In this document: piece by piece, positions 1 to 34,240 of the stretch | Numbering within the stretch: position 1 is the first letter of the stretch | Layout: every line of letters starts with the position of its first letter | Virus record (IMG/VR): IMGVR_UViG_3300047443_000065 | Span: 1-34,240 of that record | Length of the DNA stretch: 34,240 nucleotides | Source of the DNA: a virus | Reading direction: 5' to 3' (one strand) | Notes under the pieces: model-generated | Database searches by the model: none | What the model was told of the DNA's origin: nothing | The model's input: the letters and a program-made list of their open reading frames with translations, nothing else | Program-made: the position numbers and the translations under genes

Positions 1-10
1 GATCGCAAAG

Positions 11-334
11 CTAAACGGTGTAGAGATTGCTCGGGGTGAAGGAGGCAGCCAAAAGGAGGCCTACAGCAAGCTTATGGCAGCTGGCCAAGCCAGCGCCCAA
101 AACTGAGGCGGCTTTCGGCTGACTCTGCACCAGTTCCAAGCCTGCCGGGGCTAATTGCCCCGGTCTGGCGGCCCGGTTTTCCCCCTCTCTGAGCTCGTCC
201 TCAGCCTCGTCTATCTGCTCGAGCGCCGTCGCCATCGCGTCGAACATCTCACCTCGTGTTGCTTCCATTCCGGCCTTCATGGCCATGCTAAGCGCCGATC
301 GGGCGCGGCTGAGTTTGGCGGACGCTCTGTCCAT
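11..334 (-). CDS. Hypothetical coiled-coil protein downstream of rep
   Basis: I do not recognise this 107-residue protein. The first ~55 residues are Ala, Glu and Arg rich and look like an amphipathic helix or short coiled coil; the C-terminal third is more hydrophobic (AVGLLLAAS). It lies just after rep on the same strand, so it is probably co-transcribed with it. I chose the ATG at 334 because AGGAA precedes it closely; a TTG at 352 with GGGAGGG upstream is an alternative. It ends in Tyr-Thr-Val-stop, as does rep. If the window is circular it lies between rep and parA, so a role in plasmid maintenance is possible but only inferred. Confidence 0.6.
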   Translation of the reverse strand: MDRASAKLSRARSALSMAMKAGMEATRGEMFDAMATALEQIDEAEDELREGENRAARPGQLAPAGLELVQSQPKAASVLGAGLASCHKLAVGLLLAASFTPSNLYTV

Positions 335-396
335 TTTTTCCTGGCACTGCAAGTTGAATCCCTCCCTTTTGTTCCTGTCGATATTGTATTGCCATT

Positions 397-414
397 ACTG
401 TTTATTTAAACAGT
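397..414. repeat. Inverted repeat at the rep stop codon
   Basis: ACTGTTT and AAACAGT (7-bp perfect arms, 4-nt loop ATTT) overlap the rep stop codon (406-408) and sit in the short gap before the next minus-strand gene. It has no T-tract on the minus strand, so it is more likely an mRNA-stability or processing hairpin than a terminator. Confidence 0.45.
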
Positions 415-3400
415 ATACCTCGCCTGAGGCTGTAGTAGATTCGCCGCATAGCCAAGCATCCATTTCAAGGTTCTGACGTCCGCCCCCGGATTGGCCATCT
501 GCTGCACCAGGCCCGGTTCGAGCTCCCGCACCAGCTTCACAACTGGCGTACCGGCTGGGAGGTCGCAAAGCGAAGCAAAGGCAAACGCGCGTTCTGCTAC
601 TTCCAAGGGATACTTTTCAACTGTGCTTACATCCCCTACCTGCAAAGTGTCACTTTCGCTCGCGCTCAGGATAGACGGGGCCGCTGCGAGCTCCTCAGGG
701 GCTAACAGGGGTTGGTGCGTCGTTTCGTGATCGTGGGTGGTCAGGGAATGGGTATTTTTGGCTGCGCGGCGCTGTACGTAGCCCATAACGAACGCCCAAT
801 TATCCATGTTGAGCTCGAAAAGAACCTGCCCGTTCGTCTTGCGCTTCTTCGTGACCTGGCCGAGTCGCTCGAGGATCGATTTGACGACCGTCGTCGCGCA
901 GGCTTTTGCAGTGAGGCTTGCAACGTGGCGCCCGAGCTTCAGCGCGTTGTAAAGGTCTAGCGTGTCCTGGTCGCGCTTGATCAAATCAAGTACCTGGCGG
1001 CACTGCAAGCTGCTGAACTCGCCTTCGCCTGTTTGGCGATCGAGGGTAAGGGTTTCGAAGATCTCCGCCAGCAAGGCCCGCGCAGGGGCTTTGAAGCGGT
1101 GCTGAGTTAGAACCACGCGCGCTTTGCGCTGAGCCATGTCGTAGGCCTTAGCCTGCGCCTCGTCAGCCTGCAGGAGCTCGAGCGCCACGACCTTGGCGAT
1201 ACCGCGATCGTCGTAAAACGAAACGTCGTCGGCGCGGATCTCGTCAACGCCGAGCTGGTGCTCAATGTGGTAGCGGTCGACCTGGGCGCTTTCCGCCTCG
1301 CTGCGGACTTCCTGACGGTTGAGCTTGAGAAATGCCTCCTCGGTTGGCGTCTCGACGCTGTCGATCAGGTCCATACGCTTGGAAAACACGAGCTCGCCTG
1401 CGAACTTGCGGTTTTCCCGCGAGCGGTCGGTAAGGTCGTCGGCGGTCTGAGCGTCGATCGCCAGGCGCTGCACCTGGTAGCCCTCGCCGTACAGCATCAG
1501 CAAAAGGTTATTGGCAAAGCTGTTACGCGCCTTGTTTTCTGAGGTGACAGCGGAAAGCCAGACCTTGTCGAAGGCGGTTTTTTTGCGAGTGAGCCGATAC
1601 TCGTCGGGTGTCTCCTGGAACTGGCAGACAAGATTTTCGGCGACGAGTAGGCCGCGATAGAGTGTTTCAGGGTCGGTTTCTCGCTGGCCCGAGGTGTGGC
1701 CAATGCCGACAATGTAGTGCCGGGCTGTGCGATCGCGACGCAGCATCTGCACCGCGTCAGAAGGGCCAACGGTGTTGCCACTGAACAGGCCAAAATGGCT
1801 TTCGAAATGCGGCGTCGTCATGGACACGCCCGAGCTGATCGCTGGCGAGTAGATCAAAACGTCGTATTTGGTGGCCTCCTCGTTGGGGTTGCACAAAAAC
1901 GCCTCGACGTCAGGATCTGCCTTGCTGTCGGCGTGAACCAGGAGCATGCGAACCGGGGCGATTGCGCCTTCGTTGACCTTGTCCTCGATCAGGGCTGCCA
2001 TTTTCTTAGCCGACTCTGCAGAGTCATTCGCGACCAGGACGCGGCGGCCGGCGCAGATCTGGTCGATCGCCAGCTGCCAGACGGTTTCGTCGTCGCCATG
2101 GTCAACGCGGATATGGTCAGTCGTGCCGACGACGTCCAGGACGGTGATCATCTGGCCGGGCCGAGCGAGTTCGCAGAACTCGATCACGCCGTCGTTAGCG
2201 TCGGCATCGCACAGCAAAACACGCTTGGCGGCCGCGACGGCCTCGATCAGCGCATCCATTACTTTGACGCGCCCCTCGACCGGGCCGGTAGTGGTGTGGC
2301 GGATGACCTGGGACGCCTCGTCAATGCAGAGTGTCTCGAGGGTGGTAAACCAGCTGCGTTCCTCGGCGTTGTAGAACTTTGGAGCGGTCAGACTGTTGAC
2401 GCAGCAAGCCAGGTGCGAAACCCAAGGCATTTGGCGGGCGTAAACCTGTTGATAATGCTCGACGTTGAGGCGTGCGGCCGCGTCGTCCAGGAGCGAGATC
2501 CGATGCGCGATATAGGCCGCTTTGGTCGAGGCTTTCATCAGCGGTGCGATCAGCTTCTCGGTTTTGCCCGAGCCCATCGGCGCCCGAACGATGACGATCC
2601 CCTCGAGACTTTCGACCAGGTCGGCCATGTGGGCCGGCAGTTCGATACCGCCGTGCTCAGCGCGAACACCTTCGATTTTCATGTAATCAACGTTTGGTTT
2701 GGCCAGCGCCGAAACCGAAAAGCCCCTCAGCTGCTGGGCTGCGTTGACCTTTTGCCGGGCAATCCAGCGGGCCAGGCTGCGAGCCTTGGCGCGAACGGCG
2801 TCGGGGGTGGCCGGGTGCATTTGCTCGATCACGCGGCTGACAACCTCGTCGACGCTGTATTTGATCGGCACCAGGAGCAACCCTGCGTTGACGGCCATTT
2901 TTGCCGCCTTCTCGATTTTGGTTTTGCTGCCGCTGTGGGAAACGCGCTGCAGGCAGTAGGTAAACCAGTCCTTTTCGGCGCGGAACATGCTGTCGCGGGC
3001 GTGCAATGCTTTGGCGGTCGACTTCAAGCCGTAGCGGCAGTGGTAGTCGTTCCAGTCGGTCGGACCCTTGCCGGTGGCTCGAGCCTCGGCCACTTCGGCC
3101 AAGCTCATAGATTCGAAGGTCGGCACGGTGGCTACGTGTTGCAAGTCGCGGTGAATCTCGAGCGCGGCGAGCAGGCCTGCGTTGCCGGCGTCTTTCCATT
3201 GGTCATTATCCGCGGCATTCAGAAAGCGCCAGCCTGGATAGAACTTGTCATAGATGCGCAGCACCTTGACCAGGTTGTCGACGTTGAACGCGACGACTAC
3301 CGCGACATTGCGCCCGGCCTCGATCTCGGCCAGGTAGACGCTGGCGCCAGTGGCAAACCCTTCGACGGCGATCCGCACCTCGGCGGTTTCGATATCGCCG

Positions 3401-4251
3401 AAAATGCAGTGCGCGCCGTCCATCTTGACGCCTGTGCCCTGCAGCTTTTTGTCGTCGTACAGGCGCTGCAGGCCAAGAAATTGGCCGTGGATATTGAACA
3501 AAGGAACGCCAGTGAAAACACCGTGACAGTCACGCATGCGTTTCATTTTGAAGCGTGACGCGATCGCGCCGATCTGCTTTTTCTGCAGATAAGGGGCGCT
3601 GCCGTCCTCAGCTCCGAGGACTTCGACGAAGCCGCGAGCTATGAAAGTGTCGCCGCCCTTTTTCTTGCCTTCGTATTCGAATTCGCCGCGCTCGTCGGTC
3701 AGCCAGGCGTGCTCGTAGGCCGAAAATTCGCCTTGGGTACGCGCCTCGCGAGCCCGCTCGATGGCCTCCTCGGCTTCTTGACGGGCGGCCCGCTCGAGGC
3801 GTTTGGCTTCCTGCTTCGCCAACCGTTCGCGATCGCGTTCGCTGGATTCAACGCCACGCTCGTTTTTGTACAGGTCGAGCAGGGCCTCTAAGCCAGACCA
3901 GGTCGAGGCGCCGGTAACGTTGTTACTGAATGTCAGAAAGGGGTATTCGAGCTTGGCCATGGCTGGCCGGGTATCGGTGCCGGGTTTTGCGGCCAGTTCC
4001 TTGAGCTCGCCCCATACCATCAGCTTGCCGGTGTAGCGGGCATCTGTGGCGACAATTTTCGCCTTTGAGTAGGTTTTGAGTCGCTTGCCATTAAGGCGGA
4101 CTTGATCGCTGACCGACGACCATTTGACCGATGCGTCAGCCGCTGCAGCAGAGATATCAGCTTCGAAATGGTCAATAAGGCTGTACGGGTCAGCGTTGAA
4201 ACGCTCAGCGTAGAAGGCCCCTAGACCGGTGCTCTTTTGTACGTTTGTCAT
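406..4251 (-). CDS. Plasmid replication primase-helicase, CyRepA1-like
   Basis: This 1281-residue protein is the probable replication initiator. The N-terminal half has a Toprim/DnaG-like primase region: VEGFATGAS (~297-305), NAADND (~345-350) and DWNDYH (~399-404). A charged helical stretch (~134-172) precedes it. The second half is a superfamily 2-type helicase: Walker A APMGSGKT (~557-564), Walker B CIDEAS (~642-647), a later SPAISSGVSM motif and an arginine-finger motif QMLRRDRTAR. This order matches the CyRepA1 plasmid replication family and resembles herpesvirus origin-binding helicases. The ATG at 4251 follows AAAGGGACAAA, a modest ribosome site embedded in a cluster of repeated ACAAAGGT-type motifs that probably control it. 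An antisense-directed small RNA candidate lies upstream. No separate DnaA-like initiator is seen. Function is confident at family level; origin position is unknown. Confidence 0.88.
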   Translation of the reverse strand: MTNVQKSTGLGAFYAERFNADPYSLIDHFEADISAAAADASVKWSSVSDQVRLNGKRLKTYSKAKIVATDARYTGKLMVWGELKELAAKPGTDTRPAMAKLEYPFLTFSNNVTGASTWSGLEALLDLYKNERGVESSERDRERLAKQEAKRLERAARQEAEEAIERAREARTQGEFSAYEHAWLTDERGEFEYEGKKKGGDTFIARGFVEVLGAEDGSAPYLQKKQIGAIASRFKMKRMRDCHGVFTGVPLFNIHGQFLGLQRLYDDKKLQGTGVKMDGAHCIFGDIETAEVRIAVEGFATGASVYLAEIEAGRNVAVVVAFNVDNLVKVLRIYDKFYPGWRFLNAADNDQWKDAGNAGLLAALEIHRDLQHVATVPTFESMSLAEVAEARATGKGPTDWNDYHCRYGLKSTAKALHARDSMFRAEKDWFTYCLQRVSHSGSKTKIEKAAKMAVNAGLLLVPIKYSVDEVVSRVIEQMHPATPDAVRAKARSLARWIARQKVNAAQQLRGFSVSALAKPNVDYMKIEGVRAEHGGIELPAHMADLVESLEGIVIVRAPMGSGKTEKLIAPLMKASTKAAYIAHRISLLDDAAARLNVEHYQQVYARQMPWVSHLACCVNSLTAPKFYNAEERSWFTTLETLCIDEASQVIRHTTTGPVEGRVKVMDALIEAVAAAKRVLLCDADANDGVIEFCELARPGQMITVLDVVGTTDHIRVDHGDDETVWQLAIDQICAGRRVLVANDSAESAKKMAALIEDKVNEGAIAPVRMLLVHADSKADPDVEAFLCNPNEEATKYDVLIYSPAISSGVSMTTPHFESHFGLFSGNTVGPSDAVQMLRRDRTARHYIVGIGHTSGQRETDPETLYRGLLVAENLVCQFQETPDEYRLTRKKTAFDKVWLSAVTSENKARNSFANNLLLMLYGEGYQVQRLAIDAQTADDLTDRSRENRKFAGELVFSKRMDLIDSVETPTEEAFLKLNRQEVRSEAESAQVDRYHIEHQLGVDEIRADDVSFYDDRGIAKVVALELLQADEAQAKAYDMAQRKARVVLTQHRFKAPARALLAEIFETLTLDRQTGEGEFSSLQCRQVLDLIKRDQDTLDLYNALKLGRHVASLTAKACATTVVKSILERLGQVTKKRKTNGQVLFELNMDNWAFVMGYVQRRAAKNTHSLTTHDHETTHQPLLAPEELAAAPSILSASESDTLQVGDVSTVEKYPLEVAERAFAFASLCDLPAGTPVVKLVRELEPGLVQQMANPGADVRTLKWMLGYAANLLQPQARYTV

Positions 4252-4295
4252 TTTGTCCCTTTGGTCAAAAGTACAAAGGTGAAAAAGTACAAACG
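4235..4295. promoter_or_regulatory. Motif cluster A over the rep translation start
   Basis: TTTTGTAC (4235-4242), GTACAAAGGT (4271-4280) and GTACAAACG (4287-4295) flank the rep start codon; the last two are 16 bp apart, so they lie in phase with an 8-bp unit. AAAGGTGAAAAAGT (4275-4288) recurs exactly at 8870-8883. The same 8-mer family occurs before lysis, before the terminase operon and in the parA promoter. Probable operator or iteron cluster; the bound protein is unknown. Confidence 0.55.
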
Positions 4296-4296
4296 A

Positions 4297-4324
4297 TTGA
4301 CGTCCGTTTACACGGGTCTAAACT
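4297..4324 (+). promoter_or_regulatory. Candidate sigma70 promoter for a small RNA
   Basis: TTGACG (4297-4302), a 16-bp spacer and TAAACT (4319-4324) make a good -35/-10 pair pointing away from rep. There is no plus-strand gene downstream before the terminator at 4427-4456. The -35 box directly abuts motif cluster A, so both could respond to the same protein. Confidence 0.45.
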
Positions 4325-4327
4325 GAG

Positions 4328-4466
4328 CACTGAACCGGAAAAGTTCGAGTGTCACGTCGTGTTACCTGCCCGCTAAAACAGATAACCGATTGCTCAGTAA
4401 ACACCGCAAGGTGTGCGTCTATCGCGAAGGCCGGGGGTGCTAAAGCCCCCGGCCTTTGTCCTTTCT
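4328..4466 (+). ncRNA. Candidate small RNA upstream of rep
   Basis: A start near 4331 and an end near 4460 would give about 130 nt. Visible structure: CACTGAAC paired with GTTC-G-AGTG (4328-4351, one bulged G); ACACC-GCAA-GGTGT (4401-4414), a hairpin with a GNRA tetraloop; and an 11-bp terminator stem (4427-4456) followed by TTTGTCCTTT. No open frame of note is present. Its position beside rep suggests a copy-number or immunity RNA, as in many plasmids and P1/P4-type phages, but I cannot assign it to a known family. Confidence 0.4.
4427..4466 (+). terminator. Strong hairpin terminator in the rep-repressor gap
   Basis: AAGGCCGGGGG (4427-4437) pairs perfectly with CCCCCGGCCTT (4446-4456) around an 8-nt loop; a T-rich tail TTTGTCCTTTCT follows on the plus strand. 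It would end the candidate small RNA and could also stop minus-strand readthrough from the repressor gene. Confidence 0.65.
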
Positions 4467-4483
4467 GAACCTTTGAAAAAAAA

Positions 4484-4510
4484 TAGCTCGTTAGCGGGTA
4501 GCCCCGCTAC
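4484..4510 (-). terminator. Possible terminator of the repressor gene
   Basis: TAGCGGG (4492-4498) pairs with CCCGCTA (4503-4509) around loop TAGC. On the minus strand a run of eight T (complement of A at 4486-4493) follows closely. It lies about 45 bp beyond the repressor stop. Confidence 0.45.
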
Positions 4511-4523
4511 TTTACGTCGTCCT

Positions 4524-4535
4524 CTCTATATTTAG
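4524..4535. promoter_or_regulatory. Possible third repressor site
   Basis: CTCTATATTTAG differs at two positions from the 12-bp repeats at 5275-5286 and 5306-5317 in the repressor control region. It lies just beyond the 3' end of the repressor gene. It may be chance in an AT-rich patch. Confidence 0.25.
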
Positions 4536-4553
4536 AAGACTGACGCGCTCTTT

Positions 4554-5219
4554 TTATAGAACCCCTCCTTTGTCGATCGCCGCGCATAGCCCGACGACGA
4601 CGCCTATTACCTCGAATGTATCACCCACCTGTTGCATGGGAAACTGTGGATTCAGGGCGCGCAGGTAGTACGCCGAGCCGTCCAACGTCAATTTCTTGAA
4701 TACAGGTGAAGCCGGGTCGCCAAGGTGCCCGACTACAAAGTCATTCGCCCCGCCCTTTCGGCCAGGGTCCACAAAGATGGTATAGCCCGGCGTAAAGCTG
4801 ATGCCGCTCGGTGCTTGCATCGATTCATCACGCACGGTCATAGCAAAGATTTTGCCTGGTGGCGTCTCTGGTGGCATCACCCATACCGTACCGGCCGGAA
4901 GCCGTCTAGGATCAGGGTTTCGAGCCCATTCAGTTGCAATATTCCACGGAATAACAGGCACGCGCTGAGCGTGTTCGCTGGGCGCGCTGAATCCGACAGG
5001 GTCGGCCGCTTCTCTCAGCAAAACATCGATCGTCGTTCCGAGCCCTTTTGCGAGTGCGTCGGCGACGTAAACGCTAGGCGCTACGTCCTTCGTTTCTATG
5101 GTCGCCAGGTGCCCGGTCGACATCTCGATATGCGAGGCGTCGATCAGGCGTTGTAGCGACCAATTAAGGGCTTGCCGCCGCATCCGTATTGCGGTGCCGA
5201 TTGTGTAGTCGCGTTGCAT
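4554..5219 (-). CDS. S24/LexA-type phage repressor (CI-like)
   Basis: This 221-residue protein should hold the lysogenic state. An N-terminal helix-turn-helix region (~6-66) is followed by a LexA/S24 peptidase fold starting at RVPVIPW (~86-92), the nucleophile Ser133 in DESMQ and the general-base Lys at 175/176 in VFKKL. The ATG at 5219 is preceded by AGGAGAGGGAACC; an in-frame extension to 5330 lacks such a site and would run across the promoter. The linker before VPVI shows no Ala-Gly or Cys-Gly pair, the usual self-cleavage site, so RecA-induced cleavage is uncertain. The gene is divergent from the early operon, with which it shares a control region. Confidence 0.88.
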   Translation of the reverse strand: MQRDYTIGTAIRMRRQALNWSLQRLIDASHIEMSTGHLATIETKDVAPSVYVADALAKGLGTTIDVLLREAADPVGFSAPSEHAQRVPVIPWNIATEWARNPDPRRLPAGTVWVMPPETPPGKIFAMTVRDESMQAPSGISFTPGYTIFVDPGRKGGANDFVVGHLGDPASPVFKKLTLDGSAYYLRALNPQFPMQQVGDTFEVIGVVVGLCAAIDKGGVL

Positions 5220-5274
5220 GGTTCCCTCTCCTTTTCCCTTAATTATTGTCCCTTCTAGATGCGCAGCGGCACCA

Positions 5275-5317
5275 CTCGTTATATAGGAATTTAGTTGCAT
5301 TTTTGCTCGATATATAG
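5275..5317. promoter_or_regulatory. Paired 12-bp repeats, probable repressor operators
   Basis: CTCGTTATATAG (5275-5286) and CTCGATATATAG (5306-5317) differ at one base and start 31 bp apart, close to three helical turns. They sit between the divergent repressor and early operon starts, the second over the early -10 box. Likely CI operators. Confidence 0.5.
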
Positions 5318-5318
5318 A
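5290..5318 (+). promoter_or_regulatory. Early operon promoter candidate
   Basis: TTTAGT (5290-5295), 17-bp spacer, TATAGA (5313-5318). The -10 box overlaps one of the paired repeats, so repressor binding would block it. The first downstream gene starts at 5366. Confidence 0.45.
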
Positions 5319-5365
5319 GAATGTAGGCATAGCGACATGCGACCAACATTTCAGGGAATAGTGCT

Positions 5366-5968
5366 ATGACTACGCGGACGGAAAGGGATGTGATTGTCGA
5401 TCAGACTAGCCGATGGTTCGCCCATTCGGATTGGTCGATTGAGCGTTTCGCCAGCGAGCGCCTCGCAGTCGCTCTCTCTGCTGCAGGACTGATCGAGACG
5501 CTCGAGGAGCCTGCAGACGTCGAGACGTATCAGAAAACCCGTAAAGCCTGGTCGCAGCGCGTTTCCCGAATTTTCCACGCTACGCAACCTTTCCCGCTCG
5601 AATGGAAATGGGCCTGGCTTTCTTGTCTACCTGAGGACTATCAGCGCGCCGCTCGTTCTGAGCTCCTGGCTATGGCTGGTTGCTTTGACGTGCGTATCCC
5701 CGAGCTTATCGGCCTGGTGGGTGTTCCCGCGGCTAAGGCGCAGCTCGGGCAAGTGACTCAGGCAATCGGTGAGTTCTTGGCTGCCAGCGTCCCGGCGCAT
5801 GATGGCGTGTACGACCATACCGACGACCCTGCTGACGTGGATCGGATGCTTATCGAAGGCACCGAGGCCATTTCTGCAATGTTTAATGAGCTGGTGGCAC
5901 TCGCTACCGGCACCGGCCGCCCGCTGCCGCTGATGATGCTGACCAACCTGAAAGGCGAGCCGCTATGA
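5366..5968 (+). CDS. First gene of the early operon, unknown
   Basis: A 200-residue soluble, mostly helical protein that I cannot place firmly. Notable is the tryptophan-rich centre (LEWKWAWLSCLPEDY, ~78-92) and an acidic region (~149-162). It is the first gene read from the early promoter opposite the repressor, the position that in lambdoid phages holds Cro, CII or YdaT-like regulators, so a regulatory role is a reasonable guess only. ATG at 5366 follows AGGGA. It overlaps the next gene by ATGA. Confidence 0.75.
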   Translation: MTTRTERDVIVDQTSRWFAHSDWSIERFASERLAVALSAAGLIETLEEPADVETYQKTRKAWSQRVSRIFHATQPFPLEWKWAWLSCLPEDYQRAARSELLAMAGCFDVRIPELIGLVGVPAAKAQLGQVTQAIGEFLAASVPAHDGVYDHTDDPADVDRMLIEGTEAISAMFNELVALATGTGRPLPLMMLTNLKGEPL

Positions 5969-6432
5969 GCGCCGCCGCCCTTCGCCTGGTCAGCTCGATA
6001 GCCGAGTCTGACGTCATTCCGACCGATAAAGAGGTGCTGGCCGAGCGTTTCACCGCTGCACCTGGTGAAACAACGGTCGACAAGGTCAGGCGTCAGAACC
6101 GGGAGCGTCAGCGTAATAAGCGTTTGCGCGAGGCTCAGGCCAAGCTGAAAGCCGAAGCGTTCCACCTGCCTGCAATGACCCTCTACGGCGGCACCGTGCA
6201 GGCCCTGATCGACGTCTGCCAGGCTGGCGGATTCGAGGAGCCGGCCGAGGCGCTGACCCTGCTCGCGCATGGTTCGTCGACCCTGTCCAAAAAAGACCCT
6301 GAGGCCTTCGCTGCATTGTTCGCGCCGGTCCTCGCTGCTCTGGCGATCGCTGGGGCGGATCTGGCAAAGCGTGACAGTCACGCTTTCGCGCAGTTGATTG
6401 CGCCGCCGTCACGCAAAGGGGCGGACGAATGA
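5965..6432 (+). CDS. Early protein of unknown function
   Basis: A 155-residue protein with a basic segment (VRRQNRERQRNKRLREAQ, ~40-57) followed by LPAMTLYGGTVQALIDVC, which reads like a ribbon-helix-helix beginning (strand then helix). DNA or RNA binding is therefore possible but unproven. Start and stop both overlap the neighbours by ATGA, implying coupled translation in the early operon. Confidence 0.72.
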   Translation: MSAAALRLVSSIAESDVIPTDKEVLAERFTAAPGETTVDKVRRQNRERQRNKRLREAQAKLKAEAFHLPAMTLYGGTVQALIDVCQAGGFEEPAEALTLLAHGSSTLSKKDPEAFAALFAPVLAALAIAGADLAKRDSHAFAQLIAPPSRKGADE

Positions 6433-6674
6433 AGTCGGTTCGCTTGTTCCGTGTTGCGGGTGGTCAGTCTGTCCTGGTGCTCGAGCTGCCTCGCCGCCGT
6501 GGGCTGTCAGAGGCTCGCGTAGTGGTCAGGGCTGCGTCGCGTAGCCAGGTGCATAACCTCCATTTCAACGAGTCGGCCGCCTGCGCTGACTTTGTGCAGT
6601 CGTTCGATCAGCGGAACGCCGGCTACGCCGTGGCCAGTCTGCTCAGTCAGAAAGGTGGTGCCCGTGTTCAATGA
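6429..6674 (+). CDS. Small early protein of unknown function
   Basis: An 81-residue basic protein with several short beta-like stretches (VLVLELPRRR, ARVVVRAA). I see no recognisable motif. It begins in an ATGA overlap with the preceding gene, and its 3' end overlaps the GTG start of the TraR-like gene, so it is part of the early operon. Confidence 0.62.
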   Translation: MKSVRLFRVAGGQSVLVLELPRRRGLSEARVVVRAASRSQVHNLHFNESAACADFVQSFDQRNAGYAVASLLSQKGGARVQ

Positions 6675-6879
6675 CGTATCCAGCGGCCTCGAGCTGCGCC
6701 AAGACGACGCCGTCGCTCGGGCTTTGATGGCTGAGGAGTGTCTGCAGGCTGGTTTGGTTCTGCAGCGCCTTTGCCTGGCCTGCGGCTACCCGATCGACGC
6801 CGGCCGGCTGACCAGGCTGCCGCGTGCGACCCGCTGCTCGCTCTGCGTTGACTACATCACTCTGGCGCGGAGACGTTGA
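6664..6879 (+). CDS. TraR/DksA-type C4 zinc-finger protein
   Basis: A 71-residue protein with the TraR layout: an N-terminal acidic tip (Asp14-Asp15-Ala16) on a helix, then a C4 zinc finger with Cys37, Cys40 (CLACG), Cys58 and Cys61 (CSLC). TraR proteins from F plasmid and phages enter the secondary channel of RNA polymerase and mimic DksA with ppGpp. The GTG at 6664 has GAAAGGTGG upstream; an in-frame extension to 6592 would overlap the previous gene deeply. Phage TraR proteins may redirect host transcription early in infection. Confidence 0.82.
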   Translation: MFNDVSSGLELRQDDAVARALMAEECLQAGLVLQRLCLACGYPIDAGRLTRLPRATRCSLCVDYITLARRR

Positions 6880-6881
6880 GC

Positions 6882-7724
6882 ATGACGGCCCGCCCTAATT
6901 TCTCGCTTGAGATCCGCCACACGCTACCGCCTATGGAGTCCGTCGAAAGCTGGGCTCTGCAGCACCTCGAGATTCTCCCGGTAGCCCCTGCGCGAGTACA
7001 GATTCGCCGTGGTCGATCAGGGTCTGCGCCGATCGCGCAGGACTTGGTCTGGCTGCGCGAATGGCTACTGTTCGCTTACCTGGCGCCGACTGATTACCGC
7101 GAGACGGATCGCCCGGCCGAGCCTGACGGTGTCGGTGTGATCGAGACGGCTCGCCTGCGCGACGCGTTTCCGCGCCATCGCGCCAACGATCTGGCCGAGT
7201 GCCCGCTCGAGGGTGACGACGAAGCAAAGCGGCTGCCATTCGACTACGTGGCCAGCCTGGCCAGGGATACCACGCGAGTGACCTGCAGCGAGACGCGAAA
7301 GAAGAAAAAAAGCGCGATCCCGCTCGGGCCTACGGCGTTTGAAGACGCGCACCTGGTGCGAACTGTTGCCACGCTCGAAACCGAGCAAAGCCGCTGGATT
7401 CGTTACGCCTACGCCGATTCGCTGGTGTGGGACGACGAGGCGGGCTGCGTGGTGACGCTGTGGGCTCGTGTGGCGCCCCAGCTCGGAAAGATGCAGGGAA
7501 AGACCCTGCAGCGCGCCAAGGGCCTCGCCCACTTGGCTGTGCAGCATCACAAGCATTTGAAGAACGCCGGGAAATGCCGTTACGACGGCCCGCACCTGGC
7601 GCTGCTCCTGGGCGTCAGCGACGTGAACTATCGCCAGCACTGGCGCGCCCGTTGGGACGCTATGCAAAGCGTGCTGGACGAGCTCGACACGGGGGCGCTC
7701 AAGGCGCTCTGGAAGAAAATTTAA
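6882..7724 (+). CDS. Putative late-gene regulator, antiterminator-like
   Basis: A 280-residue protein. The C-terminal ~45 residues (HLALLLGV, then NYRQHW, RARWDAM) look like the helical end of Q/DUF1133-type phage antiterminators, where a short HTH-like segment is followed by a Trp-rich helix. The middle has a lysine cluster (RKKKKS). I use the ATG at 6882, which follows GGAGA by 8 bases; a TTG at 6876 is too close. It is a large early-operon gene upstream of tandem terminators and the lysis genes, which is where an antiterminator would be expected. Function is inferred from position and weak similarity. Confidence 0.5.
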   Translation: MTARPNFSLEIRHTLPPMESVESWALQHLEILPVAPARVQIRRGRSGSAPIAQDLVWLREWLLFAYLAPTDYRETDRPAEPDGVGVIETARLRDAFPRHRANDLAECPLEGDDEAKRLPFDYVASLARDTTRVTCSETRKKKKSAIPLGPTAFEDAHLVRTVATLETEQSRWIRYAYADSLVWDDEAGCVVTLWARVAPQLGKMQGKTLQRAKGLAHLAVQHHKHLKNAGKCRYDGPHLALLLGVSDVNYRQHWRARWDAMQSVLDELDTGALKALWKKI

Positions 7725-7743
7725 TCAAAAGAAGGGGTGTCTC

Positions 7744-8172
7744 ATGCTTGGATTCTGGAAGCGCCGCCGCCTGGCTCGAGAGGCTGCGGCCGAGGCTAGT
7801 CGTAAAAAACTGCTCGAAAGAATGGCTGTTGCTGATCGTCACGAGCGAATTGCCGCTCGTCAGTCGGGCCTGGCTCCATCGAGCAGCTCGCCCTCGGCTG
7901 GCTTGGGTCTGCACGATCCGTTGCACTCTCTCAGCCCGTTGAACCCGCTTTCGCCTTTGGGCGTTTACAGCCAGGTCGACGCCTACGCCGCGCCGCGCTC
8001 TGAGCCGGAGCCGGTGCGTAGCCATTGCTCGCCGAGCGTTTCGGATGACTCCTGGAGTCGCTCGAGCTCGAGCGGCTCAGACTACAGTTGCAGCGGCTCG
8101 AGCTATGACTCGGGCAGTTCCAGCGGCTACGACTCGAGCAGCAGCTCGAGCAGCTCTGACTCGAGCTACTGA
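7744..8172 (+). CDS. Protein with basic N-terminus and Ser-rich tail
   Basis: 142 residues in two parts. Residues 1-40 are strongly basic and helical (WKRRRLAREA, SRKKLLERM). From ~46 the chain is low-complexity, and the last ~45 residues are almost only Ser, Asp, Gly and Tyr, ending SSSSDSSY. The DNA there repeats agctcgagc units, so replication slippage may have lengthened it. Start follows GAAGGGGTG. No enzyme motif. Similar Ser-rich ends occur in uncharacterised phage proteins; a membrane-surface or nucleic-acid-contacting role is speculation. Confidence 0.65.
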   Translation: MLGFWKRRRLAREAAAEASRKKLLERMAVADRHERIAARQSGLAPSSSSPSAGLGLHDPLHSLSPLNPLSPLGVYSQVDAYAAPRSEPEPVRSHCSPSVSDDSWSRSSSSGSDYSCSGSSYDSGSSSGYDSSSSSSSSDSSY

Positions 8173-8174
8173 CG

Positions 8175-8492
8175 ATGACCGCCTCTGCTTGCTTGCACTG
8201 TGGCGCCGCACCTGAGCGCCGTCACCAGACTGGCTCTGGTCTCTTTTTGTGGGTCTGCACTGTCTGCAGTAACCGGGGCGAGGTGAGTCCGAAAGAGACT
8301 CGGGCGCTGGCCAGTTGGAACCTGGTTAACGACCCTGAGCTGCCGGTGCATACTTGCAAGGGGAAAGGGGTCGCTCGGTTCTTTATCCGGTCCGCTTGCT
8401 GGGGCTCTCGTTGCCCTTGCTGCGACTTTGTCGACGAAGGTTACGCCACGATCGAGGGCGCTCGAGCCGGTTGGGCTCGCGCTGTGAGGTGA
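8175..8492 (+). CDS. Tandem Lar-like zinc-ribbon protein
   Basis: 105 residues with two treble-clef-like units. The first resembles the Lar restriction-alleviation family: Cys6/Cys9 (CLHCG), Cys28/Cys31 (VCTVC), then ALASWNL, the family's terminal Trp-Asn. The second has Cys61, Cys75, Cys80 and Cys83 and ends ARAGWARA. Lar of Rac prophage modulates type I restriction-modification; many relatives are uncharacterised. The two-unit arrangement is less usual than the single-unit form. It lies 2 bases after the Ser-rich gene stop. Confidence 0.65.
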   Translation: MTASACLHCGAAPERRHQTGSGLFLWVCTVCSNRGEVSPKETRALASWNLVNDPELPVHTCKGKGVARFFIRSACWGSRCPCCDFVDEGYATIEGARAGWARAVR

Positions 8493-8494
8493 TA

Positions 8495-8866
8495 ATGAAA
8501 AAGCTGCTGATTACCGGCTGTAACGATCGCAATATGTGGTACTCGGGTTTAGTGGGTAAGCAAGTGCCGTTTCTGAAAGAGGAGTCGGACGTTTATAGAA
8601 GTCTCGAACCGGCCGGGTTTGTGAACTTTGTGCGCAAGGCCGATGCTCAGATCGTCGAGGATGGCCTGCAGCCGGTCGGTCTGATGAATTGGGCGGAAGG
8701 CCAAAAGGCCATTGGTACAAAAGCCCCGGCGAGTTCGCTTGGTGGCGTGTCGGTGCATGCCGAGATGAATTTCCTCGGCTTTCCGGTGGTTGTAGATCCG
8801 ACTATGCCGCCCGGTCAAATTCGGCTGGCTGTGCGCCAAATGGACAAAGGTACAAAGGGCCAATAG
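8495..8866 (+). CDS. Conserved-looking phage protein, unknown
   Basis: 123 residues starting MKKLLITGCNDRNMWYSGLVG. The ATG at 8495 has GAGGTGATA upstream, far better than an in-frame start at 8354 that would overlap the zinc-ribbon gene. The pattern of a short beta strand, MWY, and FLKEESDVYRSLEPAGFVN is reminiscent of small hypothetical phage proteins, but I cannot assign a role. It is the last early gene; its 3' end contains one copy of the tandem ACAAAGGT motif. Confidence 0.68.
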   Translation: MKKLLITGCNDRNMWYSGLVGKQVPFLKEESDVYRSLEPAGFVNFVRKADAQIVEDGLQPVGLMNWAEGQKAIGTKAPASSLGGVSVHAEMNFLGFPVVVDPTMPPGQIRLAVRQMDKGTKGQ

Positions 8867-8883
8867 TGAAAAGGTGAAAAAGT
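8842..8883. promoter_or_regulatory. Motif cluster B at the early-lysis junction
   Basis: ACAAAGGT ACAAAGGG in tandem (8844-8859) and AAAGGTGAAAAAGT (8870-8883), identical to 4275-4288 near rep. It lies directly upstream of a candidate promoter at 8887-8916. Part of it is coding, but the exact 14-mer is intergenic. Confidence 0.5.
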
Positions 8884-8886
8884 CCC

Positions 8887-8916
8887 TTGCAAAAGTAACG
8901 CAAAAAAGGGTACTTT
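8887..8916 (+). promoter_or_regulatory. Candidate promoter before the lysis genes
   Basis: TTGCAA (8887-8892), 18-bp spacer, TACTTT (8911-8916). Transcripts would begin near 8923 and meet a terminator within about 20-40 bases, so lysis genes would need antitermination or another promoter. Confidence 0.35.
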
Positions 8917-8939
8917 ATCCATTCTGCGATACATACGAC

Positions 8940-8970
8940 AAAAGCCCGCCATCTGAGCGGGCTTTTGCGT
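8940..8970 (+). terminator. Intrinsic terminator after the early operon
   Basis: AAAAGCCCGC (8940-8949) and GCGGGCTTTT (8957-8966) form a 10-bp stem with loop CATCTGA and a T-run. Confidence 0.8.
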
Positions 8971-9008
8971 TTCTGACGTTCGCAAATCATGAGGGGTGCA
9001 ACCCCTTG

Positions 9009-9024
9009 GCAGGCCTAGGCCTGC
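9009..9024. repeat. 16-bp perfect palindrome between two terminators
   Basis: GCAGGCCTAGGCCTGC is a perfect palindrome with no loop. A GGGGT/ACCCC pair lies just upstream (8993-9005). It could be a protein-binding site; as RNA it would be part of a third hairpin between two terminators. Confidence 0.5.
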
Positions 9025-9030
9025 ACATCC

Positions 9031-9058
9031 AAACCCCGCCACTGAGCGGGGTTTCCTA
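9031..9058 (+). terminator. Second terminator before the holin
   Basis: AAACCCCGC (9031-9039) and GCGGGGTTT (9046-9054) form a 9-bp stem with loop CACTGA, only 65 bases after the first terminator. Confidence 0.7.
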
Positions 9059-9074
9059 TTTCAGGACGCCGCTT

Positions 9075-9326
9075 GTGGAAGACGAAAAGCTCTCGCTGCT
9101 CAGCCTGGTCAAGGTTGAGGGGGCGAAGGTCGCGCCAATGGGCGGCGGCCTACTGATTTACGGCCTGACCTATCAGGAATGGACGATTCGCCTTATGGCG
9201 GCTTATGCGCTGTTCCTGGTGCTCGACGGCGTTGGTCGTCGCTGGGTTTATCCGCTCGTTAAATTTGCCTGGGCTCGCCTTCGAAAGCGCGACCAGGTGC
9301 CGGCAGATCCAGGGGGCCAGAAATGA
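9075..9326 (+). CDS. Candidate holin
   Basis: An 83-residue protein with a hydrophobic segment (GGGLLIYGLTY, then MAAYALFLVLDGV) and a basic C-terminal tail (FAWARLRKRDQ), consistent with a small holin or holin-like lysis protein. The GTG start at 9075 follows AGGA; an in-frame extension to 8874 would translate through two terminators and is unlikely. It overlaps the endolysin start by ATGA, the expected lysis cassette arrangement. Family assignment rests on context and hydrophobicity. Confidence 0.6.
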   Translation: MEDEKLSLLSLVKVEGAKVAPMGGGLLIYGLTYQEWTIRLMAAYALFLVLDGVGRRWVYPLVKFAWARLRKRDQVPADPGGQK

Positions 9327-9871
9327 CCCTCCTGCAGCGCATTGTCGCTGCTGTAACGCTGTCACTCGCTGCTGCCGGGTTCACGGTCAATCAGACCGGC
9401 CTGCCGGCGTCGGTTGAGCGCGCTGCGATCTTTGCTGGCCTCCTTGTGCTCACGCCGGAAATGGAAGGGACGCGATTCAAGGCGTACCCGGACACTGGCG
9501 GTGTCTGGACGATCTGCACCGGCCACACGGCCGGAGTAAGGCGCGGCGACCTGGCCACTGAGCCCGAGTGCGCCGCGTACCTGCAGAGCGACCTCGGCGA
9601 GTCTGTCGATTTCGTCCAGGAGCGCGCCGGTCCGGTCGGGCTGTTCTGCAAAATCGCTATTGCCGACATGCACTACAACGTCGGGCACGGGGCGGTGGCC
9701 AAGTCCACGCTTTTGCGTCGTGCCAATGCCGGCGACCAGGTAGGGGCAGCCGAGCAGTTCGGCCGCTGGGTGTACGTGGGCGGTAAAGACTGCCGCGTCG
9801 CGGCGAATGACTGCGGCGGCATCGTTGTACGCCGCTCTATACAGCGTGAACTTTGCAGGGTGGGTCTATGA
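9323..9871 (+). CDS. SAR endolysin, GH24 lysozyme
   Basis: 182 residues. It carries the T4/P21-type lysozyme catalytic triad with canonical spacing: Glu48 (MEGTRFKAYPD), Asp57, Thr63, i.e. E-8-D-5-T. It hydrolyses peptidoglycan beta-1,4 bonds. An N-terminal weakly hydrophobic segment rich in Ala (RIVAAVTLSLAAAGF) followed by no clear cleavage site suggests a signal-anchor-release endolysin that is exported by Sec and held at the membrane until depolarisation. ATGA overlaps with both the holin and Rz. Confidence 0.92.
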   Translation: MTLLQRIVAAVTLSLAAAGFTVNQTGLPASVERAAIFAGLLVLTPEMEGTRFKAYPDTGGVWTICTGHTAGVRRGDLATEPECAAYLQSDLGESVDFVQERAGPVGLFCKIAIADMHYNVGHGAVAKSTLLRRANAGDQVGAAEQFGRWVYVGGKDCRVAANDCGGIVVRRSIQRELCRVGL

Positions 9872-10380
9872 GTCGTCTCTATGGTTTGGCCGGTTTGGCA
9901 CTGATCGGCGCCCTGCTGTTCGGCCTCGGCTGGATGGCGCGCGGCGATCACGAGCAAGACAAGGCAGATCAAGCGCTGCGCGACCAGCTGAGCAAGGCTT
10001 TCGAACAGGGCCAGGCGCTGGGAACGGTGCGCGATAACGTCGTCACTGAATACGTCGACCGCATCCAGATAATCAAGGAGCGCGGCGCAACCATCATTAA
10101 AGAGGTTCCGGTTTATGTCTCTGCTCAGGCTGACGCCGCTTGCACTGTTAACGCTGGTTTTGTGCGGGTGCATGACGCGGCCGCCAGATCTCTGCCAGCC
10201 CCTGATCCTGCCGGCGACGCTGATGCAGCCGCCTCAGGAGTTGCGCTCTCTACCGTCGCCGCAACAACCGCCGAAAACTACACCAGGTGCAACGTCAACG
10301 CCGAGCGCCTGACGAAGTTGCAGAGCCTGCTGCAGCAATACCAGGCAGTCGCGGCAAATGGTGGCCAGGCGCCGCCGTAA
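9868..10380 (+). CDS. Rz: Rz-like inner-membrane spanin
   Basis: 170 residues: an N-terminal transmembrane segment (LAGLALIGALLFGLGW) and then a long charged helical periplasmic domain, as in Rz i-spanins. It pairs with the Rz1 lipoprotein encoded in another frame within it to fuse inner and outer membranes at lysis. The ATG at 9868 overlaps the endolysin stop; an upstream start at 9853 is less likely. Confidence 0.8.
   Translation: MSRLYGLAGLALIGALLFGLGWMARGDHEQDKADQALRDQLSKAFEQGQALGTVRDNVVTEYVDRIQIIKERGATIIKEVPVYVSAQADAACTVNAGFVRVHDAAARSLPAPDPAGDADAAASGVALSTVAATTAENYTRCNVNAERLTKLQSLLQQYQAVAANGGQAPP
10115..10312 (+). CDS. Rz1: Rz1-like outer-membrane lipoprotein spanin, nested
   Basis: 65 residues, entirely inside Rz in another frame. 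It has a lipoprotein signal ending LVLCGC, with the lipidated Cys probably Cys19 (L-C-G-C), and a short Pro-rich mature part (many PP and QPP). This nested arrangement is typical of lambda Rz/Rz1. Confidence 0.85.
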   Translation: MSLLRLTPLALLTLVLCGCMTRPPDLCQPLILPATLMQPPQELRSLPSPQQPPKTTPGATSTPSA

Positions 10381-10390
10381 GAGCCAGCCC

Positions 10391-10418
10391 TTGAAATGCC
10401 GCGCTTGCCCGTTATAAC
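10391..10418 (+). promoter_or_regulatory. Promoter candidate for the gp49-family gene
   Basis: TTGAAA (10391-10396), 16-bp spacer, TATAAC (10413-10418), 42 bases before the ATG at 10460. Confidence 0.5.
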
Positions 10419-10459
10419 GACCTGGGCAGCTACTACCCCACTCCTCTGGAAAGGCTTCT

Positions 10460-10930
10460 ATGAGCAATGACCAATCGATCGAGCGCCGCATTACGGCCCT
10501 CGGCTTGACTGCCCCCCGTATCACCTACGCGCAGATCGAGGCGCTTGTTAAGGGCCTGAGTTATCACACTTACGTTGTTCCTGGCACGACGACTACGGTC
10601 GCGGCTGCCATCGACGCGACAGGCTTTGTCGTGGCATTGGGCACTTCGGCTTGTGTAAGTCCTGAGAACTTTAATGAGGTGCTCGGGCGTGATGCGGCCA
10701 TATCCAAGGCCAAGACATTGGCGACCGATGAGCTCTGGAAGCTCGAAGGTTATCGACTCAAGCAGAACCTGCATCAAGCATCAAAGGTTGGCTTGATTGG
10801 TGGGCTTGAGGTCTACGCGCAGGAAGGGCTGCAAGACGATCTGTTGTTCGTCGGTGATCTTGCGACTGGCTACTGCGTTGCATCGATCAACGCGAGCCAG
10901 TCTGAAAAGAGCGACCAAGGCGCACCATGA
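10460..10930 (+). CDS. Gp49/gp66-like phage protein
   Basis: 156 residues. The N-terminal ~100 residues match the N4 gp49/Sf6 gp66 family pattern: IERRITALGLTAPRIT, a central segment, then SACVSPENFNEVLGRD and WKLEGYRLKQNL. The family is common in phages and has no well-established function. The last ~50 residues are an extension. It has its own promoter candidate, and its stop lies in a long inverted repeat. Confidence 0.75.
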   Translation: MSNDQSIERRITALGLTAPRITYAQIEALVKGLSYHTYVVPGTTTTVAAAIDATGFVVALGTSACVSPENFNEVLGRDAAISKAKTLATDELWKLEGYRLKQNLHQASKVGLIGGLEVYAQEGLQDDLLFVGDLATGYCVASINASQSEKSDQGAP

Positions 10931-10948
10931 TGGTGCGCCAAGGCTTTT
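10919..10948 (+). terminator. Hairpin overlapping the gp49-like stop codon
   Basis: GGCGCACCAT (10919-10928) and ATGGTGCGCC (10930-10939) make a 10-bp perfect inverted repeat with a single central base, covering the stop codon. CTTTT follows at 10944-10948. Probably a terminator, though the stem has no proper loop and the T-run is short and offset. Confidence 0.45.
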
Positions 10949-11110
10949 GGGTCCTCCCCCGCCCCCTCCCCCTTCACGGGTGACTAACTCGCGGCCTTCG
11001 CGCGTGTCGCTTCCCGCGTGTCGGGTCCGTACTTCCGAACCTGAGGCCTCCCGCCCTGCATCGCCAGCCTGACCGCTCGGCCAGGTGCGACGGGGCCTCA
11101 ACCTAATTTC
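10949..11110. other. Candidate cos/packaging region
   Basis: About 260 bases without a gene separate the gp49-like gene and the terminase small subunit. A strongly C-rich tract (10953-10972) is followed by CGCGTGTCG twice (11001-11009 and 11015-11023). In lambda-type phages with Nu1/GpA terminase, cos lies just upstream of the small subunit and is GC-rich with repeated binding sites. This fits by place and composition; the cleavage point is not identifiable. Confidence 0.4.
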
Positions 11111-11125
11111 CAGAAAGCCCAAAGG

Positions 11126-11160
11126 ACAAAGGTCGGAAAGGACCTTTGTACCTTTGTACT
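11126..11160. promoter_or_regulatory. Motif cluster C before the terminase operon
   Basis: ACAAAGGT (11126-11133) faces tandem ACCTTTGT ACCTTTGT (11142-11157); ACAAAGGTC and GACCTTTGT form 9-bp inverted arms with a 6-nt spacer. ACCTTTGTACTTTT (11150-11163) occurs in the same orientation relative to the start of rep. No clear promoter boxes found. Confidence 0.55.
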
Positions 11161-11192
11161 TTTAGACTTTTTCTCTTTTGGTCCTTTCTCCC

Positions 11193-11765
11193 ATGGGCAA
11201 GATCATCAGCAAAAAGGACTTGGCCGACCTGATCGGAAAGTCTGATCGCTGGATCTCGAAGCTGATCGACGAAGGCCTGCCAACTGTCGGCGGCGGTGGT
11301 CGAGGGGTCGCCGTCCAGATCGACAGCCAGGCCGCTATCGAGTGGCTGATCCTGCGCGAAGTGCGCCGGGAAATGGGCGACGAAGGCGAGGACGAGGAGG
11401 GGGTTAGCTCTGCGTCAACCGAGGATCGACTGCTAAAACGCGCCAGGCGCGAAAAGCTGCAGCTCGAAATTGACCAGGTGCGCGGCCGACTGATTCCGAA
11501 CGAGACGTTCGTCAACCTCAACACCAGCATCGCGGCAGTGTATGCAACGCAACTCGATGCGCTGCCAAGCCGGTGTGCTGCCGATCTGGCGCTTATCGAT
11601 GACCCTGCCCTTATCCGAGCTCGACTATTTGAAGAAACGAGGCGTATCCGTGGGGATACAGCCGACCGTCTCGAACATAAATCACGTGAGCTCGCTGCGG
11701 ACGTTGGTCGCCTCGATTCATTACGTCTCGAATCTGGTGCAGGCGCCGCCGCCGAGGAGATCTGA
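11193..11765 (+). CDS. Terminase small subunit, Nu1-like
   Basis: 190 residues. The N-terminus holds a winged helix-turn-helix pattern (SKKDLADLIGKSDRWISKLI), used by lambda Nu1-type subunits to bind cos; a charged helical middle and C-terminal large-subunit contact region follow. I use the ATG at 11193; an in-frame TTG at 11178 is possible. Neither has a Shine-Dalgarno sequence, which is unusual here and may reflect translational control. It precedes and overlaps the large subunit. Confidence 0.82.
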   Translation: MGKIISKKDLADLIGKSDRWISKLIDEGLPTVGGGGRGVAVQIDSQAAIEWLILREVRREMGDEGEDEEGVSSASTEDRLLKRARREKLQLEIDQVRGRLIPNETFVNLNTSIAAVYATQLDALPSRCAADLALIDDPALIRARLFEETRRIRGDTADRLEHKSRELAADVGRLDSLRLESGAGAAAEEI

Positions 11766-13749
11766 CGAATGGGCGCGCGACAAGCGCGTCATGCCGCCAA
11801 GTTCGCCCCGGCCGGGGAAATTTAACCCTGACGTAAATCCGTATATGCGCCCCGTTTCGTGGGCTTTCGCTCAGCCGTGTTTTGACCGGGTGACGTTTAT
11901 CACGGCAACGCAGATGGGCAAGTCGGTCACGATGGAAAACGTTATCGGCCACCGGCTGGACGAAGATCCGACGCCGATCATGTACATCGCGCCGACCGCG
12001 CCGCTGCTCAAAGATGCCGTAGTGCCGAAGTTCGACGACATGTTCGCCGAGTGTGAGTCGCTCATGGCAAAGATGGACGTTAAGAAATCGACGACGTTCG
12101 TGAAGTGGTTTGCGGGGGTAAAGCTGCGTTTTGTTTGGGCCGGTTCGCCTTCTGGTTTGTCGGCCGACTCGGCCGGCCTGATCCTGGTCGACGAGGTCGA
12201 TCGAATCGTCAACACGGGCGAGGGTTCGACGGTGAGCCTGGTCGAGCGTCGAGGGGATGCCTACGACGGCTCGAAAATTGGTTACACGGCCACGCCAACG
12301 CACGGCCGAGTGACAAAGCGCCGGCACGAAAAGTCAGGCCTCGAGCATTGGGCGGTTGCCTCGGTTAAATCGCTCGGCTCGGCGGTCTGGAAGCTCTGGC
12401 AGTCAGGCACGCGCCACGAATGGGCGGTTCCGTGTCCTGAGTGCGGCGAATACTTTATTCCCTGGTCGGGTCTGCTCTGGTGGCCAGGCAAAGGCGCGGA
12501 GAACGAATGTACTCCTGACGAGGCGCAGCGTGGTGCTCGCCTGACTTGTGGCGCCAGTGGTTGCCAGATCGAAAGCAAATGGCGCCCGTGGATGAACGAG
12601 CGCGGCCGCGCTGTTGCACCTGGTCAATCGATCAGCCGCGACGGTGAGGTGACAGGCGTTGCGGATACTGCAGGCTCTACCCATTTCACCTACGCCGCAT
12701 CGGGTCTGTGCTCTTTCTCCTCGAAAAAGACATATGGCGCGCTGGCCAAGGATCTATTGGCGGCGCAGCTGTCAGGCGACCCGGCCGAACTTTTGGCCGT
12801 TTACAACACCGGGTTTGGCGAGTGCTACGCGCAGTCCGGTGACGTGCCGACGTGGGATCAGGTCAGGGCTATGTGCTGGGGTTACAAGGCGGGCGAGCTG
12901 CTGCTCGAGCCGCTGAAAATCTATTGCACGGTGGACGTTCAAAAGCGCCGCCTTGTTTACGTCGTGCGCGCCTGGTTCGCCGGCATGGGATCGATGCTCC
13001 TGGAGCATGGCGAGCTGTGGGGTGATACCGACCAGGACGGCGTATGGGATCAGCTCGGCGATCTGATCGACACGGAATACGACGGTTATCCCATCAATAT
13101 GACCGGGATCGACATCGGTTATCGCGATGACCAGGTCTATCGCTTCATCAACGACGGCAACAAAAATCGGGTCATTGCCCTGCGCGGCCGTGACCGTCTC
13201 GACAAGCCGTTTCGGAAAGAAATCGTAGAGGTCGACGCCAAGGGTAAGACGCGCAAGCGAGGCGACGCGCGATGGGCCTTCGATTCCCCATTCGCCAAGC
13301 GCTGGGTACACGGGCGTTTCAATCGCGAGGACACCCGCACGGGATGGTGGCTGCTGCATCAGCAAGTAACTGAGGGCTACTGCAAAGAGGTCGTCGGTGA
13401 GGAGTGGCGCGAGGCTCTGGGGGCTTTCGTCCAGGTTGGTGAAAACCACGCCCTCGACTGCGAGGCGATGCAATACATCATGGCCCTGCGCGACAAGCTG
13501 CAGCGTCGCAAGTTGGGCGCTTTGACCCGCGTGCAGTTGTTCGACGCGGTAAAGGCGGGGCCGCTGCAGGATGTCGATGCAGAGGATCTGCAGGAGGTTG
13601 AGCCGGTCAAGGTTCCGCCCCCGGCAGCGCCTTCGCCTTCGCCACCGCCAGCTGCAGAGCCGGCCAAGCCGACCAGGCAGCGCAAGGTCGATGCCCCATC
13701 GGCCAAGGCTCGCAGTCGATTCAAAATCATTAAAAAGCCGAGCAGGTAG
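11686..13749 (+). CDS. Terminase large subunit, GpA-like
   Basis: 687 residues from the GTG at 11686, where the beginning aligns in spacing with lambda gpA (about 26 residues before DEWARDKRVMPP); the frame is open to 11542. Motor motifs: an atypical Walker A TATQMGKSV, Walker B LILVDEVDR. A Cys motif (CPECG then CGASGC) lies in the middle. The nuclease half has TVDVQ and GIDIGYRDDQ acidic residues. A Pro-rich, then basic C-terminal tail follows. It packages DNA into the prohead and cuts cos. Start position is uncertain. Confidence 0.9.
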   Translation: MSSLRTLVASIHYVSNLVQAPPPRRSDEWARDKRVMPPSSPRPGKFNPDVNPYMRPVSWAFAQPCFDRVTFITATQMGKSVTMENVIGHRLDEDPTPIMYIAPTAPLLKDAVVPKFDDMFAECESLMAKMDVKKSTTFVKWFAGVKLRFVWAGSPSGLSADSAGLILVDEVDRIVNTGEGSTVSLVERRGDAYDGSKIGYTATPTHGRVTKRRHEKSGLEHWAVASVKSLGSAVWKLWQSGTRHEWAVPCPECGEYFIPWSGLLWWPGKGAENECTPDEAQRGARLTCGASGCQIESKWRPWMNERGRAVAPGQSISRDGEVTGVADTAGSTHFTYAASGLCSFSSKKTYGALAKDLLAAQLSGDPAELLAVYNTGFGECYAQSGDVPTWDQVRAMCWGYKAGELLLEPLKIYCTVDVQKRRLVYVVRAWFAGMGSMLLEHGELWGDTDQDGVWDQLGDLIDTEYDGYPINMTGIDIGYRDDQVYRFINDGNKNRVIALRGRDRLDKPFRKEIVEVDAKGKTRKRGDARWAFDSPFAKRWVHGRFNREDTRTGWWLLHQQVTEGYCKEVVGEEWREALGAFVQVGENHALDCEAMQYIMALRDKLQRRKLGALTRVQLFDAVKAGPLQDVDAEDLQEVEPVKVPPPAAPSPSPPPAAEPAKPTRQRKVDAPSAKARSRFKIIKKPSR

Positions 13750-13752
13750 CGC

Positions 13753-13777
13753 CTCGGCGCCGTCTGCCGGCGCCGAG
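13753..13777 (+). repeat. GC-rich hairpin between terL and the gpW-like gene
   Basis: Arms of 10 bp, CTCGGCGCCG (13753-13762) and CGGCGCCGAG (13768-13777), with a 5-nt loop. No T-tract follows, so it is more likely an mRNA processing or translation-control element than a terminator. Confidence 0.5.
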
Positions 13778-13785
13778 TGAATCCA

Positions 13786-14301
13786 ATGGAACCGACAAAA
13801 ATTCATGCCGGCGACTCTGCCGCCTGGTCGCGTGACGTGCCCGATCGCCCGGCAACTGCCGGCTGGGGGCTGCGCTACGTGTTCAGCGGCCCGAGTCGTC
13901 AAATCGTCGAGGCGCTGCAGGCAACGCCGTACCAGGTCGAAGTCAGCGCCGAGATCACGGCGGGCTGGGCGCCTGGTCTTTATCGCTGGGTTGCTCTGGC
14001 CTTTCGGGGCGATCAGCGCCTGACGGTGGCCAGCGGCACCCTGGACGTGATGGCCAACCTCGAGACGGCCGACCCAACCGACGCGCGCACCCATGCGCAA
14101 AAAATGCTCGCCCTGGTCGAGGCGGCGCTCGAAAAGCGCATCCCGAAAGATCAGCAGAGCTACGAAATCGACGGGCAGCGCCTCGACCGGATTCCGATCG
14201 AAAGGCTCAACGCCCTGCGCTTGCAGTATCGCCGCGAGCTGCAGCGCGAGAAAAACACCAGCTGGCCAACCGGTCGGCCGGTCTATTACCGGTTGAGGTA
14301 G
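13786..14301 (+). CDS. Head protein with gpW-like C-terminus
   Basis: 171 residues. The N-terminal part (~1-90) is mostly beta; the C-terminal ~65 residues contain QSYEIDGQRLDR then a helix LNALRLQYRRELQRE, the pattern of lambda gpW and DUF6148 head-tail joining proteins. The position between terminase and portal is also that of gpW. ATG 13786 is preferred; the in-frame GTG at 13777 lies inside a hairpin arm. The long N-terminal addition to a gpW-like end is worth noting. Confidence 0.65.
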   Translation: MEPTKIHAGDSAAWSRDVPDRPATAGWGLRYVFSGPSRQIVEALQATPYQVEVSAEITAGWAPGLYRWVALAFRGDQRLTVASGTLDVMANLETADPTDARTHAQKMLALVEAALEKRIPKDQQSYEIDGQRLDRIPIERLNALRLQYRRELQREKNTSWPTGRPVYYRLR

Positions 14302-14304
14302 CCA

Positions 14305-15813
14305 ATGAATCCTTTTAAAGCCTTCTCCCGGTGGCGAGGCGGCGGCAAGCGCGCGCCTGACCCTGCAGCGTCTGCAGGTCGGGTAGAGCCGACTATGCGA
14401 CGCAGCTTCAAGATGGCGGGCGGCGGGCGTCTGACGGCGTCCTGGTCGGATCGACAGAGCGCGGCCGACGCTAACCAGGCGATTTTTCGAGATCACGAAA
14501 CGCTGCGCCAACGCGCTCGCGAGCAGTCGATCAACACGTCGTACCTCAAGCGCTTTTATCGGTTGCTGAGGCAGAACGTAATCGGGCCTTACGGCATTCG
14601 CCTGCAGTCAAAAGCGGTGCTGCCAGATGGCAAATCCGATCGGGCGACGCGTCGTTTGATCGAGAAGGAATTCGCGCAGTTCGGCGAAATGGGCAACTTC
14701 GACGTGACCGGTAAGCTCGACTTTGTCACGTTCCTGTGGCTCTGGATCGAGACGCTGGCCCGTGATGGTGAAGTGCTGGTGCGCCTGGTGCGCAACTGGC
14801 CGAACCGCTGGGGGTTTGCGGTGCAGATCCTCGAGGCCGATCGGCTGGATCTGCATCTAAACACGCTCCTGGACAACGGTAATCGAATCCGGATGGGGGT
14901 CGAGCTCGATTCGTGGGAGCGGCCTATCGCTTACTGGATGCTCAACGATCATCCGGGCGACGTGATTCGCAGTGCGGAGGAGCGTTACACGCGCATTCTG
15001 GCCAGCGAGTTGATCCATACCTTCGACCCGTGGCGGCCGCACCAGTCACGGGGCTTTACCTGGACGCACGCGGCGGCGGTGGATATTCATCACCTGGGCG
15101 AGTTTCGTAGCTCGACGATGGTAAAGGCTGAGCACGCGTCGAAGATCACCGGCTTTTTCAAGCAGGACGCCGAATGGCTCGACCCGCCAGATGAAGGCAA
15201 GGACGCCCCGGTATTCGAGGAAGTCGAGGCCGGTACCGCCAAGGTCATGGCCTACGGCCTGGACTACGTGCCTGCGCAGAACAGCATCCCGGCAAGCGAC
15301 TACGCGCCGTTTGTGAAAGACACCCTGCGCGGCAGTGCTGCGGGCCTTGGGCCGAGCTACAACCGCTTGGCCAACGACCTCGAGGGCGTGAACTACTCGT
15401 CGCTGCGCTCAGGTGAAATCGACGAGCGCGATTTTTACAAGTGCGTTCAGGAATTCACGATTAGCTCCCTGCTAAAGCGCCTCGGTGTCGAGTGGTTCAA
15501 CAGCTCATTTCTAAGCGGCGCGATCAAGATCTCGCCGCGTGACCTGGTGCGCGTTTCCGAGATGACCTGGCAGCCACGCGGCTGGGACTGGGTCGATCCG
15601 CTGAAAGACTCCAAGGCGGCCCGCGAAAGCGTTGCCGGCCGGATCAAGTCCCGATCTCACTACATCCGCCTAAACGGCGATGACCCCGACGAAGTTTTCG
15701 AAGAACTGGCAGCCGAGGAGGAGCACCTGCGCGAGCTTGGGCTGCTCGAAGACGAGCCGCAAACCCCTGATAAGGAGTCGCCGAATGACCGGCACGACGA
15801 CAGTGACGACTAG
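14305..15813 (+). CDS. Portal protein, lambda family
   Basis: 502 residues of the lambda gpB type. It has the conserved early segment (SYLKRFYRLLRQNVIGPYGI), ARDGEVLVRL and HTFDPWRPHQSRG, and then PRDLVRVSEMTW near the C-terminus. Twelve copies form the ring through which DNA enters. Start has GAGG seven bases upstream. Its 3' end overlaps the next gene by 29 bases. Confidence 0.92.
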   Translation: MNPFKAFSRWRGGGKRAPDPAASAGRVEPTMRRSFKMAGGGRLTASWSDRQSAADANQAIFRDHETLRQRAREQSINTSYLKRFYRLLRQNVIGPYGIRLQSKAVLPDGKSDRATRRLIEKEFAQFGEMGNFDVTGKLDFVTFLWLWIETLARDGEVLVRLVRNWPNRWGFAVQILEADRLDLHLNTLLDNGNRIRMGVELDSWERPIAYWMLNDHPGDVIRSAEERYTRILASELIHTFDPWRPHQSRGFTWTHAAAVDIHHLGEFRSSTMVKAEHASKITGFFKQDAEWLDPPDEGKDAPVFEEVEAGTAKVMAYGLDYVPAQNSIPASDYAPFVKDTLRGSAAGLGPSYNRLANDLEGVNYSSLRSGEIDERDFYKCVQEFTISSLLKRLGVEWFNSSFLSGAIKISPRDLVRVSEMTWQPRGWDWVDPLKDSKAARESVAGRIKSRSHYIRLNGDDPDEVFEELAAEEEHLRELGLLEDEPQTPDKESPNDRHDDSDD

Positions 15814-17680
15814 CGGCGCGCCGCTGCCGGTCTTGCGAGAAATTCCAGGCGGGAAGCTTAAACGCGACCTGTCTTTCGTTTCCGGAACGATCGACCTGGA
15901 GGCCCGAACGGTTGTCTTTTCGGCATCCAGTGAATACCCCGTAGCGCGCTGGTTTGGCATGGAAGTGCTCGACCACGCCGAGGGCTCGGTCGACCTAACC
16001 AGGATGCGCAACGGCGCGCCGTACCTGCTGCAGCACAACGCCTGGTCGGGTCAGATCGGCGTCGTGCTCGAGGCCTGGCTCGAAGATCGCCGCCTGCACG
16101 TAAGGGTGAAACTTTCCCGCAACGAGCAGGCCGAGGCGATCTGGCAGGACTTGATCGACGGCATTCGGCAAAACGTTTCGATCGGATACATCCCGCTCGA
16201 AATGGTCCTCGAACGAACCGAGGGTAATCAGGAATTTTACCGCGTCACCCGCTGGGAGCCTTTCGAGGTTTCGAGCGTTTCCGTGCCTGCAGACCCGACC
16301 GTCGGGCTGGGCCGTTCCCACGAAGCAACCACGAACACCATTATTGTTAGAGGTAACACCATGACTGGCATCAACACCCCGGCGGTCGATCCAACTACTG
16401 TCGAAACCCGCACTCAGCCGACATCGGTTGCTTTCGGAGCTGAGGCGCTCGCCGCTGAGCGTCAGCGTAACGCAGACATTTTCGCCATCGGTCAGCGCTT
16501 CAATCAGCCGGAACTGGCGCAAGAAGCTGTGAGCAAAGGCTACAGTCCGGATCAGCTGCGCGGCTTGATTCTGGAGCGTGGCGCCTCGGCGCCGTTGAAT
16601 CCCCTGAATCCGCAAAAAGATGCCCGCGAGCTGCCGGGGTTTATGACGGACGTGTCGTCGCGTGCGATTGGCCTGACCGAAAAAGAGGTCGGGCAATATT
16701 CGCTGATGCGTGCAATCAATGCTGCAGCGGACAACGATTGGAGCAAGGCAGGCTTTGAGCGTCAGGTTAGCCTGGCTCTGGCGGATGCCACCAAGAAAGA
16801 AGCTCGCGGCTTCTATGTGCCGCATGATCTGCTGGTTCGCGGCATGTCCAAGGGCGAGGCCGGCAAGGGCGGCGCGCTGGTGGCTAACGAGCTGCGCCTC
16901 GACGAGTTTGTCGACATTCTGCGCAATAAAACCGTGCTGGCGAAGATGGGCATGCGGATGCTCGGCGGCCTGGTTGGCGATCTCGATCTGCCGAAGAAAA
17001 TCAGCGGCAGTAACTTTACGTGGCTCGGCGAGGGTCAAGACGCCAGCCTGAGCGACTTCGATCTGACCACTCTGCCAATGTCGCCGAAGACGATCGCGGG
17101 TGGCATTCCGGTTACTCGTAAATTGCGCAAGCAGGCGTCGCGCTCGGTCGAGTCGCTGATTATCGATGACCTGGTGGAAGGTCTCGGCGTTGCAATCGAC
17201 CTGGGTGGCCTGCGCGGCACTGGCCTCGGCAACCAACTGCTGGGTCTGCTCAATCAGGGCCTTCCTCTCGTCGAGTTCGATGGCCCGGGCCTGACCTACG
17301 GTAAGGCCGTGGACATGCGTACAAAGGTCGCCAGCTTCAACGCCGCGACCGGCGCCCTGGGCTATTTGACCAGCGTTACTCAGGCGGGTCTGGCTCAGCA
17401 AACCGAGCGATTCGCCAATACCGGTCGCACTATTTGGGAAGACGGGAAGGTCAACGGCTACCGCGCCGAGGACACGAACCAAATGCCTGACGATCAATGG
17501 CTGTTTGGCGACTTCTCTCAAATGGTTATGGGCCTGTGGGGTGTGCTCGATCTCAAGATCGACACTTCGACCCTCGCGGCCAGTGATGGCCTGGTGATTC
17601 GTGTGTTCCAGGACGTTGACGCCACTGTGCGCGGCAAATCGTCGTTCTGCCTGGGCAAGAAAAAGGTAGTGGCTGGTTAA
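15785..17680 (+). CDS. Prohead protease-major capsid fusion
   Basis: 631 residues carrying two functions. Residues ~1-180 are an HK97/U35-type prohead protease: PYLLQHN supplies the probable catalytic His and NVSIGY the Ser. After a linker (~200-215) comes the capsid protein, with an N-terminal scaffold-like helical region and then the HK97-type fold (GALVANELRLDEF, ISGSNFTWLGE, ITRKL-like, VIRVFQDVD). Fusion of protease and coat is known in Myoviridae with this gene order. The ATG at 15785 has an excellent AAGGAG site; the frame extends upstream within the portal. Confidence 0.88.
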   Translation: MTGTTTVTTSGAPLPVLREIPGGKLKRDLSFVSGTIDLEARTVVFSASSEYPVARWFGMEVLDHAEGSVDLTRMRNGAPYLLQHNAWSGQIGVVLEAWLEDRRLHVRVKLSRNEQAEAIWQDLIDGIRQNVSIGYIPLEMVLERTEGNQEFYRVTRWEPFEVSSVSVPADPTVGLGRSHEATTNTIIVRGNTMTGINTPAVDPTTVETRTQPTSVAFGAEALAAERQRNADIFAIGQRFNQPELAQEAVSKGYSPDQLRGLILERGASAPLNPLNPQKDARELPGFMTDVSSRAIGLTEKEVGQYSLMRAINAAADNDWSKAGFERQVSLALADATKKEARGFYVPHDLLVRGMSKGEAGKGGALVANELRLDEFVDILRNKTVLAKMGMRMLGGLVGDLDLPKKISGSNFTWLGEGQDASLSDFDLTTLPMSPKTIAGGIPVTRKLRKQASRSVESLIIDDLVEGLGVAIDLGGLRGTGLGNQLLGLLNQGLPLVEFDGPGLTYGKAVDMRTKVASFNAATGALGYLTSVTQAGLAQQTERFANTGRTIWEDGKVNGYRAEDTNQMPDDQWLFGDFSQMVMGLWGVLDLKIDTSTLAASDGLVIRVFQDVDATVRGKSSFCLGKKKVVAG

Positions 17681-17707
17681 TCGAACCTGAAATAGCGGGC
17701 AGGTGCT

Positions 17708-17729
17708 GGGGGCTTCGGCCCCCTTTTTT
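17708..17729 (+). terminator. Terminator after the capsid gene
   Basis: GGGGGC (17708-17713), UUCG tetraloop, GCCCCC (17718-17723) and six T (17724-17729). A textbook intrinsic terminator inside the head operon, which would reduce downstream expression relative to capsid. Confidence 0.88.
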
Positions 17730-17748
17730 ATTCCTATACGGTGAACCC

Positions 17749-18138
17749 ATGAATCAGATTCAACAGGCTTTAACGTACATCGTCGTCTTGCTGACCGACA
17801 TGATGCTGCAGGGTGATGCAGTTCACGAGGGAACCATGCTCGAGGTGGAAAAGGCGGTGCGTGATGACTGGCGCGGCTCGCGCTTGGCGCGTGATGCTAC
17901 CGATCAAGAGGTCGAGCAGTACCGACTCGAGCAGGGCACGGTCGAACTGATCTCGGATGATATTGACGAGCTCGCCCGGCAGCGCGGCGACCTCGAGGAC
18001 GAAATCGCCGTCCTCGAGCAGAGCAAGGGCCAATTGTCCGGCGAGCTGGAGCAACTGACCGGAAAGCACGAAACGTTGACGGCGGAGGTCGCCGCGCTGG
18101 AAGCGAAGGCCAAGGCAGCGAAGGCCGGCGCCAAGTGA
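17749..18138 (+). CDS. Coiled-coil protein after capsid, unknown
   Basis: 129 residues. An N-terminal hydrophobic helix (QALTYIVVLLTDMML) and then a long heptad-rich coiled coil (~55-120). Its position between coat and the connector genes suggests a head-assembly or completion role, as in similar phages, but I do not recognise the family. The stop overlaps the GTG start of the next gene (GTGA). Confidence 0.72.
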   Translation: MNQIQQALTYIVVLLTDMMLQGDAVHEGTMLEVEKAVRDDWRGSRLARDATDQEVEQYRLEQGTVELISDDIDELARQRGDLEDEIAVLEQSKGQLSGELEQLTGKHETLTAEVAALEAKAKAAKAGAK

Positions 18139-18515
18139 TAGGCGCCGACGATTTCGCGACGTTTTTCGACCCTGACGAGTTCGGCTGCACGGTGCAACTG
18201 ATCGAGCCAGGTCAGGCGCCCCGCGATGTCGACGGCATGTTCGGCAAGCCGGAGGCATCGGGCGGCGTTTACCGTGCCGGCGTCGATCCAGGCGCTGCGC
18301 AGATCCGCGCAACGCCGAATCAGCGTCACCTGCAGCTGCCTCGCGGCGAGGTGCCGGAGAACTGGCAGGCGACGAAGGTCGTTGCCGATGGCGCGACCTA
18401 TTCAATCGCTGATGTAGCGCCGCTGGGTCGCCTGCGTAGCTTGCTGACGCTGACCCCTTACGGCGACCGCGCTGCAGTTCCTGGAGAGCGTGGGAAATGG
18501 CAGGTTTCGAGGTAA
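18135..18515 (+). CDS. Head-tail connector, gpFII-like
   Basis: 126 residues, mainly beta, with FFDPDEFGCTVQL at the start, GMFGKP in the middle, and GATYSIADVAPLGRLRSLLTL, the arrangement of lambda gpFII-type head-tail attachment proteins. Starts at GTG 18135, overlapping the previous gene, and overlaps the next gene slightly. Confidence 0.68.
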   Translation: MIGADDFATFFDPDEFGCTVQLIEPGQAPRDVDGMFGKPEASGGVYRAGVDPGAAQIRATPNQRHLQLPRGEVPENWQATKVVADGATYSIADVAPLGRLRSLLTLTPYGDRAAVPGERGKWQVSR

Positions 18516-19021
18516 ATTTTGCCGTCGACGGCTGGGGGCATGCCGAAATGGAGATCGGGAAGGCGGCCAAAAAGTTGGACTTGGCCGCCGCTCGAGCGCT
18601 TCGCAAGACAGCGCAATGGCTACGCACGCACAGCTCCCGCGAGATCGCGAAAGAGCTGCGTATTTCGCAGAGCCCGATCCGCCACCGGTTCGACATTTTC
18701 AGCCAGGCAACGAGCCGCGAGGTCAAATTGTGGGTCGGCCTGCGGCCGTTGAGCGTGCATTACCTGGGCACGCCAAAGCAGACCGCGACCGGCGTCTCGG
18801 TTGGCCATCGCGAGTATGAAGACGCGTTTATCTCGCCCATGAAAACCAAACACCAGTTGGTCTGGCGCCGAAAAGGTCGCGAGCGGTTGCCGCTCGAGAA
18901 GGTGACAGAGGACTGGGCCAGCGAGGGCGTTACGGCGCTCGAGCGCTGGGAAAAGCGGGCAGAACAACGGTTTGTAGAACTATTCGAACAAGAGGCGCGC
19001 CATGTCTTCACCACAGCTTAA
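18497..19021 (+). CDS. Minor tail protein, gpZ-like
   Basis: 174 residues with the pattern of lambda gpZ: helical N-terminus (AAARALRKTAQWLRTHSSREIAKELR), then a beta-rich region ending ERWEKRAEQRFVELFEQEARH. gpZ proteins sit at the tail's head-proximal end and help connection. Position supports this. Confidence 0.78.
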   Translation: MAGFEVNFAVDGWGHAEMEIGKAAKKLDLAAARALRKTAQWLRTHSSREIAKELRISQSPIRHRFDIFSQATSREVKLWVGLRPLSVHYLGTPKQTATGVSVGHREYEDAFISPMKTKHQLVWRRKGRERLPLEKVTEDWASEGVTALERWEKRAEQRFVELFEQEARHVFTTA

Positions 19022-19550
19022 TAACGTCTCCGATCTGTTTTTCGCGATCGGCGACGCGATCCACGCTGCGGGCTTTGGCGTGGCTGTCGGCAATTACGAC
19101 GAATTCGACGGCCTTGTCGGTGACGCCGAGGTGCTGATCGAGATCGAGCGCACGGCACCAGGTATCAAGCAGAACGATGGCCGGCACGTCCATAACGTCA
19201 CGGTGACGTTGCACGCGGTCGTCGCCAGGTGGCGCAAGTTTCCCGCGCTCGAGGCGATGAACCTGGCCACCTCGCTGGCTCGCCTGGCGGATTCGAATCG
19301 CTGGAAACTTCCCGGCCGGCAATGCAACTTGCCGGACAATATTCACTGTGGCCCCTCGATCTTTCAGAAGGGTCGCGACGGTTACGAGGCCTGGGGCTGT
19401 ACGTTTACGCAGGGCCTGGCCATCGGTCCAGACCGGACGCCAGAAGACCCGGTAATCGGTTCGCTGCCGTCGGTAGCCTGGCGCGTGGCCGACGATCCCG
19501 ACGAGCTCGGCGTAACGGACCCATCGGAACATAAACCGCTTGAGGTGTAG
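19002..19550 (+). CDS. Probable tail terminator/completion protein
   Basis: 182 residues, directly after the gpZ-like gene and before gpV. Predicted alpha/beta with TVTLHAVVARW and LATSLARLA, resembling gpU-type tail-terminator proteins, which cap the tail tube and dock it to the head. Overlaps the preceding gene by 20 bases. The family call is from context and weak pattern. Confidence 0.6.
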   Translation: MSSPQLNNVSDLFFAIGDAIHAAGFGVAVGNYDEFDGLVGDAEVLIEIERTAPGIKQNDGRHVHNVTVTLHAVVARWRKFPALEAMNLATSLARLADSNRWKLPGRQCNLPDNIHCGPSIFQKGRDGYEAWGCTFTQGLAIGPDRTPEDPVIGSLPSVAWRVADDPDELGVTDPSEHKPLEV

Positions 19551-19552
19551 CC

Positions 19553-20212
19553 ATGTTCGCGGCAGCTATCAATCAGCAGCTGGGGCCGCTGATCGAGCGC
19601 CTGGCCGAGATCGAAACCGAGATCGAGGATCTGCGTCGACGTGCGGAGAACCATAACCGGATTGGCACCGTCGTCGAGGTTGATCCCGGCGCTGGGCTTT
19701 GCAAGGTCAGCCACGGCGATCTAAAAACGCCCTGGATCAAGTACATGAACCCCAGCGCTGGGGAGGTCAGCGAAACGCGCATTCCGTCGATCGACGAGCA
19801 ATGTCTGCTGATCAATTACGGCGGCGGCGACGGTAGCGCGCACTCGGTCGCGCTGTGCGGTTTGAACTCGGCCGCATTCCCGGCTGTATCGGCCGTGCCC
19901 GAATTGCACCGCCGCACGTACCCGGACGGCACGCAAAGCAGTTACGACCACGCTAGCCACACACTGAGCTGGCAAAACGGCGAAACGTCTGTAACAGCCT
20001 CACAGGCGCTTATAGAGCTGGCGATCAAGACTGCAAAGCTCGCGATGACGGAAACGTCGGCGCTCCTGCAGATCGGCCCGGTCAAGCTCTCAATGACCAA
20101 CGAAACAGCCCTGCTGACGATCGGCGCGAGTAGCGTCCTGGTCGACGCGGCGGGTATTCACCTCGCCGGCCCTGCTGTAGATCACCAGGGGCGCGTTATC
20201 AGCACCGCCTAA
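19553..20212 (+). CDS. V: Baseplate spike protein gpV
   Basis: 219 residues. OB-fold-like start (IGTVVEVDPGAGLCKVS, then PSIDEQCLLINYGGGD) and a repetitive beta-helical C-terminus with LLQIG/LLTIG repeats ending GIHLAGPAVDHQG. This is the P2 gpV central spike that punctures the outer membrane. First gene of the P2-like tail block. Confidence 0.88.
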   Translation: MFAAAINQQLGPLIERLAEIETEIEDLRRRAENHNRIGTVVEVDPGAGLCKVSHGDLKTPWIKYMNPSAGEVSETRIPSIDEQCLLINYGGGDGSAHSVALCGLNSAAFPAVSAVPELHRRTYPDGTQSSYDHASHTLSWQNGETSVTASQALIELAIKTAKLAMTETSALLQIGPVKLSMTNETALLTIGASSVLVDAAGIHLAGPAVDHQGRVISTA

Positions 20213-20222
20213 AGGCCCCCAA

Positions 20223-20555
20223 ATGATCGGCATCGATAGAGACACCGGGGCCACGGTCGACGACTGGCCTCAGTTTGTGCAGCGCGCGACGCGTGCGCTG
20301 ACAACCCCGCTCGGAACCCGCCAGAAACGCCCCCTGTACGGCAGCAAATTGCACCTGGTGCAGAGCCGCAACATGGGGGATCAGCAGCTGATTCTGGCGC
20401 AGAGCTACGCAGTCGAGGCCTTTTACAACGAGGCGAACGGAATCGACGACTTCAAGCCAGACGCTGTCGTGGCCACGCGCGGCGAATCAGGTATTCGCTT
20501 GCGCCTGGCTGGCACCTGGCATAACCGCAAAATGTCCTTTGAGGTGGCCACTTGA
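20223..20555 (+). CDS. W: Baseplate protein gpW (gp25-like)
   Basis: 110 residues. Contains DRDTGA near the start, TPLGTRQKRPLYGS (TPxGSR..p..GS motif of gp25-type lysozyme-fold wedge proteins) and LRLAGTW. P2 gpW is a baseplate wedge that joins the tube/sheath initiators to J. Confidence 0.88.
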   Translation: MIGIDRDTGATVDDWPQFVQRATRALTTPLGTRQKRPLYGSKLHLVQSRNMGDQQLILAQSYAVEAFYNEANGIDDFKPDAVVATRGESGIRLRLAGTWHNRKMSFEVAT

Positions 20556-21547
20556 GCATGCTCATTCCCGGTCAAAATCAGCTAGCAGAACCTGCGATCG
20601 TCAAGGTCGAGGAATTCGAGCCGCTGCTCGCTGAATTCAAAGCGTTTGTAGTCGAGTTCGTGGCGGCCCGATCGCCTGAAAACGCGGCAAAGCTTGAGGT
20701 CAGTCTGCAGAACGAAAGCGAGCTTCTGACCCTCGCGCTCGAGGCCTTTGCGGTCCGCCTGCAAACGCAGGAACGCAAATACAACGCCCGTATCAAGCAG
20801 ATGCTTGCGTGGTGGGCTGAGGGCTCGAACCTCGACGCCAGGCTCGCCGACATGGGCCTCGAGCGGCAAACAATCGCACCAGGTGACACGTCGGCATATC
20901 CCCCGGTTTTGCCGGTGATGGAGTCCGACGACGACGCCAGGCTGCGCTATTACCTGGCGCCGCACGCACCAGCCGCGGGCTCGCGCATGCAATACCGCCG
21001 CGAGGTGCTGACGCTGGGCGAACGCCCGAGGGTTTCGGTCGATCCGATCGCGGCCGGCGTGGTGAATGTGACGTACACATTCGACCCTGACGGCTTCGCG
21101 GCTCAGGTCAAGGACGGCAACGGGCGCCGCACAGCGCCCGGCCAGGTCACAGTGACGGTGCTGTCTCGGCAGGGAAACGGCACGCCGTCGGAGAGTTTGC
21201 TCGGCGCCGTGCGCACGCACTTTGCCAGGCCGGACGTAAAGCCTGAAACCGACCAGGTGATCGTCCAGGGCGCGCAGATAATCAACTACAAGATCCGCGC
21301 GATCGCTTACATCAACTCAGGGCCAGACGCGGCGCTGACAGAGTCGACGGCTGAGACGCAGCTGCAGAAATACGCGGACGCATGCCATCGGCTCGAGGGT
21401 CGCGTCGATCTGACCTGGATCGACTACACCCTGCACGGTGCAGGGGCTATTCAGCTGCAGATCCTCGAGCCGCTCGCGCCGATCACCACGACGGCTTCGC
21501 AAGCCCCGTATTGCACGGCTGTAGAGGTTGAGGTCCGCACGTTATGA
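20552..21547 (+). CDS. J: Baseplate wedge protein gpJ
   Basis: 331 residues, P2 gpJ family: RARLADMG-like motif as DARLADMGLER, then RLRYYLAPHAPAAGS, and a beta-rich C-terminal half. Start is TTG at 20552, with GAGGTGG seven bases upstream; an ATG at 20558 is the alternative. Overlaps gpW and gpI. Confidence 0.88.
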   Translation: MSMLIPGQNQLAEPAIVKVEEFEPLLAEFKAFVVEFVAARSPENAAKLEVSLQNESELLTLALEAFAVRLQTQERKYNARIKQMLAWWAEGSNLDARLADMGLERQTIAPGDTSAYPPVLPVMESDDDARLRYYLAPHAPAAGSRMQYRREVLTLGERPRVSVDPIAAGVVNVTYTFDPDGFAAQVKDGNGRRTAPGQVTVTVLSRQGNGTPSESLLGAVRTHFARPDVKPETDQVIVQGAQIINYKIRAIAYINSGPDAALTESTAETQLQKYADACHRLEGRVDLTWIDYTLHGAGAIQLQILEPLAPITTTASQAPYCTAVEVEVRTL

Positions 21548-22185
21548 GTGATGATCTGGAACCGGTGCGGCATACGTTGCTGCCCGCTAACCGCTCGCCG
21601 CTCGAGACGGCGCTCGATCTCGGTTTCGCCAAGCTCCTGGAGCGAATCGATCCGCCATTTCCCGAGCTGATGGACCCCCAGCGGACGCCGGTCGAGTTTC
21701 TGCCGTACCTGGCTGCCGATCGCGGCGTCAGCGAATGGAGCCCGACGGCGCCCGAGGCTGAAAAGCGGCTGACGGTTGCGCTGGCCTGGCCAACCAAACG
21801 CCAGGCCGGCACGCGCAAGGCGCTGGAAAACGCGGTTAAGGGCTTGCAGCTGACGCCGGAGGTTAAGGCTTGGTTCGAGCAGATGCCGCCAGGCCCGCCG
21901 TACAGCTTCACCGTCCGCGCGTTCTCTCAGCTGCCGTACAGCGAGGAAATCGACGCTCGTCTCGATCGCCGCATCGCGGATGCGAGAAGCGAGCGCGACA
22001 CCCTGTCGGTTTCCGTGGGGTTGAGCGCGTTCGGAACCCACTACATAGGCGCGGCGACCGTCTGCGGCGAGCTGACCACAATCTATCCGCTTGTTCTCGA
22101 GGGGCTCGAGGAGTCCGGTCGGTCCTTTATGGCCGCTGGATTCTACGCCGTCGAGACGACCACTATTTATCCTCAGGGGTCCTAA
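21544..22185 (+). CDS. I: Tail protein gpI
   Basis: 213 residues of the P2 gpI type: LLPANRSPLETALD, PVEFLPYLAADRGVSEW and WPTKRQAGTRKALENAV are family-typical. It links gpJ to the tail fibre. ATGA overlap with gpJ; ends directly before the fibre gene. Confidence 0.88.
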   Translation: MSDDLEPVRHTLLPANRSPLETALDLGFAKLLERIDPPFPELMDPQRTPVEFLPYLAADRGVSEWSPTAPEAEKRLTVALAWPTKRQAGTRKALENAVKGLQLTPEVKAWFEQMPPGPPYSFTVRAFSQLPYSEEIDARLDRRIADARSERDTLSVSVGLSAFGTHYIGAATVCGELTTIYPLVLEGLEESGRSFMAAGFYAVETTTIYPQGS

Positions 22186-23829
22186 ATGGCCGACTATTAC
22201 ACCCTGCTTACGAATGCGGGGCTCGCATACGAAACGGCCTGTAAGGCTGCGGGCGTGCCGATTAAGTTGTCGAAAATGTCTGTCGGCGATGGCAATGGCG
22301 CAGTTTATAACCCTGATGCGACGGCGACTGCGCTCAGGCGAGAAGTTTGGCGGGGTGACTTGAACGCCCTGTTTCAGGATGCGAGCAATTCGAACTGGTT
22401 GCTTGCCGAGGTGACTATCCCGCCAGAAGTTGGCGGTTGGTATGTGCGCGAGGCTGCAATCTGGACCGACACGGGAATTTTGTACGCGGTCGTCAAATAC
22501 CCTGAGTCGTACAAGCCGGTACTTGCGACGTCGGGGTCGGGAAAAGAGTTTTACATCCGGTCTATTTTCGAGACGAGCAACGCCGCAATAGTCACGCTGT
22601 TGATCGACGATACGGTCGTCAAGGCTACGCGGGCCTGGGTGACGAGCTATCTCGCTGCAGAGTTGGCAAAGCTCGACAACAAGCAGTCTGTGCGGGTTGC
22701 GACAACGGCCAATATTGTTCTGAGTGGTGCTCAAGTAATTGACGCCGTTGCAGTAGTTGCGGGCGATCGGGTGCTGGTTAAGGACCAGGTGGTCGCAAAG
22801 GACAACGGCATTTATATCGTCGCCAACGGCGCATGGTCGCGGGCTCTTGATGCAGACGCCAGTATTGAAGTAACGCCGGGGCTATTTGTTCCGGTTGAGC
22901 TGGGTGGTGTAAACGCTGGCAGCATGTGGCAGTTAGTGTCTCCGGGGCCAATTGTTCTAGGAACTACTGCGCTGTTGTTCGAAATGAGCAGCGGTCGCTC
23001 GGTTGTCGCTGCAGGCACTTACAAATCGGTTACTGTGGATAAGCGGGGCGTTGTAATCGGTGGCACTAATCCGACCACTCTTGCTGGATTTGGTATTACT
23101 GATGCGTCGACCCCGCTCCTTGCTACGGTCAATCTAGTTGTAATGAATACACCAGCGTCGCCGACGACTAAGGTTGATATTACGGCTGATGAGGTGATTC
23201 TAAAAAATGCTGCTGGAGAGCCCAAGACAATTAAGGGCGTCGTCGTGCAGGCTGACATTAACGCCTCTGGTGTTGGTGGCCTGGATACTGGCGCGAAGGC
23301 TGCGACGACGTGGTATGCAATCTGGCTAATTAGCAACGCCGCGGGCGCGGTCTATGCGTTGTTATCAACGAGTTTTACCGCGCCAGTCTTGCCAGCGGGC
23401 TACACGCATAAGTTACTTGTGAGCGCTGTTCGTCTAGGCACTGGCTCGACAATGGTCAAGTTTTGGCAGTATCAAAATAAGGTATCTACACAAGTACAAA
23501 ACATACTCAATAACGCGGCCTCGCCGTCGGCTGGAGTTTTTGTAGCTTTAGCGGTTTCCCCGATTATTCCGCCAAATGCCAGAAAGGTGACGGGGTTGTT
23601 TGGAAGTTGCCTAACTAATGCGGGTAGCGGTTGGGTTAGTGTTGCCGCCGATCAATCGGGGTTGGGTCAGCAAACATTTAACGGGATGCAGCACACTATA
23701 GCGGCATTTGGTTATAGCGCCGTTGGTGGGTTTGAGGTTGGTATCTCTACCCCTCAAACACTTTATTGGACGCAAGGGGTTAATTCCTCTCCCACTGCGC
23801 GAATTGATATTACTGGTTATGAGTTCTAA
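22186..23829 (+). CDS. H: Tail fibre, gpH-like
   Basis: 547 residues. The N-terminal ~160 residues are the P2 gpH attachment domain (LLTNAGLAYE, VGDGNG, GWYVREAAIW). A middle repeat-like part (~165-280, VRVATTANIVLSGAQ, DRVLVKDQ) is a stalk. TTLAGFGITDA (~302-312) is a common fibre module boundary. The C-terminal ~220 residues form the receptor-binding tip and are visibly more AT-rich than the rest of the tail operon, suggesting exchange of the host-range part. No obvious enzyme motif. Confidence 0.85.
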   Translation: MADYYTLLTNAGLAYETACKAAGVPIKLSKMSVGDGNGAVYNPDATATALRREVWRGDLNALFQDASNSNWLLAEVTIPPEVGGWYVREAAIWTDTGILYAVVKYPESYKPVLATSGSGKEFYIRSIFETSNAAIVTLLIDDTVVKATRAWVTSYLAAELAKLDNKQSVRVATTANIVLSGAQVIDAVAVVAGDRVLVKDQVVAKDNGIYIVANGAWSRALDADASIEVTPGLFVPVELGGVNAGSMWQLVSPGPIVLGTTALLFEMSSGRSVVAAGTYKSVTVDKRGVVIGGTNPTTLAGFGITDASTPLLATVNLVVMNTPASPTTKVDITADEVILKNAAGEPKTIKGVVVQADINASGVGGLDTGAKAATTWYAIWLISNAAGAVYALLSTSFTAPVLPAGYTHKLLVSAVRLGTGSTMVKFWQYQNKVSTQVQNILNNAASPSAGVFVALAVSPIIPPNARKVTGLFGSCLTNAGSGWVSVAADQSGLGQQTFNGMQHTIAAFGYSAVGGFEVGISTPQTLYWTQGVNSSPTARIDITGYEF

Positions 23830-23841
23830 AGGGGGTGATGT

Positions 23842-24231
23842 TTGAAAATCGCTTATTTGGTAACGCCGTCAGGCCCGGTCAACATTCGTTTTGTTCTGGA
23901 TGCTTACAAGGTTGCGGCCGGCGAGGTGCTGCTGCCTGAGGCCGATCGCTTGCCAACGGTTGAGGAGCTTTTGAACGCTGACCAAGCTGCGGTGCTAGCT
24001 GGTGCCGCCGAGCGTGTTTGGCGGGACGGGAAAATCAACGAGGTGTTGTGGCTTCGTGAGCGCCATCGCGACGAGCAGGAGCTCGGCGAGCCCTTGACTT
24101 TGAGCGACCTGCAATTCTCTGAGTTGCTGACGTACATTCAGGACCTGCGCCGCTGGCCTGAGTCCTCGAGCTTTCCGTCTTCTGCCGGCCGCCCAACTCC
24201 CCCGACTTGGGTCGCTGACCAGGTCCATTAA
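23842..24231 (+). CDS. Tail fibre assembly chaperone
   Basis: 129 residues. The C-terminus has RRWPESSSFPSSAGRPTPP, close to the W-P...P ending of fibre-assembly/tail-APC proteins. Starts at TTG 23842, with a strong AAAGGGGGTG site. Lies right after the fibre, as expected of a chaperone for its tip. Confidence 0.68.
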   Translation: MKIAYLVTPSGPVNIRFVLDAYKVAAGEVLLPEADRLPTVEELLNADQAAVLAGAAERVWRDGKINEVLWLRERHRDEQELGEPLTLSDLQFSELLTYIQDLRRWPESSSFPSSAGRPTPPTWVADQVH

Positions 24232-24258
24232 CGCCCTGCACTGACGGGGCGTTTTCTT
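24230..24258 (+). terminator. Terminator after fibre genes
   Basis: AACGCCC (24230-24236) and GGGCGTT (24247-24253) with a TTTTCTTTT tail. A second hairpin follows at 24292. Confidence 0.65.
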
Positions 24259-24291
24259 TTCCGCTTAAACCCCATTCCTGACAACCCTCAG

Positions 24292-24314
24292 AAGGCCGCG
24301 CTGCGGCCTTTTTT
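24292..24314 (+). terminator. Second terminator before the sheath cluster
   Basis: AAGGCCGC (24292-24299) and GCGGCCTT (24303-24310), loop GCT, T-run to 24314. Separates the baseplate-fibre genes from the sheath-tube genes. Confidence 0.75.
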
Positions 24315-24332
24315 GTGCCTGGAGATTGACCG

Positions 24333-24548
24333 ATGGCCAACCGCAAAAACTACACCGTCCTGGTCCCGTTCCCGACTGGCGGCGGCCATTGGGCCGTCAA
24401 GGGCTCGACCGTCGACCTGCTCGAGGTCCAGGCGCACGCCTTGGAAACGGCCGGCCGGATCAAAGAAACCGCCCTGATCGCCGCCGAGGCAGCCGCTGCT
24501 GCGGCCCCGGCGCCAGCGGCAAAGAAAACCACTGCGAAGGCTGAGTAA
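24333..24548 (+). CDS. DUF2635-like small tail protein
   Basis: 71 residues. Starts MANRKNYTVLVPFPTGGGHW, then a middle with KGSTVDLLEVQAHALETAGRI, and an Ala/Lys-rich tail. Small proteins of this form, DUF2635-like, precede the sheath in Mu- and P2-type tails. Probable tail assembly role. Three bases before the sheath gene. Confidence 0.65.
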   Translation: MANRKNYTVLVPFPTGGGHWAVKGSTVDLLEVQAHALETAGRIKETALIAAEAAAAAAPAPAAKKTTAKAE

Positions 24549-24550
24549 AC

Positions 24551-25717
24551 ATGGCTGAAGTAATCAACTTTGAACACAACGGCGTCTCGATCGAGTCGAA
24601 CGAACCGCCCGAGTCCATGGGTGGGATTGGCGATAACGTAATCGGCATCGTCGGCACCGCGCCAAATCGTGCTTTGGGCGTCCCGCTCAACGCTCCTTTC
24701 CGCATCAACGGTCAGCTGACCGCCGACATGCTGGACCCAACCGGTGCCGAGGCCGGCACGCTGATTTTGACGGTCAAGCAGATCCTCAAGGTCGTCAAGG
24801 TGCCGATCTACGTCGTCGTTGTTGAGGCGGGGCTGACGCCGGCCGACACGATCAATAACGTCATTGGCGGTGTTGACTCGACCTCTGGCCAGCTCCTGGG
24901 CATGACTGCGCTGACGACCTGTCTGGAAGATCCGACCATCATCGGCGCGCCAGGCTTCTCGTCTGAGCAGTCGGTGCATAGCGAGCTGGCTTCGCTGGGC
25001 CAGCGCATGCGCGCCCGTGTGGTCCTGGACGGCAAAGACGTCACCGTCGCCGGCCAGGTGTTGAACAGCGAGTCGATCGGCGGCGCCGCGCTGGGTTACG
25101 ACCGCTGTCTCGTTATTCACCAGATGCCCGCGGTTTACTCGAAAGCGGCCAAGGCTAACGTTTTCTTGCCGCCGTCGAGCCTGGCCATTGCGGCGCTGGC
25201 CGCCGTCAAGCAGTGGGAAAGCCCCGGCAACCAGGTCACGTACGCGGCCGACGTCTCGCGTACGGTCGAATACAACATCCTGGACAAGTCGACCGAGGGG
25301 GATCTGCTCAACCGCTACGGCGTCAGCTATTACGCGCGGACCATCCTCGGCGGCTTCTCGCTGATCGGAAACCGCTCGATCACCGGCAAATTCATCAGTT
25401 ACGTCGGGCTCGAGGACGCGATCGCTCGCAAGCTGATCAAGGCCGCGCAAAAGGTCATGTCTATGAACCTGACCAAGCGCGCGATGGAGCAGGAAGTAAC
25501 GCGGATCAACCTGTTTATGCAGGACCTGGTCGCCGACGAAACCATCCCCGGCGGCAAGGTCTACTTGCACCCGGAATTGAACAGCGTCGAGAAGTACAAA
25601 AACGGCACTTGGTATCTGTGCATTGACTACGGCCGCTACGCACCCAACGAGCACATGATCTACCAGCTCAACGCTAGCGACGCCATCATCGAAGAATTCC
25701 TGGAGGATGTTCTCTAA
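24551..25717 (+). CDS. FI: Contractile tail sheath, gpFI-like
   Basis: 388 residues. Matches the P2/Mu sheath pattern: GVSIESN and IGIVGTAPN at the start, VYIVVVE-type strand, and NRYGVSYYARTILGGFSLIG and LNSVEKYKNGTWYLCIDYGRYAPNEH in the C-terminal domain. It polymerises around the tube and contracts. Overlaps the tube start by TAATG. Confidence 0.92.
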   Translation: MAEVINFEHNGVSIESNEPPESMGGIGDNVIGIVGTAPNRALGVPLNAPFRINGQLTADMLDPTGAEAGTLILTVKQILKVVKVPIYVVVVEAGLTPADTINNVIGGVDSTSGQLLGMTALTTCLEDPTIIGAPGFSSEQSVHSELASLGQRMRARVVLDGKDVTVAGQVLNSESIGGAALGYDRCLVIHQMPAVYSKAAKANVFLPPSSLAIAALAAVKQWESPGNQVTYAADVSRTVEYNILDKSTEGDLLNRYGVSYYARTILGGFSLIGNRSITGKFISYVGLEDAIARKLIKAAQKVMSMNLTKRAMEQEVTRINLFMQDLVADETIPGGKVYLHPELNSVEKYKNGTWYLCIDYGRYAPNEHMIYQLNASDAIIEEFLEDVL

Positions 25718-26223
25718 TGTTCACTAACCGCGTAAGGCAGATTATGACGGCGACCCTGCAGGGTATGCCGTTGATGGCCACGATCGAAGATTTCGACCCG
25801 CCGCCGATCGAGTTCGACCAGGAGTCGATGCGCGGCGGCCGCTTCATTGAAGAAGAAATGGCCGTCGGCATGAAAGCGCTGTCGGCCAAGCTGACGCTGC
25901 AGGGCGTGGGCTTGCCGATTTTCCTCGCTATGGGCGTAGTCAGCGGCGGCGACATTCTGCTCAGCGTGCAGGAGGCCGGCGAGGATCAGGAGGGCAACGA
26001 GTGGTTCGCCTATCACATCTGCACCGGCAAGCTGAAAAAGCAGGAAGAAAAAACGATCAAGATGGGCGACAAGCCTGTTACGACTCTCGAGATCGCCCTG
26101 CGCAGCTATCAGCGCCTTGAAATGGGCGTGCCGGTTATCGATATCGACACTCGCACGCAGAAATGCGTGATCAACGGTATCGACTACCTGAAAGGCGCTC
26201 GGCGCCTGGCCTTGATGGTCTAA
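25717..26223 (+). CDS. FII: Tail tube protein, gpFII-like
   Basis: 168 residues of the P2 gpFII tube type: NRVRQIM start, DFDPPPIEFDQESMRGG, and a beta-rich core ending YLKGARRLALMV. Directly coupled to the sheath. Followed by a terminator. Confidence 0.92.
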   Translation: MFTNRVRQIMTATLQGMPLMATIEDFDPPPIEFDQESMRGGRFIEEEMAVGMKALSAKLTLQGVGLPIFLAMGVVSGGDILLSVQEAGEDQEGNEWFAYHICTGKLKKQEEKTIKMGDKPVTTLEIALRSYQRLEMGVPVIDIDTRTQKCVINGIDYLKGARRLALMV

Positions 26224-26240
26224 CCCTCATCCATTCAACG

Positions 26241-26262
26241 AGCCGCCTACGGGCGGCTTTTT
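26241..26262 (+). terminator. Terminator between tube and E genes
   Basis: AGCCGCC (26241-26247) and GGCGGCT (26252-26258), loop TACG, then T-run. Confidence 0.75.
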
Positions 26263-26283
26263 GCTGCTCGAAGGAAAGTAAAA

Positions 26284-26868
26284 ATGCAAGAACAGCCAGA
26301 AAGCTGGGTAATGCCGGCGCATCCATTGCTTTACCCGATCGCCCTCGAGAACGGCGATACGCTGCACGAGATCCCGCTGCGCGCAATCGTTGTCTCTGAG
26401 CACCGCGCGGCCCTGGTCAAAGCGGGCAAGGACAACGACGACCAGTTCGAGCAGATCCTCCTCGTCGCCACTGGTTTGCCGGCTGCGGTGCTGGACGAGC
26501 TCAAGCAGCCAGATTATCTGGCGTTGGTCGACTTGATTCACGACTACATCAAGTTGCCCGGCACCTACTTCACCGGTCGCAAGCCTGAAAACCCCGACGA
26601 GTTTCCGTTACTCGTGCCGATCAAGGGCTTTGGCGGCCGGGTTATCGACAGCCTGCAGATCCAGGTGCCGGCGATGAAAGTTTCGAAGGCCATGCGCAAG
26701 CTGAAAACGCCGAACGAGCGCGCGGACTTTGTGAGCGCCCACTGCGTGGGTCTGTCGGTGCCCGAGGTGCAAAGCTTGAGCCTTCCCGATTGGACGCAGC
26801 TGCAGGAGCGTCTGAGCGATTTTTTGAACAAACCGGCTGCCTTCTTTCGGAGCGAGACGTCGACGTAA
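26284..26868 (+). CDS. E: Tail assembly chaperone, gpE-like
   Basis: 194 residues, probable P2 gpE equivalent that assists the tape measure. An extended reading frame product arises by frameshift near its end (next entry). Start follows AAGGAAAG. P2 E is shorter, so this is a long family form, related by position and by the frameshift rather than by clear sequence motif. Confidence 0.75.
   Translation: MQEQPESWVMPAHPLLYPIALENGDTLHEIPLRAIVVSEHRAALVKAGKDNDDQFEQILLVATGLPAAVLDELKQPDYLALVDLIHDYIKLPGTYFTGRKPENPDEFPLLVPIKGFGGRVIDSLQIQVPAMKVSKAMRKLKTPNERADFVSAHCVGLSVPEVQSLSLPDWTQLQERLSDFLNKPAAFFRSETST
26820..26826 (+). promoter_or_regulatory. Programmed -1 frameshift slippery site TTTTTTG
   Basis: In the E frame the reading is GAT TTT TTG, i.e. 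heptamer T TTT TTG. A -1 slip leads directly into the E' frame. P2 uses the same heptamer between E and E'. Confidence 0.75.
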
Positions 26869-26990
26869 TCCTCGACGTCGTACCCCTCGTTTACCACGTA
26901 TCCGAGGCGGAAATTCTGGAATGGGACGCCGGCAAGGGCATGCGCCGCTACGAGTTAGCGATCGCACGCCTGGGCGCGAAAAAGGGGTAA
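26826..26990 (+). CDS. E': Frameshift extension E' (as E+E' fusion)
   Basis: Not a stand-alone gene with certainty; it is read from GAA at 26826 after a -1 slip, giving a 235-residue E+E' fusion (181 residues of E plus 54). The E' part begins EQTGCLLSERD and ends RLGAKKG. Its stop lies just before the tape measure, as in P2 and lambda G/GT. Confidence 0.7.
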   Translation, partial: EQTGCLLSERDVDVILDVVPLVYHVSEAEILEWDAGKGMRRYELAIARLGAKKG

Positions 26991-26993
26991 AGC

Positions 26994-29759
26994 ATGGCCG
27001 AGTCGAAATTTTCGCTGCGCCTTGCTGCGACCGATGCGTATTCGAGTCAGTTCGGCGACTTCAAGAAGAAGGCCAGCCAGCTCGAGCAGGGGATCAAGTC
27101 TCAGCGCGCAGAGCTCGACAAGCTCAACCGCACGGCTCGATCGGCGGACGGTTACGCGACGCTGACGGCCAAGGTCGAGAAGACGACGACGGCGCTGCAG
27201 GCGGCTCGAGTTGAGCAGACCAGGCTCGGGCGGGAGCACAAGACGGCGGCAGAGCGGGTCGAAAAGCTCAAGCAGGAGTATGACCAGGCAGCAGCTGCGC
27301 TCAAGACGCTAGAGTCGGCCACCGGCACCACGGCGGCGCAAATGCGTGCGGCCCGCGCCGAGACGACCAGGCTGCAGCGCGAGCTCAATAGCGCCAGCTC
27401 TGAGGTCCGCAAGCTCGACACGTCGCAGGACAAGGCGACCGCGAGTTTGCGCACGCTGACGGCAGCGCAGCGGGGCGAGCGGAACGAGTTAAAGCGTCTG
27501 CAGACGGAACTCACGGCGGCCGGCGTTGATACCGGCAAGCTGGCCAGCGAGCAGAAGCGCCTCGAGACGTCGACCAAGTCGGCCAACGCGGCACTGGCAG
27601 CCCAACGGGCTCGCCTGGAGGCGGTCAGCGGTGCGCAATCGCGCATGGATGACAACAAGGGCAAGCGAGCGGATCTGCGCGGGCAGATGGTCGAGACGGC
27701 TGCCATGGCCTACGTGGCCAGTCGGCCGATCAACCAGGCCATGGACATGGAAACGTCCATGGCTGACGTGGGCAAGGTGATTGATTTCGCACCTGGTCAG
27801 CGCGAGGCGATGGCGTCGGCAAACCTCAAGCTTGCGAGCGATCGCCTGATCGCCTCAAGCGGAATGACCGGCGTCGATCTTGCAAAAATTGAGTACGCGG
27901 CCGGCCAGTCGGGTATCGGTAACGACAAGAAAGACGCGTCCGGCAACGTCGACCAGGTCGCGAAGCAAAAAGCGATCATGGAATTTACCCGTGACGCGGC
28001 GATCATGGGCTCGGCGTTCGACGTCAGCGCGAAGGAATCGGGCGAAATCATGGCCGGCTGGCGTGCGTCGATGATGCTTACGCGCGACCAGACGCTCGAT
28101 CTGGCGGACTCGACGAACTATCTCGGCAACAACTTCAACGCCTCCGCTGCAGACATTGCGTCGGTAGTGAAGCGTTACGGTGCGATCGGTTCGGCGTCGG
28201 GCTTGAAGCCTGAACAAACGGCCGCTCTGTCGGCCGCGCTGCTGAACCCTGGCACCGAGAAGGAAATCGCCGGTACCGGGTTTAAAAACTTCCTCAGCGC
28301 CATGACGAAAGGGGATGCGGCGACCAAGGGTCAGAGAGAAACGTGGCAGGAGCTCGGTTTCGATCCTGAGGATCTCGCGGCGCAGATGCAGCAGGACGCA
28401 CCAAAAACGATTATGACCGTGCTCGAGGCGCTCAAGGCTCAGCCGCAAGAAAAGCAATCGGCTTTGGCCACGCAGCTTTTCGGCTCGGAGTCGATCGGCG
28501 CGATCCAGCCGCTGCTGCTGAACCTCGGCGAGGTGCAGCGGGCGTTTGACCTGGTAGGCGACAAATCGAAATATGCAACGTCGGCGATGGCAGACGGGAA
28601 AATGGGTTCGATGATGCAGGAGGCGGCAGGGGTGGCCAACACCTCGCGCACCGGCTGGAACTCGTTTACCGCGTCACTGACTCGTCTGTCGACCCTCATC
28701 GGCACGGCCATGCTGCCGGCGTTGAATTACGTCCTCGGCCCGCTGGGCTCGATGGTCAATTACCTGGGCGACGCTGCCGAGAAATTCCCGACCATCACGG
28801 CCGCGCTTGCTGTGGCTGCTGGTGGCATGACGCTGCTGAAAGGCGGCGCGCTGGCTCTGAAATATGTAGGCCTGATGCTGGGCCAGGGGGCGAACCGTGG
28901 CGCGCTCGCTCGCGCCAAGCTCGATGCCAGCACGGCCAGCACCGCAACGCAGGCTAATCTCGCGGTCGCGCGCTTAAACGCCACCATGGGGCGCTTGGGC
29001 GCTTCTGGCGGTGTGGGTGGCGGCGGTGGCGGCGGGAAAGGTGGAAAGGGCGGCAAGTTGTCGCGAGTTGGGCCGGGCGCTGCAGTCCCTCGGGCGCCGT
29101 TCATGGCGCCTAAGGGTGGCGGCACTATCGGCAAGCTCCTCAGCGAGGCGCCCGCATTGGCGGCCGTTGCGGCTGAGAGCGCGCCAAGTGCGCTTGGCAA
29201 GGTGGCGGCAATGGGCAGGAGCCTCGGCACCGGCGCCAAGGTCGCCAGCAAGGCGGCATTGCCGCTGATGTTGATCAGTGGCGGCCTGCAGGCTGCAGAC
29301 GGTATTGCCAATGGCGATAGCGAGCAGGTCGGCGGCGCCGTCGGCGGGATGGCTGGCGGGATGGCGGGGGGCTGGGCCGGTGCTGCTACTGGCGCCGCGC
29401 TCGGCACGCTGATTTTTCCAGGCGTGGGGACTGCGATCGGCGGCGCAATTGGTGGCATTGGCGGGAGCCTTGCCGGCAGCGGTGCGGGCGAATGGCTGGG
29501 CGAGAAGTTGGGCGCCCTGGTCGACAAGTTGAGCGCCCCGGATGACGTCGCGAAAGACGTCGTCAAGGGTGCTGCAGCGGCGACGCCCATGGTCTTTTCG
29601 CCGTCTATCACGATGACGCCGACCGGCGACGCGGCGTATGACCAGCGCCTGACTGACCAGATCATGGCCAGGCTGAAAGGCGAAATGATGCCAATGATGA
29701 TGGCCAACGATCCGTTGGCGCAGCGTCGTGGTGCGTCTCTGACTGATGGGAGTGAGTAA
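26994..29759 (+). CDS. T: Tape measure protein, gpT-like
   Basis: 921 residues. The N-terminal ~200 are long coiled coil; ~235-600 is the phage minor-tail/tape-measure domain (QAMDMETSMADVGKV, IEYAAGQSGIGND, and the GWRASMMLT region); then a hydrophobic Gly/Ala-rich segment (~770-860, AVGGMAGG and TAIGGAIGGIGGS) that may enter the host membrane. A Gly/Lys-rich linker lies near 680. Its length sets tail length. Confidence 0.92.
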   Translation: MAESKFSLRLAATDAYSSQFGDFKKKASQLEQGIKSQRAELDKLNRTARSADGYATLTAKVEKTTTALQAARVEQTRLGREHKTAAERVEKLKQEYDQAAAALKTLESATGTTAAQMRAARAETTRLQRELNSASSEVRKLDTSQDKATASLRTLTAAQRGERNELKRLQTELTAAGVDTGKLASEQKRLETSTKSANAALAAQRARLEAVSGAQSRMDDNKGKRADLRGQMVETAAMAYVASRPINQAMDMETSMADVGKVIDFAPGQREAMASANLKLASDRLIASSGMTGVDLAKIEYAAGQSGIGNDKKDASGNVDQVAKQKAIMEFTRDAAIMGSAFDVSAKESGEIMAGWRASMMLTRDQTLDLADSTNYLGNNFNASAADIASVVKRYGAIGSASGLKPEQTAALSAALLNPGTEKEIAGTGFKNFLSAMTKGDAATKGQRETWQELGFDPEDLAAQMQQDAPKTIMTVLEALKAQPQEKQSALATQLFGSESIGAIQPLLLNLGEVQRAFDLVGDKSKYATSAMADGKMGSMMQEAAGVANTSRTGWNSFTASLTRLSTLIGTAMLPALNYVLGPLGSMVNYLGDAAEKFPTITAALAVAAGGMTLLKGGALALKYVGLMLGQGANRGALARAKLDASTASTATQANLAVARLNATMGRLGASGGVGGGGGGGKGGKGGKLSRVGPGAAVPRAPFMAPKGGGTIGKLLSEAPALAAVAAESAPSALGKVAAMGRSLGTGAKVASKAALPLMLISGGLQAADGIANGDSEQVGGAVGGMAGGMAGGWAGAATGAALGTLIFPGVGTAIGGAIGGIGGSLAGSGAGEWLGEKLGALVDKLSAPDDVAKDVVKGAAAATPMVFSPSITMTPTGDAAYDQRLTDQIMARLKGEMMPMMMANDPLAQRRGASLTDGSE

Positions 29760-29761
29760 CG

Positions 29762-30139
29762 ATGGCGCAGCAAATGGCGCTCGGCGAGTTCGTTTTCGGG
29801 CTCTCGAGCGGCTTCCCTTACGAGTCGCTCGACCGTAAAACGTCGGGCGGGTGGGTCAGCCTGGACATAATCAGCAGTAAGCCACGGTCGCACCAGACCG
29901 GGCAGGGGCTCGAGGAGCTCAGGCTCAACGGTAAGGCGCAGTTTGCGGCCGGCATGGCCAAGCTCGACGAGCTGCGCGCCATGGCCGACGCTCGCGTGCC
30001 TTATGTCCTGGTCGACGGTGTCGGCCGGGTGTGGGGTCGTTGGCGAATCGACGGCGTAAACGAGGGGCAGAAACGCGTGCTCGATGACGGTACGACGACG
30101 CTCCTGGAGTGGTCGCTCGATCTTTCGGAGTTCTTCTAA
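29762..30139 (+). CDS. U: Tail protein gpU
   Basis: 125 residues, P2 gpU type: ALGEFVFGLSSGFPYESL and RPRSHQTGQGLEELRL-like signature (as SSKPRSHQTGQGLEE). Acts at the tail end, with gpX and gpD. Stop overlaps the gpX start by TAATG. Confidence 0.88.
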   Translation: MAQQMALGEFVFGLSSGFPYESLDRKTSGGWVSLDIISSKPRSHQTGQGLEELRLNGKAQFAAGMAKLDELRAMADARVPYVLVDGVGRVWGRWRIDGVNEGQKRVLDDGTTTLLEWSLDLSEFF

Positions 30140-30351
30140 TGCGCAGAGTGCGAACGATCGCGGGCGACACGGCAAACCTGTTGCTTTATCGCGAGCTCGG
30201 CCGATCTGACGACGCGGCCGAGGAGGCGTTTTGGCTGGTCAATCCGGGCCTGGCTGAGTTTGGCCCGGCGTTACCTGGTGATATGTGGGTGATTTTGCCC
30301 GAGCTGGCCGCGAAAGCGGCTGCAGATAGGCCGATTTCGGCGTGGGACTAA
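30139..30351 (+). CDS. X: Tail protein gpX
   Basis: 70 residues, P2 gpX family: early ARG-like start, then NLLLYRELGR and EAFWLVNPGLAEFGP. Contains a LysM-like short fold and joins the baseplate hub. I use the ATG at 30139, not the in-frame 30109. Confidence 0.85.
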   Translation: MRRVRTIAGDTANLLLYRELGRSDDAAEEAFWLVNPGLAEFGPALPGDMWVILPELAAKAAADRPISAWD

Positions 30352-30363
30352 AGGGGTAGGGTT

Positions 30364-31374
30364 ATGGCGCTTGGATTTACGCCGGCAGTCGAGATAACGG
30401 GCGCGAATGCGGCGCTGATTAACGCTCGCCTGGTGGATTGGGAGCACGTCGACGCCTCGGGCGTGAAGTCGGACACGTTGAACCTGACGGTTCGAGTCGA
30501 CGACCTGGAAGGCTTGCCCAGCTTCGACGGGGTGATCGGGTTAAAGGTCGGCTACCTCGAGTCGGGGCTCGTCGATAAAGGCGAGTTCAATATCACCAGG
30601 TGCCGGCCTCAGTTGTTCCCGCCGCTGCTGAAAATCGTCGCCACTGCAGTTCCTTTCAAGGTGGCTGACGAGACGGCATTCAAAGAGCGAAAGTCGGCCA
30701 GCTACGGGCCGACCACACTTGGCGCGATCTTTCGGGAGCTGACCGCGCGCCACGGGTTTTCCCCTCGGATCTCGGCCGAGCTTGATGCAAAGGTGATCGA
30801 CCATATCGACCAGTCGAATGAAACCGACATGGGGTTTTTGACGCGGATCTCGCGCAAGTACGACGCCGTCACGAAGCCGGTTAACGAGCTCTACGTCATG
30901 GCTCTGAAAGGTCAGGTCAAATCGCTGTCGGGTAAGACGTTGCCGGTCGTGCCCTTGTCGGTAACGAAAGGGAATTCGCCGAACGACCGATCGTTTATCA
31001 ATGCCACGCTCGACGAAGAAAGCCGCGTCAAGTTCAAGGGCTGCAAAACGGTCTGGTGGGACGGCTCGACGGGCAAAGAGTGCGTGGTCGAGACGGGGGA
31101 AAAGCCGTTCAAGAAGGTGACGCAGCGTTACCAGAATGAGGCTGACGCGAAGGCTGCAGGCGAGGGATCGCTGCGCAAGCTCAAGCGCGAGGAAATGAAA
31201 CTGCAGATCGATTGCCCCGGTAATCCTGATCTTGCGGCCGAGGGCCTGATCGAGCTCGACGACACCTGGCCGTCATTCATGCGCGGTCAGTGGTCAATTG
31301 ACCAGGTGACGGCAAACGGCAGCCGGCAGCAGAGTTACCGCTGCTCGCTGACTGCGACAATCCCTGCGGAATAA
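30364..31374 (+). CDS. D: Tail protein gpD
   Basis: 336 residues, P2 gpD family of baseplate hub proteins (T4 gp27-like): NLTVRVDDLEGLPSF, VGYLESGLVDKGEF, and the family's WSIDQVTANG end. Forms the trimeric cap between tube and spike. Last gene of the late operon. RBS AAAGGGGTAGGG. Confidence 0.9.
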   Translation: MALGFTPAVEITGANAALINARLVDWEHVDASGVKSDTLNLTVRVDDLEGLPSFDGVIGLKVGYLESGLVDKGEFNITRCRPQLFPPLLKIVATAVPFKVADETAFKERKSASYGPTTLGAIFRELTARHGFSPRISAELDAKVIDHIDQSNETDMGFLTRISRKYDAVTKPVNELYVMALKGQVKSLSGKTLPVVPLSVTKGNSPNDRSFINATLDEESRVKFKGCKTVWWDGSTGKECVVETGEKPFKKVTQRYQNEADAKAAGEGSLRKLKREEMKLQIDCPGNPDLAAEGLIELDDTWPSFMRGQWSIDQVTANGSRQQSYRCSLTATIPAE

Positions 31375-31410
31375 AAAAGCCCCCACTGCCTAACGGCGGT
31401 GGGGGCTTTT
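31375..31410. terminator. Bidirectional terminator between converging operons
   Basis: AAAAGCCCCCACTGCC (31375-31390) pairs, with one T-G wobble, with GGCGGTGGGGGCTTTT (31395-31410) around TAAC. A- and T-runs on both sides make it work for gpD (+) and for the converging accessory gene (-). Confidence 0.85.
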
Positions 31411-31423
31411 CTCGTTTCTGGCG

Positions 31424-31780
31424 TTACTGCTCGAGCAGGGCGCCGGGCATGGTTGGCGGCGACTGGTAGTCGACCATCACGGCCGGCAGGTTCTGCAGGT
31501 CCTGGACGTTGGCCAGCTTGCCGACGACCTCGATCGCGTTACCGTTGGCGGCGATCCATGTCGCGTCTCGGTCGAGCCAGACGCTGGCCGGCGCGCCGTT
31601 TTTGTACCGGCAGACGCCCCAGCTTTTGCCGTCCTGCTTGAGGATCTTGCAATTAACCGCCAGCCCAACCCGCTCGCTGACGCGCTCGAGCGCGTGGTCG
31701 TCCTTTTTGACCAGGTCGTAAGCCAGGATCGCTACCAGGGCGACGACGACGGCGCCAATGATGATGGGCTTTGCTTTCAT
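31424..31780 (-). CDS. Small membrane-anchored protein
   Basis: 118 residues, starting MKAKPIIIGAVVVALVAILA, a single N-terminal membrane anchor, then a mostly periplasmic domain with two Cys (VNCKIL, WGVCRYK) that could form a disulfide. Family unknown. It is separated from the next upstream gene by a terminator, so it likely has its own promoter. I chose the ATG at 31780; an upstream frame to 31915 would pass through the terminator. Confidence 0.68.
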   Translation of the reverse strand: MKAKPIIIGAVVVALVAILAYDLVKKDDHALERVSERVGLAVNCKILKQDGKSWGVCRYKNGAPASVWLDRDATWIAANGNAIEVVGKLANVQDLQNLPAVMVDYQSPPTMPGALLEQ

Positions 31781-31823
31781 GCTGCGCGCTTCTCCGTTCG
31801 GTTGAGGCGCGCAGGGTAACAAA

Positions 31824-31846
31824 AAGCCCGCCGAGTGGGCGGGCTT
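31824..31846 (-). terminator. Terminator of the accessory operon
   Basis: AAGCCCGCC (31824-31832) and GGCGGGCTT (31838-31846), loop GAGTG; TTTTT follows on the minus strand. Confidence 0.78.
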
Positions 31847-31866
31847 GTGGGGTGGGTTACATGGGG

Positions 31867-32163
31867 CTACCCGTAAACGACATCGGGGCGGGCGGCGTAT
31901 TCGCTGAGCGACCACTCGGCCGGGGTTATCTTGATCCAGATTTCGCGCTGAGAGGCGCTGAAATCATGCTCGCTGAGCTCGGAAATCTCCTCGAGTAGCA
32001 GTTTGCGAACGCCGTCAAAGTGTTTATGCGTCTCGCGGCCGTATACCCCTTTTACCTCGTAAACTGTGCGCGTTTCCTCTTTGTTGCGGCGCTCGATCTC
32101 GGCGTCGATGCGTGCTCGTTGCCGCTTGAGATCGTCGATTGTTTCGGTGGCGAGGTCTGTCAT
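31867..32163 (-). CDS. Small coiled-coil protein, unknown
   Basis: 98 residues: an N-terminal helix (IDDLKRQRARIDAEIERRNKE) like a short coiled coil, then a mixed domain ending PDVVYG. No family recognised. Start ATG at 32163 overlaps the preceding gene's stop (ATGA); an in-frame extension to 32229 is less likely. Last gene of the coupled accessory operon. Confidence 0.68.
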   Translation of the reverse strand: MTDLATETIDDLKRQRARIDAEIERRNKEETRTVYEVKGVYGRETHKHFDGVRKLLLEEISELSEHDFSASQREIWIKITPAEWSLSEYAARPDVVYG

Positions 32164-32393
32164 TGGTGGTTGTCCTTGCTGGTGTATTGGTGGCGCAATG
32201 TCCAGGCGGTGTACAGGATCGCAAGCCACGGCAGCGCGCTAAAGGCTGGCCACGCGGCAAGCCAGAAGATCAGCGGCGGCGGGCCGTCGTGGCGCATGAG
32301 CATTGCGGCAGCGAGCAGGAGCGGCCAGACGTAGCCGAGCGTTAGGCCGGGATGGCTGGCCAGTGAGCGGCGGAAAAGCTGCCAGTTGTTCAT
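32160..32393 (-). CDS. Small integral membrane protein
   Basis: 77 residues with two hydrophobic helices (GYVWPLLLAAAML and LIFWLAAWPAFSALPWLAILY) and short ends. The ATG at 32393 follows GGTGGTAACA, which is supplied by the end of the repeat gene. Unknown role; a superinfection-exclusion role is a guess from the type. Confidence 0.65.
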   Translation of the reverse strand: MNNWQLFRRSLASHPGLTLGYVWPLLLAAAMLMRHDGPPPLIFWLAAWPAFSALPWLAILYTAWTLRHQYTSKDNHQ

Positions 32394-32395
32394 TG

Positions 32396-32752
32396 TTACC
32401 ACCTCTTTTTGACGTCGCGATCGGGGCCGCCGAACTCTGCGTCGGTGCGGCCGTCGTTGTCGAGATCCCGATCGGGGCCGCCGAATGTTGCGTCGGTGCG
32501 GCCGTCGCCGTCGAGATCCCGATCGCCGCCTCGGAATTGCCCGTCGGTGCGCCCGTCGTTGTCGAGATCGCGGTCAGGGCCGCCGAACTTCGCGTCGGTG
32601 CGGCCGTCGTTGTCGAGATCCCGATCGGGGCCGCCGCATGTCGCGTCAGTTCGCCCGTCGTCGTCGACGTCGCAGTTTCGGGCGGCTGCAGGCTGGAAAG
32701 AGCCAGCGATCGCTAGAGCGAGCAGGAGCCCGCCGATTTTGAGGGTGGTCAT
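32396..32752 (-). CDS. Exported protein with five DxDxDG calcium-like repeats
   Basis: 118 residues. Residues 1-24 are a signal peptide ending PAAA. Residues 26-110 are five tandem 17-residue units, each with D-x-D-x-D-G-R-T-D and mostly followed by GGP; the fifth is followed by a partial DRD. The nine-residue acidic loop matches calcium-binding loops of EF-hand/dockerin/thrombospondin-type-3 kind. Two Cys (27, 39) lie in the first unit and could pair. Repeats are close to identical at 51 bp, indicating recent expansion. ATGA overlap with the upstream gene. Likely periplasmic or secreted. Function unknown; its place in a prophage-side operon suggests lysogenic conversion. Confidence 0.75.
   Translation of the reverse strand: MTTLKIGGLLLALAIAGSFQPAAARNCDVDDDGRTDATCGGPDRDLDNDGRTDAKFGGPDRDLDNDGRTDGQFRGGDRDLDGDGRTDATFGGPDRDLDNDGRTDAEFGGPDRDVKKRW
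32423..32677. repeat. Five 51-bp tandem repeats
   Basis: Encodes residues 26-110 of the exported repeat protein. Units differ by few bases (e.g. Thr/Lys/Gln/Glu codons before Phe). Confidence 0.8.
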
Positions 32753-32901
32753 ACTTGCTTGTCCTGGTTGGTGGCCTTGTCGTCCGCGCGCTGGGTGTAA
32801 ATGCGGTAGATGAACACGCCTACGACGTGCAGCGCGATGGCGATGGCCACGACGCCGTTAAAGAGAATTTGAAGCCCGGTAGGGTCGTCGCTGCGCTTCA
32901 T
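32749..32901 (-). CDS. 50-residue membrane protein
   Basis: Single hydrophobic helix (ILFNGVVAIAIALHVVGVFI) followed by a basic/acidic tail. The ATG at 32901 has GGAGG seven bases upstream. Its start overlaps the previous stop by TAATG, and its stop overlaps the repeat protein start by ATGA. Role unknown. Confidence 0.65.
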   Translation of the reverse strand: MKRSDDPTGLQILFNGVVAIAIALHVVGVFIYRIYTQRADDKATNQDKQV

Positions 32902-33053
32902 TAGGCGGCCTCCCCGATCAGTTTCAGGACGGCGTGCCATGCAATCAGGCAGCATTCTTGCTCGAGGTAGGCGCGCACTTTGGCGCGGTTGGCTGGATCT
33001 GCAGCGTCGCGCAGTGAAAGGCTGCGGACCGTGTTATATTCGCGTCTAGACAT
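32901..33053 (-). CDS. 50-residue protein, first of accessory operon
   Basis: Begins MSRREYNTVRSLSLRD, contains a Cys pair (EQECCLIAW) and ends GEAA. The start at 33053 has GAGGGG six bases upstream, and TAATG couples it to the membrane gene. Both support a real gene despite small size. Family unknown. Confidence 0.6.
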   Translation of the reverse strand: MSRREYNTVRSLSLRDAADPANRAKVRAYLEQECCLIAWHAVLKLIGEAA

Positions 33054-33068
33054 GGTTTACCCCTCAGG

Positions 33069-33098
33069 TTTATCTGTCTCGCCTGGTGGCGGGTGCAA
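33069..33098 (-). promoter_or_regulatory. Weak promoter candidate for the accessory operon
   Basis: On the minus strand TTGCAC, 18-bp spacer, GATAAA. Otherwise transcription would come through parA-parG. Confidence 0.28.
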
Positions 33099-33110
33099 CC
33101 GCTACCAGGC
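33081..33110. repeat. Hairpin after the ParB-like gene
   Basis: GCCTGGT (33081-33087) and ACCAGGC (33104-33110) plus an inner CGGG-like stem. No T-tract on the minus strand, so readthrough into the accessory operon is possible. Confidence 0.4.
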
Positions 33111-33116
33111 TTCTTT

Positions 33117-33428
33117 TCACTTCAATGATTCCAGGCGCCGTTTCAGCTCGGCCTGATCTTCGACGTTGTAATGCCCCTTCCCTTGCTCGTACTTTTTGAA
33201 CAGATCGTCGAGCGCTTCAATGATCAGATATTTAACCGGGACGTTGTCGGCCGACATGCTTTTAATGTCGTTGGTGCCTCTGTGGTACTTGACCGGCACG
33301 ATCGCCTTGAGCTGTTTCTCTTCGGTCGAATCGCTTACTACTGCTCGGCGCGCTTTCTCGACGTGTGGCTCGATTTGGGCGGCGGCGGCGCGGCTAGGGC
33401 GCTCGGTGCTGAGTTTTGTACCGGTCAT
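33117..33428 (-). CDS. ParG/ParB-like ribbon-helix-helix protein
   Basis: 103 residues: a disordered, Arg/Glu/Ser-rich N-terminus (~1-38), then LKAIVPVKYHR (DNA-contacting strand) and two helices to LFKKYE, a ribbon-helix-helix fold. Partners of type Ib ParA proteins (ParG, Omega) have this design and bind both centromere and the par promoter. The start overlaps parA by ATGA. The likely bound site is the palindrome in the par promoter. Confidence 0.72.
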   Translation of the reverse strand: MTGTKLSTERPSRAAAAQIEPHVEKARRAVVSDSTEEKQLKAIVPVKYHRGTNDIKSMSADNVPVKYLIIEALDDLFKKYEQGKGHYNVEDQAELKRRLESLK

Positions 33429-34072
33429 TTATCAAACTCCAGGAGCTCGGCCGTCAGGGCCTCGATCTCGAGACGTGCATCGTCGCCAGGCGCCAGGTCC
33501 ATTACGCTGTTCCCTTGTGCAATGCCTTTCCCGTAGGCGACGCGCTGGTGCGTTTGAGTTTCGGTTAGCGGCAGCTCGTAGTTGAGCAGCGCCTGCTGTG
33601 CGTCGCGCTCGAGAATGGTCCCGGCGATGGCTCGAGCGATCATCAGTACGGCCTTCGGTGAGCCGCCTGTGACCTCCTGGCGGTCCTTCACTAGCGTGAC
33701 CATGTCGGCGGTCGCCCATATGTCGTATTGGCTCGGCTGCACAGGAATGATGACCAGGTGCGAAGCCTTGACCGCGTCCGACGTCAGGGTGCTGATCTGC
33801 GGTATCCCGTCAATGATCACGTAGTCGTAACCGCTCGAGATTCGCGGCAGGTCGCGCTTTAGCGTTTCCCGCATGATCACGCAGGGGATCAGTGTCGCGT
33901 CGTCAGCACGGGACGTTGCCCAGTCAGTCGCCGAGCCTTGGCGGCCGTCGAGGTCGACCAGGAGCACGCTTTTGCCGTGCTTATCGGCCAGGCAGCAGGC
34001 GACGTTCGTCGCGGTCGTCGTCTTTGTTGTGCCGCCCTTTTGGTTCTGTATGGTCCAGATTCTTGCAGCCAT
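33425..34072 (-). CDS. parA: ParA-type partition ATPase
   Basis: 215 residues, of the short type Ib class (no N-terminal HTH). Deviant Walker A: QKGGTTKTTT with Lys12 and Lys17; Walker A' LLVDLDGRQGS (Asp40); Walker B YVIIDG. Such ATPases move plasmids apart on the nucleoid. ATG at 34072 has GAGG upstream; the frame extends to 34147 but that would cover the promoter. ATGA overlap with the RHH gene makes this a typical par operon. Confidence 0.9.
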   Translation of the reverse strand: MAARIWTIQNQKGGTTKTTTATNVACCLADKHGKSVLLVDLDGRQGSATDWATSRADDATLIPCVIMRETLKRDLPRISSGYDYVIIDGIPQISTLTSDAVKASHLVIIPVQPSQYDIWATADMVTLVKDRQEVTGGSPKAVLMIARAIAGTILERDAQQALLNYELPLTETQTHQRVAYGKGIAQGNSVMDLAPGDDARLEIEALTAELLEFDK

Positions 34073-34102
34073 TTTGAAGGCCTCGCGGTTAGGTGAGGTC
34101 TC

Positions 34103-34131
34103 AATATACGTACAAATGTACCTTTGTACAA
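34103..34131 (-). promoter_or_regulatory. parA promoter
   Basis: On the minus strand TTGTAC (34126-34131), 17-bp spacer, TATATT (34103-34108). Strong -10 and spacing; the spacer is filled by the operator-like palindrome. Confidence 0.65.
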
Positions 34132-34156
34132 TAGGCCATAAGGGCAAAGGTACAAA
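34110..34156. promoter_or_regulatory. Motif cluster D / par operator, possible centromere
   Basis: GTACAAATGTACCTTTGTAC (34110-34129) has 7-bp inverted arms with a 6-nt centre, and CAAAGGTACAAA (34145-34156) lies just upstream. Together they cover the -35 box, suggesting autoregulation by the RHH protein and perhaps the parS/centromere. Confidence 0.55.
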
Positions 34157-34240
34157 ACAAACAGGTGCGTAGCGCCATCCTTTACAGAGACTCTGTCTCT
34201 GCGCTTTTGCCCGTCCTTTCTCCCTGTGCCTGCAGACCTT
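34157..34240. other. Gene-free right end with inverted repeat
   Basis: CAGAGAC and GTCTCTG (34185-34201, 3-nt loop) lie beside GTCCTTTCTCCC (34213-34224), a 12-mer also present at 11181-11192. No gene. Confidence 0.45.

What the first reader, a model, noticed from the sequence alone, without database searches (positions are those of the whole stretch)
4235..34156. An 8-mer (ACAAAGGT) recurs at four control points of the element
Clusters: A 4235-4295 at the rep start; B 8842-8883 at the early-lysis junction; C 11126-11160 before terminase; D 34110-34156 in the parA promoter. B and C are perfect or near-perfect tandems of the 8-mer; C and D also have inverted copies; A and B share the exact 14-mer AAAGGTGAAAAAGT; A and C share ACCTTTGTACTTTT in the same orientation relative to the gene start. 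This suggests one phage protein (RHH partition protein, or rep) linking plasmid copy control, partition and the switch to late genes. I know of no described system of this form, but I cannot search.
Basis: partly seen in the sequence, partly recalled or inferred. Interest (0 to 1): 0.78.

Follow-up and report, generated by a model that had tools for sequence, protein, structure and literature searches.

The report
Partition-protein sites scattered through telomere phage
A phage that lives in Pseudomonas as a linear plasmid carries the same short 8-base repeat arrays at its replication, plasmid-partition, late-gene and packaging start points, and because those arrays change together from phage to phage, one small DNA-binding partition protein very probably reads all of them, a layout also found in the unrelated N15 system.

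Summary
The shared element is not one 8-mer but a tandem array of 4-bp cores (GTAC-like here) separated by 4-bp A/T-rich spacers, strictly 8-bp phased. A motif-free lag-8 scan picks sites C, B, A and D as the four best places in the window. The window is a telomere phage (linear plasmid prophage) of the VP882/phiHAP-1 kind, nearly identical in places to a Pseudomonas corrugata plasmid. In 29 related genomes, 99 of 107 gene-defined sites carry 8-bp periodicity at p<=0.05; other lags give 0-25. The core changes clade by clade (GTAC, GTTC, GTGC, RCGY), together at all four sites and in parallel with the DNA-contacting beta strand of the small ribbon-helix-helix (RHH) protein encoded after a ParF-like parA. 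PY54, which shares most other early genes but not this par pair, has no arrays. Best explanation: dispersed centromeres and operators of a type Ib (ParF/ParG-like) partition protein, reaching rep, the Q-dependent late promoter and the cos-terminase interval. Binding itself is untested.

The parts
4235..4294 (-). Array A: seven phased cores (GTAC TCAC GTAC GACC GGAC TGAC GTAC, gene sense) running into the rep ribosome-binding site, ATG (4251) and codons 2-6
   Evidence: lag-8 p=0.002 in the window; present in all 28 genomes tested
8842..8889 (+). Array B: six phased cores (GGAC GTAC GGCC GTGA GTGA GTCC) upstream of the presumed Q-dependent late promoter
   Evidence: lag-8 p=0.0008; same position in most relatives
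8691..8730 (+).
   Evidence: score 25.1 (best of 15 shuffles 21.1). Two or more B arrays also in several relatives
8939..8967 (+). Hairpin (CAAAAGCCCGC / GCGGGCTTTTG), terminator-like, just downstream of B
   Evidence: Perfect 11-bp arms; RNA fold z=-5.5 for 8925-8990; hairpin in the same place in relatives. The tool's terminator scan did not flag it
10973..11004 (+). cos-like stretch TTCACGGGTGA..AACTCGCGG..TTCGCGCG
   Evidence: Shared with phiHAP-1 upstream of terminase; cos function inferred
11124..11184 (-). Array C: GGAC GTCG GGAC GTAC GTAC AGAC TCTC GGTC at 8-bp phase, between the cos-like stretch and terminase small subunit
   Evidence: best lag-8 window of the whole contig; p=0.0008
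34110..34157 (-). Array D: GTAC GTAC GTAC GGCC GGGC GTAC at 8-bp phase over the parA promoter; presumed main centromere
   Evidence: covers the -35 and spacer of the predicted promoter
34103..34130 (-). parA promoter: -35 TGTACA, 16 nt, -10 TATATT
   Evidence: 1 found, 0.1 expected; the -10 follows the last array unit in most clades
33425..34072 (-). parA, 215 aa, ParF-like ATPase without N-terminal DNA-binding domain
   Evidence: Best PDB match ParF of TP228, E=2.7e-20 over residues 6-212; start as annotated in the P. corrugata homologue
33117..33428 (-). Small RHH protein, 103 aa, presumed centromere-binding protein; beta strand KQLKAIVP
   Evidence: Pfam Antitox_RHH in 28 of 31 homologues (best 1.9e-5) and RHH_3 in 6, weak in the window's own copy; PHROG 15913, unknown function; beta strand co-varies with array core
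406..4251 (-). rep (RepA, primase/helicase type of telomere phages)
6876..7724 (+). Q-like antiterminator
   Evidence: Pfam Phage_antiter_Q 5.2e-18
11178..11765 (+). Terminase small subunit (Nu1-like); likely true start at the ATG at 11193
   Evidence: Pfam Phage_Nu1 3.8e-8; alignment of starts

Best explanation
The four arrays (plus a weaker fifth) are binding sites for the 103-aa RHH protein encoded just after a ParF-like parA. Dimers of the RHH protein insert their beta ribbon into each 4-bp core and polymerise along the 8-bp phased array. Site D autorepresses parA-RHH by covering the promoter, and serves as a centromere. Sites A, B and C are further centromere units placed so that the same protein also controls rep expression (copy number), the Q-dependent late promoter and the cos-terminase interval. 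The element is therefore a linear plasmid prophage whose partition complex doubles as a regulator of replication and of the switch to late functions. Shown: the arrays, their phase, their conserved positions and the concerted change of their cores. Strongly inferred: one binder for all sites, and that it is the RHH protein. Inferred from anatomy: repression at D and A. Least certain: the sign and strength of the effect at B and C (repression in lysogeny, or stimulation on induction as reported for N15).
For: Motif-free lag-8 scan ranks C, B, A, D first to fourth in the window. Across 29 genomes 99 of 107 gene-defined sites are significant at lag 8, against 0-25 at other lags. A matrix trained on the window alone finds the sites in relatives and nothing above shuffles in N15, PY54 and phiKO2. 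The core changes together at all four sites by clade, and a matrix from D sites predicts A, B and C (RCGY clade 36-40 bits with its own matrix, -11 to -22 with the GTAC matrix). The RHH beta strand changes in parallel: KQLKAIVP and KQLKVLAA with GTAC, KKIPLLAP with GTTC, KRLPVYAR with GTGC, (E/G)R(I/V)YF with RCGY. Other binders fit worse: the Nu1 recognition helix is near constant across the change, and the cI recognition helix varies within one core class. PY54 shares rep, Q, Lar, lysozyme, protelomerase and CII-like but neither RHH nor ParF-like ParA, and lacks arrays; MAR keeps RHH, ParA, cI, CII-like with a different terminase and very distant rep, and has arrays. ParA is ParF-like over its full length. 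Published type Ib RHH proteins bind such arrays: ParG tetramer boxes with AT-rich spacers (PMC7308502), omega 7-bp repeats over par and copy-number promoters (PMC9499535). D overlaps the parA promoter.
Against: No binding data. The RHH assignment rests on weak profile matches; the fold search found nothing significant and hhalign to ParG was not significant. Whole-protein distances of all phage proteins correlate similarly with motif distance, so co-phylogeny is a confounder. One relative (G015) carries a C site of another clade's type together with that clade's terminase. B is weak by lag-8 in the GTAC sub-clade c1b and in phiHAP-1, and C and D are weak in VP882. No consensus promoter was found at B or C in the window.
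Confidence: 0.76

Rival explanations
1. The arrays are RHH-bound centromere sites spread around the genome for partition only. Their closeness to rep, late and terminase genes is where free intergenic space exists, with no regulatory effect except autoregulation at D.
For: No regulatory effect at A, B or C is shown. Several sites per genome would suit partition of a linear plasmid. No consensus promoter was seen at B or C in the window.
Against: A runs into the rep start codon in the window's clade and ends at the ribosome-binding site elsewhere. B precedes promoter-like sequence and a terminator hairpin in several clades. Positions are fixed over large divergence while other intergenic gaps are not used. 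N15 sites in matching places have a reported role in late expression (title; details from memory).
Confidence: 0.14
2. The arrays are iterons or operators of the Rep protein, which autoregulates its own gene and also binds the other sites.
For: A lies at the rep start; some plasmid Rep proteins bind short phased iterons (general knowledge).
Against: N15, PY54 and phiKO2 have homologous Rep but no arrays. Rep would not be expected at parA, late promoter and terminase. D is at the par promoter.
Confidence: 0.04
3. The lysogeny repressor cI, or the CII-like activator, reads the arrays as a phage regulon.
For: Sites sit at control points. cI and CII-like are present throughout the family, and cI distances also correlate with motif distance on a small sample.
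Against: The cI recognition helix differs within the GTTC clade while the core does not, and similar helices go with different cores. No strong array lies in the cI-CII gap where its operators would be expected. PY54 has a CII-like gene and no arrays.
Confidence: 0.04
4. Site C is a cosB-like packaging site bound by the terminase small subunit, unrelated to the other three.
For: C lies between a cos-like stretch and the Nu1-like gene, as cosB does in lambda (general knowledge).
Against: C has the same core as A, B and D in nearly every genome and changes with them, while the Nu1 recognition helix is nearly constant.
Confidence: 0.02

Closest known systems
N15 / phiKO2 Sop system with dispersed centromeres
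   Same: Linear plasmid prophages with homologous RepA and protelomerase. Partition sites scattered at the repA start, after Q and just upstream of the late promoter, outside the par operon. A reported second role in late-gene expression (Ravin, Rech and Lane 2008; title, content from memory).
   Different: The N15 binder is SopB, an HTH ParB, reading single 18-bp inverted repeats. Here it is a small unrelated RHH protein with a ParF-like ParA and tandem 8-bp arrays, one of them in the par promoter and one between cos and terminase.
omega of pSM19035 (RHH ParB; delta/omega partition)
   Same: RHH protein whose tandem short-repeat arrays overlap partition and copy-number promoters; one protein links partition and copy control (PMC9499535).
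   Different: 7-bp WATCACW units against an 8-bp core-plus-spacer unit; a Gram-positive plasmid without phage late genes; no detectable sequence relation tested here.
ParF/ParG of TP228
   Same: ParA is ParF-like over its full length. ParG sites are degenerate tetramers with AT-rich spacers and lie in the centromere and the par operator (PMC7308502).
   Different: The RHH protein has no significant sequence match to ParG. ParG sites are confined to the par locus; here arrays also lie at rep, late and terminase genes.
VP882 and phiHAP-1 (Hapunavirus), VHML/MAR/VP58.5 (Vhmlvirus)
   Same: Same gene order in the early and par regions and homologous RHH and ParA; arrays found here in all.
   Different: Their arrays are not annotated in the records and the RHH gene is listed as hypothetical or phage-related; not mentioned in the open papers searched.

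Membership tests
Type Ib (ParF/ParG, delta/omega) partition system | Small ParA ATPase without N-terminal HTH, ParF-like | tested here: met
   215 aa; ParF (4dzz) matched over residues 6-212, E=2.7e-20
Type Ib (ParF/ParG, delta/omega) partition system | Small RHH DNA-binding protein encoded directly downstream of parA | tested here: inconclusive
   Position met in all relatives. RHH fold supported by Pfam matches in homologues, weak in the window copy; fold search not significant
Type Ib (ParF/ParG, delta/omega) partition system | Tandem short-repeat centromere overlapping the par promoter | tested here: met
   Array D over the parA promoter, 8-bp phase, in all clades
Type Ib (ParF/ParG, delta/omega) partition system | The protein binds the array, represses the operon and stabilises the replicon | not testable with these tools
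   Needs gel shift, reporter and plasmid-loss assays
N15 Sop system | SopB-type (HTH) centromere-binding protein with an 18-bp inverted-repeat site | tested here: not met
   Binder candidate is a 103-aa RHH protein; ParA matches N15 SopA over only 46 aa; sites are 8-bp arrays. Not filed as a member; works like it
N15 Sop system | Partition sites dispersed at rep start and late promoter | tested here: met
   Searches compared with 37, 39, 84-86
Telomere phage (Hapunavirus-like linear plasmid prophage) | RepA of this family and shared gene order | tested here: met
Telomere phage (Hapunavirus-like linear plasmid prophage) | Protelomerase gene between parA and rep | tested here: inconclusive
   Not in the window, which ends just upstream of parA and begins before the end of rep; present in the near-identical P. 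corrugata record and in most relatives

The most novel reading that the evidence does not exclude
A previously undescribed regulon: in VP882/phiHAP-1-type telomere phages a type Ib RHH partition protein, with its specificity re-evolving repeatedly, plays the role that SopB plays in N15 and jointly controls copy number, partition, late transcription and packaging through co-evolving 8-bp arrays. Two unrelated partition proteins would then have converged on, or replaced each other in, the same wiring.
Probability: 0.5. Interest if true: 0.78.

Novelty: new variant of a known kind. Interest (0 to 1): 0.64.

Why it matters
It assigns a probable function to an unannotated phage protein family (PHROG 15913) and gives the likely centromere of VP882-type phages, which are used to study quorum-sensing control of lysis. 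It suggests that linking partition to replication and late genes is a general design of telomere phages, reached with non-homologous proteins. The natural set of co-varying beta strands and 4-bp cores is a ready-made specificity series for testing RHH recognition and phage-plasmid incompatibility.

Tried and rejected
Chance: rejected by shuffles and by the motif-free scan. Generic coding noise: the lone 17321 copy is not in an array. Fold search of the RHH model against PDB gave nothing significant. Profile search of PDB and hhalign against ParG were negative. Whole-protein distance correlations do not discriminate among candidate binders. Promoter scans found no consensus promoter at B or C in the window and only an antisense one near A. 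Original N15 papers are not in the open library. Searches for papers on VP882-family partition sites found none. The metagenome collection was not scanned.
Full report
What the window is. The 34,240-bp record is a virus contig. Its RepA is 51% identical to phiHAP-1, 43% to VP882 and 28% to N15, and its gene order (parA, rep, cI, CII-like, Q, Lar, lysis, terminase, P2-like tail) is that of Hapunavirus telomere phages. A Pseudomonas corrugata plasmid record has 98% identical RHH, 99% rep and 100% cI; that record includes the telomere resolvase, which falls outside this contig.

The observation. ACAAAGGT is 14-fold over expectation and the shared 14-mer has no chance expectation. Written at 8-bp phase, each cluster is a tandem array of a 4-bp core followed by a 4-bp A/T-rich spacer: D is GTAC.aaat GTAC.cttt GTAC.aata GGCC.ataa GGGC.aaag GTAC.aaaa. 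A scan that knows no motif, counting only matches between base i and base i+8 in 40-bp windows, ranks C, B, A and D first to fourth in the whole window; at lags 7 and 9 the top windows are elsewhere. A fifth, weaker array lies at 8691-8730.

Conservation. A weight matrix trained only on the window finds arrays at the parA promoter, the rep start, between Lar and lysozyme, and before terminase in the IMG/VR relatives that hold those regions; in phiHAP-1 and VP882 it finds most of them, the rest being weaker. In 29 genomes, using only gene starts to define the sites, 99 of 107 sites reach lag-8 p<=0.05 and 87 reach 0.01; the other lags tested (4-15) give 0-25. These genomes are related, so the 107 sites are not independent. 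N15, PY54 and phiKO2 give nothing at lag 8 and nothing above shuffles with the matrix.

Concerted change. The core is GTAC in the window's clade, GTTC/GAAC in a second, GTGC in a third and RCGY (ACGT, GCGT) in a fourth, and the change is seen at A, B, C and D of the same genome. Matrices learned from D sites alone score the other sites well within the same broad class, most clearly for the RCGY clade (36-40 bits with its own matrix against -11 to -22 with the GTAC matrix), with no other place in those genomes scoring as high. The closer classes (GTAC, GTTC, GTGC) are not cleanly separated by this test, because making the matrices symmetric blurs them. One exception, G015, has a GTTC-type C site together with a GTTC-clade terminase.

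Which protein. Candidates are RHH, Rep, cI, CII-like, Q and Nu1. The RHH beta strand changes with the core class. The Nu1 recognition helix stays close to GKSxRW(I/V)SKLIxxGLP across the change, and the cI recognition helix varies within one core class. PY54 has Rep, Q, Lar, lysozyme, protelomerase and CII-like homologues but neither this RHH nor a ParF-like ParA, and lacks arrays; MAR keeps RHH, ParA, cI and CII-like with another terminase and a very distant rep, and has arrays. Whole-protein distances alone do not discriminate. I put RHH as the binder at about 0.85.

Mechanism. ParA is ParF-like over its full length. RHH partition proteins bind short phased repeats cooperatively: ParG binds degenerate tetramers with AT-rich spacers (PMC7308502), and omega binds 7-bp repeats that overlap copy-number and partition promoters, with at least four contiguous repeats needed for full activation of its ParA (PMC9499535). 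Here D covers the -35 and spacer of the parA promoter, which implies autorepression. A runs into the rep ribosome-binding site and start codon, which implies control of rep synthesis. B precedes promoter-like sequence (TTGACA in phiHAP-1 and VP882) and a strong hairpin, as expected of a Q-dependent late promoter. C lies between a cos-like stretch and terminase. Regulation at B and C is the least certain part.

Comparison. In N15 and phiKO2 I located the 18-bp Sop sites near the repA start, after Q, about 20 bp upstream of the annotated late promoter -35, and near the lysis end (site sequence from PMC7205306). The layout is similar, with a non-homologous binder. From memory, Ravin, Rech and Lane 2008 reported that N15 Sop facilitates late gene expression; the title was seen in the reference list of PMC11652158, the paper itself is not held. 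The system therefore works like N15 Sop and omega but is a member of neither. It is best called a type Ib-like partition system with dispersed operator-centromeres. No open paper found describes it in the VP882 family.

Verdict.

Noticed in passing
Plasmid records NZ_CP102178, NZ_AP022474, NZ_CP096940, NZ_CP115281 (75-79 kb; L108, L110): 'Circular' Pseudomonas plasmids of about twice phage size with two RHH copies; the two read in detail (L108, L110) carry inverted copies of resolvase and rep, so they look like head-to-head dimers of telomere phages assembled through hairpin ends.
   Followed up: partly
G004 contig (L030-L032), centre about 21657: Palindromic contig with parA arrays on either side of the centre, as expected of reading through a hairpin telomere next to parA.
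   Followed up: partly
G002 contig (L027-L029): 50.9-kb contig with two diverged copies of terminase, capsid, lysis and Q genes; probably a composite of two related phages.
   Followed up: no
window about 4325-4350 and relatives, roughly 60-80 bp upstream of the rep ATG: A CAGTTTAG-like element is conserved upstream of array A in most clades; possible rep promoter or origin element.
   Followed up: no
L025 22689-22736 (VP882), L026 23797-23828 (phiHAP-1), L055 22250-22293 (MAR): Extra array in the region between the late tail genes and parA-RHH, absent from the window's clade.
   Followed up: partly
G015 (L043-L045) upstream of terminase: C site and terminase of the GTTC clade in a GTAC-clade genome: a natural mosaic or an assembly chimera; useful for testing mismatch tolerance.
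   Followed up: partly
window 32396-32752 (-): Small protein with a signal-like N-terminus and tandem DRDLDNDGRTDAxFGGP repeats, reminiscent of calcium-binding repeats; similar protein near the RHH gene in several relatives.
   Followed up: no
PHROG 15913: Family of unknown function that contains this RHH protein and VP882 gp52; probable name: type Ib centromere-binding protein.
   Followed up: yes

Follow-up and report, generated by a model that had tools for sequence, protein, structure and literature searches.

A conserved exported-looking protein of five calcium-loop-like repeats in the partition operon of a linear Pseudomonas phage-plasmid

We analyzed a group of genes at the right end of the window, by which we mean the whole 34,240-nucleotide stretch of viral record IMGVR_UViG_3300047443_000065. 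Reading inward from the telomere, the order is parA, a gene for a 103-residue protein, p50, p49, REP, variable genes, a terminator, p118 and, on the other strand, the tail gene D (Table 1). The 103-residue product is labelled ParB by its position only. REP, the subject of this study, begins with MTTLKIGGLLLALAIAGSFQPAAAR, continues with five 17-residue units and closes with a short basic tail.

Table 1. Features at the partition-gene end of the window, listed from the right end inward (window coordinates)
Feature	Coordinates	Strand	Basis or remark
Promoter-like site upstream of parA, in GTAC-rich repeats	34103..34130	-	Consensus match only; 1 found vs 0.8 expected
ParA partition ATPase	33425..34072	-	AAA_31 E 4.1e-24; phrog_164 ParA-like
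103-aa product of the gene following parA, probably the centromere-binding partner	33117..33428	-	phrog_15913, unknown function, E 1.5e-22; conserved place
p50, 50-aa conserved protein, no membrane span	32901..33053	-	phrog_27476, unknown function, E 3.3e-4
p49, 50-aa single-span membrane protein, coupled upstream of REP	32749..32901	-	19-residue hydropathy 2.4
REP, 118-aa exported-looking repeat protein	32396..32752	-	ORF from ATG, exactly where first noted
Predicted Sec signal peptide of REP, residues 1-24, AAA end	32681..32752	-	Hydropathy and AxA-like site read from the sequence
REP repeat unit 1; Cys27 and Cys39 probably form a disulfide	32627..32677	-	Cys pair in 16/16
REP repeat unit 2, DRDLDNDGRTDAKFGGP	32576..32626	-	
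REP repeat unit 3, DRDLDNDGRTDGQFRGG	32525..32575	-	
REP repeat unit 4, DRDLDGDGRTDATFGGP	32474..32524	-	
REP repeat unit 5, DRDLDNDGRTDAEFGGP	32423..32473	-	
80-aa protein, borderline hydrophobic, overlaps REP end; variable slot	32160..32402	-	Window and one relative contig (L005/L016) only, among loci compared
98-aa protein, last gene before terminator; variable slot	31867..32163	-	Window only, among loci compared; no span by eye
Intrinsic terminator closing the par-REP operon	31824..31846	-	Hairpin and T run; hairpin in 14/14 loci
p118, 118-aa conserved protein, N-terminal membrane span, Cys pair	31424..31780	-	Downstream of terminator
Phage tail protein D, accessory-slot boundary	30364..31374	+	Matches VP882 gene D; relatives annotated 'late control D'

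The p49 stop codon overlaps the REP start codon (ATGA) in the window and in most relatives, and the next reading frame overlaps the end of REP, which bears out the coupled operon beside the partition genes that the earlier note had described. Its wording as an operon of membrane proteins is right for p49, with its clear span, and borderline for the product of 32160-32402, but not for those of 32901-33053 and 31867-32163, which have no span.

Three further features were observed around the operon. GTAC-rich short repeats at 34100-34165 (TACAAATGTACCTTTGTAC and GGTACAAA) overlap the promoter-like site upstream of parA and are plausible as an operator or centromere for the 103-residue partition protein. 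A strong GC-rich hairpin lies between the gene for that protein and p50 (33081-33110) and is possibly an attenuator or a transcript stabiliser within the operon. The Cys pair of p118 (NC...GVC) is conserved, and p118 is kept even in relatives that carry no REP.

The element to which these genes belong can be recognized from its ends and its relatives. Positions 2-52 of the window encode the last residues of a protelomerase (17 matching residues, 64.7% identity, E = 0.018), so the left end of the record is a truncation within this gene. At the other end, the expected telomere side, it stops 168 bases past the parA start (34072-34240), and the starts of eight relative contigs lie 318-497 bases ahead of parA. 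Annotated REP-bearing relatives include pPHPALO418, a 38,390-bp P. aeruginosa plasmid whose protelomerase contains a ResT/TelK catalytic domain (E = 3.2e-30), and a 79,236-bp P. monteilii record. A 75,476-bp P. corrugata record (L003 and L059) encodes a ParA protein identical to that of the window and a D protein 99.4% identical; its annotation includes telomere resolvases and CyRepA1 replication genes, two of each, and it contains an inverted copy of its opening 21,668 bases with 0 mismatches. One viral contig (L018, 7500-10291) holds a perfect palindrome of 2 x 1396 nt centred near parA. The 75-79 kb Pseudomonas plasmid records described as circular look like head-to-head dimers of ~38-kb linear elements, as shown for P. 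corrugata and as size suggests for the others. The protelomerase and the inverted dimers among its relatives thus identify the window as the greater part of a linear, hairpin-ended VP882-type phage-plasmid. VP882-related telomere phages of Pseudomonas have been published before, as the available part of PMC12042878 documents.

The repeat structure of REP is evident at both the DNA and the protein level. Tandem Repeats Finder reported a 51-bp array at 32418-32667 with 4.9 copies and 81% matches, so that the copies are similar rather than near-identical, as they had first been called. The encoded units follow the consensus D-R-D-x-D-N-D-G-R-T-D-A-x-F-G-G-P, and mature REP contains five DxDxDGxxD motifs whose four spacings are all 17 residues. 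Among 20,000 composition-preserving shuffles, the motif count had a mean of 0.099 and a maximum of 3, and five motifs were reached in 0/20,000; the reading frame and its five units are thus real and lie as originally described. The GGP spacers were confirmed for four of the five units, while unit 3 ends in RGG. Mature REP (93 residues) has a pI of 4.14 and contains 27 Asp and a single Glu. Within residues 1-24 the best 19-residue Kyte-Doolittle mean is 1.62, with AAA after it, and a hydrophobic N-terminus with a signal-like cleavage site is kept in every aligned orthologue. The Cys27/Cys39 pair of unit 1 is invariant across the 16 phage-plasmid orthologues.

REP orthologues were found in 3 plasmid records, 11 viral contigs and 2 Pseudomonas genomes. 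The set of 16 genes compared comprised the window, L002, L003, L005-L014, L019, L022 and L023; L004 and L015, whose proteins equal those of L002 and L014, were left out of the dN/dS set. All 16 frames are intact, which answers the question of disruption raised with the earlier note, and each contains exactly five units; the divergent phage-plasmid L052 has six. Over the 120 pairs of the 16 genes, the repeat region gave a median dN/dS of 0.11 and a maximum of 0.21 (120/120 below 0.22), and the variable columns numbered 22, 21 and 76 of 86 at codon positions 1, 2 and 3, respectively. REP is therefore a real, strongly conserved coding gene under purifying selection, and its first description as an exported repeat protein with calcium-loop-like motifs agrees with the predicted signal peptide and the five units.

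These data bear on whether the 51-bp repeats might instead act as DNA, as a centromere for partition or an array of iterons in which several frames are open by coincidence. Tandem repeats located 0.7-1.7 kb from parA, with long antisense reading frames open across them, are what such an array would look like. Yet the variation is concentrated at third codon positions, and the median dS over 14 loci is not depressed (0.72 for the whole REP gene, 0.91 for the 103-residue protein gene and 0.47 for p118); a dS lying between those of its neighbours indicates that the DNA itself is not specially constrained. The DNA copies within one REP gene have drifted to 0.70-0.85 identity while the protein stays. 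We therefore rejected the iteron or centromere on the codon-position pattern and dN/dS, and regard it as extremely improbable for a gene that is protein-coding and under purifying selection. Across phages, unit 1 shows 0.86 identity to its same-numbered counterparts and 0.62-0.68 to other units, and the remaining units are slightly closer to their same-numbered counterparts than to each other, indicating a stable array that is not freshly expanding.

REP occupies an accessory slot whose content varies. Among viral contigs found with the 103-residue protein, 8 of 10 carry REP (absent from L018 and L020), as do three of the five plasmid records found with p118; the other two (L069 and L070) have a methylase and an exonuclease instead. 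A cytosine methylase was placed in the slot in L010, where it lies between p49 and REP, and in L018, L020, L052, L069 and L070; the L010 protein matched methylase models, and the assignments in L018, L020 and L052 are readings of ORFs resembling it. The 3'-5' exonuclease was found in L069 and L070. p49 is no dedicated partner of REP, since it occurs without REP in L020 and probably also in L069 and L070. Beside tail gene D and adjoining the slot, L020 (3121-3700) and L069 (4250-4830) contain a HigA-type antitoxin and a RelE/ParE-type toxin, a pair that is annotated in L069 and read from ORFs in L020.

Being phage-borne and adjoining tail gene D, REP might be expected to be a virion or lysis component, for example a protein made late in the lytic cycle. 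Its arrangement argues against this: REP lies on the strand opposite to the tail genes with a conserved terminator between, is co-directional and coupled with the parA operon, and is absent from L069 and L070, which keep their tail genes. The lysis genes lie elsewhere, at about 9.3-10.4 kb, and comprise a lysozyme, annotated at the corresponding place in relatives, and an Rz-like gene assigned by reading. We consider a virion or lysis role very improbable, in line with the early view that REP is not a virion structural gene.

We then examined the repeat unit as a potential calcium site. All 75 units of the 15 phage-plasmid proteins have Asp at positions 3, 5, 7 and 11, which places Asp at loop positions 1, 3, 5 and 9 as in the Dx[DN]xDG class; position 1 is Asp in 70 of these units and position 16 is Gly in all 75. 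The same Asp pattern occurs in 32/32 units of six other loci, where the definition of a unit already required Asp at 3, 5 and 11. Position 8 (loop position 6) is Gly in 63 of the phage-plasmid units, Asp in 4, Asn in 3, Lys in 2 and another residue in 3; overall, the residues seen there are G, N, D, K, S, H, Q, A and R. Position 14 (loop position 12), usually F, A or S overall, is one of F, C, H and Y in all 75 and is non-acidic in the other loci. The unit thus combines the Dx[DN]xDG ligands with a repeat length of exactly 17 residues and a turn of two Gly, a pattern suggestive of calcium binding. According to the portion of PMC3123361 at hand, such loops bind Ca2+ in a nearly identical manner across many folds, and inserting one into another protein is enough for a site. 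Counted against the calcium reading are the missing classical acidic ligand at loop position 12, low to middling AlphaFold confidence and a null Foldseek result.

Profile searches did not place REP in a described family. The EF-hand, dockerin and TSP3 families, to which the earlier note had pointed, gave either no match or matches below the Pfam cut-offs. No EF-hand family appeared at E of 10 or below for the window REP, or at E of 1 for eight relatives, and we rejected the EF-hand assignment on this ground together with the lack of an acidic loop position 12 and a mature model, of low confidence, containing only 3-residue turns. TSP_3 (PF02412) came nearest, with repeated matches that no other Pfam family gave (E = 0.17, 0.028 and 0.0043, all below cut-off): 12 bits for the window REP (E = 0.17) and 17.1 bits for the best relative (E = 0.0043) against a gathering cut-off of 25, and Dockerin_1 (PF00404) gave 10.3 bits (E = 0.87) against 22.9; both were set aside. 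NCBIfam at E of 1 had no match for the window REP or for the relatives L028, L029, L027 and L052, and for L055 and L053 it returned only sub-cut-off lipoprotein-like matches to signal or coiled-coil parts. The best PHROGs match was to a family of unknown function (E = 0.034), and no PADLOC model matched the window REP at E of 0.001.

Searches against sequences and structures gave a similar picture. A tblastn search of 50,697 phage records including VP882 (E limit 0.01) did not find REP, with BLAST masking low-complexity sequence; the L027, L053 and L055 proteins had no match in the phage records, nor the L028 protein in the viral contigs. Among the sequences of solved structures (PDB), the window REP had no match at E of 1, and a chemoreceptor chain (E = 0.53 by profile, 0.49 with an L055 fragment) was judged a chance hit. 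AlphaFold, whose first alignment held 14 of the 16 rows of alignment A1, gave an uninformative model of full REP with a pLDDT of 50.2; for mature REP the pLDDT was 66.4 and the pTM 0.45, with five models spanning 35 to 66. The mature model is regular but of middling confidence, with a bridge-turn pattern that is alike in most units. Foldseek found no fold match for the REP model in PDB or BFVD, and neither did a second look with VIA; because the model is not confident, these structural negatives carry little weight.

Relatives of REP also occur outside the main phage-plasmid group. With low-complexity filtering on and the number of scored candidates capped, matches were found in at least 6 of 398 genomes of the genus Pseudomonas: the phage-plasmid itself in G002, intact chromosomal copies in G196, G321 and G397, a copy split over two frames in G358 and one with stops in G104. 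At class level at least 2 of 369 genomes matched (G002 and a weak match in a long ORF), and at phylum level at least 2 of 299 (G002 and one weak match). The 395 genomes of the class containing the L024 genome gave no match in a search that had no positive control and is uninformative on Cytobacillus. The divergent phage-plasmid L052 carries its six-unit protein downstream of a cytosine methylase assigned by reading. In G397 (L061, round L028, with the pair at L028:65-1806) the REP relative follows an RmuC gene (PADLOC RTasRmuC model, E = 2.5e-107), with which it overlaps and is translationally coupled, and genes for a type I methylase, its specificity subunit and ZorA1 lie within 8 kb. In G321 (L062, round L029) the REP relative is followed, all within 10 kb, by genes for a type IV restriction enzyme, HmaA and PtuA1. 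Both loci have a WYL-domain gene on the upstream side, by model match in L061 and by eye in L062. The G196 relative (L060, round L027) is flanked on one side by hrpK, HrpJ-like and FHIPEP genes of a type III secretion cluster and on the other by a gene read as tgt; this is not a defence island.

Beyond Pseudomonas, six units form the end of a lipoprotein on a large Cytobacillus plasmid (L055), and on another Cytobacillus plasmid (L054) the units are not in frame with the start of the lipoprotein; two further Cytobacillus matches (H14 and H15) were found. A Firmicute-like viral contig (L053) encodes a lipoprotein that combines a predicted coiled coil with 17-residue REP-type units, on an element with FtsK-like and replication-relaxation-like genes and, by reading, an amidase and a holin-like gene. 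The lipoprotein signals of L055 and L053 are LTGC and LSGC.

Several other candidates were recorded separately. A Salmonella plasmid match (H18, E = 4e-4, 37.8% identity) was set aside as chance-like. The degenerate G104 copy lies close to the start of an RmuC-like gene and to a WYL-like one, as judged by eye. In L024 (365-4570), from a metagenome-assembled genome labelled Bacilli, a 1401-residue protein contains dozens of 12-residue DxNxDG-type repeats, some with Cys; this is a different repeat, and L024 was rejected as a REP relative.

The composition of REP raises a further alternative, namely that it is a cytoplasmic acidic protein that mimics DNA and counteracts restriction. A pI of 4.14 and 27 Asp among 93 residues would suit such a mimic, as would a slot shared with cytosine methylases. 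This reading conflicts with the conserved hydrophobic N-terminus and cleavage site, the lipoprotein signals of the Cytobacillus and Firmicute-like relatives and the invariant Cys pair, and a content of 1 Glu against 27 Asp is expected for calcium loops, not for a charge mimic. We regard a DNA mimic as very unlikely.

Taking the sequence evidence together, our tentative interpretation, held at somewhat less than an even chance as a whole, is that REP is an exported, Ca2+-binding envelope protein made by the lysogen. Its parts differ in strength. REP would very probably be exported through Sec, losing its signal peptide to leave an acidic protein of ~93 residues with unit 1 locked by a Cys27-Cys39 disulfide; the lipoprotein signals in L055 and L053 also fit export. 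Each 17-residue unit would probably hold one Ca2+, or up to two with the extra Asp at position 1, through Asp 3, 5, 7 and 11 and a left-handed Gly, Asn or Asp at position 8, and the five stacked units would form a rod that folds only with Ca2+, as outside the cytoplasm. Rather likely, REP is made throughout lysogeny, because the partition genes must be, and its place may be close to the inner membrane, next to the coupled p49. A point against such an envelope protein is that the par operon could be self-repressed by the partition proteins, leaving REP scarce.

What the exported protein would do is a more doubtful matter. REP might alter the envelope of its host and thereby hinder adsorption or injection by competing phages, that is, cause superinfection exclusion; we regard this step as possible but rather unlikely. 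It is suggested by the cytosine methylase and exonuclease that fill the slot elsewhere and by the location of 2 of the 3 intact chromosomal relatives in defence islands, whereas the position of L060 at type III secretion genes, and the fact that such islands collect many unrelated genes, count against it. More broadly, the 17-residue repeats might represent an undescribed class of exported or envelope-anchored rods serving as a mobile anti-phage surface factor, used for superinfection exclusion on telomere phage-plasmids, placed beside Zorya, Hma and Septu genes in chromosomal Pseudomonas defence islands, and carried as lipoproteins on Firmicute plasmids and phage or plasmid elements. This generalization is speculative, and we think it improbable.

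The main competing explanation is a moron, without any role in exclusion, that buffers calcium or stabilizes the envelope: the rod would bind periplasmic or lipopolysaccharide Ca2+ and aid the host under low calcium, under stress or in biofilms. The anatomy of REP fits envelope stabilization equally well, and relatives on large Cytobacillus plasmids and beside hrpK occur where exclusion is not an obvious need. Buffering is harder to reconcile with the data, since a small protein offers five sites and millimolar Ca2+ would demand very high expression, and the unit number is fixed in 16/16 orthologues, suggesting a defined structure rather than bulk chelation. Overall we consider such a moron a possibility that is not the likely one. 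If REP is instead the lysogen-made, Ca2+-binding envelope protein that we tentatively favour, lysogens of a widespread linear phage-plasmid group wear a calcium-stabilized envelope protein that no catalogue names, and the gene offers a direct and inexpensive test of whether phage-plasmids alter the host surface through a lysogeny-linked, partition-tied gene. The repeat, a small and strictly regular 17-residue module present in both Pseudomonas and Cytobacillus, also lends itself to structure determination, which may reveal a new calcium-dependent repeat fold.

The REP gene and its repeat class appear to be unnamed, while the type of element and the loop chemistry are already known. A literature text search for the REP unit strings found no match, a weak negative given that such strings are seldom printed and subscription papers fall mostly outside the search, and a search on exclusion and calcium binding found no paper. 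The 17-residue repeat seen in the accessible part of PMC12452194 is a Cys-containing EGKCG repeat unrelated to REP, and that of PMC1876623 offers only the Excalibur motif DxDxDGxxCE.

REP can finally be set beside several known systems. Superinfection-exclusion proteins of the Cor and Llp type are small, signal-peptide-bearing products of accessory genes expressed in the lysogen, as REP would be; neither Cor, Llp nor any of their kin is known to be a calcium-loop repeat protein. Thrombospondin type 3 repeats (PF02412) resemble REP as tandem, short, Asp-rich DxDxDGxxD loops that are extracellular and in part contain cysteines, whereas REP has a strict 17-residue unit, a GG(P/S) turn and only one Cys pair per protein. 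TSP3 loops are shorter and alternate. The Dx[DN]xDG loops outside EF-hands share the ligand pattern of REP, occur in many folds and need Ca2+ for structure, but a five-unit array of 17 residues is not among the contexts in the part of PMC3123361 available, and REP has no PDB relative by sequence or Foldseek. EfhP of P. aeruginosa is likewise a small Pseudomonas calcium-binding protein with DxDxDG motifs and, as far as the accessible text of PMC9132961 goes, contains two canonical EF-hands, in contrast to the five REP loops, which are without EF-hand helices and Pfam EF-hand matches. The VP882 and phiHAP-1 telomere phage-plasmids, in whose description REP is not mentioned within the available part of PMC12042878, correspond to the REP-bearing element in being linear plasmid prophages with a protelomerase, a contractile tail and partition genes.
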